The position numbers and the translations under genes were made by a program. From contig JAEMWC010000378.1 in NCBI GenBank assembly GCA_016490735.1, positions 442,501 to 506,500 of the forward strand: a stretch of DNA of 64,000 nt. Direction: 5' to 3'. The DNA comes from Pachyseris speciosa. Its lineage: Eukaryota; Cnidaria; Anthozoa; Scleractinia; Pachyseridae. The notes under the pieces are model-generated. The model saw only the letters and a program-made list of their open reading frames with translations, was not told the DNA's origin and did no database searches. This document shows, piece by piece, positions 1 through 64,000 of this stretch. The stretch's first letter is position 1, and each line of letters opens with the position of its first letter.

Positions 1-240
1 TAGTCAAACAGCCTTATAACTTTGACAATTCCATCAAACTAACATGTGTCAGTGAAGGAGAAGAGGCCAACAGTTTAACCTCCCTGACCAAAACAAGAGG
101 TACAGCAGCGCTGTAATTGCAGAGTTTAGGCAATTCATATACTACGTATAAAGCAAAATGTGGAAAAATCATCAGCCCATGAGCTGTACTATTGACAAAA
201 TGCAATCCTTCAAACTTAGGTTATCAATCTTGCTTTCTAC

Positions 241-3200
241 CTTGGTTGTCAAAAGTCTGTGGCCCATCTCTCTGGTAGTTCATGACTCTTGTCCTGTAAG
301 GACAGTTCACGGGCAGCTGAAGGTAGTTGGTTCCCAATCGGTGAAGATGAGTGTCATGATATGAGAACAGGCGGCCCTGGAAAGAAAAAGGTGACATGCA
401 GTATTGCTTCACATTGCCAATCACGTAAAGTTGTCCTGTTACCTTTATGCATACACACATAGTTGTACATGTACATGTATGAAGTCAGGTTTGGCTCAGA
501 GTTTGAAGGGGATCATGCAATGGAGGAAGGGCTGTCATCTAAAAATTAGTAAAGGATTGATGAGACATTAAGATAAACTGAAAAAATCTTCTCTGACAAA
601 AATGTCCATGTACACATGAGCCTAAAGTTCATGTATGCAGCTGAATTTTTACTTTGTCAGAATTTCAGAAAATGTACCAAATGTTACATGTACTGTCACC
701 AAAGTGAAGCTTGAATTTGTAGTGCCTTCTGTGTCTTCTATGTAAAACGTTATTCTGTTACTGGAAGGGCCTGTTGGCCATGTTCTGGTTTTAATAATTT
801 TAAGAATTAAGCAATCTGTAAGGTACCCATTCACAAGTATGTGAGAGGCTTATGGGAAGTCACATAACTTGATCGTCTTTCTGTCACCTTCTATCCAAAC
901 TTCGAATACACAGAAGAATTTAATCCATGCACACACAAACTGAATGTCTATCGAAACCACCCTTTACACCTGCTGTAGTGTATGTGGCAGTTTCTACAGT
1001 TATGCACACCTGAAGCATCTTATCAGGGGACGCTTCAATTCCAGGAACCATGCTGGCAGGGTTGAAGGCACTCTGTTCTATCTCAGAAAAGTAGTTCTTT
1101 GGGTTGCGGTTGAGTACCATCTTTCCAACAGGGATGAGTGGGAACTCGGAATGAGGCCAGATCTAAGGGTCAAAATTACCACACAGATTGAGTGACAAAA
1201 GGTACTTTAAAAAAATGGCCAACCAATTTAATTGTAATAAGTTTTGAAAGGTTTTCAACAGGTTGGTCAATTCACCACTTATGAGTCTAGCTGACTACAG
1301 CAATCATTTTACACAATTCATTCTTATTATTCTAGAAGTAATCAATGCTTTGATATTAAGGTAAATCATAGAGTCAATATCTGTCTGCTACCAAACCAGA
1401 TTGAACCATGTAAGTCATGATTGTAACTAAACTTACCTTTGTGAGATCAAAAGGATTCCATCTGAATTTTTCAGCCTCTTCAAAGGTCATCACCTGGATG
1501 TACATGGTCCAAGATTGCTGATTGACCACACAAATAAATAAATTAATTAATTAATTAATCGATCAAATTTACAATTAACTAGATGCAACATTAAAACTGT
1601 TACACTCAGTGTTCAATTACTGGTCCTAATAATGTGAGCTTATAAAATAACAGACTTGTATTTCATTCATACAGTCTCTCTAGATACTAATGTACCAAAT
1701 AACTTACAGGTTTTCCATTGGCAATGGCATTGTAAAGCATTCGGTTGTTGTAGTCTGGATCCGAACCAGCCAACTGTTCTGCTCTGTCCACAGGCACACA
1801 TTTCACTCCCTGGTCAGTCTGTGAACAGGAAGAGATAAGTAAGTATTCTAAGCAATGCTAATCTACAAATCAATGCCTAACTAAATTTCCAGCCAAATAG
1901 AAAGCATTGTAACAGTCAGCTTGACAGTCTTGTCTTCAGCATATGGTAATTACCATTTTATTTCAATTTATGATAAGTTAGCTTCAAATGATCACAGTTT
2001 AGTAATTGTAAACTAAACATAATCAGATTTTACTGTCACAAATGAAATTCATTAATGTTTTACAGGCCAGCTCTCCCATACAATTATACCTTGACATGGA
2101 ATTTGCAGTAAACAGCTTCCCCTTTGTCATTCACCAGTTTGAAGGTGTGACTTCCATATCCATTCATGTGTTGATATCCATCAGGAATACCACGATCACT
2201 GAACAGGAAGCACACTTGGTGAGTGGTTTCAGGACGCAGAGTGATAAAATCCCAGAACATATCAGGATCCTGGAAGAAGAAAAAACAGAAACTTAGGGTG
2301 TATGCTTGCAAACATGTGAACTGTGATAATATCTAAGTGGTACTACAAAATAATCTAGCCAATATAACAAACCTGGCTTGCAAGTAGAACAGGAAAATTT
2401 TGCCATAAGAAATATAGCTAATATATAACAATTAACTAATCTTGCATTTAGCCAAAGTACATGTACCGTATTTATTCGTCTATAAGCCGATCCTGGCTAT
2501 AAGCCGAGACCCTAAACTTAGCAAGTGGAGTAGTGACCAGATGTTCACCAAAAAAACCCAGAAAACTCTTGGCTATAAGCCGAGACTTGAAAATCGAATG
2601 CCGAAGTTCCGTGGAAAAAAAAAACGCATGGATCGTGGATCGTGTGCCACACTTCAGTGAGAATTATGTTGAAAATCTAAAAAATTCAATGCCATACCTT
2701 CACCATAAAGGAATTTTAACGAACCTTGTAACTTTTAGGAAATGTTTGGAACCTTTTTATGCCAAAAAAACGCAAAACACTTCCAAAATACAAAAGATCG
2801 AAGTTGTAAACGACCCGCCATCTTGTATGACCTGGCAGGCTTGGTGAGAGAGAGGTTACCAAGCCAGCAACGTGCTTTGTGTCACGCTCGGTTGAGCTTG
2901 ATCCCAAATGCAGAAACAGGATGGTTTTGCTCAAGTTTATTGAAGAATTTCTTCCACAAATAACATCACAAAGTAGACCCAATTAATTCACAGGAAATGT
3001 GATGACTTCTGTGGAGATAACAAGCTTATAGTAGGGTATGTGAAGCAACAAACAGGTTAAGTGTGATGTCAACAACGACTGATGAAATCTTCCTTGAAGC
3101 AAAACTAGCCAATGGCTCCTTTACGAGCCACCACATATAAAAAAGTCAATGATAACACAGAAATCTTGTTTTTGGCTCTCATTTTTATTGTTGTCTTTGA

Positions 3201-6200
3201 GTCTTTGAACTTTTTCCCCCGAAAACTATCGGCTATAAGCCGAACCCCCTTCTCTGGTGGAAAATTTACTCTTGGTGGTTTAATTTAACGGAAAAATCAC
3301 TCGGCTTATAGTCAAATAAATACGGTAACTAACCTTTAAGTGAGTGACAGGATTCCTCTTTTGGGTGTGAATAAAGCTCGGAAACTGAGAAAGAACAAGT
3401 AATACAATGTTAAAAATACGTTATACAATGTTTTTGTTTGTTTGCTTGTTTGTTTTCAGCTTTTTTCAAGTGAAAGTGTTTTCCTTGTTAACAAATTGCC
3501 CAAAATAGTTACTGGGTCGATGAAACTTAAATATTGTGATGGAAAATTATAAACTTACCAAGATGGGGTCTCTGATGAAGAAGATTGGCGTGTTGTTTCC
3601 AACAAGATCCCAGTTTCCTTCCTCTGTGTAGAACTTCATGGCAAAACCCCGAGGATCACGGGCTGTATCTGCACTGCCAGACTCACCACCTACACACAGA
3701 AACAAAGAATAGCTACTTTTATGAATAATATCACATGCTTCACCTGTTTGTTGGTTTAGAGTAAGGGTTAGGGTTTTCATCCCCTAGTTCTGAATTTCTC
3801 CTTCAGAGAGCAGAACATTCTGTTTTTGGTTTTGTTTTGTTGTTGTTTTTTTTTTTTTCAGTTGGTCATCATCTTTACTTAGATGCCAGATTTTAGCAAC
3901 TATGGTGCAGTTCAAAGCTTATATTTATGAAAAAATTAATACAATCACAGCTGTATTATTTCAGATTTTATTTCAGAAATTTGGGAACAGATTTCAGGAC
4001 TGAGCATCATTACCTACCAACTGTGGAAAACCGTACAACACAAGGTGTTCTTTTGCCTATTCTGTCAAATATCTTGGCCTTGCAGTACTGGCTGATATCA
4101 TGCATAACCTCAAAGTATCCAAATGCTCCACCTCCCTTGGCATGCACCACTCTTTCTGGGATTCGTTCTCGATCAAAGTGGCTCATCTCATCCAGAAACT
4201 GGACATCCTGAAGCAAGACAGGACCTCTGGGTCCAACTGTCATGGTGGATGTCTTTGTATCAACAGGGACTCCATTTCCAGTTGTAAGAATATCAGGTGT
4301 CTTTTAAACAATAAATAAGAAAGGGAAAACTTAGTGACTCGAAGGAAATGATGCAATATTCTATATTAAGCTTTACAAGTTCAGTTATAGAGGAATAATA
4401 GAAGCTGCCCCAAAATAAAATTCTTTTTGTCTATGTTACATTTTACAGTGTACATGTACTTGCATGTACATTAGAGCAAATCTGAACGGGCAGAAAATTA
4501 TTACAGTCAGACCTCTATTAAAGGGGCAGTGTCACGCTATTGTACCATCACTTTAAAAAGATTAAAACTGCCAATGCATCAGTGGAAACCTTAAAATAAT
4601 GGTTTAGTTTTGTTGCCAAAGACTGTAGTACTGCATTGAAACCATAAACATGTGTATTCCATGTAAGATGACAAGGATGGAAATGGATTGAAATTTGAAA
4701 AAACTTGCCAGTTTTTTCAAAATTTCAAGCTGTGCATTGAAAAATCACCAAAAAAATTATTATGGTTAGCTCTTCTTGCTAAAATTTCATTGGAATTCAT
4801 CTTGTTGATTCTGTAGAAGCATTTTTTGCACGATAACAGATAAAAGGCAGTAATTTTGGCAGAATTGAACCCAAAACAGCAAAAATCCCGGTGACAGTGC
4901 TCCTTTAAGCGGTCACTCTCGAGAAAGAGCCAACTGACCACTTAATAGAGGTTGACTGCTTAAGAGAGGTTTTCCAGAATGTAGTATATGATAATGCTAG
5001 ATGGAACTGTAGCATGATACAGTATATTTTATCGGTTAAAAACAAAAGTAACACAAAATATAAGAAAAAAAATCAAGTAATTTCATGTTCAAGGAAGTTC
5101 ATGCCTGTAGAGAACCACTCTTACTCTAATAATATATAGATACCTCTATATTCTGTTGTTTGATGAGCTGTTAAAAGAAACTGGACATGGTATAATATGT
5201 ATCGTGGTGTCATTAAAAATGTATCGCATGACAACTGACAACGTGACCGCTTAAGAGAGGTGAACTACAATAAAATTAGCCAACTGGGAATTCTGAATGG
5301 TGACCATGTCCACTTAATAGAGGTGACCGCTCAATAGAGGTTATAAACTTACAGTAAATAAGGGGACTGCTTTTTGGGAATTTGAAAGGTGTCTGTTTAA
5401 TAGAGGGTGACTGCCTAATAGAGGGCCACTTAATAGAGGTTTGACAGTATGCAATAGAATTACTGACACCAAATCTGTATGATTCTGAACTCTGATAATT
5501 TTACTAGATGAGTTTATTATCATAATGCAAGCAATTAAATTAAAGAAGAAGAATAAGGAGGAGGAGGAGGAAGAAGAAGAAGAAGAAGAAGAAGAAGAAG
5601 AAGGAGGAGGAGGAGGAGGAGGAGGAGGAGGAGGAAGAAGAAGAAGAAGAAGAAGAAGAAGAAGAAGGAGGAGGAGGAGGAGGAGAAGGAGGAGGAGGAG
5701 GAAGAAGAAGAAGAAGAAGAAGAAGAAGAAGAAGAAGAAGATTTTAGGAAAATGACATGACTGTCAATGCTATGTACAATGAAAGCTTAAGCTTAATATT
5801 GAAAAGTCTGTATGTGATTTTGTTTCATGACTAGGCAAAATCAATTGATCATTTAGTTCCCCTGTATTGTCATGACAAAAATAATAATGAGCTTTATTTA
5901 ACCAGGGAACACCTTCAGCAGTCTGTTCTCCCAGATGCCCCTGACATAAATAAATACAATACTAAAATAATGTACAATATACACTAATAAGTATCAACAT
6001 AAATTATGAATACATCAAAACTATAGAATAAAATAAGACGATTAAATGATTACAATAACATTTGTCTTTTAAAACTTGACATAAATAATGATAAAATAAA
6101 ATAATTAAATGATTACAATAATATTTCGCTAATTTGTCTTTTAAAGCTTGATACAGAGTCAGGCAGATGTGATACTTGTTAAACCGGAAACTTCATCACC

Positions 6201-6955
6201 AGCAGAAACCGGAATAATCTATCCATGACGTGAATTGCGCGACGGAAGTGCTGAATCAATGGTCAAAGGTTGCAGAACAAGATTTCTCATAATTGCTACT
6301 ACCCCAAACAAGAATTTACCCAGTTATTTTTTAGCTCTACACATATGTCACAGTTCCGAAAGGAATAAAGGCAAATTGAAGCTACAATCGAAATGATCTG
6401 AACTGTACGTGGCTTTTGATTTTTTCCGGAATCAAACACTGTGCGAAGTTGAACCGTACAAAACCTGATCGGTGACACGCAGAGTGGGCACGTAGAGGCT
6501 ATATAAGCTTACTGTATGCGCTCAAATAAGAAACTTTCTAATAAAAAAAATCGCCAACGTTACTAAAGGAATAAAGCAAATAAAAAAGGCCTTAATATGT
6601 AGAGCACGACAAAAGTGTTTCCAATCATAGTCGATTGTGCAAAAACACGTCCCAAGACTCGAGCTCACGTAGCTAGCTGTGTGTTTGAGCCTACGTTCAC
6701 GGTTACAATTTGCCGTTCTTTTTTTGTAAATACACATTTAAGTTCTTGTTTATTTGACGATAACTAACTTAACTAAGGTTATCCGTACCATTCATTTTGA
6801 TGATACCTTGCGATACCCCTGCAAGTACCCAAAATAGACTCGACATTTTGAACAAAGAAGCAGGCTCGGTTTGCAGTGTTTTCCGACAAAACTCATACCT
6901 TTTTGCGTTGGGAGAATTCACTCAGTTGCTCTGTCGCTTTTGTACGGTTTGCCAT
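241..6955 (-). CDS. CAT: Catalase (heme peroxidase), 3' end outside window
   Basis: Breaks hydrogen peroxide down to water and oxygen, normally in peroxisomes. Nine exons, read from the minus strand: 6899-6955, 4018-4300, 3559-3689, 3334-3384, 2090-2269, 1708-1818, 1437-1517, 1010-1162, 241-376. All junctions are GT-AG and phase-consistent, giving 394 codons. The start is the ATG at 6955. Catalytic His72 (RVVHAKG) and Asn145 (DLVGNN) and the proximal heme ligand Tyr355 (RLFSYHDTH) sit three residues before their mammalian equivalents (75, 148, 358), so spacing is conserved. The NADPH-binding region and GSHTFKLVN block are intact. The last exon ends after DNQ in phase 1, so roughly 110-130 C-terminal residues, including any peroxisomal signal, lie left of position 1. 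I found no further exon in 1-240. Intron 1 (2.6 kb) and the intron after the fourth exon carry transposons. The family call is very secure. Confidence 0.97.
2466..3325. mobile_element. TIR DNA transposon/MITE with CCGTATTTAT ends
   Basis: This 860-bp element begins CCGTATTTATTCGTCTATAA; its right end reads the same inverted, with a few differences. TA flanks both ends (2464-2465 and 3326-3327), as for Tc1/mariner-like insertions. The motif TATAAGCCGA recurs near both termini. No intact transposase is visible. It lies in the catalase intron, beginning 8 bp from the splice donor at 3333. Confidence 0.8.
4504..5447. mobile_element. TA-flanked TIR element, host of a nested MITE
   Basis: Left end CAGTCAGACCTCTATTAA and the inverted right end CTGTCAAACCTCTATTAA form a terminal inverted repeat flanked by TA. 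Internal motifs of the type TTAATAGAGGTGACCGC recur several times. The termini resemble pogo/Tigger-type mariner elements. No transposase ORF remains. It lies in catalase intron 1 and carries a second element at 4522-4904. Confidence 0.75.
4522..4904. mobile_element. TTAA-flanked MITE, copy 1 (nested)
   Basis: A 383-bp element with inverted ends AGGGGCAGTGTCAC and AGGAGCACTGTCAC, flanked by TTAA at 4518-4521 and 4905-4908. TTAA duplication is typical of piggyBac-like transposition. Removing it restores the surrounding repeat. A close relative is at 45547-45934 and a diverged one near 17375-17735. Confidence 0.85.
5543..5741. repeat. GAA/GGA triplet microsatellite
   Basis: About 200 bp of alternating GAA and GGA blocks in catalase intron 1. 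It is purely purine on the plus strand, a composition able to form triplex DNA. The open frame through it (poly-Glu/Arg/Lys) is not a gene. Confidence 0.95.
5881..6163 (-). mobile_element. LINE 3' end fragment, inverted copy
   Basis: The reverse complement of the LINE tail at 10655-10955, including the GCTTTATTTAACCAGGGAA block next to the (ATT)n end. It is a 5'-truncated copy with 3' UTR sequence only, sitting in catalase intron 1. Confidence 0.8.
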
Positions 6956-7046
6956 GTCTGATTTGAACGTGAAACTTTCCCTTTTGGTGCCACTATTCAA
7001 GGAATCTGTGTTCCCTACAGAACAACGCAAAGAGAACGAGCGTTGG

Positions 7047-7056
7047 GTCACGTGAC
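7047..7056. promoter_or_regulatory. Palindromic E-box upstream of catalase
   Basis: The palindrome GTCACGTGAC lies about 95 bp upstream of the catalase ATG. It equals the CLEAR/extended E-box consensus bound in animals by MiT/TFE and USF bHLH-zip factors. A role in catalase transcription is inferred from position only. No TATA box is evident. Confidence 0.35.
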
Positions 7057-7338
7057 AGCCGTACACCCAAATTTGGTATCGTTCTCAGTGGGCAGGGTGG
7101 GGGCGGGGAATCTAATTTGGCCAGCCGTATAGTACACAAAACTTAAAACCATTCTATGTTGTATCGGCCCTTGCTTTTATACTCTCTGTTGATTTTATTA
7201 CGCCGATCAGATCATCAGTTTGATCCAACGTATACCAGCAGGATTATTGTCCACGGTTGCTTGCTTGAACATTTGATATCTAATTTGATTCATTTTAATT
7301 TGCGTTACTTAAATTAAGTAATGCCCAACACTTTGAAC

Positions 7339-7340
<2 letters not shown>

Positions 7341-7415
<75 letters not shown>

Positions 7416-7600
7416 TTTATTTACCCTCGGTAGTATTTATAGCACAAAGGCTAGTGGGGCCGAGCAAATGCAGAAACAAATAAAGTCAAATTAAATCAAC
7501 TCAACTCAACTCAAATCAAATGAAATCAACTCAAATGTTGGTTTTTGGGGAGAGGGGAAAACCGGAGTACCCGGAGAAGAACCTCTCGGAGAATCTTCAG
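7341..7600 (-). repeat. AAT microsatellite, LINE tail and SINE fragment
   Basis: (ATA)n at about 7341-7413 is followed by a CCTCGGTAGTATTTATAGCAC block that looks like a minus-strand LINE 3' end. A fragment sharing ACCGGAGTACCCGGAGA with the SINEs at 23.6 and 42.5 kb follows. No coding potential was seen in 7060-7980. Confidence 0.55.
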
Positions 7601-7980
7601 AGGAAACGTAATTTTTACACAAGCTCCGTGTTATTCTTTAGGTGTCTTCGCCATTTCATCTTTCTTTTGCTTTCTTTTTGTATGGCAATGTAAACCAATA
7701 AACATAACAGCTAAATTATAGATTACACAGTTATCGCATAGGGAATAAATCACCACAAATATTATAAGAACAAGTAACTGTGTTTACATATACCGCCGAG
7801 AAACAGCCCAAGATTTCTTTTATATTTATCTATACGATTCTCCAAAACCGTGATGACTCTTAGCTGTTTCTTACGGCTATCTTGCTTTTAGGTAAAACAA
7901 GATACCATTCACTTAAATTTTTTTGTTCAATAAACTGGGCGTAATTTAGTCGCGGTATACAAACTTTCTGTTTGTTATTT

Positions 7981-8415
7981 AGGCCTGCTTTACGTGGAGG
8001 GAGGATGATCCTGGCATTAGAAAGATCCTAAAAGGCGGATCATCCTAGCGCCGTATGTTTTCTGTATTCAGTTTACATGTAAAGGGTTGTACTTGGCCCT
8101 AACAATAGGATCTTCCTAGTCCTAGGATCATCCTATTATGTATAAAGGGGTCGTTTACATGGAGGCAGGAAGATCTTATCACTAGGACGATCCTAGAGGG
8201 CGATCCAACTTTTCGTTGGGTTTACATGCTGAAATTTCGGTAGGAAATTTTGACGAAATTTTCCTCCTTTGGCCGCTGATCGCCCAGCCGCCGCCACGTT
8301 TGTTTAGCTTCTTGTTTTTGTCTCTGGTACTAGGATCTTCCTAGCGAAAGCAGTTTACATGGTGCTATGATCTTCCAACTGAACCTGAACCTGCCTCCAT
8401 CTAAACAGCCCCTTG
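7981..8415. mobile_element. MITE with TTTACATGGAGG-type ends
   Basis: Inverted ends: left GGCCTGCTTTACGTGGAGG and the inverted right end GGGGCTGTTTAGATGGAGG. Several internal GGATC/AGGATC and TTTACATG motifs occur in both orientations. No ORF. Boundaries are approximate. Confidence 0.55.
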
Positions 8416-8554
8416 AATGTCCTACTATTAATATTAAAGAACTCTTTGTTTCAACCGCTAACACGTCTTTGGTTGGCACTTAAATATCAATAGGTGACAT
8501 CAGCAATATCTTCAATTCGATACAAAATGAAAAGGAACTGTTGTAATGAGCAGT

Positions 8555-10933
8555 ACAGGTTCGTCTTTTCCACTCCTCAGGGCTTCCCCAAGGCTCGGCC
8601 CTGGGGCCTCTACTTTTCTTGGTCTACGTAAATGACCTCCCTTCTTGTATCTCTCACTCCACTGTTAATATGTTTGCCGACGACACTGCCTTGTATTATT
8701 CTTCTAATAACACAGACGAGGTCCTGAGAAGGCTTAATGATGACCTTGAAAATATATCCAGGTGGATCAAATCGAATGGATTAGCGTTAAACCCCAAGAA
8801 GTGTGAGTACATGGTCATTGGTTCACCGCAGAGACTTAACTGTGTTCATTTTGGCACATAAATGCTAAATGGGGTCGCAATAAAGAGAGTACAGACCTTC
8901 AAATACCTTGGAATTGTACTCGACAGTAATATTTCTTGGTCAAGTCATATCGACAACTTGTGCAACAAGGTCTCCTCAAGAATCGGTATCCTTAAAAGCA
9001 TAATGGAGGGGGGCGTAAGGAAGGTCCGAAAACCGCAAAACCGCACAAAAAAATTATAAAAAACCGCAATACCGCATCGAAATTTACCGAAATACCGAAA
9101 CCGCAGTTACAGACGTGAAAGCTGCCGTCGTCGAAACTTAAAGTCCTTGTACCCATTAAAAATACGACCTGCACTGTATGCTGATATTAACACAAACGCT
9201 AAAATTACTTAAGTATTAAATTATATCCATAACTGATCTTACGGCAGAGTCCCCGAGTATGCACTTTAACATCACGCGCTTAGGTCTAATAAGTCCAATT
9301 ACGTCGTTTACAGTCTATAATAAGGAGTCGCTAATCGCTAGGAGTTTACGTAGTCACTGGAAGAGGTCAGTAAATCAGACGATTGTTGAAACGCACAGCT
9401 CTCCCGAAGCGAGTTCTTGCTCCTAGGAGAAATGTTGCCGTGCTTCCAATTTCTCCTTGTACTGGCATGGAAACCTCCGGACCATCGTCGACTTCTTCTT
9501 CACTACCTTCGTCAAACTCGTTCCACCGTTTCGTTTACTGTGACAGCTTCTGCTGCACTGACCTGTACGTCAAAATCAATAGAGATAGGTTTCTCTGCGA
9601 TTTCGCATTGCCTTTGATACATAAACTCGGGGAGTGTCCCATGTCGGGCCATGGTGGTCTCTTGGCGTACAGTGCGTTGTCTTACAGCAGCACTAAAGGA
9701 GGATACCCAGTCCCTGAGTGCATTGCAATCAGCTGGGCGCATATCGACGTTTGCGAGAGGTTTCATGAACGGGACCTGCGACAGCAGCAAAGCTCCCTCA
9801 GGTTTGGTTTGGTTCTCGTCTGTCTGGTTTACCCCGTTTACCGCCATCGTCTCTCGAGACCTCATGAACAGCTAAAGAAATCCGATCCCCAGCCCAGAAA
9901 GTCATCCGAGCCGACGTTTGAGCACTGACTAATACCAAAAGCATGTCAGACATTAACTGGAAACTGCGTGAAAGACAAATACATGTAGCACTTGGCTCGC
10001 GTTCGCTTGTGAACTTAAACAAAAGAGAGAGGACTATCCGAGTGAGATTTAGTAAAAATGCAACACCACAGGAACATTTTTTTCTCACCGTTTACCGCTT
10101 CCTAAAACTTTAAATTACCGCAAACCGCACAGTCTGGGAAACCGCAATACCCGCAGGTTAAAATAAAGTTTTCCGCAAAACCGCATCACCGCGAACCCTT
10201 ACGCCCCCCTCATAATGCCTTGCCTTACATTACCATTAGCTCAAATCGTGTACAAGTCAACTATTCAGCCCTTATTTGACTACTGCGGAGTAGTCTGGGA
10301 CACATGCAGTGAGACATCATCTCTACGACTACAGATACTGCAAAATCGTGCTGGAAGAGTTATCCTCTTGACTGACAATCGCAACCCGTCTGCCTTAGTA
10401 CGAGCTAAGCTCAACTGGTCGACATTACAGCAGAGAAGAAAGTACAACAAAGCCATTCTCACTTATAAATGCTTAAATAATCAACTAGAAGGGCTTGATA
10501 CGAACTACTTACGTCATTCAGAAATACACAGTTATAATACTAGAAACAAAGATAAGTTTGTTTTACCTAAACCAAGAACTGAATACATGAAACGTACATT
10601 TAAGTACACTAGTATCACCTTATGGAACACATTATCTAAGAATATCCAAAACTCTGACTCTGTATCAAGCTTTAAAAGACAAATTAGTGAAATATTATTG
10701 TAATCATTTAATTATTTTATTTTATCATTATTTGTGTCAAGTTTTAAAAGACAAATTAGCTAAATGTTATTGTAATCATTTAATCGTCTTATTTTATTCT
10801 ATAGTTTTGATGTATTAATAATTTATGTTGATACTTATTAGTGTATATTGTACATTATTTTAGTATTGTATTTATTTATGTCAGGCGCATCTGGGAGAAC
10901 AGACTACTAAAGGTGTTCCCTGGTTAAATAAAG

Positions 10934-10950
<17 letters not shown>
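8555..10950 (+). pseudogene. Non-LTR retrotransposon, C-terminal reverse transcriptase and 3' UTR, interrupted
   Basis: Reading from 8555, the translation shows reverse-transcriptase features: a PQG..QGSALGPLLFLVYVND block, the catalytic FADD (YxDD-type) box and the thumb segment FKYLGIVLDSNISW. One stop at 8860-8862 separates two open stretches. The reading resumes at 10218 with the LINE C-terminal segment (QNRAGRVIL, LWNTLS) and stops at 10703. A 3' UTR and an (ATT)n tail at 10938-11008 complete the end. The 5' part, including any endonuclease, is missing. It is split by the element at 9006-10211. Dead copy of a CR1/L2-like or related family; the family name is uncertain. Confidence 0.85.
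9006..10211. mobile_element. 1.2-kb TIR element inserted in the LINE
   Basis: Ends are GAGGGGGGCGTAAGG and its inverse, with ATAATG duplicated at 9000-9005 and 10212-10217. Excising the element plus one ATAATG restores the LINE frame. Ends are rich in AAACCGC motifs. A minus-strand open stretch of 117 codons (9512-9865), rich in acidic residues further along in another frame, may be the decayed remnant of an element protein; I do not recognise it. Confidence 0.8.

Positions 10951-11008
<58 letters not shown>
10938..11008. repeat. ATT microsatellite (LINE tail)
   Basis: An uninterrupted TTA/ATT run directly follows the LINE 3' UTR, as expected for a simple-repeat LINE tail that has expanded. 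Confidence 0.9.
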
Positions 11009-11071
11009 GACGAAGCAGCAGCCACCAGACCGCTGGTTGCAGGAACAGGTAGCTGGCCCATCTCCCACCCG

Positions 11072-11376
11072 TAGATTAGACCATGAGCTCGAGATTTCTA
11101 TCGCGTGATAGCTGATGGGGGCGCAGCCCGAATCAGCTATTACGCATAGAAATCGAGAGCGAACAATCTAATTATGGTTTTAGTATAAATCTATTCGTCC
11201 TTCGAAACTAAACAAGTAAATTATCTTTAATCCTCCTCGCAGACACTTCGAAAACGTGAAGAAGAGGCCGCCATTTTGTTGAAAACCGCTACTCACTATC
11301 TTTCACAGAATAGATAGTGAGTAACGTAGCCAATCAGAGAACGGCATTCGTGATAGAACGCTAGTAGATTTTTACC
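11072..11376 (-). repeat. Hairpin-rich dispersed repeat, copy 1
   Basis: About 300 bp, found again (inverted) at 30838-31131 and 38279-38582. It contains two strong internal palindromes: one around GATTTCTATCGCGTGATAGC and one around ACTCACTATCTTTCACAGAA with AGATAGTGAGT. Non-coding. Confidence 0.75.
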
Positions 11377-12100
11377 AAATTGCAAGTAGGATAGACCACA
11401 ACACCGGTTAATATGGATCGAGTTACGTTTGTGGAACCTTCCTAACTTTGATGTATTTATACGTGTCTCGTGCCCTTGTTATTTATTTTTGTAATAAGAA
11501 TTTAGGTGTAAGCCCCCTGATTCCGGCTTATTTAGCTCTTGCGGCAAACATGATGTAACTATGTAAATATGTTTAAATTTAAAAAAGCCTACGTTCCCCA
11601 TTCTATGCGATCAGTATTTCGGTTCTTTTACGCCCCCTTCGCGTTTTACGCGTCTGAGAGGAAAAGGAGAAATGGTCAACGACTTTATAATGTCACTGAC
11701 TAATGACGCGATCACATGAATTGAGGCAGATGTTAGAACATCTTGATTGAAAAATTTACATCGAACTTTAAATGTCACTTACGCAAGTTCTTTCTTAGTT
11801 CTATAGAGGAAATATGCCGATTTTTAGAGTGTCAAAGAGGATTGCGTAAACTCGCTATTGGTTCGGTTTTCTTCACTGAGAAAATCGCACCTTTTTAATG
11901 TTGTATTGTTAGACATACTCAGATGTCTAAATAGAGACCGCCTGGTCCCATAATCTTTTTTTCCGCAAAATACTGCCAAAGACTTAGCGCGGCTGAGACA
12001 GCCTTTATTATGTTTGGCATAACCAGGAAACAATAAGCTGAACAGTTGAATAGACCGATAGAAAGGTCAATCGGATAAGCCAGAGAGCTTTAATGGCCTA
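11377..12100. other. No gene seen
   Basis: A+T-rich unique-looking DNA without a supported exon, RNA or clear repeat. Confidence 0.5.
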
Positions 12101-12109
12101 TAACGGAAC

Positions 12110-12258
12110 CGCAAGTTAATTGTCGGCGCAAAAGAGATGAAAGGTAGATTTCCTGTAAGTTGTTGAACACCGTCTTCATCGAAAGTCACAGTTACCATTA
12201 CCTTTCGGTCTGATCAAAACTTTCTTCGGTTGGAGCTACAGAGAAAAAGTCTATCATG
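12110..12258 (+). promoter_or_regulatory. Possible 5' UTR exon of the GPCR gene
   Basis: The sequence ends in ATCATG followed by a consensus donor GTAAGTGC at 12259. The first plausible downstream acceptor on this strand is TTCTAG at 15208, just before the GPCR start. The pairing is inferred from splice signals only, and the 5' boundary is a guess. Confidence 0.25.
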
Positions 12259-12259
12259 G

Positions 12260-13479
12260 TAAGTGCGAAAATGTCTCGTTGTAAAAAAAAAGGTTTAGTG
12301 TAGAAGTCCTCGATATTGCAACATGTAAATATGTGCTATATAACAACGCAGTTTAATCAAACGCAGCAAGGATAGAGTGTTAATATAGCAAAACCCAAAA
12401 CTCGATGTAAATGATTTCCGTTCGATATGACGCCGAAGAGAATTGTGACATTTAAACTAAAGATTAGGCGAGACCAAGTTCGAATTTTCTGTACAGTTGT
12501 ATGAAAATGTTTGGCCCAAACTCTAGTTGAAGGGATTTTCTTCAACTTCGACATCGATCGAGGTTTTAATTTTTCAGGGTAGCCAGAGCAACTTGGTTAA
12601 TGCCGCATAACGTTTTGTATTTGGAAACCGTGTATTCATGCAGCCTTCTCCATTCTTAACCAATATACTTATGCGCCTGAACAAACAATCACACTGATCC
12701 ACGAAAGTTTGAGACCGAATCCATCTGCTCGACATAATTTTTTTCTTAAACAGTTCAGTGTAATCTTCAATACAGAGAATATGAAAATGTATTCAATATT
12801 TTTTGTCAGTGTCCGTCAAATGTGGCAAACGTGCTAATGAAAGCTGTTACAGAATAAAGTGTGCAGGTGTTATGTACGTTTTTTTGTTTGTTGTTCGTGT
12901 GCAAGCTTTCAAAGAGATCAGTTGACGGACGCGTACAGATTTCTTCAAAAGCAGCTTCTTACAGTAGACGTCTTGTCAATGGATTCATTCGGGCCGTTCA
13001 TCTTCTAATAAAAATAATGAGACTGTAGACGCTGGCTAGTAGATCACTTGATTCTTTTTCGTGTCCGAAAGATTTTAAACCTTTAATGGCGATAGCTGGC
13101 GAAAGCACAAAGCTGCGTAATGAAAAACCTTGCGCCTGATACGGTCGTGTATTCCAAGCTAAGGTTTCTTCACTGCATCTTCAGTCCTTTACCTTGCAAA
13201 AAAGCACAAACAAAGAAAAGAATGTCGAAACTATAGTGGGCCCCACCCGCCCGACAGCAGTGGTCTTTTTCATCGGAACCTTGTTTTTAATTGATCTCAT
13301 ATTTTATACTTTTCAAGTTTTTCACTGAAGCCATATCAAACTTTGTCGCTACGATAGTTTAAAGATTTCTAACAAAAACAGAATAGCTTTGAGGAGCTAT
13401 CACGATTGTTGGCCTTAAATCTTTGATTCTTGATGTTTGACAGTTTGCCAGGTAAACAAGGTTTCGAGATATGAGAAGT
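12260..13479. other. No gene seen
   Basis: Possible intron of the GPCR gene or intergenic DNA. Short open frames here have no recognisable similarity and no exon-like boundaries. Confidence 0.45.
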
Positions 13480-13483
13480 TTAA

Positions 13484-14477
13484 CCCATTGGCACCCGTGC
13501 CGGCCAAAACCGGCCGCACAAGACTCCCATGCTTCACTGAAAACTCTCAACTTTCTCAATCGCACGAATATTGCCTTAACTGTCCGTTGTGAACACGAAA
13601 TGGAATGTCCTATAAATTTGGATTGCCAATAAACGCAAGAAACGTAGCGATTTTTACCAAATATGGCCTTTTGAGTTTGGACAAGAACGAAACTGACCGT
13701 TTTTAATGTCAAAGGCGAACGACGAAATGTCCCTTTTTGCCTTTATTTTTTTTAAAGAAATCATCGTCAAAAAACCAAACTTCAACCATCATAACAAAAT
13801 TCAGTCCATGTTCTAGCTTAAAAATGACTTTTTTTTGCTCATATTCCTCTCCCGAGCTTAGATACAACCTTTCGTTCCAGTGCATTCGGGCCTCCCCGCC
13901 ATTTTCAACATCTTGACCGCACTGCACGCTGGGAAATAACGAGAATTTTTGACAGCGCCCGTTCCTTCCCCCAATACAGCCACTCCGACCTACCGCCAAA
14001 ACTTCGTGCTTGTGGTCATCTTCAGTGCTCACAAATTCCAAAATATGCGGCGGTAGGTCGAGAAATTCATCAATAGTCGAGTCCCAAAGGTACTAAGTGT
14101 CCGACCGGCCAAATTCCCAGTTCGTCGAGTAACAAGCCAAATTCGACAACAAAGTACATCACCTTGCTCGATTCTTTGAGAAAGTGGACTCTTAGCTACC
14201 GTCACGCTCAATGATGCTCATCAGACAGCCACTAAAGATGAAAAATGGCTGTAAACTTAGCAAAAATTGCAAGCAAACCGAACTTGGGCCGTTGTTGTAG
14301 CTACACGGATGAAAAATGGCTACGTCAGAATGACTTTTTCAGAAACCTTGAGCCTCCAATGCCTTAGGACAGCACCACTTTTCCATGGTAGTTTCAATAA
14401 AGAGCCACGAAATGCTATGGATCGTTTATATGTGGAAAGTCACTCCGAAAACGTAAAAACGGCTGGTAGTCAATGGG
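13484..14477. mobile_element. TTAA-flanked piggyBac-like non-autonomous element
   Basis: 994 bp with short inverted ends CCCATTG/CAATGGG, flanked on both sides by TTAA (13480-13483, 14478-14481). The target site and CCCATTG terminus suit a piggyBac-type element. Minus-strand open stretches (13709-14041, 14029-14211) do not show a recognisable transposase. Confidence 0.7.
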
Positions 14478-14723
14478 TTAAGGAATTTTTTAATTAGTTG
14501 AAAATGTCCTAGCCCTCCAAACATCTTAACCATAAGTACCAACTAACGGTTAAGTGTGCTGCCAAGTCGATGTCACACTCCGTTCAAGTCAATACCATAT
14601 AGTAGATAAAGAAATGCAAGGAGTCATAGAGGAAAAAAAATTGCATTTTGCAAGAAGACTATTTGGAATTCTACTATGAAAGTCGCAACGGAAAATTGTT
14701 GTGTCATCAAATATTTCTGAGTA

Positions 14724-15016
14724 AAGCCGCGGCTACACGAGCGATTTTTCACTCGCGCCGGTGATGCGATTTTTTCAATTTTGTCGCGTCACCAGCGCAA
14801 GTGTAGCCACCCTTGAACGTCGCAGGAAAAAAATCCCGAGAAACTGAATGAGTTTAATTTTTCGCGATTCTTTTTCTGCGATTTTTTGAGCTGTCGCATC
14901 ATCTGTGCGAGGGTGGCTACACGGGTGATTTTCACTGCGCGCTGGTGACGCGACAATTAAAAAAAAAAAATCGCATCACAATCGCAAGCAAGAAATCGCT
15001 CGTGTAGCCGCGGCTT
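14724..15016. mobile_element. MITE with AAGCCGCGGCTACACGAGCG ends
   Basis: A 293-bp element whose first and last roughly 22 bp are perfect inverse copies. Its middle carries further inverted pairs around GTGTAGCCACC and GGTGGCTACAC. It lies just upstream of the GPCR exon. Confidence 0.8.
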
Positions 15017-15208
15017 AACGTTTTGAAGATTGGGGCCCACGAAGCTCCACGTTATATCACTTATGTCAAGTAAACTTTGACCAGGAAAGAACGAAAGCCA
15101 TTAATTCAGGTACATTTTGGTTTAGGATATAGTAAGAATTCGAAGTACCACATTGCCGGATTTCAGTATGATTTGGAATATAATAACCCTATACTATTCC
15201 TGTTCTAG

Positions 15209-16228
15209 GCAACACTACCTTCAAGCAATGAAACTATGGCCTCGAACAGTGCTCCTTATCAAACATGTCTTCTTCCCAACCTTCCTCAGGATATGCAACA
15301 TGCAGTAAGCGTCGTTACGAACTTTGTACTCGTTCCTCTCAACCTGCTTCTGGCTGCCCTATCGTTTGTGATTAACCTCCTTGTTCTGACTGCAGTAATA
15401 CGAACAAGATCTCTTCAGCATCCCGTGTTGCTTTTGATGTGCAGCCTCTCAATGACTGACCTCTTTTGGGCAATGTATTCATTAGTCGTGGATACCGTAA
15501 GAATTGCGCATGACGGTTTTTGTCCGGTAGAACTGAGCGCATTCGCTCAAGCGTTTTCTGTTTTCTGTTATTCGTCAACTCTGATTAACCTAGCGGTTAT
15601 AAGCAGGGACCGACATTTTGCAGTGCGCAAACCTCTGTTGTACCGCGGTAATCTTACTCGCTCACTTGTTCTTAAAAAGGTCTCAGCCGTTTGGGCTTTC
15701 AGTGTCGTCTTCTTGATACTGAAGTGCCTGTCAGAATACATCTCGAATCTCCGTCATCCATTTCGAGTTGCTACTATATTGTTGTATGTTATAAGCATTA
15801 CCAACATGATCTACTCTTATGTTGGAATATTTATCGTCAATAAGCACCACAGGCAAGCCATGGATCAGTACGAAGCTCAAACACTTGCCGTCTTAAAGCG
15901 TGAAAAGAAACTGGCCAACACAGTTGGCTTGATCGTCATAGTGCTTTGCTTCACCTTCCTACCGGCTCTTATTTCACCGTTAATTCTGTCAATACTTGGC
16001 TTTTCAAGATCAGATTTCATCCCTTTTAGACCATTTTATGCTTTGTTTATAACTCTCAATGGTTTGTTAAATCCCCTTTTGAACTATGGAAGGAACGCAG
16101 ACGTTCGTAAAGCAGTCCGTAGATTAATCATTTTCCACCAGAGCACTGGAAGAGGACGAAGAGTACAGCCAGGCGAAGCGCAATGCCGCAGTGAAGGAAG
16201 TCGTAAAACTTTTCATCTCCCGAAATAG
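15209..16228 (+). CDS. Class A (rhodopsin-like) G-protein-coupled receptor, orphan
   Basis: A seven-transmembrane receptor of 330 residues whose coding part (15236-16228, ATG to TAG) is one exon. It is preceded by a good acceptor (CCTGTTCTAG, ending 15208), so an upstream 5' UTR exon is likely. TM1 has Asn47 (N1.50) and TM2 has Asp75 in LSMTD (D2.50). TM3 ends in Asp125-Arg126-His127, in place of DRY. TM6 has Thr240-Phe-Leu-Pro243, where CWxP is usual. TM7 has Asn279-Pro-Leu-Leu-Asn283, so the NPxxY tyrosine is replaced. The tail is short and basic. These deviations, together with an intact full-length frame, fit the large divergent intron-poor GPCR sets of cnidarians. The ligand cannot be told from sequence. 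A polyadenylation signal AATAAA lies at 16540-16545. Confidence 0.9.
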   Translation, partial: ATLPSSNETMASNSAPYQTCLLPNLPQDMQHAVSVVTNFVLVPLNLLLAALSFVINLLVLTAVIRTRSLQHPVLLLMCSLSMTDLFWAMYSLVVDTVRIAHDGFCPVELSAFAQAFSVFCYSSTLINLAVISRDRHFAVRKPLLYRGNLTRSLVLKKVSAVWAFSVVFLILKCLSEYISNLRHPFRVATILLYVISITNMIYSYVGIFIVNKHHRQAMDQYEAQTLAVLKREKKLANTVGLIVIVLCFTFLPALISPLILSILGFSRSDFIPFRPFYALFITLNGLLNPLLNYGRNADVRKAVRRLIIFHQSTGRGRRVQPGEAQCRSEGSRKTFHLPK

Positions 16229-16539
16229 GAGAACTATCGCTTGAGTCACTCCCTCACCCAGGTCTCACTCAATGAAACTTTGAACATCTGATTAACTCAG
16301 TTTGTGAATACTGAGTGCAGAAACTTCCTTGAGGCGCAGAACCTGACTTGAGGCCTCGGACAGTTTAGCAAGTCAGTCAGACATTCAATCACTACGCCAG
16401 TATTTTAAAAGTTAGTGAGTAGTTCAGTGTTATGTAAATATCAGACCCATATCTAATCCTCGATCATGTGTTCTATTTGACATTTTAATTCCTTCATTTA
16501 AACTTATTTTAAAATATATAAACATTGATTGTAAATTTG

Positions 16540-16545
16540 AATAAA
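16540..16545 (+). terminator. Candidate polyadenylation signal for the GPCR
   Basis: AATAAA about 310 bp after the stop. A short AT-rich segment (AATAAAATAACTTACATATT) is duplicated in tandem here, so a second AATAAA follows near 16578. Confidence 0.5.
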
Positions 16546-16629
16546 ATAACTTACATATTTTACATATTTTTATTTTAAATAAAATAACTTACATATTTTA
16601 CATACTTTTATTTTTATTTATTTAAACTC

Positions 16630-17370
16630 CTAGTGTAGTCCTAGCTGGTTTAAGCCAAAAAAAAATCAATGATAAACCTTTTCAGTATTTTGCTCCAAAC
16701 GGCACTTTTCAGTTCTTAATTTTATAAGCCACCAGAGACGTTTGAATTGGTCGATTATTACAAATTTTCTACTTAGTTTCTGATTACGGGAACATCCCTT
16801 GTATGGTGCTTGGGCGCTTAATATGTTTTGTAAAGTTAGGTTTGTCAGGGAGAAAATTTTAAAATAACGGCCCACTTTTGTTTAAAGGTACTCTTTTAGT
16901 GAAGCGACACTATAAGTAAGTGCGCTCGGCTATGGACAGTCAGGATGGAAACTGATTGCAAATTGATGAAGAGTTGGGCCGACGTTCTGATACGTTTTTC
17001 CTCGTTTCTAACAAAAATTACCAATAATTTTAAGCCGGTCGTGCTGTGCTATCCTTTAGATAATTGACTTGATATTTCTTTTGAAGTGCCAAGATCGTTT
17101 TGTGCAAACAAATGTTTTTAGTTTTGATTTAAACCGAATTTTGATTCCAGAACACTAAAAATACGTATGATAGTCCTCGTGCGATGAAAATTTAATTCAA
17201 ACTGCAAATAACATACACTTTTCGTTAGAGGGGATGCCTAATCTTAATATTTTATCAGGGCTCACTGCGTAGCATGCGCACTGATGGGCTTTGCTGTCAA
17301 TTCAACATGGTGGAATAAAAGAAATCTGGTGGTATATGCCTGTAGTTATTTTTCGCATTAAAACCTTTAA
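16630..17370. other. Spacer between GPCR and channel gene, no gene seen
   Basis: No exon, RNA gene or strong repeat recognised. Confidence 0.5.
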
Positions 17371-17374
17371 TACT

Positions 17375-17735
17375 AAGGGGCACTGTCGCGTAATTTGGAT
17401 CTAAGCCCAAACATGTGTTTGCAACAGTGTGATATTTAAAACATTTTACGGTAATCCTATGAAGTACCTATCACCAAGGATGATGATGAGGAAATTGATT
17501 CCAACTTGAAAAAGGTAGGCGGTAATTTTTTCAAGTTTCATCGTTGTGTCTAGGGAAAATCCCCAGAAAAATAATACTAGTTTCATTTACTAGTTTCTTT
17601 TACGTCCAAGAAAAGATTTGAAATCTATCTCTTCATTTTACACGGACCATTCATAAAAAATTATGATAGAAAAAGTACTTCGTCGCAATTCAACCTGACC
17701 CTATAACAAGCTTTGGCGTGACAGGACCCCCTCGA
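17375..17735. mobile_element. Diverged relative of the TTAA MITE family
   Basis: Starts AAGGGGCACTGTCGCG and ends GCGTGACAGGACCCC. The interior matches the copies at 4522 and 45547 in order (GATGATGAGGAAATTGATTC, TTTTTTCAAGTTTCA) but is clearly older. Boundaries are approximate. Confidence 0.5.
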
Positions 17736-17854
17736 TAAAAAAGACTGTGGTGTTACATCTTGAATGTTATGACGTCATGAAGGGGTGATTCCAGACGCCA
17801 GGAAAATTTATGTGAATTCATAACAAATCCGGAATGCTTTTAATCGGCAAGGTT

Positions 17855-20800
17855 TCACGCTCTTTCTTTTTTATCTTTCAAAATGTTAAGTATCTCCTTC
17901 AAAGTACCACTCAGATCATCCATCTTTCGATTTTGTTCTTCAAGATTGCTTTCGATGTCCATTATTTTTGCTTTTTGTTCTTGAGCGTCTTTTGTCAGCG
18001 CTTCGATTTTTTCTTGGATTCCTTTACCTCCTCTTTCATCGTCGATTGCTTTTACCTCTTCCAGTGACTCACGTGTTTGGAACGGGACCTTTTTCTGCTC
18101 AGTTTCGCCAAATATCGAGCCATTGTCGTTGCACTTGTTCTCTGAAAGCTGACGCTTGGTTTGGTCATTAACTTCAGGTGTACACATCTTTAGAAAGATA
18201 AGTTATGAAGCGAACTAATTAATCAATTTGTTTTTTTTCCTTAAGAACATTCACATACAGTTCTATCGTGTATTTTCTTACGACAATTGTTACTATGGGC
18301 TTTATATAGCCGATAACAATTTTACATGTTAGGATGCATCAATCTTTTCGGCACGGCTTCAAGCCGGAGAGCCTACTATTCTAGGCCCCTACGCTGATTT
18401 TTGGCTTAGAGTGATATCAAATGGAGCGAGAATGTCCTCGTTGGTTTTGAGCAGGTACCATCTGGAATGAGCCAATTTAGATTTCTTGATTTGGCATAAA
18501 TTCCACAAAATAGTCAGAATTTACTATAGAGAAATCCGAAAAACAATTTAACACACACACACACACACAAAACAAAACAAAATACCACGCGACTGTTTTG
18601 GGTTGCCTGTATGTAGTCTAATATGTAGTCGTAATTCGCCACTCCACAAGTTGTTTGGAGACTGGAATGAGTGAGGAATTGTGAGATTGCTCTAGTATAG
18701 ATGGGAGAATGACAGGGCAATAAAAAATCGTAGCTTTCATGTTTTCACGGCCAGGAGGGTAGCTTATTTTGACTCCGTCCAGATCGTGCTTTTATGTCTT
18801 CTGCTACTGGATTACGTCTTCTCCTCCAGTAATGCTATTGCAGTCAAACTTGGAGGGGTCGATCTATCGATACAAACCTTCGCTAGAACCCTGATCCCCT
18901 TGTGCTTCATTCCAACAAAAGGAAAAATATCTGATCTCTCAGATCCCAGTTTTATCGGAATCTTGGCAACTACTTCACTATTTAAGGAGAAGAAAATTGG
19001 TATTTCGCCATCTTCTTCTTCATTGAATCCGGCTCGACATCCAATCAAATCACCTCGATACACCACAGGGCCTGAAAGACAAGGACTCGTTCATCAATGG
19101 ACAGCAGAGAACAAAATCAGATTTTAGGAATTTATCTTTATTTTACGTAACCATATGGCAGTGATAGTCTAGCGAAAAATAGGGTGTTTCCTATTCGTGA
19201 AGTAGAAACGCGAAACAAATAAAAGCCAACCATTGTCACCAGCTTCGAAGACAGGAAAATTAAATGATGCCCAGTACAGGTTGTTAAGAGAAAATTCTCA
19301 CCTTCAACTAAATGCCTCTGATTAGAGTCATCACAATGAACAATGTTTCCATTGTACGCATGATAACCAACAGTGCGGCGTACTTCTCCAGGTGCATTGT
19401 GTTCGTCATGTCTAGCTCGCACCACACCGACAACTAGATGCCTCTTCTTCCCACCTTCTTGGACAATAACCTGGCAAACAGGAAGGATGACATAAATGCA
19501 TGCACATAAAGGTGGGTTCGATATACCAGAGCCTGCTTGTACGGAACAAAATGTTGCGACTGACAAAGGAGTGGTTCACGGTCGCCATTTAGATCGACCC
19601 GAGGTCGATCCTAGTATGCTATGACCGAGGTGTGAACGATTAGGTTTGATAATTTTAACAACGCTTTCGAAGCAGCAAGATCAGGTAGAAATACCTCAAA
19701 TTTAGGTAACTCTTTTGAGAACGGGAGTTTGTATCTTGCTCCATGGAAATCTTTGCGTGAAATGTTACAACTGCTGCAAATAGGTGGCCCAACGTACGTC
19801 AACATGTAATCTTCAATGTGAATTCCAGCACTCCTCCAGGCCTTAAACAGAAAATACAGATATGTTTGTCTATCAAGACAGATTGTCAGCAATTTTGGAG
19901 GTTCTTTGCAAACTGTGAATTAAAAAAACTTTCGCATTTAGAATTGATATGACTGTTATCAGCTAACCAGCTAACGACGTCCATGTTTTATTTATGCTCT
20001 GGTAGCTGCTTCTGAACATAATAATAGTAATAATATTTCATATTTGTATTGCGCTTTTCTCTATAAGAATAATCAAAAGCGCATTACAGTTAGCATAGTA
20101 AAACTACCGACTTATTTTAAAAGTTAAAACCTAAAATCCTAACATAATTTAAAATATTAAAAACTTTAAAACTAAGCATTAAATTTAACAAAAAGCTTTA
20201 GAAAATAAAAAAAAAGATTTGTGCGTTCAAATACAATTATATCAAAATAATGAGAACAAAAATATGAGCAAAAGCAAGCTAAGTCAGTCCAGTCCGACTA
20301 GGATGTTGAAAATGCCTTGGTCACGACATTTAGGGTCATTAATCGAGACAAAAAAATTGCATTTGAATAATGGGAAACAGTGAAATAACAATTTGTAAGG
20401 GAAGATAAGCACCAAAGAGACAAGAATAAATGCAAATATGGCGAGGATGGTGAAGGATGGAGAAGATTGAAACGGATTACAAATGACCTTTGTGAAACCT
20501 TGAGGCTAAAATTTTCAAATTCCAAAGACCGTGACCGAGCTCCTTTAAGGTGGCGTTTAAAAGCATTTATATCACTCTTGCTTCGCAGCTCTTCTGGGAG
20601 GGAGTACTTTCCTGAGACAAAAAAGTTCGAGAGCAACGTGTTTTGATTAAGGAACTAACATATATACGAACGGTTAAACCACGGAGATACGTATGATCTA
20701 ACCATTGCAGACCGTAATGTTAAGTCTTGAGTCTGCATGGACGCTGCTAGTTAAATCTAACAATGACACGTACACACACAGCCCAAAGCTACTAACCAAC

Positions 20801-23800
20801 GGGCCAAAAGGATGACACAGGTCGAGCATTTGAGCGGGATTCGGAAACACTCTTCTGACGATTTGGTTGCACATCTCCCGATTTCTGTCAGTCTCAGCTA
20901 ACATGTTGTTTATTTTATCTTCATCTGCAAGGACGAAGAAATTGTTCAGAAATTGAAACTTAATTGTTTTCCCTAGATATATTTGCTTCAGAGATAAATC
21001 TAGCTTTTCTACCGTTTGTATCACGATACAGCCACATTGATGTGGATTCTGATGTTTCGACCGCTCACTGCTGGTGTTCATCAAGCGATGTTGTGACTGG
21101 CTGCAGAGATGTTCAGTAGTGATTGTGATATTGGAATTGAGATGCCAGACACAGGGATGCCCACAATCACACAATACAACACTAGGGCTGTAACACGTAT
21201 ATAGAGGAGAGCATCATCACTATGATCATCGTCGTCGTCATCATCACAATTATTATCACCGTCACCGTCACCGTCACCATCACCATCACCATTACCAACG
21301 CCATCACCATTCCCATAACAATCACATTCACAATCACCAACACCAACACCAACACCAACACCAACACCAACGCCAACACCATCACCACCACCACCACCAT
21401 CACCATCACCATCACCATCACCATCACCATCACCATCACCATCACAATCACCATTACCGTAATCATCACCATCACCATTGCACATCATGATCCTCGTCAC
21501 CGTCACCAACACCAACACCATCACCATCTACGTCACCATTACCATCACCATCATTAACACCACCACTGTCATCACCATCACCATCACCATCACCATCATC
21601 ATCACCGTCACCACCACCGTCATCACCATCACCACCATCATCACCATCATCATCACCGTCACTACCACCAACATCACCACCACCATCATTCGGCCACCAC
21701 CACCATCATCATCATCATCGTCGCCATCGCCATTACTTTCATCATCATCATCATCACCAGCAGCAGCACCGTCATAATAATAACAATCCACACAATCATT
21801 CTATAATGATCATCATAACACCTCAGTTATAAACGTGCTGACCTGGTGCAGATGCTATAAAATAATAAAACTCAATTTGAAGAGTGTTACCTGACATAGG
21901 AAAGGCGTATCCATACTTTGCAAAATAAATATCCTTCAACCTTTCAACTATGCGATCTAGAGCTTCGAACTGTGAACAATCAGAATAAAAGAAACTCATT
22001 GTCTTTAAGTTACCTTAACAAAAGTTGTTACAAGTCAAGTCTCATTCTTGGAAAGAGCCTTAAGCTGTTCACTACAAATAAATTTTAACTGAAAGACAGT
22101 GAAGTCCTAAGGTACTTAGAAGACGCATACAAAATGAGCAAATGAAAAGTGTTTTATCAGTAGCTGACTCTTTTTTAAGGTGAACAAAACAGAAAAATAT
22201 ACCTTGATTTTGTTTACTTGCTAGCGCTAAAAACGATTTTGTGATTTGCGGGATTATCAACTGACGAAACCGGTCTCTGTGGATGATAAAATGAGGTGCG
22301 CGTGTTCAGGCCCGAAGACAGGTTTTTGCGTGGGGAGGTGCGTTTGAGCGCTGAAGGTTCGAATTGACGACCGCCTTTGGCGCGAGATAGTGGTGGGGTC
22401 CGGGGACATACTCCCCCGGGAAATGTTGAAAAGTGTTGACCTTTCAAGACTTCACAGTTTTGTGTGTTTTCAAGGACGTTACATAGAAATTCAGACAGTC
22501 AAGATCAAACGTAAAAATGTCAATACTTATGAAACATTTCTTGGTCGATATGGATTTTGAGCTTAATCCTTGAGTAGTGTGCTAAGCTCAAGCCCCCTTG
22601 AATGCTTCTGGGCAAACAAATCTACCACTTCGCATTAACGCAAGCGAAAAGAGCCTTCCTTGAGGTATGCTGGCTCTGTTGTAAGTGTGGAGTCGTCTTA
22701 GAACACTTGCGCTCCTTTCTCATTCGCAGCTGGTGGCTGGAATTGTGCAGCAAATCTCTAAGAGGACGTAAAGATTTGGGTACAAATCCCTCAAGGCTTT
22801 CACAGCGGTATTGGGTCTTTCCTGTTTTGGCTTAGAGCTGTATCCTAAATAGTCTTCCAGAAATTTAATATAGTATCGACTAACACATAGCGGGATCACA
22901 TAGCGGGCATAAATTGAAAACGGTTCAATAAGTTGATTTTCATTTCTAACTACACAATAAGCAAGTCAAGACGTAAGTACTACAGTTACGTTTACCTTTT
23001 CTTTTGTAATAACTTACTTTCTTTTCTTTTCTTTTTTTTTTCGCGTGAGTTGGGAGTGCGTACGTACCCGTTGCAACCCCCCACCCCTCCCTACGGGCCT
23101 GGTAGATGTTTTGTGCGAGTGTCATCTATTTTATTTATTGTCCAACATAAATCTTAACAAAGCTAAAATTAATTATCACCTACCCTTATCTCAATACTGG
23201 CATCGTCCGATTCGTAGTTACTGTAGAGGTTCGATGTTCTGCGCAGTGCCAAGTAAAGCTGTGATATCAGGTTCAGAGGCACAGGAATGGGATGATAGTC
23301 TCTGTATGTTCGAATGGTTACAGCCCTTTTAAATGACCACGCTCTCAAGGAGTTTTTCTGCAATAAAAGGGCAGCCTCTTCTTGGGTAAATTAAACTTTT
23401 GGTATTATCAATTGATTTATCAGTTGATACCTCGATACTGGTACTAGACAAACGCTCAATAATTGGCGAACAAGCATTAACATCTGAAATCTTTGTAACT
23501 GAGCACAGATATGCTCTACAAATCTTTGCAGCTGTGCACAGATATGCTGTACTGATTGAGGAGACTAAATGAAATCAATTCTAAATCAAATAGACTCAAA
23601 TGAAATCAAATATTGGTTTTGAGGAAGAGGAGAAAACCGTAGTGCCCGAAGAAAAACCTCTCGGAGCAGAGTTGAGAACCAACAAACTCGGCCAACATAT
23701 GACACCAAGTCCTGGAATTGAACTCGGGACACCTTGGTGGAAGGCGAGCGCTCTCACCACTGCGCCAACCCCGCTCCCCTAGAGCCACCCTGACAAGTTT

Positions 23801-24294
23801 TTAGCTTTGTAAAAACGTTGTCACTGATCATGCCAATTATTTAGGTTGTCCCTATTCTTTTTTTGTTACACAGTTCACACGTCACAAGACTTGAAGAGTT
23901 CGTGGGAACTGATTTAGAAACACCTTTAATGGTATTGAAATACAATGTTTAATCAATGATTTGGCATTTGTTTGTTACCACTATGATGTAAAACTATAAA
24001 GTTTTAACGTATAAAATCTGGTAGTGGTGATTTTTAGTGGTCCATTTTTGCTACGCATCTTTACCAGCAGTTGTTTTCATAAATATTTTATTTATTTATT
24101 TATTCATTTATTTATTTACTTATTTTATATGAACTAATTTAATCCGTTTTTAGGCCTTTTTGTCTTTTGTTTTAACTAACTACATTAGATATTGATACAC
24201 CTAGTTCATATTATATACTCACAAGTTTTTATCATTCAATCTGTAGAGCGCTTTAGAATAACCTAGTTAATTGAAGCACTACATAAATATTGCA

Positions 24295-24327
<33 letters not shown>

Positions 24328-24460
24328 AAGATTTCGTAAAGCACTTTAGAATAAAACTGAGCGATATAACGAGTGAACGACGTTTCGATGACTCCATGTT
24401 AAGTTGATAATTATGACATGGAGTCATCGAAACGTCGTTCACTCTTTATATCGCTCTTTT

Positions 24461-24494
<34 letters not shown>

Positions 24495-24606
24495 CTTTTT
24501 GTAATCGTATAATTCAATTTTTGGTTGCAAAGCGGTTATCAATAAACTATCTATCTATATCTATCTTTCTATCTATCTATCTATCCATCTATAATTATTA
24601 TTATTA

Positions 24607-24647
<41 letters not shown>

Positions 24648-26974
24648 GGAATTACAGGTGATGATGTGTCTCTGTTTTGTTCTGTTAATGAATTTTCCAA
24701 TTTAGTTTCGATAACGTTAACAGTTACGAGGCTAAACAATATTCCCGGAAATAGGTTCTGACAGTCAAAGTCAAACGATGAACAACTGTTTCAAGTTTTC
24801 TGGAACATGACTCATTAATATATAGTTCCCATAACCATATCGATTTTCCTTGCAGCGGACTTAAGAATGTTGCAATTATTGAACAATGGACAATGGCTTG
24901 TTTAAAAGTAAAAAGAACCCTTTTCTTGTGGTTACTTATTCACCATAATTTTTAAATATTTGTTTCACGGCTCAGGGCTCTAAGATTAATCAAGAATTAA
25001 TCAATATACCTGAACTCTCTCGTATGTATGGGATAGGACGGCAATCATCATGTTAACAAGAAGAACCAGGGCGCCGATTATAAATATTGCGTACAGAATT
25101 TTTGCCAGGGTGTCCGACGCAGATTCACTTGTGTTGAATGGGTCCAGCTCTGTTATTCCTAACAGCGTCCAAAGAAGATGCCTCATGATTCGCCACCAAC
25201 TAAAAGTGCAGCAAACAGCAAACCTTTACGTTTTCATATAGATTCGTTTTGAACCAGCTACCAAGATGACCGAGTGGTTAAGGTGTTGGACTTAAGTTCC
25301 AATGGATGAATTGTCCGCGTGGTTCGAACCCCACTCCTGGTAAGTTGGTTATTTTTGATTTATTTTATTTCATTCGCCACTTCCACATCTCCCATAATAC
25401 ACTTTGTTTGCCCCCCCAAATTTTGCATAACTATTGTTTTCAATTTCTCTAAGGACTTACAATCGTCCCAAAGAATTGAAAACAATGCTTATGCAAAATT
25501 TTGGGGGGCAAACAAAGTGTATTATGGGAGATGTGGAGGTGGCGAATTTTGTTTTATTTTGTTAAAAAGTACATTTTATTATGTGGCAACCAGGAATCAA
25601 TTCAATATTATAATTACGTGCTGTGGCATTGAACAAAAACCATTTATCATTAAAATAAGCGACTGTTGAAACAGCAGAAGGCCAAAGAAGATACTGCCTC
25701 ACCAGGCAACTCCAGAGCTTTGACATTCGACGTTATTCCTAGTAGAAAAAATGAAGAAAGAGTAAGCGCTGGCCGGAAATGGTGTAACAATGGTATGTAA
25801 GTCCATCCAACCAAATTTTATCGCAGCGGTTTGATCCTTTGCCAATTTTATAACAATATCTTGGTAGAACCATGAAAAAAAAAGCTGTAAACTTTTCCTT
25901 CATGACTGATCAAACGATTCTTGCCGTGATTTTCCAACATTCTAAATGAACGAAAATTTTGATGAGAAATATTTCAAGTGTGGGTCAAACGAATCCGACA
26001 TCTGAATTTAATATCTATCGCCAACAACTGTTGCATACAAAACTTTCCAAAGATGTCGTACCACTTGCTTCAAAGGCCGTGCAAGCGCCGCCCAACAACA
26101 CCCAATATTGTTGGGTCCATCGATTTTGGTGCATTTCAATACACTGTTGGGTGTTTGTCGGCCGGTTGAAACATTCATATCCAAAAACTCGCAGCAACAC
26201 CCAGTACGGCACACCCAACACAAACGCACCCATCATGTTGGGTCCAACAATATTGAGTGTTCTTGGCCAACAATGTTGATAGCGGCTGCACGGGCCTTAA
26301 CAATCGTCACAGGAAAATGAAGGACACCGACTAAACGTATGTTTCGGTACGACGAAAAACGTTGGTCCATCGTTGGATTCGTTTGGTGGAACCGTAAGGA
26401 CAAAGCCCCTGAAAGGTTGGAGCTCAACCAATCTCTGCCTGAGATGAGAAAATAAAACATGGCACGGCATCAACTTTTCATTAGGAATACTGACCCTTTG
26501 TTAGTGTGTAACAGTCTCTCAGCACTTGAAATATACGATCCTTCAGCAACATATATTTTGGTTATGGCCATTGAGAACGCAAGAAGTGAGATAAAGAACT
26601 GGAAGAAAATCACGCCCACATCTACAATAATACTGATAAGAGCTATATGGGTGGTTCCTGTTTCTTTGTTCGTCTCCATAAGATGGCCAAAGACTCGAAG
26701 CGTCAGAATCATCGTGTTTAACCCATAAAGGTAGCCTGCGATGACCAACGCCTTGTTTCCAGTAACAGAAGTAGAGACTCCCCAAGTTACCATGCGCAGA
26801 ATGAACGTTGTTACATAAATGGTGAGCATGGTGAAGTCAAGCACATTCCAGCGGTCACTAAAAAATAAACAAGAAAGAGTCTGTTGAAGACGATGTACAT
26901 AGTGTTATACCTGATGCAATGATTCCCAGTGTTAGTTTTCGAAAATATTGGCTGTTAGTATATATCACACATGT

Positions 26975-27014
<40 letters not shown>

Positions 27015-30000
27015 TCACTTCGCCAGAGACCTGGCCGGGACACTACAACAGCTTGCGCCAATTACTGTAGGCCCGTAACTGCAAACCCTCCCCCATAACC
27101 ACATTCTAGTAGAGGTAGACCACCACACCGGGGACTACGTCCCCTACACTTTTCGAACAGTGCGTGGGTTCTTTAACGTCCCACAGAATCAGTTATGAAG
27201 AGTTGTGAGACGGGACCTACGGTTTATCGTCCTTATCCGAGAAGACTAGAAAGTCTAACCATTTGCAGATGTCATTACAAAGGCAGCACTTTCTCCTCAA
27301 TTATTTAAAGACCCTGAGTGTTGGTCCGGCCGGGGTTAGAACCCTCGACCTCCCGCACGGTAGTCCGGTGCTTTACCACTGAGCTAACCGGTCGGTCGGA
27401 TAATGTGAATAGTGCTTTCCGCTCATTCTGATTGGCTAACTCGGAGCTGAATGGCAAGTGCTTTTCACCTCTGAGCAAACGGTGAAAAAGAAAATGGCTT
27501 CCCATCCCATTTCGCTTCGGTTACCGGGGGCAATTTTTTTTATCAATAAACGAGGCGCCTGTTCCGAAAACTACAAAAATGACAACAAAGTTTGGTTTGA
27601 TTGCATTTAGTGGTAAGTTTTTTAATCTTTCCAAACTCAAATGTGTATAAAAATGAAACCTTTAACCCTTTGTAGCCTGATGGCCGATATATCGGCCATT
27701 AGACAGGCCTACCCCTTTCAAGATTGCCCGCGCTCTCAGATTTAGACCTGATTATTATGGTCTGTTTATAGTGTCAACCAGTAACTGTTTTTTTACACTG
27801 GGAATCACCTTCGTTTCCCTTTCCATATCATTATTTGTTTTCAAGCAAAACCCCCGTTTTATGCGCCCTGGAGCAAAGCTAAAAAAATACACATCTTTGC
27901 TTTCAATTCTTTAATTCAAAATCTCCTTTGGAAAACAAAATACCCTAATGAGAGCAAACCTTGATCTCATGACTAAGCATTTATCTCCAATTTTGCCTCT
28001 CACGCCTACAGCGAGTCGAGCATCAGCCATTTGATTCGAGCCACTTTACTTTTTTTCTCTTTGGCGCCCGGATTGCATTCTGGGTGATTTGGATACCACG
28101 GCGAAATGGAAGTTCCGCCATCTTCATTTTATAGATTTTTCATAAGTGTTGAGCCATCCGGACCTACTGGCAAAATATGGTACTCGTTGTGTTCTTTGCA
28201 AGTTAAATCTAACCTCAGTGTCCGTGAAAGTGGTGGATATTTGAATATCCACCACTATTCACCTCCACCTCGGTGCATAATTGTTAACTATAAGTGCGTT
28301 TACTCACCTAAAATATTTTCCTATTGCGCTGAACACCATGCGTGAGCGGAAATCCTTCATCTTGATAGGCAAGTAGGCGTTGTCGCATTCATCGTGGCCG
28401 TCCTCCTCAGATTCCCATGGATATTGATAATTTTTGTATTTCATAATACTCCAGACGAGCTTTTTGGGGTATCTGGACGATGCTGCCCTGTTGGTGTATT
28501 GTTTGAACTCTGAGAGGAAGCGTCCAATAAAGAAGATCAAGATCACCCACTCCAAAGCAGAAAAGGGGACAGTCGCTGGCGAGAGGCAGATGACAATGTG
28601 AAGGCCCAAGAGAAGAAGATAACTGATCGTGTCTCTTAGAAATATGAAGTACGGCGTGTTGAAGTAATCGTAATATTTATCTAAAACAAAACCATAACTG
28701 ATAATTGGTCATGTTACTAGGAAATCTTGTATCTAGGAACAAGAACTGCAAACGTGAAAATCAGATTTGGGTACATAACGATGACTAAACAGCCCCTAAC
28801 ATGATGTGGGCGATCTGTACGCAGCTTAATCACAGATTAGTTAAGACTTTCTAAAAGTTGAGCGTTTTAATTTACTCCCAATCATATATCTATTGCGCGT
28901 AAAACTTAAATCTTCTTTTGTGATTGTTGTCATGTAAAGTTGAAAATAGACTGTTCTTAGTCTATAAGCGTGTAGGGTTTTCGTTTGAGGTCAGTGGCCG
29001 GACGTTTTTTCAGGTCGTTTCCCATATAATTATTTCTTATTATATATATTGTTTCTGAGTGTTCTATCTCCTGGCGGGGGTGGGGAGGGGGGGCATGCCC
29101 ACCCCCACCCCCCACCCCACATCCGGTGCTTTCAGAAATATAAAATTATCCGCTACATTACAAAACCGTCGAAAGCCCTGAGCGTGTTATTTGTCGCATA
29201 TATGTTTTGACCAAAACTTTACTATTTAAATCAATTTCCAGTGTCCTTTTCAGTGAGATACGGCTGTAAGCGAAGTATATAGCAATAAGGTACAATAATT
29301 ACTGGTATTGAATTTCAATATTAGAGAATGGGCGTCAACATAATAGCCCTCAATCCCAAGTACAGTTAGAAGCAACTTATGAGTTTTTCTTTTAAATGCT
29401 CTTTTCGTGAGCTTACCCCAGTCGGGGTGTAGACAGTTCCATAATCTCGTGGTCGCTCACCAAAAACATTTAAGAATAGTTTGCCATATAAATCTTGGCG
29501 AGCGAAGATCGATTAGAGTCTCGACAATAACTTTGAAAGATAGTCTCACCGTAAAGGTCTTCTTCGTAAATCTCTGGAAGAAAAAAATGGATTGTCATGA
29601 ATAAAGCATTACAAAACAATATAATTAAAACAGACGAAAACACACCAGACAATGCCTACGTAAATCTAAATTATGAGTGTGATCATTATTACCAGACTAT
29701 CGTACGTGACCACATTACACTTTCGACTCGAACAACTGAAAACGCACCTAAAAGAAGATGCTTTGTAAAGACAATCAGCGAAGTTAGATACACGGTAGTT
29801 AACAGAAACATGTTTAATCCGAAGCATAAGAAAAAAAGCGTGGACTAACTAACACAAACGAGGGACGAATTGACATGTACAACCAAAGCAGAAAAAAAAA
29901 ATAATCGCTAGAAGTTCCATAGTAAAAAAAACTGTAAAGGTAAGTTTGTCAAAAGACGACAACGTTTGTTTGCTGATCACTGAGTTTCAAATTTAGCGGG

Positions 30001-33000
30001 ATGAGAGTAGGATACTAATAGAGTACTAAAGTGATGACATCATAAAAACTAAATTTGTGAAATTATGGGATTTGTTCGGATATTCAGAAAGAACACGATC
30101 AAAAAGACCTACTTGCCAAAAATCAGCATTTTCTTACAGTTTGAGAGCGAGATATAAGCACCGTTATGCTCTACTGACTCCATACAAATCTTTCTAAATT
30201 TTACTCAGTTCCTAACGTTATGAACTGAGTCAAATTTAGAAGGATTTGTATGGAGTCAGCAGAGCATAACGGTGCTAATATCTCAGAACCAATTTGCCTT
30301 TAAATACTAATTTTTGGCAAGTTAGCATCTTTCATCTTGCTCTTTCTGAAAATCTCAACAAATCCCATAATTTCACAAATTCTAATGCTTGTGACGTCAC
30401 ACTTTAGCACTCTATTGCTCCTCCAGTGTAAGTATGAATGATGTAATATTGGCTGATCCAACTTGGACTGTGAGAAAAAACAGTTTACTTGAGAAACAAT
30501 ACCTCTTACGAGCTTCTTTCCAAGTTTTACGTGACTTTCCAGTTCGGTGCGGATGACTTTGTTGTCAGAGGCAATACGTTCGAGGTCCTCCATCACTGGG
30601 CGATCTCTGACAGCAACAGGCACAATCTTCGCTCCAATGCGGTGGTCTTTGTAATTATAATTAGTCAGCTTCTTTCCGGCAATCCACAGTTTTCCTTTCT
30701 GAGGACCATGTGATCCAGTAGCGTCATTGGTTAACAGAATAAGAACCTGTGTGATTAAGGATAAAGGAATTCCTATTGACACCCACTATCTGCAAATCCC
30801 TGTATCAGTGGTTGATACGCACTATAAATATGTAATAGTATAAATCTACTAGCGTTTTATCACGAATGCCGCTAGGCTACTCGCTAACTATTCTGACGCA
30901 TTTGCAGATAGAGAGTAGCGGCTGTCAACAAAATGGCCGACGCTTCTTCGCGTTTTAGAAGTGTCTGCCAGGATGATTTACATGATTTACTTGCTTAGGT
31001 TTGAGCTACTAGTAGATTATTTTATGATTCTGATGTAAATCAAAACAATTATTCCCTGTTGATTTCGAAACCGGCGTGATAGCATCAGCTATTACGCGAT
31101 AGAAATCTTGAGCTCCTATTCTAATTGTTAAATATATAAAGGTCTTTAGCAGCATCAGAAACTAAGATAGACCTGTGCTATCATATAAACAAGAGGCTAC
31201 AATTAGCCTTAACTCGGGCTTGCAAAAAACAGCATTGTATCCCTAATTTAGCGCTAAACAAAAGAATAGAGAGAAGTCTGTCTTTCTTAGTTAAATGCAT
31301 CGGACGTATTGCGCTTAGCTTTTGTTGGAGTCTATTTCTTTAGACCCCTATCAATATATATCCCCCTTAAAATTGCAAACTTGCTTTACAGCTCAACCAT
31401 TGAGAACAATAATTGTAACACTTGTAAAAAAGAAGAAGAAAAAGAGAAACGAACAAAATAAAGCCCGCGATATATGCCAATAATAGATATCGAACCCGAG
31501 TTAGCTGAGTCAGAAGTAGGAACAATGACCTCTTGGCCACAGAGGTTCATCGCAATGTAATATGATAAAATAGTGTATTGATTCCAAAAAAACTAAGCAC
31601 ACTTGTTTTCGCTTCGATGGATATTTGTTTGATAAAGAAAGCGCTTATCGAACGATGTAGTTTTATTTCGCATAAACGTTAATGTAGTTTCGGTGAAATG
31701 TGAGGAGAAAAATATTCAACAGAGTGAAACTAATCAAATGAAGAATGATCCTCGCAGTTGTGAACGCAATTTATGCAATTGCGAAAACTACATCGTTCGA
31801 TAAGCGCTTTCTTTATCAAACAAATATCCATCGAAGCGAAAACAAGTGAAACTGTTTACAAATACGTCAATCCAGGGTCATTTGAAACATAAGAAAGCCG
31901 AACGTTTCAGCGGTCAGTTTCAAAACACGCAACTAAAAACTAATCGCTTATCATTCAAAAACTAATGTCCAGAAATTGAGATATTGTGGAAAAATAATAA
32001 ATAAACTACCTGTCAAAGTCTCAGGGGTGTATGATATCCCGTACTTGAGTTATTCAACAAAATGTACTACCTCTTAATGGAGTGGACACGGGGAAACACG
32101 GCAGTGTAATTAAAAACATCTGGAAGTAAGTTCGTTCATGTTAAAAGCTTTCTTCTCGCAGTTGAACGTGCAAACATTTGTATGGACACTTGTTTTAACA
32201 TATTAGTTGTTCAGACTTCAAAGACACAAGGTGAATCGACGTTTTCCGATACGTGACAACAGGCATCATTCATCGGTTCGTGTCTGTTTCTTTGCAGTGT
32301 ATATCCATAGACCCCTATAAACATATATCCCTTGAAAATTGCTTTACAGCTTGACCATCTATAACTTACAATAATTATAACACTTGTAAAAGAATATTTA
32401 AAAAAGAAGATGAAAAAAAAAAGGAAAAAGAAAAAGAAAAAAAAAGGCGTTAACAAGTGCGTCACAAGCGGTAAAGATGAGTGTTAGGCAAGGTAAAAAT
32501 AGTCTACTTATTCCAAAATGACCATTAGTAGTTAGAGCTTGCGCAGAAACGCCGGAAGTGAGCTTTGTGGATGAAACTAAGAAGAAGAACGGACGGTAAT
32601 TTTAACCTCGGGCGCGCTACGCAGCCCGAGTAATTAAAAATCTTTCTGCAACTGAAAACAAAGGCATGAAGTAAACAACAAGGACTTTGCTTACTTATTC
32701 TGATTGCAACAAGAGTTAGTTCCAGAAGAAATTACTTTGAAAAGTTGAAGGTTAGTGATTTCATAGTTTCCAGTTTCATTTGTTCAGGGTCTTCTGTTAA
32801 AAAACGTTAACCTCAAAAATTTCCGTATGGAGTGCAGCCTTCTCCATTACCTTAGTCAATCCAACCCAATCGAACTAAATTTCAATCGAACTCAATCAAT
32901 TCAATCCATGGATTGAGTTCGATTGAGTTCGGCAATAGAACGAATTCGAACTCACACAATTAAAAATGGGCAATCGAACTCACTCGAACGTTTGATTTCC

Positions 33001-36000
33001 GAACTCTTGTTGTCGTTGTTAAGCTGGTGTTTAAAAAACACTAACAAGTATTTGGAGGCTCGAGTTACTGGCTTCAGTATAACACGCCATAACGTTATTG
33101 AAGGCCTGAAAACACAAGATCCGTTCAAATCTGCTCTTTTTACTGCCGTGGAATAGTCAGTGAAAAAGGACGCGAAAATCTTGTTTTCGACGGGCCGAAT
33201 TTATTCACCAACAATCGAACTTAATCTGTTAGATTGTGTTCGATTGAGTTCGGTTGCCGAACTCGATCGAGCACAATCTAATAAATTAAGTTCGACTTAA
33301 TTAGTTCGATTTGTTCGATTGAGTTTGATTGGTTCGGACATCGAACGTTAACTCATACAAAGTTCGGTGTTCGATTTCGTTCGATTGCCGAACTCAATCG
33401 AACTCAATCCACAGATTGGGTTCGATTGAGTTCGGTTGACTATGCCGGGATCATTCTAACTTGTTTATGACAATTAAGGATTGGAAGTTGTCACGAAGAA
33501 ATTTGAACAAAACGTTTAACTTTCAACTCTACCTTTTTTGAAGTTTCTCGAGCAGAGCTACTCTTGAAGGCCTTTAACGCCTCCTCTAAATCCTCATGTA
33601 GTGCAGGGGAGCAATTTTCTGGCGGAGGTTCAAGGTTATCAAGCGTTGTAATCAAGTGACCTCTGTTGCTCTGAATGACAACGCGACATTCGTTGTCGTT
33701 TTCGAATCGCGCTTTATTTCCAAACGTAATATGTTGGAAAGCTTTTCCCTTCTTGAGGCTTATGACGCAGTAGTTGACTGACCCCATTCCAATTCTTCCT
33801 ATGATGTACTTGATGCACTCAATCATCTTCTTGAAATCCTCTGGTCCTTTGTCGCCGGTGGCATTTAGAATAAAGCAAAGATCTAGAACTGTAGAGGGGG
33901 ACACGTGGAGTTAAAAAGGTTGAAGTAAAAAAAATATTACGAGAAAGAGAGATGCATGAAACGTTGTGTAAGTTTGCTTTGCTATACTGTCACACGTAAT
34001 TACTAGGAAAAAATTCTAGTTCTTCCAACAGGAGTTGAGCCTATGTCCTTCCGATTACTTGTTGGGATGCTCTACAACTCAGCTGCAGGAGACACTTGGG
34101 AACTGGGGCGTTAACTTAGGTCCATGGAAAAAACGTCCTGCATTTTGTTGATAGGTGGAATATTCGCAGTGAGAGTAAAGTGAGATGATTAATTGATTTT
34201 AAGCCTGGAAATAAATAAAACGCGGAATTTTTCTTTCTACGCTTTCCAACACATAAGCAAAAGTACTCCTCTTAGAAAAACTCGAAAATTTTCCCCGTAA
34301 GAAATTAGAAAAGAAATTCAGTGTATGCCGGCGTGCGAAGGTATAGAAAACAAAATTACATGAGCAAACAAATATATAAAAGGGTAAATGAATGGATAAA
34401 GAAGGTAATAGCAATGTTTTGTCCCCTGGAAAATGCCCAAATTCTCACATTCACAACTTTTGAGAAAACTACCTTGAGAGATGTTATTCACTGACCTTGC
34501 ATGGTTTGAAATGACAGTCTTGATTAGAAATAAAAACAAACAGCGGAGGTAAACATGTTAAACCAACGCATTTTATATAGACTTGACGTTTCGTATGCTG
34601 GTTGTGTTTTATTTCTAATCACGGTGCGATGGCCGCTAATAACAAGAGTTTATATGATAGTCTTGTTTTAACTTTTGCCTCACGGACTTCGTCGGTACAG
34701 CCACTTTGATGTCAGTGGATCGCGACATTTCGTTTACTTATTACACGCAGGTCTTCATCAGGCGATGAGGCCCGCCAACTGACTGAGTGTCGAATTATCT
34801 GTAGCAAATCCCTTGTAAAGTGTTGCCTGTAACTAATTTAAAATTGTCCACAAACCTTTAGACTTTCTTCTCCATACGTTAATTGAATGAATGGCGTACA
34901 AGACAGGAAACACCAAAGGAAAAAGGAAAACATCCAGTACGCAGTAAAGCTTGAGCAATGTCCATTTCCAAAAGCTTGATTTCATACCAACAAATCTGCC
35001 CCTCCAAGTTTTGTCCAGCAAGTTGTAGACAACTGGGTGGGAAAGAAACTAGAAGAGAATAAAACAAACGACTGGATGAACTTAAAACATTTAATTCCTA
35101 GATGTATTTCGAAGCTTTTGATTTTAGTGGCTCTCGCATCGGGCTCATGGACGGTTGTCCATGAATTTGCGTAAAGAAGAGTCGTGTGCTTCATCAACAA
35201 GAGTTGGATATCAGGTTTGTCAACCCCGGCACTTTCTATTTCGATTCCTGTGTTGTAGCTTACAATTGGAACTACAGTGTACACTCTGGTACTGAGACTT
35301 GCTGAGAACAGTCACGCAGAATGAGGTTTTGCTTTGCACTTTGCACTGGAATTTGCTAGATTTCCTTATAGGATTTTGCAAATAAATGATGTAGATGTAG
35401 AGGTCGGATTTGTCTTTCAGTGGCCGCCAAGTGGTGACCGTCTCGCACTTTCTCAGATTCCTACTCGCGTAACCGTCAGCGAGTGAATGAAAATTAAAGG
35501 TATTTATCCTACCCAGGGCTGCGGATTAAACACATTTAGGTTTCCAGATAGCTTCAGTTAAGGACTAGATTGCTTCCAGAATATGTGGCGAGTGGTCAAT
35601 CAAAAGCAGCTGCGTCAAAGCAAGTGTTTGTTCATATTGTATCATTTGCATTATTTGGTTTCAAGTTACCTTCCTCTGTGTATAATTGATGGCGTCGTCG
35701 ATGACCAAATCCAGGGTCTCGCCAAAAGCCTCTCTTTCTTTTGTATCAGACTTGAGAGGATCTATAAGGCATGTTGTGAATTGCTCCACAGAATCTGCCA
35801 GTTTGGCCAGGTCTTTCACATCCGGTCTGTCCTGGTGAGCTTGGTACCTCAGATACCCACTCACCTACGAATAAACAGTGTGGATCATAGGAGCCTCCAT
35901 ATGCACTGTTTCCTTGAGTCAACCTTTGCGCGTATCTTTCTATTTTTAGAACGGCTTTTTCTGGAGGAGGCTCCAATTTACTGGGAAAATCTCTTTCCAG

Positions 36001-39000
36001 TAAATTCCACACACAAGCATCAGTAAAATAATTGTGGCCAAAGGTGGGCAGCGCGTTCTCCCGATCCTCCTCTTGAGTGTTCTAAACAGTGCGTGCGAAT
36101 TTAGAAACCCACAGTATTCTAAAAATAGAAAAGATACGTGCAAAGGTTGACTCAAAGGGCTTGTATGGGAGAGTGAAGCTCCTACTCATGGGCTCCTGGT
36201 GTGGATACATTGAAACGAAGAGCGCATTCCTTTCCAGCTATTCCAGAATGGGAAACTCTCGGAAAAGACGGTGTTCCCATTCTCATATCCTTATTCGGCA
36301 TATTCTCTTATCGCTAACCCTGACTACCAATAAGAAACAATTATTCACCGAAGTGGAGGTAAATATCCACCACTTTCACCGACACTGAGTTGAATAATTG
36401 TTTTAGTATATACCACACAAACTGAACAATTAGCGGACCAAAAAATTACTTTATGTGTGACAATATACCGACAAGCGGTCGAAAATTTTAAAATCTCGCG
36501 CGCCGGCTGCTCGGAGGTGAACAGTACTTGCTAATCACCTCCGAGTTAACCAATCAGAGCGCAATCAGAGCGTATATACCAACAAAGGATAGTCCCAAAA
36601 AAGATTAGAATTAAGCTGCTTCTGAACTTAACATACCACATTCCTTGTTACATAACCCCAATTTACTCGAAAAACCACTGACTAAAATAAACAGTATGAC
36701 GGCCGAGACATGTCGGAGAGACCCCAGTTTTCTGGGATAAGAATTACTAAGCAAGACCAAAATGTGTATAATGGGTCAGACAAAGGACTGCATTGTTGAT
36801 GAGTGTCCCCTAAATAGACACAACCAGCTCCATTGAAGCGGCAAAAGAACCAGGGTTCTTGGGTTCAAAACTACCAGAGGAAAAGGTTGGCTTTTCCTTC
36901 CCGGGGAACGAGATTTTTCGATTCTAGACTTAATCAGCGGTCTACAGCTACAGCGACGTTCCTTAATTTCACTCTCAGGAAAACAAGACGAAGCTAGTGT
37001 TAGAAGGCCTACATTTAGTTTGTTTTGAACTTCTGTATGCAGATTCTAGCTGTTTTAATTCAGTTTAATGCACTAAAACAAATAGCTGATATATATTTAT
37101 TTCCAAGAAAACATGGGGTTGTCGAAAGTCTTAGCGGAGAACCGCGAATCATTGAAAAAGGGTCACCTTGTAGCTATATACGGTACCTGGCTTAAGGCCG
37201 TGTATCTTATTTTCAGGTTGTTTCGCTTTTTCTTAATTATTATGTGTTGAACTGTTTAATTTAACTTCATTGTTTTTAACTTGTAAGTACATGATAACTT
37301 ATCTTTTAGCTTACTGATGTAGTAATCTCATACATAGCTTATAATATAGTAATGTTGCATTAGCAATGTACTGATCCTTTAGCTTATAATGTTTAGTGTT
37401 TATTTATTACTAATATACTTGCCTCGATTAAAAAAGCTGATGCTATACACTCAACCAATCACTAAAGGCGATAATGATCAGCGTGGTTTAATTGCTATAG
37501 AATTTAGAGCTTATAGGAGCTGCGAGGCTACCGTAAATTTGCGCTGTTTTTCCTTCCAGGCATTACATGTGCAGATCTCCAAGGGCGACATAAACTGTAT
37601 CCCTGAACTAGTCCTCCTCTCATTGCGCGTTGGGGTTTTGGACCAAGATGCACATGTGTTAAAATTTGGATGATTTGTTTGTTATTATTTGGGTGGAGTT
37701 CCTGGAAGCTAGCTGGAGTAGCACTCCTACCATGAACAAAGCTCTAAGGGTCTGTTCACATGGAGGTGGGGGACCCCAGGCAGGTGAGGTCCCCCACCTA
37801 CCCGTGGTCCAAAAAAGCTAGCCTTCCCATGCAACCCCGGGGCACTGGGGTGAGGTTTAAAAGGATTACACTCACCCCGAGAATGCTATGTGACAATTCT
37901 TTCTTGCTTACCTCAAATGCCTTGCGAAGAGTGTTGGTACTGCACGCCCCTAGAGATTTTGGTGTGATGGCTTCAGCTATTTTATCAAAATCATCAGATG
38001 CTAGCTTTCTGTCCAGCCCCTTCTCGAATTCTATTAAATAATTAGCAAAAAATATCATCAGTACATGGTGGTTATGGTGTGAACTGACTTAAGGAGGAAA
38101 AACACTTCTGAGACCGCACACACTAATAGGACGCGGAGACTGGCCAATCTTTGGTCTGAATCTCTAAAACAATTTATAAACAGGTTGCCTAATGAAAAAA
38201 CGAGTGTCAAAAAGAAGACAATTGGCAGCTTTTCATTTTCACAATGTTTTGTAATATCTTGTGATTCTAATACTTGTTAGAATAAATCTGCTAGAGTTCT
38301 ATCACGGATTCCGCTCTCTGATAGGCTACGCTACTCGCTATCTATTCTGTGGTAGATAGCGAGTAGCGGTTGTCAACAAAATGGCGGCCGCTTCATCGCG
38401 TTTTCGAAGTGTCTGCGAGGAGGATTTAGATAATTTACTTGTTTAGTTTTGAACGACTACTGGATTTATACTAAAACAATTAGATTATTCGCTCTCGATT
38501 TCTATGCGTGATGGCTGATTCGGGCTGCGCCCTCATCAGCTATCACGCGATAGAAATCTCCAGGTCATAATCTAATTGTTAAATAGTATTGTGTTATTGA
38601 TTTAACAATTGTGCAAAATTAATATGTTCTGCCCACAGTACTGTAGTTTAGCTGGTTTATTGTAACAGTAATGGGGTGTACGCCGTCTTTTGCGGTTTTA
38701 GACCTGCAATGCAAATAAAGTATGTTTATACTTATTTCTATAACAAAAACACGACATTCAAGCACACTGATCTGACCTGATACATCGGACTCCGCTTCCA
38801 GTTGCACCAGTCTCATTTCGTCGTGGCAGTTTCGTGAAGCAAGGCCAATGATGGAGACGTCAATACCGCACAACCAGGCTGGCTCAGTCTGAAACGTTAC
38901 AACGTTCAGATCTTAAAAATGGAATTCTGCCTTGCCAAAAACATTTTATAATTATCCAAATTGTAGACTCCGTAAGCTCGAGAACGCTATGTTTGACCGA

Positions 39001-41034
39001 AAGAATAGTATGCAAATACGATGCAAATAACTGAAGCAAGACATGCTAAGCTCAACGCCAAGCCAACACTGATTGAAGTTGTTTATTACAAGACTGAACG
39101 ATGGTATAGTACTCATGGTATATCTTAGCTCTGTTACAAAATGATCCTCTCGCAATGACATTGGACAAACAGGCAATTGTTCAAAAATTGCAACGGTGGA
39201 CAATCTCTTGAGGCTAAAGTTCATTAACCGCTTGCCTTATACAGCGAGTCTCAAAGAATAACGCTAATTGCACTGATGCGACCAGTAGTTAAAAGCATGA
39301 GTAAACTCGTAGTTTATGTGTAAACAGCATTACTCTGATTACTGATGGTATTCTGTTAGACTAACGCTTGCAGCTGGGATGTCAAACAAGTAATCAGGAA
39401 TGTAACGAACTTGTTTTTCCACTGAAGAGGGGCCAACCCCGAAACGTTTGGAAACATTAGTATGAAAATATGGCACTTTTCGTCCACTTCAAGTGAACAC
39501 CTACATACTATTTAGTAATTAAGTAATCCCTGTAGCACAATTGGCACTGTATCGCGGTCTAGCACTGACTGAACCCGTCATGCAGAATCCATCCTTCTAT
39601 CCATATGACTTTACAAACGTCTGCAACAATGGCTTTAGCAAATAAACTGACTTTGAATGTTCTTAAAACAGAGTACATGGTAGTCGGGTCAAGACAAAGG
39701 ATGGCAACTTTCACCCAAGGACTCGATCTTGCTATAAGTGGGATCATACTTACAGGAAGAGTAAACAGTACTAAATGTTTGGGTGTTGAAATAGATGAAT
39801 TCTTGACATGAGAATCTCACATTTCAACAGTTTGCAAAAGAGGTCTGTTCTGGTATAGGCATCACAAGAAAGATTAAGCCTTTTGTCCCTTCTTCCAATT
39901 TGACTAGCGTCTGTCAGTCAATAGTCGAGCCGTATTTTGATTACTTAAGCTTAGGATGACACCAGTGACCACCTCATGAATAAACTTCAGGTATTGCAAA
40001 ATCGTGCCGAACGATTTATTACGGGGACGCACTACCCGACGGCCACATATCAGTTGTTGAACAAACTCGGTTGGTCTAATCTTAGACAGTGGAGAAACAA
40101 ACAAAAGATTCTAACGATGTTCAAAATTATGAATGATATGACTCCAGTCTGTCTAAAGGAAATATTTTCGAGAAACATTGGGTCCTCTGTAAAAAATCTG
40201 AGAACATCAAGATGGGACTTAGCCTTACCAGAACCAAGGACTGATTTTTATCGGAATAGCTTTGCCTACACTGGGGCAAAGTTATGGAATACTGAACAAT
40301 ATGAAGTGTATGGATTGAATGCCATAACAGGTTTCAAGAGTAAGTTAGAATATCTTAGTCTCGCTATCAACCATAACTTAAGTTTGTATATAATTTCGAA
40401 ATTTTTAATTGTCTATAAGGTATCTTAGGAATTACATTGTAAAGTAGGATTTTACATAATTTTTAGTGTACTTTAATTAGTTCACGGCTTTTGTAGAAAA
40501 CAAAAATACAGTGTTTGTAAATTTTTGAAAAAAATTACCGTAATTTAATAAAGTTTTCTATTCTATTCGACGCATTCATCGGCTCTTTCTATCCGTCCTC
40601 CGTCCGTCCAGTCACCCTCCATTTTGTTCCAGTCTTTTGTTTATTCATTTCATTCATGGAGCAACTTCCATCCTCTCAGCTACGCATGCACAAGCCAAAC
40701 ACTATATAGTCAATGCTTACTCGTGCGTGGTTCGCATGCCAAAATCTCCGTAACCACTGAGGAAAGATTCGCTTGTGTGACGTTTGTATTCTGATTATGT
40801 TTTATTCTCCTGCTCGGTGTCAGGTAACAAAACGGAAATTATAACTGGCTTCAAGTTCCTCTCGCATCAGTTAAGTCTCAGAACTTCCTACTACCTTAGT
40901 TACATCTTCTAACCAGTCATCAGCAGTAATGATCATTATATAGCAGATGAATTTGCAGTTGTGGACCATCCTATGTTTACCAAAGGTATTCGCCATCTCT
41001 CTCCTATCGCAGCGCTCCTGCACGCTATTGAAGG
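17855..41034 (-). CDS. TRPC-like cation channel with inserted vWA domain and C-terminal SPRY domain
   Basis: A predicted plasma-membrane cation channel of 1164 residues. Coding exons in order: 40895-41034 (ATG at 40996), 38777-38888, 37912-38030, 35670-35864, 34856-35048, 33533-33888, 30503-30746, 29550-29573, 28308-28680, 26495-26857, 25010-25199, 23184-23357, 21891-21969, 20797-20924, 19695-19841, 19302-19470, 18878-19071, 17855-18187. All have GT-AG borders and matching phases. Residues 70-176 resemble the TRPC linker helices; 177-240 match the TRPC pre-S1 region (HPVVYNLLDKTW, then hydrophobic 213-232). A vWA domain spans about 241-410. S1 is about 461-481, S2 490-508, S3 576-598, S4 609-632, S5 648-672, pore near 704-713 (WTLLGITELD), S6 725-749 (LLVNMMIAVLS), then a TRP box at Trp764 (WSFKRA). 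SPRY is about 895-1054 and an acidic/basic coiled coil about 1090-1160. There are no ankyrin repeats: the N-terminus is short. Gating and ligand are unknown; the acidic pore residues suit cation permeation. The domain calls are from motif reading, and the fusion is supported by phase and order, not by transcripts. Confidence 0.86.
18545..18575. repeat. CA dinucleotide run
   Basis: A short (CA)n followed by AAAACA repeats in the intron between the SPRY exon and the coiled-coil exon. Confidence 0.8.
18878..19841 (-). other. SPRY domain of the channel (three exons)
   Basis: Exons 19695-19841, 19302-19470 and 18878-19071. SPRY hallmarks: VVGVVRA, RRTVGYH, GDLIGCRAGFN, IPIFFSLNSE and FPFVGM in the canonical order. 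SPRY domains bind short peptide motifs. The third exon has a GTTTGT donor; without splicing the frame runs to a stop at 18812, giving an alternative end without coiled coil. Confidence 0.85.
21215..21780. repeat. CAC/CAT hexanucleotide-rich satellite
   Basis: About 560 bp of ACCATC and ACCAAC units with gradual drift, in a channel-gene intron. It produces open frames on both strands (poly Thr-Ile, poly Asp-Gly, poly Val-Met) that are not genes. Confidence 0.95.
22000..23160. other. Channel-gene intron, no exon seen
   Basis: Contains a block at about 22385-22425 (TCCGGGGACATACTCCCCCG) that recurs inverted near 41930-41965, so part of it is a dispersed repeat. The remainder is unassigned. Confidence 0.5.
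23600..23783 (-). mobile_element. tRNA-derived SINE, family A copy 1
   Basis: On the minus strand it starts with a tRNA-like head: GTTGGCGCAGTGGTGAGAGC (box A) and GTTCAATTCC (box B-like). A conserved body ending in the TCTCC..GG..CTACGGTTTTC block follows. Shares head and body with 42466-42640 and the fragment near 7540. Confidence 0.75.
24295..24650. repeat. ATT and CTAT microsatellites with a perfect palindrome
   Basis: (ATT)n at about 24299-24325, 24464-24493 and 24595-24648; (CTAT)n at about 24549-24590. Between them 24359-24456 is a near-perfect inverted repeat with arms of about 45 bp (GACTCCATGT/ACATGGAGTC centre) and a small loop. The block before the first ATT run looks like a LINE 3' end. 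Confidence 0.85.
25260..25342 (+). tRNA. tRNA-Leu(UAA) or close pseudogene
   Basis: 83 nt with a class II fold. Acceptor ACCAAGA/TCCTGGT has one A-C mismatch, the D-arm is GACCGAGTGGTTAAGG, the anticodon stem-loop TTGGA-CTTAAGT-TCCAA gives anticodon UAA, and there is a long variable arm. The T-arm reads GTGG-TTCGAAC-CCCAC, one base short of the usual GTGGG stem. No intron. It sits inside a channel-gene intron on the opposite strand. The small defects leave open a pseudogene or the head of a tRNA-derived SINE. Confidence 0.6.
25372..25547. mobile_element. Foldback element (palindrome)
   Basis: 176 bp with arms of about 75 bp that are nearly perfect inverse copies (ATTCGCCACTTCCACATCTC against its inverse), separated by a short loop. 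Non-coding; in a channel-gene intron 30 bp after the tRNA. Confidence 0.85.
26073..26299. mobile_element. MITE rich in CCCAACA/TGTTGGG motifs
   Basis: Inverted ends AAGGCCGTGCAAGCGCC and its diverged inverse. The interior holds at least eight TGTTGGG or CCCAACA heptamers in both orientations. Confidence 0.7.
26970..27398 (-). mobile_element. tRNA-derived SINE, family B with ATTT tail
   Basis: The minus-strand head reads GGTTAGCTCAGTGGTAAAGC and GAGGGTTCTAACCCC (boxes A and B). A body of about 300 bp and a (TAAA)n tail, seen as (ATTT)n at 26970-27014, follow. This is typical full-length SINE structure. Confidence 0.8.
27400..28300. repeat. Dispersed repeat fragments in intron
   Basis: 27420-27470 shares TCTGATTGGCTAACTCGGAG with 36530-36560 (inverted). 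28220-28265 is a palindrome around GGATATTTGAATATCC, close to the GTAAATATCCACCACTTTCA block at 36358-36380. Probably parts of one element family split by other insertions. Confidence 0.45.
29550..29573 (-). other. 24-nt microexon joining vWA to S1
   Basis: An acceptor TTTCTTCCAG precedes it and a strong donor GTGAGA follows. It adds eight residues (EIYEEDLY context), keeps phase 1 on both sides and can be skipped without a frameshift. The read-through frame also stays open for a while, so retention is hard to exclude without RNA. Confidence 0.75.
30017..30416. mobile_element. 400-bp foldback element
   Basis: Arms of roughly 190 bp each are inverse copies (GAGTACTAAAGTG against CACTTTAGCACTC at the ends; TGAACTGAGTCAAATTTAGA near the centre). 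It ends about 85 bp from the splice donor of the second vWA exon. Confidence 0.8.
30838..31131 (+). repeat. Hairpin-rich dispersed repeat, copy 2
   Basis: Same family as 11072-11376 and 38279-38582; the most diverged of the three. It shares GGCTGTCAACAAAATGGCCG and CTATTACGCGATAGAAATC blocks. Confidence 0.7.
31340..31445 (+). repeat. Short dispersed repeat, copy 1
   Basis: Shares the block ATATATCCC...TTGCTTTACAG.TC.ACCAT followed by AACAATAATTGTAACACTTGTAAAA with 32306-32460 and 51903-52020. All three end in a purine-rich or A-rich tail, suggesting a retroposed fragment. Confidence 0.6.
31600..31848. mobile_element. MITE with 65-bp perfect inverted ends
   Basis: CACTTGTTTTCGCTTCGATG at one end and its exact inverse at the other, continuing through CGAACGATGTAGTTTT. 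The middle 120 bp is non-coding. Confidence 0.85.
32306..32460 (+). repeat. Short dispersed repeat, copy 2
   Basis: Second copy of the repeat at 31340, ending in an AAGAAAAAG-rich tail. Confidence 0.6.
32850..33445. repeat. TCGATTGAGTTCG motif cluster in both orientations
   Basis: The 13-mer TCGATTGAGTTCG, its inverse and near variants occur about ten times, clustered at both ends of a 600-bp segment, so the whole folds back on itself. Between them lies plain sequence. It is in the intron just before the vWA exons. Confidence 0.8.
35876..36215. mobile_element. MITE with long inverted ends, family C copy 1
   Basis: About 80-bp inverted arms sharing GAGTCAACCTTTGC and TCTATTTTTAGAA. The ends carry CCAGGAGCCCATGAGTAGGA. 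A relative is at 59336-59526. It begins about 10 bp upstream of the acceptor of exon 35670-35864. Confidence 0.7.
36600..37740. other. Channel-gene intron, no exon seen
   Basis: A/T-rich; no supported exon. 37748-37880 resembles the end of a MITE (GGTCTGTTCACATGGAGG). Confidence 0.5.
38279..38582 (+). repeat. Hairpin-rich dispersed repeat, copy 3
   Basis: The least decayed copy of the family. It contains ACTCGCTATCTATTCTGTGG with AGATAGCGAGT (hairpin 1) and GATTTCTATGCGTGATGGCT with its inverse (hairpin 2). Confidence 0.75.
39600..40558 (+). pseudogene. LINE reverse transcriptase C-terminal fragment
   Basis: Open stretches 39605-39811 (thumb region, CLGVEIDEFL) and 39976-40428 (LQNRAERFITG, GAKLWNT) match the C-terminal part of LINE reverse transcriptases, in different frames with stops between. 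It ends near an AATAAAG at 40545. Decayed and 5' truncated; it lies in intron 1 of the channel gene. Confidence 0.75.
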
Positions 41035-41293
41035 CTGTGTAAGAAAACTAGCTTTCTATTTTGTGGTGTTTGTTTTGCGTTCTCGATTTCCTACGAGGAG
41101 TTCAGGCTGTTTCAAGACATAATTAAGCGAGATATTATCGCAACTTGTAGTCGAAATCCTTCAGCTTGTAATCGCGTTAAGCATGAGAGTGCTTTAACGA
41201 TTTGAGCCTAAAATGCTCATAAACGACCCCTTCTGAGGCACGGCACACTGATGACTACATCGCGGATTGCCTTTACAAAAAGACGGTACTTAC

Positions 41294-41460
41294 ATTCTAT
41301 AGATTTGACTGAGTAGAAGTCTCTGTGGCACTGAATCGCCGCGGTTTGGTTCGTCTCACTCTGTATCAATCACTTCGGAACAATCGTGCGACTAGTCGTG
41401 GCCGGCATAAATGTGAATATATGTAGTTCCCGTTGCGTGAACGGAAACGATATTGCTCAT
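41294..41460 (-). promoter_or_regulatory. Probable 5' UTR exon of the channel gene
   Basis: Ends in ATAGAAT followed by donor GTAAGTACC (minus strand). The next exon starts after TTTTCTTACACAG at 41035 and holds the ATG 39 nt further on. A short upstream ATG frame ends before the donor. The upstream limit and promoter are not defined. Confidence 0.5.
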
Positions 41461-41559
41461 CTGAATCCTAACAATCAAGTCAAGAGCTATTGTCGTGACG
41501 TTGTTTGATCCAATGGCCCGCAATCAGTTCAGAAAGCAATTCCAAAATCAAACTATTTC

Positions 41560-42460
41560 GCTCTTTTTTTTTCTTAAGGCCATCTCCCAAAAGAATAATT
41601 ATGGGTAAGTTCATTACTAGCAAATACTGAAGTAGCTTTTTCGTCAAGGTCTCTTTGCAGCCATACAGAGCAGAGAGAGGTCCATGAGAGAGTTAATTGC
41701 CCATTTTAAACTGCGCATTCAAATTATGCTGTGTTGTAATCGTTCAGCCGTGCTACAAGTGTTATTTCCTTTGTTACTTAACAAGTACCGCGCAGGGGAG
41801 GGGGGCTGGTGGGGGGGGGGGAGGGGGGCTTTGTTGTTGCTTTGTTGTTGCTGAAAGTATGTAAGTTTCACCACACCATACTAGTTTTAAACACATTTCC
41901 AGCCATTTTAGAGGACTTGAATTTAAAAATTTTCCGGGGAAGTATGTCCCCGGACTCCCCTAGCTGACTCACGCTAAAGAGTTGGAAGTGAGCCCCCCCC
42001 CCCCCGTTCCTCCCCTCTCCCCCCTCCCCGATTGCAAACTTGCTGCGCGGGCCCTGCTTAAGCTTACTAAGGTCAACGGATCTCGTTGATATTTTTTGGC
42101 ACGAGCATGTAGTGGAACAATTATCACTTGACTGGTAAAGGGATAAACCGGCTCTTGCTAAAGATGAACACATGGCACATGGCAAGACTTAAATGCGAAA
42201 CGGCAGTTATTTTTCAAAACTTCAAATGCCCATAACAAGAGGAAGGGAAGTCGAACTACTCAACTGTTAAATCACGCAATCAAGCTCTTCAGAATCCTGG
42301 CAAAATAACTAATAATAACTGTCTGTGCTAATCGTCCTCGCAAAGTACAGCAAGGACGCAGCTCAACAAGGTCGAACCGAAAGCATATACAAGGCGCCTC
42401 TAGCAGCCGCTATAAGGTCCATGTAAGACCTTGGAGCACAGCCTACAGCCAGCTCGAATA
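41560..42460. other. Spacer with G-rich repeat, no gene seen
   Basis: 41795-41830 is a G-run-rich tract (quadruplex-prone) and 41995-42030 is its C-rich counterpart, with an inverted block shared with 22385-22425 between them; probably one repeat element. Confidence 0.5.
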
Positions 42461-42465
42461 AGCCG

Positions 42466-42640
42466 TATGTTGGTTTTTGTTGAGGCAGGAAAACCGGAGT
42501 ACCCGGAGAAAAACCCTTGGAGCAGGGTCGAGAACCAACACAAACTCAGCCCACTTATGGCGTCACCACCGGGAATCGAACCCGGTGCCACATTGGTGGA
42601 AGGCGAGTGCTCTCACCACTACGCCACCCCTGCTCCCCAA
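42466..42640 (-). mobile_element. tRNA-derived SINE, family A copy 2
   Basis: The minus strand reads GGGGTGGCGTAGTGGTGAGA, then GGGTTCGATTCCCGG (intact boxes A and B). The body ends with TTTTTCTCCGGGTACTCCGG. Its tail-side block is shared with 7540 and 23600. Confidence 0.8.
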
Positions 42641-42659
42641 AACAAACTTTGCAACGATC

Positions 42660-43400
42660 ATTGTTAATAAAATAAACCTCCCCCAGTACTCGGGGTTGAA
42701 AGGAAAAGATGAGTTGAGTATTGTGACGTGTGAGGAAGTCTGCATCAGTACGGACTGTGTAATGGCCTGTATACGGTTCTTACCCGGGGTGGGTACTCCC
42801 CTATATGGCCTAAACAGGGACGTGCCGCTGGATAGACAGGAGTTTTGGCACCTCTGCCTTAAACCGGGTATGTAATCTCACGCGCGCGAGTCTGTCCTAT
42901 AAAGGTTCTGGACCAGTCCTTGACAAGGTATGGTTTCAAAGCAGTCGTGGACTAGTAGCAATCCGAAATCGATGGTAAATGAATTTCGTTGTCCATTTTA
43001 GTTTTGTCATGCTAGAGATTCCCATAACTAAGTTTCCACTTGAGAGTCACCGCAAAATTAATGCTTTCACTTCTTGTACTACATTTCTGTTGTGATCGGT
43101 GTTGCGTTTCAATGAGAGGAACACTGACGCGTGGCAAGTGACGATATATGGGTCTTTAAATGCGAAACTAAACATTTCAGCCGTTTTCTGGCGTCTTAAC
43201 ACCCTTGTTCAGAGGGAACGCTGGCCCTTTCATCGACCCGCTTTCAAAAATCAGCTAAATATTTGCGAGTTATAAAATATTTCAGAAACTCGGTAAAAGC
43301 TAAAAGACAGTAACATTTTTTAGTAATCTTGTACCAGCCTACAATGTGTCGTGATAACTGAATTTGCTGGGAGTGTATGCGTTTCTGACCTCGTCTATAA
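42660..43400. other. No gene seen
   Basis: Unassigned spacer; open frames are short and unrecognised. Confidence 0.5.
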
Positions 43401-43417
43401 ATAAATTTGTGCACATT

Positions 43418-43567
<150 letters not shown>

Positions 43568-43791
43568 GTGGAGGTAGAGTCTACCTTGGCATAAAGTGCT
43601 CAATGCTGTGGTAGCAGAGCTAAGTATATATAAGTTGAAGGATTAAAGAGGACGCATCGATACTCTGTGACTCTGAGTTTCGCGCCTAAGCGCTCGTTAG
43701 ACAGAACTTTATTCAACTAAGAACAAATGAGGTGAGTGGCTAATTATTTCGCTAGTGTGATGATAATCTACGTGTATTATATATATATAGA

Positions 43792-43935
43792 CAAGGTTAA
43801 TTTGGGAACAGAAATCAACAACTAAGTAAGTGAAAATGTGGCTCAGCCAGGAATCGAACCTGGGTCTCCAGATTACCGGTCGGATGCCTTAACCACTAGG
43901 CCACTGAACCAACCACACTGGGAACACATATTTTT
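43792..43935 (-). mobile_element. tRNA-derived SINE, family D copy 1
   Basis: The minus-strand head has a pairable acceptor stem (GGTTCAG/CTGAGCC), box A TGGCCTAGTGGTTAAGGC and box B GGTTCGATTCC. The tail is ACTTAGTTGTTGATTTCTGT. Nearly identical to 49667-49812. Confidence 0.8.
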
Positions 43936-44443
43936 ACTGTACAACACATACACAGTGTGGCCTTATTTTTATGGTAAGGTCCGACGAGACAATTTCACAC
44001 ATTTTCTGCAACCAGGATCACGTCACTACTCCCCGGTCGATCGGCGATGCACGGCCAAATCCCCCTGGAAATTAATTAAGTACAGTAAGGTAGGGAGGGG
44101 ATATTTTAGCAACTGATTGCCTTAATAACTTAGGATCACCAGCCTATACACCGTATTCACAAATGGCGGACGCGCGGGAAAAACTGGTACCTAACCATGA
44201 AAACGAGGCGTTATGGGATAAACAAATTTACAGAAACAGAGTTTCAGTAGGCATACAGATAGTTCAGTGCTGATATTGCTTTTGTTAATAAGCTTTGTGC
44301 GGAGTTTTTTACATTAACAAGTTCCTTTGGATATCCTCAAGTTCTAACGTTTATTGCTGTGCCCTGTTTGCAACCAAAAGGGAAATGTAGATGCTCAAGG
44401 TGACAGAGTAGGATATTTTAGTTTCCCGATGGATGAAACCTTT

Positions 44444-45093
44444 CAGGGGCACCCAACGAGCAAAATCAACCAAAAGCTGTAGAAACGCATTTTTGAGTAC
44501 CTTATGGTGTTTGAAGTTTGTTTAAAGCGATGTTTTCATAAGCTAGAAGAAGTTCATCTGTTCGGATTTCCTAGCTGAAATTTTAATTACCCGAAAATAT
44601 TAGGGAACAAAATCTTCCTTTGAGAAAATGCAAGCTAAAATTAACTAACGCTCTCATGTGGCTTTGATAGCTCAGTTGGGAGAGCACTGCACCGGCATCG
44701 CAGAGGTCGTGGGTTCGAATCCCGCTCAGAGCCTGAAAATTTTTTTCAGGTCTCTGTTCTAGTAGTGTTGCGGCCGCACTTGCATTAATGACCGTCATCA
44801 CTCAATTGCTACTATGGACAAAATTAATTTCATTCTAACTAAATTAACTTTACACGAACTTTCTAGGGAACTATTTTCTTTCCGAAAATGCTAGCTGACG
44901 TTTTTGACTGCCAAAAACAGCAATTACGACCCTTCCGAAAACCTCAGGGGCTATGATTTGCCCATTGCGAATCTTTTAGGCCACGTTTTAGTTAAGAAAA
45001 TCCGAGTGCACTCTTTAATCGACACCGAAAGCGCAAGGCGAATTACCCTCCACCGAACAGATATCTACCGAAACTTGTCGTTGGGTGCCCCTG
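44444..45093. mobile_element. MITE with CAGGGGCA ends inside the THAP exon, copy 3
   Basis: Ends CAGGGGCACCCAACG and its inverse; ACCTTT duplicated at 44438-44443 and 45094-45099. It matches the elements at 61192 and 61890 in inverse orientation, enlarged by a SINE at 44647. Excision restores the THAP frame exactly. Confidence 0.88.
44647..44840 (+). mobile_element. tRNA-derived SINE, family E, nested in the MITE
   Basis: The head GGCTTTGATAGCTCAGTTGG...GGGTTCGAATCCCG has boxes A and B and an Ala-like (GGC) anticodon loop. A 194-bp body ends near ATGACCGTCATCA. The target AAATTAACT is duplicated at 44638-44646 and 44841-44849. Confidence 0.85.
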
Positions 45094-45546
45094 ACCTTTC
45101 TCAAGCAATGGCTACTAAAATCCGAAGAGATGTTGGCCCGAACTTTTCAATAACTAAACATACCAAGGTCTGCTCAATGCAGTTTCGTAAAGAAGAAATA
45201 AAAACAGGTCTAGGGGGCAAGAAAATTGATTTAGGAAGGAGCGATTCCTTCAAAGTTTCCATGGCATACTTCTCCGCGGAAAAGACCACCGCCATTCAAC
45301 AAAACAAGTGAACCGATTCGTGAAAAAAAGGAAGCGACTTGAAGAGTTATGCCATAAGTAGAGAAGGTTACGATGTGGACCAAAACCTTAGCGTATCGGT
45401 GGCTTCCTCAGTCTGCACTAGTACAACAGAAGGAAGATTAACGTACACAGCGGAGGATGCGGTTTCAAACGAGCTCGACAGTGCTGAACCACAAGAATCA
45501 TTGAAAGTCCATCTGTTGCAATCTCAGCAAGAAATTGCTCGTTTAA

Positions 45547-45934
45547 AGGGGAAGTGTCACGCTATTGTACCATCACTTTAAAAAACTTAAAACTGCCAAT
45601 GCATCAATGGAAACCTTAAAATAATGGTCTAGTTTTGTTGCCAAAGACTGTAGTACTGCATTGACACCATAAACGTCTGTATTCCATGTAAGATGACGAG
45701 GATGGAAATGGATTGAAATTTGAAAAAAAAACTTGCCAGTTTTTTCAAAATTTCAAGCTATGTATTGAAAAATCACAAAAAAAAAATGTTATGGTTAGCT
45801 CTTCCTGCTAAAATTTCATTGGAATTCATCTTGCTGATTCTGTAGGAGCATTTTTTTGCACGATAACAGGTAAAAGACAGTAATTTTGGCAGAATTGAAC
45901 CAAAAACAGCAAAAATACCCGTGACGGTGCTCCT
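45547..45934. mobile_element. TTAA-flanked MITE, copy 2
   Basis: 388 bp, closely matching 4522-4904, flanked by TTAA at 45543-45546 and 45935-45938. Excision restores the transposase frame through ARLNEEVSNLK. Confidence 0.88.
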
Positions 45935-46837
45935 TTAAACGAAGAAGTATCGAATTTGAAAACATGTCTAGCTACCATTGAAGCTGAACTGATGAAATCA
46001 AAGGAAGAAATTAAGCGCCCATCCGAGGAAAACAGCGCCTTAAAATCATGTAGGTTTTGCATAAACAATCTGGCAGAAAACGATTCCATTTCATTTTACA
46101 CTGGGTTCCCAAACATAGAGACATTTCAGGCACGCTCTCGTATCTTAAAGCAGGGGAAAACGGTGAAAACATTCGTTACTGGCGTTCTGTCGAAATAAAG
46201 GTGGGCGAAAATTTTACAAGATGATTGTAAGATTTTACAGAAAGATTGTAACAAAACCTGGGCGAAGAAGAACCCTCAAGGCGGAGGAAGAATTTTTCTT
46301 AGGCATGTATCGACTGCGGCTGGGATTTCACGAGAAAAATTTGTCATTTTTATTTGGCATCTCTCAGACAACTGTTAGCAGGATTCTCATTTCCTAGATC
46401 AACTTTATGTTTCTTCGTTTTGGCACTATAAATATTTGGCCGAGCCGGAAAGTAGTCAATAAAACCACGCCTGAAGATTTCAAGGTTAAATAGGCCAAAC
46501 ACACCGGTGTGATCCTTGATTGTACAGAAATAAAATGCCAAGCAGCCTTCTTTTTAACATGAAACGATTTAGCTCATACAAGAATCACACGACGCTTAAA
46601 GGGATTATTGGGATTGCCCCTTCTGGAGCAATAACATTTACCAGCCAACTGTATACTGGCAGTATTTCGGATAGAGAGATTGTTGAAAGAAGTGGTATCC
46701 TGTACTTACGCTTTAGTGAGGGTGACGACATAATGGCTGACAAAGGGTTCACAATCGAAGACCTTCTTCCCCTCGGAGTGTCATTAAATATACCCCCATT
46801 TCTTGGCCAAGCTCAGCAGATGTCACCAGAGGATGAA

Positions 46838-46985
46838 CAACAACAACAACAACACTTTATTTTCACATTTCCTTCTTACATCACATTAAAATATATTTGT
46901 ATCGGTAGTTAAATTACAGGTATTAAGGTATTTCTAAGTTAAAACATAAGTTTACTTAAGCTGCTTTACGTATACACATGGAGTA
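46838..46985 (-). mobile_element. Retroposed insert beginning with (CAA)n
   Basis: (CAA)5-6 at 46838-46855 followed by foreign sequence, between the DDE core and the tail of the transposase. Read on the minus strand it ends in (TTG)n, like a LINE tail. Its right limit is approximate, and part of the transposase was lost here. Confidence 0.5.
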
Positions 46986-47515
46986 AGCTATTAACAAGAT
47001 CAAAAACTTCCATATCTGGGAGAAAGTTACACCTCTGTCTTTATTTCCTGTCGTTAATCAAATGTGGGCAGTCTGCACTGTCTTGTGTAATGTCCAGGAC
47101 CCCATTATATCTACCTAAATAGGAGGCCTGGTCAGTGACTTATACTTCATTTTTTGTTTTTTGTTTTGTAAGTGTATTGTGCAGGTTACATTTAGTCATT
47201 GACTTTAAAATGAGATTAACTACTCTGGGCTACTAAAGTGTTAACACTGTTTTCCAGACGGACTTTTGTTTCTTAACCTAGTATGACCCATCTGCTTGAA
47301 TATGGTTAACTCACTACTCCACTATAAACTTGAATACAGTTTAGTCAAATCTATATCACACACAAATTATAGCAAGAAGCCGGAAAGTTGACATACAGTA
47401 TAAGTTACTCTGTAGTTTATAAGGCATCAGTTATAGCATATTTAATGGAATGTGTATAATAATAGAACAGCAGCTTCCCCTCCAGCTCCTGCCAGTACTC
47501 AGGATCAAAGGTACC

Positions 47516-47794
47516 CTGGCTCCAGAGGCCCGTTGAAAAAATTAAATATCCCTGTAAAGCCAAAATAGAACGCGAGAGACGGGCCTCTGGTCGCACGAAC
47601 CGAGAAACTCATTTCTTTGGGACAGAATTTGTCCCAGTCTGCTGATTGGTTCTTCAAATAAACAATAACTCTGATTGGCTTAGGAAAAGCGTGGCTTCCC
47701 AGCCGACAAACCGGTTTGGACAGAAACTATGGCGGCTGCTCGCGTTTTGGCTTTTCAGAGATATTTATTTTTTTCAACGAGCCTCTGGAGCCAG
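47516..47794. mobile_element. MITE with CTGGCTCCAGAGGC ends
   Basis: About 35-bp inverted ends (CTGGCTCCAGAGGC, GTTGAAAAAATTAAATAT and inverse). A further small foldback with AGAGGTTATTTTTTTCC ends lies at 48640-48735. Confidence 0.75.
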
Positions 47795-48883
47795 AGTAGA
47801 ACTGCTGTTCATTGGAGTTCAAATTTCCATTGCAAAAAGAAGCGTTGTTGGCGTTCCTAAGCCGTAAGGATGCGTTGGCTGTTTTACCGACGAGTTGTGC
47901 TAAATCCTTAATCTTGAAATTGTTCCAGCAATTTGCGCCTGTTTTCATGATCTACTTGTCCTTTTGGTGATCTGCCCACTCTCTAGCTTCCCTTATTTAC
48001 TCACACATTCAAGAGCTTGCCGATAGCGGTATTGCAGCCTGCTCTCTTGGTTATTATAGCGTTCTGGTTGACGATGTAAATGTGTTAAAGCATAATACAA
48101 TATTTACAAGTCCAGAGCTTATTATTCAGGAGGAAAGGTGGCGAAAATTCCTACAAAGCAAGGGTGTACTTCATTTCTGAAATTTTTCAAGGCTCCATTT
48201 AAGTTTTCTAACTTTTTCCAACTCTCGTCTGCATTTCGTGCAGAACCGAGAAGAGGCATCATCTTATTTACAAAGTTACAAACAGGAAATCCCAAAATAT
48301 CGGATAATCGCGCCACAACGCTTCTTGGCATTTTCGCCATGGAGTGAATTTAATTTCCCGTAGCCATAAACTGTCTAACTCGTGTTACAAACCCTGCAAA
48401 AGTAGTCGACGAATGAGCGGACAAATTTAACCGGCGTAATAACCTTCCTCAACATTTCCAGCATACCGATACGTTTTCACGGTTCGCTGCAATACGCACC
48501 GATTGTTCATAAAGATCTGATGTCCGAAATGTCAAAAATGATAACAGCCAGACACCATGCATGCCCGGCGATGAAAACCGGTTTGGTTGGATATCTGATA
48601 CACGAAACTGCACTGAAATGAGGTTCAGCATTCGTGCGACCAGAGGTTATTTTTTTCCTCTCGGCGCTTCGCGCCTCGTTGCTGCGCCTTCGCCGCGTAA
48701 ATTCCCTCCTTCAAAGGAAAAAAATAACCTCTGGCAACCAGGGTAGATCAAAGGGGACTCTCTCTATAGACATTCCCTTCTTGGTAAAAATCACAAATTC
48801 GCACCAATCAGCGCCGGATATCCCCATTTGCCCTTAGACTTGTGCATAATAAGGAAGGGCTACTTTCAATTTACACTTCCCAT

Positions 48884-49508
48884 CTACGTTCTCACAATAA
48901 AAACTGGGGTCTGAACAAACATCCAAAGGAGATACAAGAAACTTTGTCTCTGGACATTTAAAACAGAATGATCACTTTTACCTAAGCGCTTTCCACTGTT
49001 TTCGATAAATCGATTCATTTCAGCTTTGGTGAAAAGTGGCATTTTCTCTAAACGATTTCCCCAGCCATTTTGAGGAAAACACACATCAGACGAAACTGCA
49101 GTGACGACAGTAGAGAAACTGGAAATGTTTTCGTGAGCTAAAGGATTCTGCTTGGCACGTTTTCGTTTCGAATAAAATAAATTCGGGTCAGGATCCACAA
49201 GAAAAACATCTTTTCCTTGATTTATGTACCCTTCAACACTAAAAACAGAAAAAAAACATAAAGTAATTAGCTTGAATCTAGCAAAACAAACCAGCCGAAC
49301 CACGATGTTCTCTGTCATCGATCGCCGAAAATAATGTAACTACTAACCGCTTCACAAGCTGAGCTTTTGTGCGTAGTCTTTTCGCTGGATCCTTTCTACA
49401 TTTTAGCCAAAAGCGTAACTCTTCATTTTTTAACTCTGCTGGATTTCTTCCAGCTAAAGATGACCAGGTAATATCGTCCTCGGTAAGCAAGACGGACGTG
49501 TTTACCAT
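48884..49508 (-). pseudogene. SAP-domain protein gene of the transposon, partial
   Basis: The first exon begins at the ATG at 49508 and encodes a SAP-like helix-turn-helix (RNPAELKNEELRFWLKC, TKAQLVKRL). A second stretch, 49249-48884, holds a conserved-looking KMPLFTKAEMNRFIENSGK segment and then loses similarity. I recall this type of sequence from cnidarian transposon proteins that continue into SWIM and nuclease domains, but that part is not visible here. No host role is suggested. Confidence 0.5.
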
Positions 49509-49666
49509 GCCAAGTCGCTTCTTCGAAGGTTTGTAAACTTTATCCTATAACGCCTCGTTTCCACGTTTGGCCGCTTACTCGCCCCAGGCCGGCCACCATT
49601 TGTGAATACGGTATATTCCCGTTTGGATGGCGATTCATTAGGGATTTCTGAGAAATACAAACAGAC

Positions 49667-49812
49667 AAGGTTAATTTGGGAACAGAAATCAACAACTAAG
49701 TAATTAAGTGAAAATGTGGCTCAGCCAGGAATCGAACCTGGGTCTCCAGATTACCGGAGACCCAAGCCTTAACCACTAGGCCACTGAACCAACCACACTG
49801 GGAACACATATT
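49667..49812 (-). mobile_element. tRNA-derived SINE, family D copy 2
   Basis: Same head and tail as 43792-43935, with a 6-bp TTAAGT insertion and a changed anticodon arm (GGTCTCCGG...TGGAGACC). Both copies lie just outside the 5.5-kb transposon, in the same orientation. Confidence 0.8.
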
Positions 49813-49973
49813 TACACACACATATATATATGTTGTGATTGGTTCTTAGCTAAGATCGATTAGAGGACAGATGCACAGATTATGTCATCACGACCCACTT
49901 TCTTCCAGAAATGTGAAAATAAACAAGTTTTTCGTGTGCATTTTGTTTCTTTATTATATAAAACAAATAGATT

Positions 49974-50260
49974 CACAATGCATTGCAAACTTTGCATTCG
50001 TTAGCATTTACGGTATGGGATTTAACAAATAGATTCCATGTTGCCGTGCGTCTGTTCAGTAATAGATCACAGAAGACGTCAAAATGTGGTAAAAACATCA
50101 GTGACACACTCGCCTGCGGCTCGTGTGCCACTTCTATGTTTTTACAAGATTTTGACGTCATCTGTGATCTATTACTGAACAGACGCACGGCAACATGGAA
50201 TCTATTTGTTAAATCCCATACCGTAAATGCTAACGAATGCAAAGTTTGCAATGCATTGTG
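49974..50260. mobile_element. 287-bp near-perfect palindromic element
   Basis: Arms of about 130 bp (CACAATGCATTGCAAACTTT and its inverse) are almost identical, so both strands show the same open frame. The loop includes TCGCCTGCGGCTCG. No coding role. Confidence 0.9.
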
Positions 50261-50675
50261 GTCGGAATCGACTGTCATCCCCAAAAGGCTCCTGGGAAGA
50301 GCAGGGGACCGGGGACGGGCGTGCAACAAACAAACTTGAAACAAAACGAAGCGAGTATTCCTATCGCTACACAGTTATGTCTTGCGGATTTCCTCATTCA
50401 TTTCACAAGATGTCAAAGCTAGCCCAATAAGTCATTGGTGATATTTTGGACATTTGTGCCTCGATCGATGGCATCCAGCGATGATACTCACGTGATATCC
50501 AGGGGAATACCCTACTAGACATTACCTTGCTAGACATTCAATTTTAAAAAGGTATGTAGGTTTCGCTGAAACAGCGTCTTTCAACCAGTCCCAAGGGCTT
50601 GAATGCGATCGAGTTGTAGGCCGAGACTCCAAGCCTGACAGCTTTGTAGTCCATAAGCTCTACCCAAAAAAATTC

Positions 50676-51375
50676 ATGTGTTCCAATTACCGCAAGCTGC
50701 TCCTTCGAATATCTGATCATATTATAGAAACAAACTTAGAGAAGCTCAAGTTCCTCTGTACAGACGCTATCGAAGAAAGAGAATTAGAAGAAATCGATTC
50801 GCCCTTGAAGCTCTTCAAGGCCCTGGAAAGACGCGAGTTGTTGGCTATCGACGATCTGTCGTTCCTGCGCGAACTTTTGACAAACGTGAATTGTTCTCGA
50901 CTGGTGACGGAAGTTGACGACTTTATCTCGAGACGCGAGCTTGAATTACAGGGCTTGCGGAGGCTATGTCCAAATGGGAAGCATGGAATTCCTTGTAGGA
51001 GGAATTGCGTCAGTACTGAGCCTTGTAGTCGAAAAAGGGGATCAGCTCGAGCCGCATGTAAGTAAATATTAGGGAGCTTTAGCAACGTCGACGGCGACGG
51101 CAACGAGAACGCCACAAAACAATAGGCTTAATGAGCAAAAACAATGGCTCTGCACGTGCGTTTTACATTTTGGTACATTTCTTTCCCGTCCTCTGCAAAA
51201 CAACGTGAAATGACCAAATTTTAGGTTTTGGCGAGAACGGGAGCGTGTGACTGTAAAGTTTTCTTTCTTTTTCCTTACTTTAATGGCGTTCATAACAATT
51301 TAGTCCCTGAATAGTTCGCCAGTCCTTTCCAAGTTAAACAAATTGGAATAATAGCGAAAGCGTTACAAAAACGAG

Positions 51376-51406
<31 letters not shown>

Positions 51407-52955
51407 CGTCGCCGTCGTCGTTGCTAAAGCTCCCTATTCTTTGATTGCACTCGCGTCAGGTACTAGCCAGCTATGTTGGTGCCAAAACAATAGAAAAATG
51501 TAGCTCAAAGTTTGCATAAAAACAGTCAAATTCCCAAAAGACGTTTTCGCTATTGTTCTTTCCACCAACATGGCCACCAAGACATCAGGTACAATTAAAG
51601 AATTTTGGCCTCTGCAGTCTGGCTCATGGAGTTCACACTGCTGGCTGGGAGAAAAAGAGATCTTCAAATGTTAGAGTAAGATATACTCGTAAGAGCCAAA
51701 CTTTGAAGGTCAACGATATAAAGGACCAATGGGAGTCGTGTTTGGCCTGTCTATTTTATTCACCATCAAAGTGGGGAAAAATAGCTGCAAAAATACATTG
51801 TGTACATATCGCTAAGTTGGCGGGAAGCAAGAGAAAAAGAGAAGTCTGCCCTCGAGCTCCTTACATAATGGACGCATATTGCACTTATCATGATGTTCGA
51901 GTCTTTTTGTTTGTACCCTGTCAACATATATCCCTTTAAAACTGACGAATTGCTTTACAGGTCAATCATTGATAACAATAGTAATACTCGTAAAAAAAAA
52001 CTAAAACAAAACAAAAAAGTCAAAACAGACAAAGCAATAAAAAGCTAAATTTTTATTTATTTTAATTTTTTTTCCAGGTTGCTCTGATGATGAAGGTCAT
52101 ATTAACCCAATAAATGTGTCCACTGCAAGTTGTAATTCTGGTCAGTGCAGTCACCATTCTTTGTTTGAACAAAGAGAGCCAGGTGGTACGTAACACTGAC
52201 TATCAATAGACTATCTTAATTGTCATAACTTTTGTTTTGTGGTTGACCATCCTGAATTTGCTGAATGCTTTCATTGTTTCCAGGGTGCTCTTTGTTGTGT
52301 GTTAGGGTTCGGTGTACTACTGTAGGGTACGCAATGAAGACGGGTGATGTGCTTCACACAGCTGTTTTATTAATCTCTAACGTAAATGCTATTTACAATG
52401 ATATATATAGTGGTATAATCACATATGATTGCGGTTAAGGTAAGCTATCCAATGATAATCGGTTATCTAATGACTGAGGAATTCATAACTAAAATAGTAA
52501 CTCTAGTAACAATTACACTACACTCTTCATCCCTTTTTATTATGTCATTCAGCTGCAGACTGGCTGCTTTTCCCAAAACGTTTTACACAATTATGGCACA
52601 GCATGTCTTTATGAATTGGGGGACTTCATAGGAGATCCAGTCAGTAATACCAGGAGTACAGTTTAAAATATACATTTAGTGTATGTAATATTGTATGTGT
52701 ATTGCTGTCTGATATCAATCAAACTCAAGTGTTAAACTATAACTATTAGTAAATGAATATTTGTACATAAAAGGTAACAAACAAATGCTGTATACATGTA
52801 GTACTCTCTAATTTCCCAAACAGGATCTGATCCACAGAGGTGCCAAGATATCTGAAATCTGGAGATTTTTTTTTGTTTCAACCCCTATTATTTATCCAAC
52901 CCTCCACCCCCCTCCTTACAAAATACCCCCCTCCTTACAAAATAATAATAATAAT

Positions 52956-53003
<48 letters not shown>

Positions 53004-55972
53004 TACTCTAAAATAAAAATTAAATCTTTCACAAAGAAAAAAGCTTTTAAAAAAAACTACCTCCTAGTCAATTACATTAGGCAAAAAACAGTAAATTACA
53101 CTTACATGTCTTCAGGTTACCGTGTACGTTCAGGGTATAAAATTTTCGATTTTTATTTTTCTCCATAAAAATGAACTTTTTACTGTGATCTTTCAAGCAA
53201 AAAAAACACAATTCAAAACGAGTGAATAGTCGCCGAGAGATTGGGAAAAATCTATATGCACCGGATGTAAACATGGACAATATGTTAATGCGAATGCAGC
53301 CAACCGGAGCGATTTTCGCGGGAAATATCGCACGTGAAAAAGTTGCTTTGCTTCATGAAGGTTGTGCGCTTTTAGTTTTTCGGCTATGACAATGGGTCAG
53401 GTAAACTTAGTCAAAGCCGGAGGATATGTAACAAAATGATAAACCAGTGAACTGTTTGTAGCATGAGAGTTTGCGTGCAGATAAAATTACGCGCAAACTT
53501 TCCACAGTAGGTGACCGGAAGAAAAGTTAGCGTAAATTGATTGGCTGATCGTCGATAGAGGTGTTTGCGGGCGGTGTTTGTTTGTGTAGTGAAGATTTTT
53601 TTTAAGCACTGTTTTCTCAAAGTTTATTTTTGTCTTGAAGAGGAAACTTTCAAGAGTTACAACTCAAGGGCGATTTGTTCGATTGCGGTCAAATTTGGAC
53701 AGCCGCTAGATTAACTTATCTTCAACAAAAACGTGTTGGGGAATTAGATAATTCAAAACCGTTTTTCGCTGAGAGCCATTTCCGTGCGCCCTCTCCGTCT
53801 CTTTTTCTAGCGAATTTGAAAATGCGCTGTAACTTTTGAACACAGTCGAATAAAGGAAAACCCCAACACGTTTTTTTAGCGTCTGGTTTCCAGACTTCGA
53901 GAAAAATATCAATTTCCCTAAATACAAAAATCACATTTAGTTGTAGCTTTCAAACGTTAATTTACACCTTCGAGTTTAAACTCGACGGAGCGTTCAGTAA
54001 TTCACTTTCTCACAAAATTAATGAAATATTCAAATAGCTAGTTCAAATAGCTTTAATTTGATATACGGTTTATGGTATCTGGGATGTAATCGGGAGCCGC
54101 TACAACACTTAGATTAGAGACACCCCTGAAGGTACACGGTAACCTTAATAGAACATCTTATTCTATAAGTATTACAAAAAAAACCCCATGCACTGATTTA
54201 CAATTCCTGTTGATTTAAAACTTAGAAGGAGTAGATTAAAAAAAAACAATCAATTCAGATTGAATTGAAAACATTTTAATTCAATAAAATAAGCTATTGG
54301 CCTCTAAAATTCAAAAATTTCAGTAATAAAATATCTATAGCTGTTGAGTCTAGTGAAGTCCTGCTTGACCCTTCTCTATTTCTAGATCCCTGCATGTCCT
54401 TTACATCTAGGTTCCTCCTTCTTGGGGTTCTTGATCCCCTTAGGCATAGCAGCGCACTCCTCAAAATTGCAAAGGACACTTTCGCCCTGACCCATGAAAT
54501 TGTTGTGGCATAGCTCTCTTGCTTTTTTGCGGATAATAGCTCGGCTAACCTTGAGTGGTATCTCAGGCATTCGTCAGCCATCCCTCCTGTCGTTGTAAAT
54601 ATCAATGGGGTGAATGTGCCTTGCTCTATTTCTGTGATGTGAGAGTTGTATTTTTGCTTCTTTTCATTTTCATTAATCTTGTAGATTTGCTTGGGGCTAA
54701 GATCTCTATACGAGTCTGCATTGGGATGGCACACCCTTATATCAAAAAAAGCGGCCCTCTGTCGCTTCCAGAAACCCCTACAGTGGACATCAAGGCGTGC
54801 ACCAGGGGCTTGGTTAGTCCCTCTGTCAAGCTCTTCGCCTGTAATCGGTTGTAATGCCGGTTCAACTTGCACATCGTAACAAACCATGTCGAGCAGCTCG
54901 GCCTGTAGATCGCGAATTTCATTGTGGCGCTGAATAACTAGGCCTCCATGCTGGCAGATCATCACATGATCGACTGTAAAAATGCTACCGCAAACGCACA
55001 CTGACGGCTGATCGGGTATCGGCCAATCATAATTATCGGAGCCTCACAGCATCACGAAATTCCTGTTTGTTGAGATCAAAATCCATGTCCTTGAGAGGAA
55101 TAACTGTAAGCCAGTTGGATGCGCCTTTTTCACAGGCCAAGTCCACGGCTCTCTGTGTCTTGTCTGGCAACATGGCCTTCACCTCCTCAAGCTCTTCTTT
55201 TAGCCCATCATCCTTTTCTTTCCGGGTGGCGTATACCAGTCGTTGTACCTCGGCTTCTTCTGGGGTCTCATGGGATTGCGCCTCTATTTTGCTTGCAAGT
55301 GGAGTGCTGAATACTCCGCATCCGCACTATCAGATGGATTTATGAGCCCAAGACCCCCCATATGCACCGGCAATGCTACTAGATCGTGCTCTGCCTCAGA
55401 GCAGTTACGTCCTATGAGCGATGGTATAAGCACATCCAAGATTGCACGCTCTAAGGGCTGCAGTAGGGTCCCGATATCCGGCAGTGTTCTCATAAAATAC
55501 GTCCACCGATGTCTAAGCCCAAATGTGAATGCTGCATAACTAGCTTGTGGCTGAGATCTTGCAAACTCTGCCAACCTCGTCACTTCTCCCACCCAATCTT
55601 CTACCTTGCTACCCACATAATGCTCAAGATAGGACTGTGAGCCCAAAGCAGCGCCCAGGTGTTTGTGCCCCTCGGTGGTGATGTTAATACCAGTCCCTGC
55701 AAACATTTCCTTTGCGCGACCTTCCTTTTCCGGCTTAACAACAAGCCAACACTTCTTGGGATTGGGATAATATCCAAGGGGCGGACCAGCCCCTCTCAAC
55801 TCGTCCGACCATTGCTTGACCTCTTCTAGGGGCCCTGCTCCACTAGCATCATCTACGAACCAGCATTGCTTTGCAGTGCTACGGTTATGAAGTAGCGATA
55901 TTAGCGATTGTAAGCTGATTGCATACATTGACATAGCTAAGGGGTCTCCCTGTGTAGTTCCTTCTGCAGATG

Positions 55973-56045
<73 letters not shown>

Positions 56046-57938
56046 TCTACCAGGCCACCTACCACCAAATAGCCTGTTACAGGCTAACAGGTTGTGGGGA
56101 GCAGCAAAGTACTTCACGAGAATGAAAGACGTTGCGAGGGAGTGGGGAAAACAAGAAGAGACTAGGGAGAGGGGGTGAGGGAACGCCTGTAAACATTCTT
56201 TACAAAAGTCTTTCTGCTCACTTTTGCTGGCCCAGAAACATGAACCCAGTTTTGATGACATTGTGGCTTTTTCACTTGTCAATCAGAATCTATGTTGATT
56301 TGCTGAGAAAGATGATCCTATTTTTGTTGACATTGTGGAGTTGCAGGTTTTGCTTATCTTTCAGATTTAAAATATCTTTTTTGTTGATCCGAATTTGAAG
56401 TGAAATGAACTACGTGACTCTGTGGCACCAGCTCATAAAATCAAGCACTATTAAATTCTGTTGACAACATAGAGCGAATTCAATAATAGTTGGCATTGCT
56501 TTAAGTACCCAATTTTCCTTAGCTTTATTTTCTCTAGCTTTTTTGTGTGTCATGCATTAAACAGACTTTTTGTTCTGTGAGTCTCATACACCTGATTGTA
56601 TTAAATGCCGTAAATTGTCTCTTTAGATTCTGTAAACATTCTTTTGTTTGCTCCTTACTGATTCTACTTGTGGTAAATCTTTATATGTAAGTGGTCTCCA
56701 GCTAAGAACAAAATAATATAGGACTACACTGCATGTCTCAATAATTGATCACAAACATCCACCGCATATATATTAATGCATTTCTCGTCTTGACATCGAG
56801 TATCAAAATTGACCACTCAGAGGGTATACCTGCAGAGTCTGGTATACTGGCAGGAATGACCTTTTGTTAAGAACGTTTACAGGTGTTCCCTCACCCCCTT
56901 TCCCCAGTCTCTCCATTGTTTTCCCTGCTCGCTTGTATCTTTTATCCTCAAGGTGACTTTTCCTGCTCCCCACAATCTGAATGCCTGGAACAGACTAACT
57001 ACCAAACATAATTATCTACCCCTCCAGCAAAATCGTCCCAGTACAAGTGGCAAAACATATTTTCTTGGGGTCCCATACATGTTTAATTTAATTGCTTCAA
57101 ATTGGGTGAGACATGTTCGAAAATGCAGGAATGAACAAGTGACATTTCCTGGATTTTTGGAAAATTGGAATTTATATATTATTGTCTTTGAGAAATACCG
57201 GTAAGATTTGGTGATCCATTCAGGTGGAGCAGAAAATTTAGTACTTTATCTGGGAGACCAGATTAGATCCATTGCAGTGTTATATCCTTCATTGCAGCGT
57301 AACCTTCAGAGAACCTCACTGTTTTGCTAGTTGTTCTGTGATAAGGAAACAAGACTGTGATGTTGCTACCATGATCTAAGGACAGTGTGACCACCAAACC
57401 TTTTAAGGAAATTTAGACATACTAACCACCACAAGTTCCAAGAGTCAGAGCTTTGTCTCAAAAGATTCAGTGAACTGTTTCCACAAGTGGGTGTCCTTAT
57501 GCTCCCTAGGAACCGTGTATGGTACTCTGCTAAATTCTTGTAAAACAAATTGCCTGATGCACAACACTGGTTACCTGTTGAACAGAGAACTATATTTAAG
57601 ATCAATCTCCTAACTTTTAAATGCCTCGATAACTCCGCACCCTCGTACCTTCAAGAACTTGTCAACATCTATAAACCTGCGAGAACTCTGCACTCCGCCG
57701 CTGATGGACGGAAACTTAAAACTGTCCCTTACTCACCTAAAAACTATGGCTTTAGATCTTTTTCAGTCTCTTCACCTTTACTTTGGAACAATCTGCCACA
57801 TTTTGTTAGCTGTTCAGAAACTATATCAGTTTTTAAATCAAGGCTTAAGACATTTCTTTTTAGAAAATATTTTTATCAATAGTGTTCTTTTGGCATTTGT
57901 AAAGCGCTTAGCCTTACAATAAGCGCTATATAAATATG

Positions 57939-57981
<43 letters not shown>

Positions 57982-60900
57982 CATTATTATTATTATTACC
58001 ACACTGTGGTCAGTGGGTATACATTGTACTTTCAGTGGGGTGATACCATAGTTACAGATTGGTGTGTACCAAAATGAAGGGTATGCATGGTTTTCTGGGG
58101 TTGGGTTTGGAGTTTGGTGTTTAATCTAAAAATGGAAGGGGACAGGAAAATGTAGCTGAACATTATTTATAATTATGTCAGCATGATTTTTGGAAGCTCG
58201 GGTTCTTAAGAATTAGAATGGGCATTTAGAATGATCAATTTGATCTGCTTTGGTCTTTATTCAGATGTTCATCTTAAAATTGTCCTTAAGCTGGCTACTG
58301 TAGGTGCTTGGGTTGCTGGAACAGCCTTTATACTCAAGAGGTATATCAGTGATCCTAAAACACTAGTGAAGTTGTTCAATACAGTTGTGCTACCATCTGG
58401 AGTTCTTGTGAAGTGCATTTGTGAAGGTTCAATTCTGTGCATTTTAAAAGCAAATAATTTGCATGGATTGCACACCCTCTGGCAGAACTATGAGAGTGGC
58501 TTGCTCAGGAAAGCTTTGGAAGACCTTTTGATAACGGAGGATCTATGCAGGTTAGCAGAAGGTGATGAAATTACCATGGATGTAATTCTGGATCAAGAGA
58601 TGTATCGTGATGTGTGTCTGGAACTCCTGATGGTTATGGAGAAAGGTGGGTTTGATTTCATCAAAACAGTGAATGATAGGTTAATTATCTTTACTTCAAA
58701 TATTGCTAACCTAAACTAAACCAACCAAGGCAAACCCAATGCAACCCAGTCCAGTCAAGTTCAGCCCACTTAAACCCAGTCTAGCCCAGTTCACCCCAGC
58801 CAGCCCAGCCCTGCCCAACCAGTCACACCAAGCCCAGCCCAGCCCAGCCCAATCCAGCCCATCCCAGTCTAGCCCAGTTCAACCCAATGCAGTCCAATCC
58901 AACCCAGCCCAACCCTGCCTAACCCAATCCAGTCCAACCTAGCCCAGTCTAGACCAGTTCAACACAGCGCAGCCCAAGCCATTCCAGCCCAGTCCAGTCC
59001 AACCCAGCCCAGCTCAACCAAATCAAACCCAGCCCAGCTCATCTCATTCAAACCCAGTCTAGCGCATTCAATCCAGCCCAGCCCAACCCAGTCTAGCCAA
59101 GCTCAGCCCTGTCCAACCCAATCCTGTCCAAACCTGGTCTAGCCACTTCAACCAAGCCCATCCCAGCTTAACCCAGTAAAGCCTAGCCCAGCCCAGCCCA
59201 GTCCATACAAACTCAACCCAGTCCATCTCAGCCAAGCCCTGTCAGTTCAATAGTGGCTAGTCCTGCCTACATCTAGCCCAGTTCAACCTAGCAAATCCCA
59301 AACCAGTACAGGCCAGTCCAGCCCAGCCCAGCTCAACCAGGAGCCCATCACTACCAATTTATTTTTTAGATTGAATGTCAGATTCCTGCTGAAGCCTAAA
59401 TGACTAATCAGATGTTGCTGCATGTGCCACAAGTATCTGCACGTGCAGAGCCTTTGTTTTTGCTCATTAAAACTATTTGACATGGGCTTAGTATGGGAGT
59501 TGTACGCTCCTAGTGATGGACTCCTGGCTCAGCCCATTCCAACCCAGCCCATCTTAGTCAAACCTAGTGTAGCCCATTCAACCCAGCCCAGCCCAACCCA
59601 GTCAAGCCTAGCTCAGCCCAGTCAAGCCCTTTCCAGTGCAACCCAGCTGAGTCCAGTCCAACCCAGTCTAGTCCAGTGCAACCCAGCCCAACCCAGTCTA
59701 GTCAAACTCAGCCCAGTCCAGCCCAGCCCCGCCCTGGTTCAACAAAGCCAAGCCCCGCCCAACACAGTCTAGTCCAACCCAGTCCAGCCCAGCCAAGCCC
59801 AGCCTACCCTTGCCCAGCCAAGCCAAGCTAATAACTTGGGCAAATGGAATATTTTGCAGCATTCACTTTGCCAGGGCTTAACAATAGAACCCTTGTAGAG
59901 TACATTGTTATTTTTTCCTATTTAGTTGACAACATTTATAGGAGAGTAGGACACCGACCCCGCAGTTTATCTGATCCAACAATTAGCCAGCATGGAAAGC
60001 CTGAAAGTACCTTTCAAGAAGAAAGCTTTCGTATTATGGCCAACACAGAGAGGAGAAGACGTCTGGAGCTAGAGAAAAAGGTGGAGAAGCTTTACTCTGG
60101 TCAACAGCTGGACTTATGCTTTCCTGAGCTTCTTCAACTTTATACTGACAAGAACATCCAGGATGGTGGGGATGATAGTTCTTCTACCACATGTAGTACA
60201 TATGATGAGGGTAATGTACGGCTTTCACATCTATTAATTTTCTCACATGAAAATGGAAGAAAGTTAGAATTCATGAATCAATCAATGAATGAATATAAAA
60301 CAGCACATTGCTGATTATATACCAGTGAGTGCATTTTTTCACTGTAACATTACTTGGTACCTGAAATCTGAGAAACGCATACTGGAATATTTTATTGTTG
60401 AACACCTTACACTGGTCAATAACAGTAGCTGCTACATGACATGGCAAACATTCAGGAATATGAGGAAGTGTACCTGTTTTCATTAAATGTTGTTGTAATT
60501 GCAACAAGGGAGAAGTCGTCCACTGGTTCTTGACCTGTGGTTGATGCTGCACTTTTCCTTTTGTCATATGTCAAATATGTCATTCAGTGTTAGAAAACAG
60601 TGGTTTTTGTTTAATAATTTCTGTAACTTCCCATTATCTCTTATCCAGCCATTCTTTGAGTACGTACCTGGCTTTCTCTTCACTGACCACCCAAGGCTGG
60701 ACCACATCCAACACTGTTTGTAATACAACTGCAAGACATCAGCTTGTTTCCTACTAAACTAGACTTTTGTGTTAATTCTTTGTGCACAGAGGAGGTGCTT
60801 GATTGGGAAGACGAAAATGATCCATCCAAAGAATTTTGGTCATCAGTTCAGGGTGGTCTAAAAGAAAAGGTAATTTATCTAAGTTGAGCTGGTGTTCATT

Positions 60901-63900
60901 GCAAATAAATAGAAGTCATACAAGGGGGAATTTAAGTCACAAACCCAGACTGGCCATGTGTTAGTTTTATAAAGAGAAGGGTGGTAAATGTTAAGATTAA
61001 GGCTGGTTTTACTATTTATGACAGTGAAACCTCCCATATGCAAAGACCCTTGGGGCCGAGCATAGGTGTTCACTTACAGGAGGTTACTGAAGGTTGAAAC
61101 ACTTATGAACTGCGGGAGATGGGGTGTGTGAGTCTTGCCCGCCATTAACTGGACACTGGGAACGTCTAAAAACTGTACGCTGTCGCCAAATCAGGGGCAT
61201 CCAACGACAAGTTTCGGTAGATATCTGTTCGGTGGAGGGTAATTCGCTTTGGGTTTTCGACGTCGATTAAAGAGTGTACTCGGATTTTCGTAACTAAAAC
61301 GTGGCCTAAAAGATTCGCAATGGAGAAATTATAGCCCCTAAGGTTTTCGGAAAGGTCGTAATTGCTGGTTTTGGCAGTCAAAAACGTCACCTAGCATTTT
61401 CGGAAAGAAAATAGTTCCCGAGAAATTTCGTGGAAAGTTTATTTCAGCTTGCATTTTCTCAAAGGAAGATTTTGTTCCCTAACATTTTCGGACAATTAAA
61501 ATTTCAGCTAGGGAATCCGAACAGATGAACTTCTTCTAGCTTATGAAAAATCACTTTAAACAGACTTCAAACAGCATAAGGTACTTAAAAATGCCTTTCT
61601 ACAGCTTTTTGTTGATTTGGCTCGTTGAGTGCCCCTGCCAAATGGATGGTGTCCACTTTTAAAAGGTTCTCAAGACGTCAGTTCAGAGTGGTGTTCTTAA
61701 CATCTAACTCGACGTGCCTTACATAACCACATAACTGATTATTCGAAATAGGTACTTTCAGACATAGTGGAACATACTTATGATCATCGAGGATAATTAA
61801 TTATTGACATCAAGGAAGGAGTTCAAAATTCCAACTGTGACAGAGCTGAAGGGAAGCATGGACAGTGTATGTCTCCTTGACATACTTGACAGGGGCATCC
61901 AACGACAAGTTTCGGTAGATATCTGTTCGGTGGAGGGTAATTCGCTTTGGGTTTTCGACGTCGATTAAAGAGTGTACTCGGATTTTCGTAACTAAAACGT
62001 GGCCTAAAAGATTCGCAATGGAGAAATTATAGCCCCTAAGGTTTTCGGAAAGGTCGTAATTGCTGGTTTTGGCAGTCAAAAACGTCACCTAGCATTTTCG
62101 GAAAGAAAATAGTTCCCGAGAAATTTCGTGGAAAGTTTATTTCAGCTTGCATTTTCTCAAAGGAAGATTTTGTTCCCTAACATTTTCGGACAATTAAAAT
62201 TTCAGCTAGGGAATCCGAACAGATGAACTTCTTCTAGCTTATGAAAAATCACTTTAAACAGACTTCAAACAGCATAAGGTACTTAAAAATGCCTTTCTAC
62301 AGCTTTTTGTTGATTTGGCTCGTTGAGTGCCCCTGCCAAATGGATGGTGTCCACTTTTAAAAGGTTCTCAAGACGTCAGTTCAGAGTGGTGTTCTTAACA
62401 TCTAACTCGACGTGCCTTACATAACCACATAACTGATTATTCGAAATAGGTACTTTCAGACATAGTGGAACATACTTATGATCATCGAGGATAATTAATT
62501 ATTGACATCAAGGAAGGAGTTCAAAATTCCAACTGTGACAGAGCTGAAGGGAAGCATGGACAGTGTATGTCTCCTTGACTTCTGATTGGAAAAGACTGTA
62601 TAGTTCATGGTACCATCCTTCCACACTAGAACATCCAAAACGTTGCATGGACGTCACCCAGTGGCATGAGGTCTACCCTGATTGACCACATGTGGATACA
62701 GGGGAAGGATGTTCAAAATGACTTGGCACTCATCAAAACAATGTCCACTAATTGGTAACAGCTTTCATCAAAGCTAAGTGGAGGACAGAGTACCAGAGTC
62801 AGTGAACGAAGCAAGTTAAAATCGCCAACCTGGAATTTCAATTGGCCAACAACGAGTTTGTAGTGGAACCGGGCGATGGCTTGCTCGGATTCACTTTGAA
62901 CACTACCATGACGCTATCACGAAGAGGGAAACCATTAAGACCAAGAATTTTGCAAGAGTCACCAATGTATTAGGCAAGAGGAAGCAGGAATGATTGAACT
63001 CGCCACTTGGCAGGAAAACAAGAAAGGAAACCTGTTAAGGCGAAGGTGTTGATCTGAGGCCCCAGCTGTTCAAAAAGCTGCCGGATAAAATGTATCAGAT
63101 GCAATGATATGAATATGTTTTAATACTTTTGCTACGCTCTCATTCTACGCAGTGTTATTTAAATCGGCTCGCTGACAATGTAATCTCTTCAGTTGTTTTT
63201 CGTTCTCTTTTTGTAGTCTTGGACAAGCTTTGAGGATGCCATCAACAGAGAATTTCCTGACGATCTTACGCGAGGAGGGGCTCCATTGCTAACATTCATT
63301 GCATATGTCCTCAGAGTCAACTATGGTAAGAGTTTTCGTCGTTACGTAGATCATCCTTACTCGCTTCTGGGGTGACAAAGAAAATTATTGTGGATCGCCG
63401 AAAGTTGCAATGGAAGGTAACAGAGTGTCCTGGCGGGTGGCTGTAACCGTAGAAAAAGTGTAGCCAGTCATGCCACCCAAAACCAATCCTATAGAAAGGA
63501 GCGCAAAATTTCTGAAATGCGCATGATCAGTACGAGGAAATTCTAAAGCTAAATCGATGCGAAGTCGTTTATATACGAACTCAGGTGAGTGGTACTAACA
63601 TTCAAGGGACCATGAGATTTCAGGTTTATTTTCAGAAAAAAGCGTTGGTTTGATTGGTCAATTCCAGCCTTTCTCTCCGTCGATCTCTTTCCGCAACAAC
63701 ATTTTGACTCGTGTAGAGCCGTAGAGTAATTATGATATAAACAACCATAACGGTGTAGTTGCAATCAACATTAATTGAAAGCTTGCTTCATTTTTGTAGT
63801 TAAAAGGGCATCGCAAAATGTCTCCGTTCGTAATTTCATCCGAATGTCCAGGTGGTTTGGTCCACTTAACAAGGGATCTCAAAGCAGCTGCCTGAGAAAG
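50676..63900 (+). CDS. Death effector domain protein with TRADD-N-like domain, 3' end outside window
   Basis: Probably an apoptosis or immune signalling adaptor in the cytosol. Exons: 50676-51057, 52078-52185 (or to 52182), 58265-58645, 59926-60210, 60790-60869, 63217-63325, 63800-63900; all GT-AG and phase-consistent, about 482 codons so far. Residues 5-95 are a DED (helix LEKLKFLC, then [14 protein letters not shown] at the usual RxDL position). A Cys/Arg-rich link follows. Exon 3 encodes a domain like the TRADD N-terminal fold ([48 protein letters not shown]), preceded by a hydrophobic stretch. Later exons are charged (VDWED-like) and end in [13 protein letters not shown], a pattern I associate with the segment before an SH2 domain (low certainty). 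The ATG at 50676 starts right at the DED, but the frame is open upstream to about 50545, so an earlier start is possible. Confidence 0.75.
51070..51436. mobile_element. MITE with TAGGGAGCTTTAGCAACG ends
   Basis: 367 bp, perfect inverted ends GGGAGCTTTAGCAACG followed by CGACGGCGACGGCAACG, TA at both borders. It starts 12 bp after the last base of DED exon 1. Confidence 0.9.
51471..51577. mobile_element. Small MITE
   Basis: Inverted ends around GCTATGTTGGTG...AACAATAG and its inverse. Followed by unassigned intron sequence to 51900. Confidence 0.5.
51903..52020 (+). repeat. Short dispersed repeat, copy 3
   Basis: Third copy of the repeat at 31340 and 32306 (CATATATCCC, TTGCTTTACAGGTCAATCAT), with an A-rich tail. 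Confidence 0.6.
52940..53005. repeat. AAT microsatellite
   Basis: About 65 bp of AAT units in intron 2 of the DED gene. 52190-52940 shows no exon. Confidence 0.9.
53114..54145. mobile_element. 1-kb TIR element with AGGTTACCGTGTAC ends
   Basis: Ends AGGTTACCGTGTAC and its inverse. An internal inverted pair (AAAACGTGTTGGGG at 53730, CCCCAACACGTTTTT at 53860) lies within it. Short minus-strand frames are not recognisable. Confidence 0.75.
54294..55975 (-). pseudogene. Retrotransposon RT with zinc finger and restriction-like endonuclease, truncated
   Basis: From the 5' side (55975 downwards): [16 protein letters not shown], the catalytic WFVDDASG box, a thumb-like region [10 protein letters not shown], then after a frame change a Cys-Cys-His finger ([19 protein letters not shown]) and a PD-(D/E)xK-like nuclease stretch ([29 protein letters not shown]) ending at 54294. 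RT followed by finger and restriction-like nuclease is the order of R2/NeSL/CRE-type non-LTR elements. The 5' half is cut by an AAT microsatellite. The family is uncertain. Confidence 0.75.
55973..56043. repeat. AAT microsatellite
   Basis: About 70 bp of ATA units at the truncated 5' side of the retrotransposon remnant. Confidence 0.95.
56071..56995. mobile_element. 925-bp element with about 130-bp inverted ends
   Basis: The ends share GTGGGGAGCAG, GGGGGTGAGGGAACRCCTGT and CTGTAAAC in inverse order. The interior is A/T-rich without a transposase. Confidence 0.8.
57545..58000 (+). pseudogene. LINE 3' end with ATT tail
   Basis: The open stretch from about 57562 to 57882 shows the LINE C-terminal signature ([42 protein letters not shown]). 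A 3' UTR with AAGCGCTATATAAA and an (ATT)n tail at 57938-58000 follow. Only the last part of the RT protein remains. Confidence 0.85.
58735..59830. repeat. Degenerate CAGCCCA-type minisatellite
   Basis: Two tracts (about 58735-59335 and 59527-59830) made of 5-10 bp units such as CAGCCCAGTC, CCAACCCAGT and CAGTCCAGCC, almost G-poor on one side. They are separated by a MITE at 59336-59526. In DED-gene intron 3. Confidence 0.9.
59336..59526. mobile_element. MITE, family C copy 2, inside the minisatellite
   Basis: Ends CCAGGAGCCCATCACTA and its near inverse TAGTGATGGACTCCTGG. The right arm resembles the end of the element at 35876-36215 (AGGAGC...CTCCCATAC.AAGCCC). Confidence 0.7.
61192..61881. 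repeat. 690-bp tandem duplication, unit 1
   Basis: Contains the CAGGGGCA MITE copy 1 (61192-61637; CCAAAT on both sides) plus 244 bp of flanking DNA. By eye it is identical to unit 2 with a constant 698-bp offset. Confidence 0.9.
61890..62579. repeat. 690-bp tandem duplication, unit 2
   Basis: Identical to unit 1 and separated from it by ATACTTGA. It includes MITE copy 2 (61890-62335), which begins exactly at the duplication border. Confidence 0.9.
62580..63216. other. DED-gene intron, no exon seen
   Basis: No supported exon or clear repeat between the duplication and exon 63217-63325. Confidence 0.5.
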
Positions 63901-64000
63901 GTAACATTGCACATTACGAAATTATGTTTGGTTTGCACAAGCTCAAGCTTTAGTGAGTGTCCTGTTTCCCACAACCCCCCTCCAAACACAAAAGAATGAA

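What the first reader, a model, noticed from the sequence alone, without database searches (positions are those of the whole stretch)
17855..41460. A TRP-type channel with a vWA domain before S1 and a SPRY domain after the TRP box
Eighteen exons on one strand join without a single phase conflict into a protein with TRPC-like linker, pre-S1 elbow, vWA, S1-S6, TRP box, SPRY and coiled coil. vWA and SPRY are both protein-binding modules, and I know of no described TRP channel with either in these positions or without ankyrin repeats at this N-terminus. It could be a channel gated or scaffolded by protein ligands. Seen: exon phases and motifs. Known: TRPC core order and the SPRY and vWA motifs. 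Inferred: one transcript and novelty.
Basis: partly seen in the sequence, partly recalled or inferred. Interest (0 to 1): 0.92.

Follow-up and report, generated by a model that had tools for sequence, protein, structure and literature searches.

The report
Coral TRP channel with vWA insert
A coral gene encodes a TRPC-like ion channel with a SPRY domain near its tail and a von Willebrand A domain slotted in just before the first membrane helix; the same layout recurs in other stony corals and looks like an undescribed channel family built by exon shuffling.

Summary
On the minus strand, 17 GT-AG exons (38030-17855) join in frame into 1,104 residues: TRPC-type linker, pre-S1 elbow, vWA, S1-S6, TRP helix, SPRY, helical tail. 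Nothing upstream of 38030 is supported, and the start exon (about 6 codons) was not found. Three searches gave 72 relatives; the 53 that bear a species name are all stony corals. Close relatives keep the order, two of them as about 1,100-codon frames on contigs of 3.5-3.8 kb that look like cDNA. SPRY matches 56 of 73 rows, vWA 35 of 73; vWA clusters in the tree. vWA-less rows have 22-57 residues between elbow and S1 instead of 173-233, and a phase-1 junction there in the 3 loci read; vWA is a two-exon 1-0-1 cassette in the 3 loci read. Best explanation: a TRPC-derived cation channel whose vWA, with a degenerate metal site, is a built-in cytosolic partner or assembly module. Architecture is shown; conduction, topology and function are inferred. 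Eight literature searches listed no description.

The parts
37912..38030 (-). coding exon 1 found (N-terminal helices; preceded by an unfound start exon)
   Evidence: orthologues P0001/P0002
35670..35864 (-). exon 2, TRPC-type linker helices
   Evidence: family profile matches TRPC4 199-349, i-E 8e-7
34856..35048 (-). exon 3, FLSHP motif and pre-S1 elbow; ends in phase 1
33533..33888 (-). exon 4, vWA first part (phase 1 in, 0 out)
   Evidence: Pfam VWA
30503..30746 (-). exon 5, vWA second part (phase 0 in, 1 out)
29550..29573 (-). exon 6, 24-nt micro-exon, link to S1
28308..28680 (-). exon 7, S1-S2 and S2-S3 loop, with Glu/Gln of the S2 Ca2+ site (site recalled)
26495..26857 (-). exon 8, S3-S5, with Asn/Asp of the S3 Ca2+ site (site recalled)
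25703..25738 (-). exon 9, 36 nt, pore turret with the first conserved cysteine
   Evidence: from orthologue alignment
25010..25199 (-). exon 10, pore helix, filter and S6
23184..23357 (-). exon 11, TRP helix
   Evidence: Trp in 63 of 63
21891..21969 (-). exon 12, post-TRP helix
20797..20924 (-). exon 13, post-TRP helix
19695..19841 (-). exon 14, SPRY part 1 (phase 0 in)
19302..19470 (-). exon 15, SPRY part 2
18878..19071 (-). exon 16, SPRY part 3 (phase 0 out)
   Evidence: long helix in the model of P0002

Best explanation
The gene encodes one subunit of a (presumably tetrameric) TRPC-derived cation channel of stony corals. Shown by sequence: the channel core, the vWA between elbow and S1, the SPRY domain and a C-terminal segment predicted as one long helix in the orthologue. 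Shown by comparison: SPRY is widespread in the family, while vWA is present in about half of the sampled members and sits as a 1-1 phase exon cassette where vWA-less sister genes have a phase-1 intron; the simplest history is one gain with a few losses. Inferred: elbow and N-terminus are cytosolic as in TRPC, so four vWA domains hang at the inner membrane face beside the TRP helices. The vWA lacks the first metal-site aspartate, so it probably works as a metal-independent protein-binding or assembly module, comparable to Copine-6, whose vWA alone raises TRPM3 current, but here covalently attached. SPRY would be a second partner-binding module below the TRP helix. The kept S2-S3 Glu/Gln/Asn/Asp set suggests that cytosolic Ca2+ still primes opening, with partner binding setting surface level or gating.
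Against: No transcript of this species, no recording, no topology experiment. The AlphaFold model has mean pLDDT 66.7 and pTM 0.45. The start exon is missing. Pfam itself finds VWA in 17 and SPRY in 15 of 30 members; the higher counts come from family profiles trained on the same rows. A single vWA gain is parsimonious, not shown: starred branches force at least 3 changes and 0% of 200 bootstrap trees need only one; some losses may be annotation faults (for example P0008). The pore glycine aligns to E or D in 10 of 63 rows, so some members may differ in the filter. The third metal-site Asp is lost in the window but kept in a part of the rows. The copine parallel concerns another channel family, acts in trans, and was read by its authors as a surface-abundance effect.
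Confidence: 0.6

Rival explanations
1. The vWA and SPRY are receptor modules: the family is a variable set of intracellular sensors that open a cation channel when a specific (for example microbial, symbiont or damage-related) protein binds.
For: Among 26 rows with all three domains, vWA is less identical than the channel core in 324 of 325 pairs, SPRY in 296 of 325. The S3-S5 exon has 30 matching places in this genome, the window included. PMC9145168 reports a TRPC6-like family expanded in Montipora and suggests a role in sensing environmental change (passages).
Against: Faster divergence of an accessory domain is common and no selection test was run. No ligand is known. The weakest genomic matches may be other TRPs, and several places carry stops.
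Confidence: 0.2
2. The protein is a channel-derived scaffold or regulatory subunit that no longer conducts alone and works in heteromers with canonical TRPC.
For: Ankyrin repeats and TRP_2 are absent. TRPC heteromers are known (8wpl and 9khi entries). TRP_2 loci exist elsewhere in the same genome.
Against: Filter-region acidic residues, turret cysteines and TRP helix are largely conserved, unusual for a dead pore.
Confidence: 0.15
3. The combination is a gene-model artefact: a nested or neighbouring vWA gene and a SPRY gene read together with a TRP gene.
Against: Same order in separately annotated corals and in cDNA-like contigs; per-exon identity across every junction; same cassette at two further loci.
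Confidence: 0.03

Closest known systems
TRPC4/TRPC5 channels
   Different: No ankyrin repeats, no TRP_2 match, vWA between elbow and S1, SPRY after the TRP helix
TRPM channels (TRPM2 group)
   Same: TRP superfamily core, S1 and TRP helix resemblance; TRPM2 chanzyme is the best single-sequence hit, E 1.4e-13, with my draft core
   Different: No melastatin, NUDT9H or kinase domain listed; weaker than TRPC by profile. The 2026 TRPM survey PMC13143021 has no mention of SPRY or vWA in its main text (word search)
Copine-6 with TRPM3
   Same: A cytosolic vWA domain that binds a TRP channel and raises its current (PMC12317139, passages)
   Different: Separate protein acting in trans, with C2 domains; the coral vWA is fused into the channel
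Ryanodine receptors
   Same: Cation channels with SPRY domains (PMC3194816, passages)
   Different: Giant ER channels; SPRY lies in the large N-terminal cytosolic part (recalled), not after a TRP helix
Montipora TRPC6-like expanded family HOG0002487 (PMC9145168)
   Same: Coral lineage expansion of TRPC-annotated genes; possibly the same family
   Different: The paper's main text has no SPRY or vWA mention (word search); identity with this family not tested

Membership tests
TRPC | TRPC-type transmembrane core and TRP helix | tested here: met
   Profile best to TRPC4/5; TRP helix Trp in 63 of 63 rows
TRPC | Linker helical domain and pre-S1 elbow | tested here: met
   Profile 50-195 matches TRPC4 199-349, i-E 8e-7
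TRPC | N-terminal ankyrin repeats | tested here: not met
   No Ank family among the 9 families found at E 0.01 in 30 members or in the window protein at E 10
TRPC | TRP_2 domain (PF08344) | tested here: not met
   Not listed; the 8 TRP_2 matches of the genome lie on other contigs
TRPC | Paired cysteines ahead of the pore helix | tested here: met
   C in 52 and 53 of 63 rows, most others gaps; also in TRPC4 in the alignment; the disulphide itself not tested
TRPM | Melastatin (SLOG) domain; NUDT9H or kinase in some | tested here: not met
   No such family listed
vWA domain | Pfam VWA above curated cut-off and vWA fold | tested here: met
vWA with metal-dependent adhesion site | First Asp of the DxSxS motif (motif recalled) | tested here: not met
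   Asp in 0 of 30 readable rows of 33; Asn in the window
SPRY domain | Pfam SPRY above cut-off and SPRY fold | tested here: met
TRP channels | Tetrameric cation conduction | not testable with these tools
   Needs electrophysiology

The most novel reading that the evidence does not exclude
Stony corals carry a large repertoire of channel-receptors: SPRY-tailed TRPC-type channels, about half of the sampled ones with a vWA captured by exon shuffling into the elbow-S1 loop as a built-in auxiliary subunit, diversified as cytosolic protein sensors that turn recognition of a protein (self, symbiont or microbe) directly into cation entry.
Probability: 0.18. Interest if true: 0.9.

Novelty: new variant of a known kind. 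Interest (0 to 1): 0.72.

Why it matters
In mammals vWA domains modulate channels in trans (Copine-6 on TRPM3, and CLCA1 on TMEM16A as told in PMC12317139). A channel family with vWA fused into the gating neighbourhood, next to vWA-less sister genes in the same genome, is a natural before/after experiment on how an auxiliary module changes a TRP channel. It also points to an expanded, poorly annotated channel family in reef corals, where sensing and Ca2+ entry bear on symbiosis, calcification and stress.

Tried and rejected
Artefact of joined genes: rejected, see rivals. Extra exon near 36,100: an open frame I first took as coding (part); orthologues skip it. Start exon: pattern searches upstream to 64000 gave nothing convincing; an in-frame ATG 28 nt before exon 1 is a possible alternative start. 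TRPM membership: considered because the first single-sequence PDB hit was TRPM2 chanzyme; the profile puts TRPC first. Extracellular vWA: not excluded by experiment, disfavoured because it would need an odd number of crossings before S1. Donor of the vWA: apart from the window and the family loci on C8 and C48, the window vWA matched only contig C22 in its own genome (2 of 7 matches), where many vWA modules stand in tandem. Of 14 C22 modules that I picked, 11 have a candidate phase-1 acceptor and 6 a phase-1 donor; 3 show donors of other phases only and 5 none. A lead; no tree was made. Other taxa: three protein searches gave no named non-scleractinian family member; hits outside the family were a lamprey ankyrin TRP and a collagen VI. 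Each search scored only about 8,000 candidates, and 19 of 72 members bear no species name, so absence elsewhere is not shown. Species: size and contig number of G000 match what I recall for Pachyseris speciosa; one search did not confirm it. Also looked at without use: passages of PMC11526382.

Rows dropped: P0018 and P0032; in the tree, rows with a core match under about 280 residues, leaving 63 of 73; rows without full vWA and SPRY in the pairwise identities, leaving 26; rows in which the crude elbow motif was not found, leaving 49 of 63. Family domain profiles were trained on the same rows, so their E-values are circular. One structure job was run; the second was not used.
Full report
WHAT IS THERE. 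The window lies in a genome of 984 Mb (G000:C378:442501-506500). On its minus strand I read 17 exons from 38030 to 17855, every intron GT-AG, all phases compatible, no internal stop. The product, lacking a start exon of about 6 codons, has 1,104 residues. By family profile vWA spans 171-369, the S1-to-TRP-helix core 379-729 and SPRY 825-994. Pfam gives Ion_trans E 1e-10 and VWA E 1.5e-6 on the whole protein, and SPRY E 5.6e-6 when that segment is scanned alone but not on the whole protein.

A 36-nt exon at 25738-25703 restores the turret segment seen in the close orthologues.

RELATIVES. One single-sequence and two profile searches of about 5.8 billion proteins found 17, 25 and 62 family members, 72 different ones in all (two other hits, a lamprey ankyrin TRP and a collagen VI, are not family). 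Of the 72, 53 bear a species name and all of these are stony corals: Acropora, Montipora, Porites, Pocillopora, Stylophora, Oculina, Desmophyllum, Orbicella; 19 come from sources marked lgn or jgi without a species. Each search scored only about 8,000 candidates, so absence elsewhere is not proven. The closest, P0001 and P0002 (Acropora millepora LOC114958471), cover the whole of my draft at 66 and 64% identity. Identity holds across every exon junction. Members P0001 and P0004 lie on contigs of 3,540 and 3,763 nt although their frames need about 3.3 kb and the window gene spreads over 20 kb; these look like cDNA (inference; the tool does not say what source 'lgn' is).

HOW THE vWA GOT THERE. 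Of 73 rows (72 proteins and the window, fragments included), 35 match the family vWA profile and 56 the SPRY profile; the profiles were trained on these rows. In a 63-row tree the vWA label (33 rows) needs 4 changes against a mean of 21 in shuffles; well-supported branches force at least 3, and none of 200 bootstrap trees gets by with one. 24 of the 30 vWA-less rows still match SPRY. The simplest history is SPRY first, one vWA gain, a few losses, some of which may be annotation faults. Where a crude motif scan could place the elbow (49 of 63 rows), its distance to S1 is 173-233 residues in 28 rows with vWA and 22-57 in 21 without. In the window, contig C48 and contig C206 the vWA occupies two exons with phases 1-0-1. 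In three vWA-less paralogues (L036, L039, L042) the elbow exon ends in phase 1 and the S1 exon begins in phase 1, read by eye; L039 has two further small phase-1 exons between, and further small exons in the other two were not excluded. Of 12 own-genome loci that I chose and tested, 3 had a vWA match and 9 none within the stretch held; both elbow and S1 were seen in 4 of these 9. This is the pattern of a 1-1 module inserted into a phase-1 intron. The SPRY exons are a 0-0 set. In the own genome the window vWA had 7 matches: two are its own, three lie at family loci on C8 and C48, two on contig C22, which holds many vWA modules in tandem, often in one exon. Of 14 picked there, 11 have a candidate phase-1 acceptor and 6 a phase-1 donor. 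That is a lead to the donor, not a proof.

HOW IT PROBABLY WORKS. Inferred: with N-terminus and elbow cytosolic as in TRPC, the vWA sits at the inner face of the membrane beside S1 and the TRP helix. The first metal-site Asp is absent in all 30 readable rows (Asn in the window); the later Asp of the site is Asn in the window but kept in part of the rows (motif recalled). Metal-dependent adhesion is therefore unlikely. Copine-6 gives a working parallel: its vWA binds TRPM3 and, expressed alone, raises the current from 34 to 63 pA/pF at -80 mV, which the authors ascribe to surface abundance (PMC12317139, passages). I therefore favour a built-in assembly, surface-retention or partner-binding role for vWA, with SPRY as a second binding module and Ca2+ as co-activator. 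A receptor role is the main rival: among 26 rows, vWA is less identical than the core in 324 of 325 pairs and SPRY in 296 of 325, and the S3-S5 exon has 30 matching places in the genome, the window included; the weakest may be other TRPs and several carry stops.

NOVELTY. Eight full-text searches with TRP or TRPC terms and SPRY, vWA, von Willebrand, coral or exon-shuffling terms listed no description of such a channel (shown were 20 of 63 papers in 15, 20 of 35 in 51 and 10 of 19 in 98, titles and starts of abstracts). The TRPM survey PMC13143021 (abstract and a word search of its main text), the coral TRPV paper PMC12503276 and the Montipora paper PMC9145168 (word searches) do not mention SPRY or vWA. 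The library is open-access only. I rate it a new variant of a known kind: known modules, a known channel core, a combination and insertion site not described in what I could search.

Noticed in passing
G000 contig C22:636500-656300 and 672000-691800 (L045-L048): Many vWA modules in tandem, often one exon each; by eye the first metal-site position is mostly Ser or Thr-like rather than Asp. Only non-TRP matches to the window vWA in its genome.
   Followed up: partly
window 4013-4303, minus: Catalase N-terminal exon (Pfam E 8.6e-39).
   Followed up: no
window 13712-14092, minus: Open frame of 127 codons that resembled a PLAT/lipoxygenase region by eye; no Pfam hit at E 0.01.
   Followed up: partly
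window 15209-16228, plus: Single-exon rhodopsin-class GPCR (7tm_1 E 3.4e-22), next to the channel gene's 3' end on the opposite strand.
   Followed up: no
window 50496-51062, plus: Open frame with a death effector domain (Pfam DED E 2.4e-21).
   Followed up: no
window 46520-46909, plus: DDE_Tnp_4 transposase fragment (E 1.1e-19).
   Followed up: no
P0046 (Oculina patagonica): A vWA-less family member whose precomputed Pfam list also carries accessions that I recall as EF-hand families, possibly another fusion or a merged gene model.
   Followed up: no
P0028, P0031 (Porites): Members with channel core and a C-terminal tail but no SPRY match; the SPRY exons of the window are a 0-0 symmetric set that could be skipped or lost without a frame shift.
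   Followed up: partly
G000, whole genome: 152 VWA matches with only 150 of 562 candidates scored: a vWA-rich genome.
   Followed up: no
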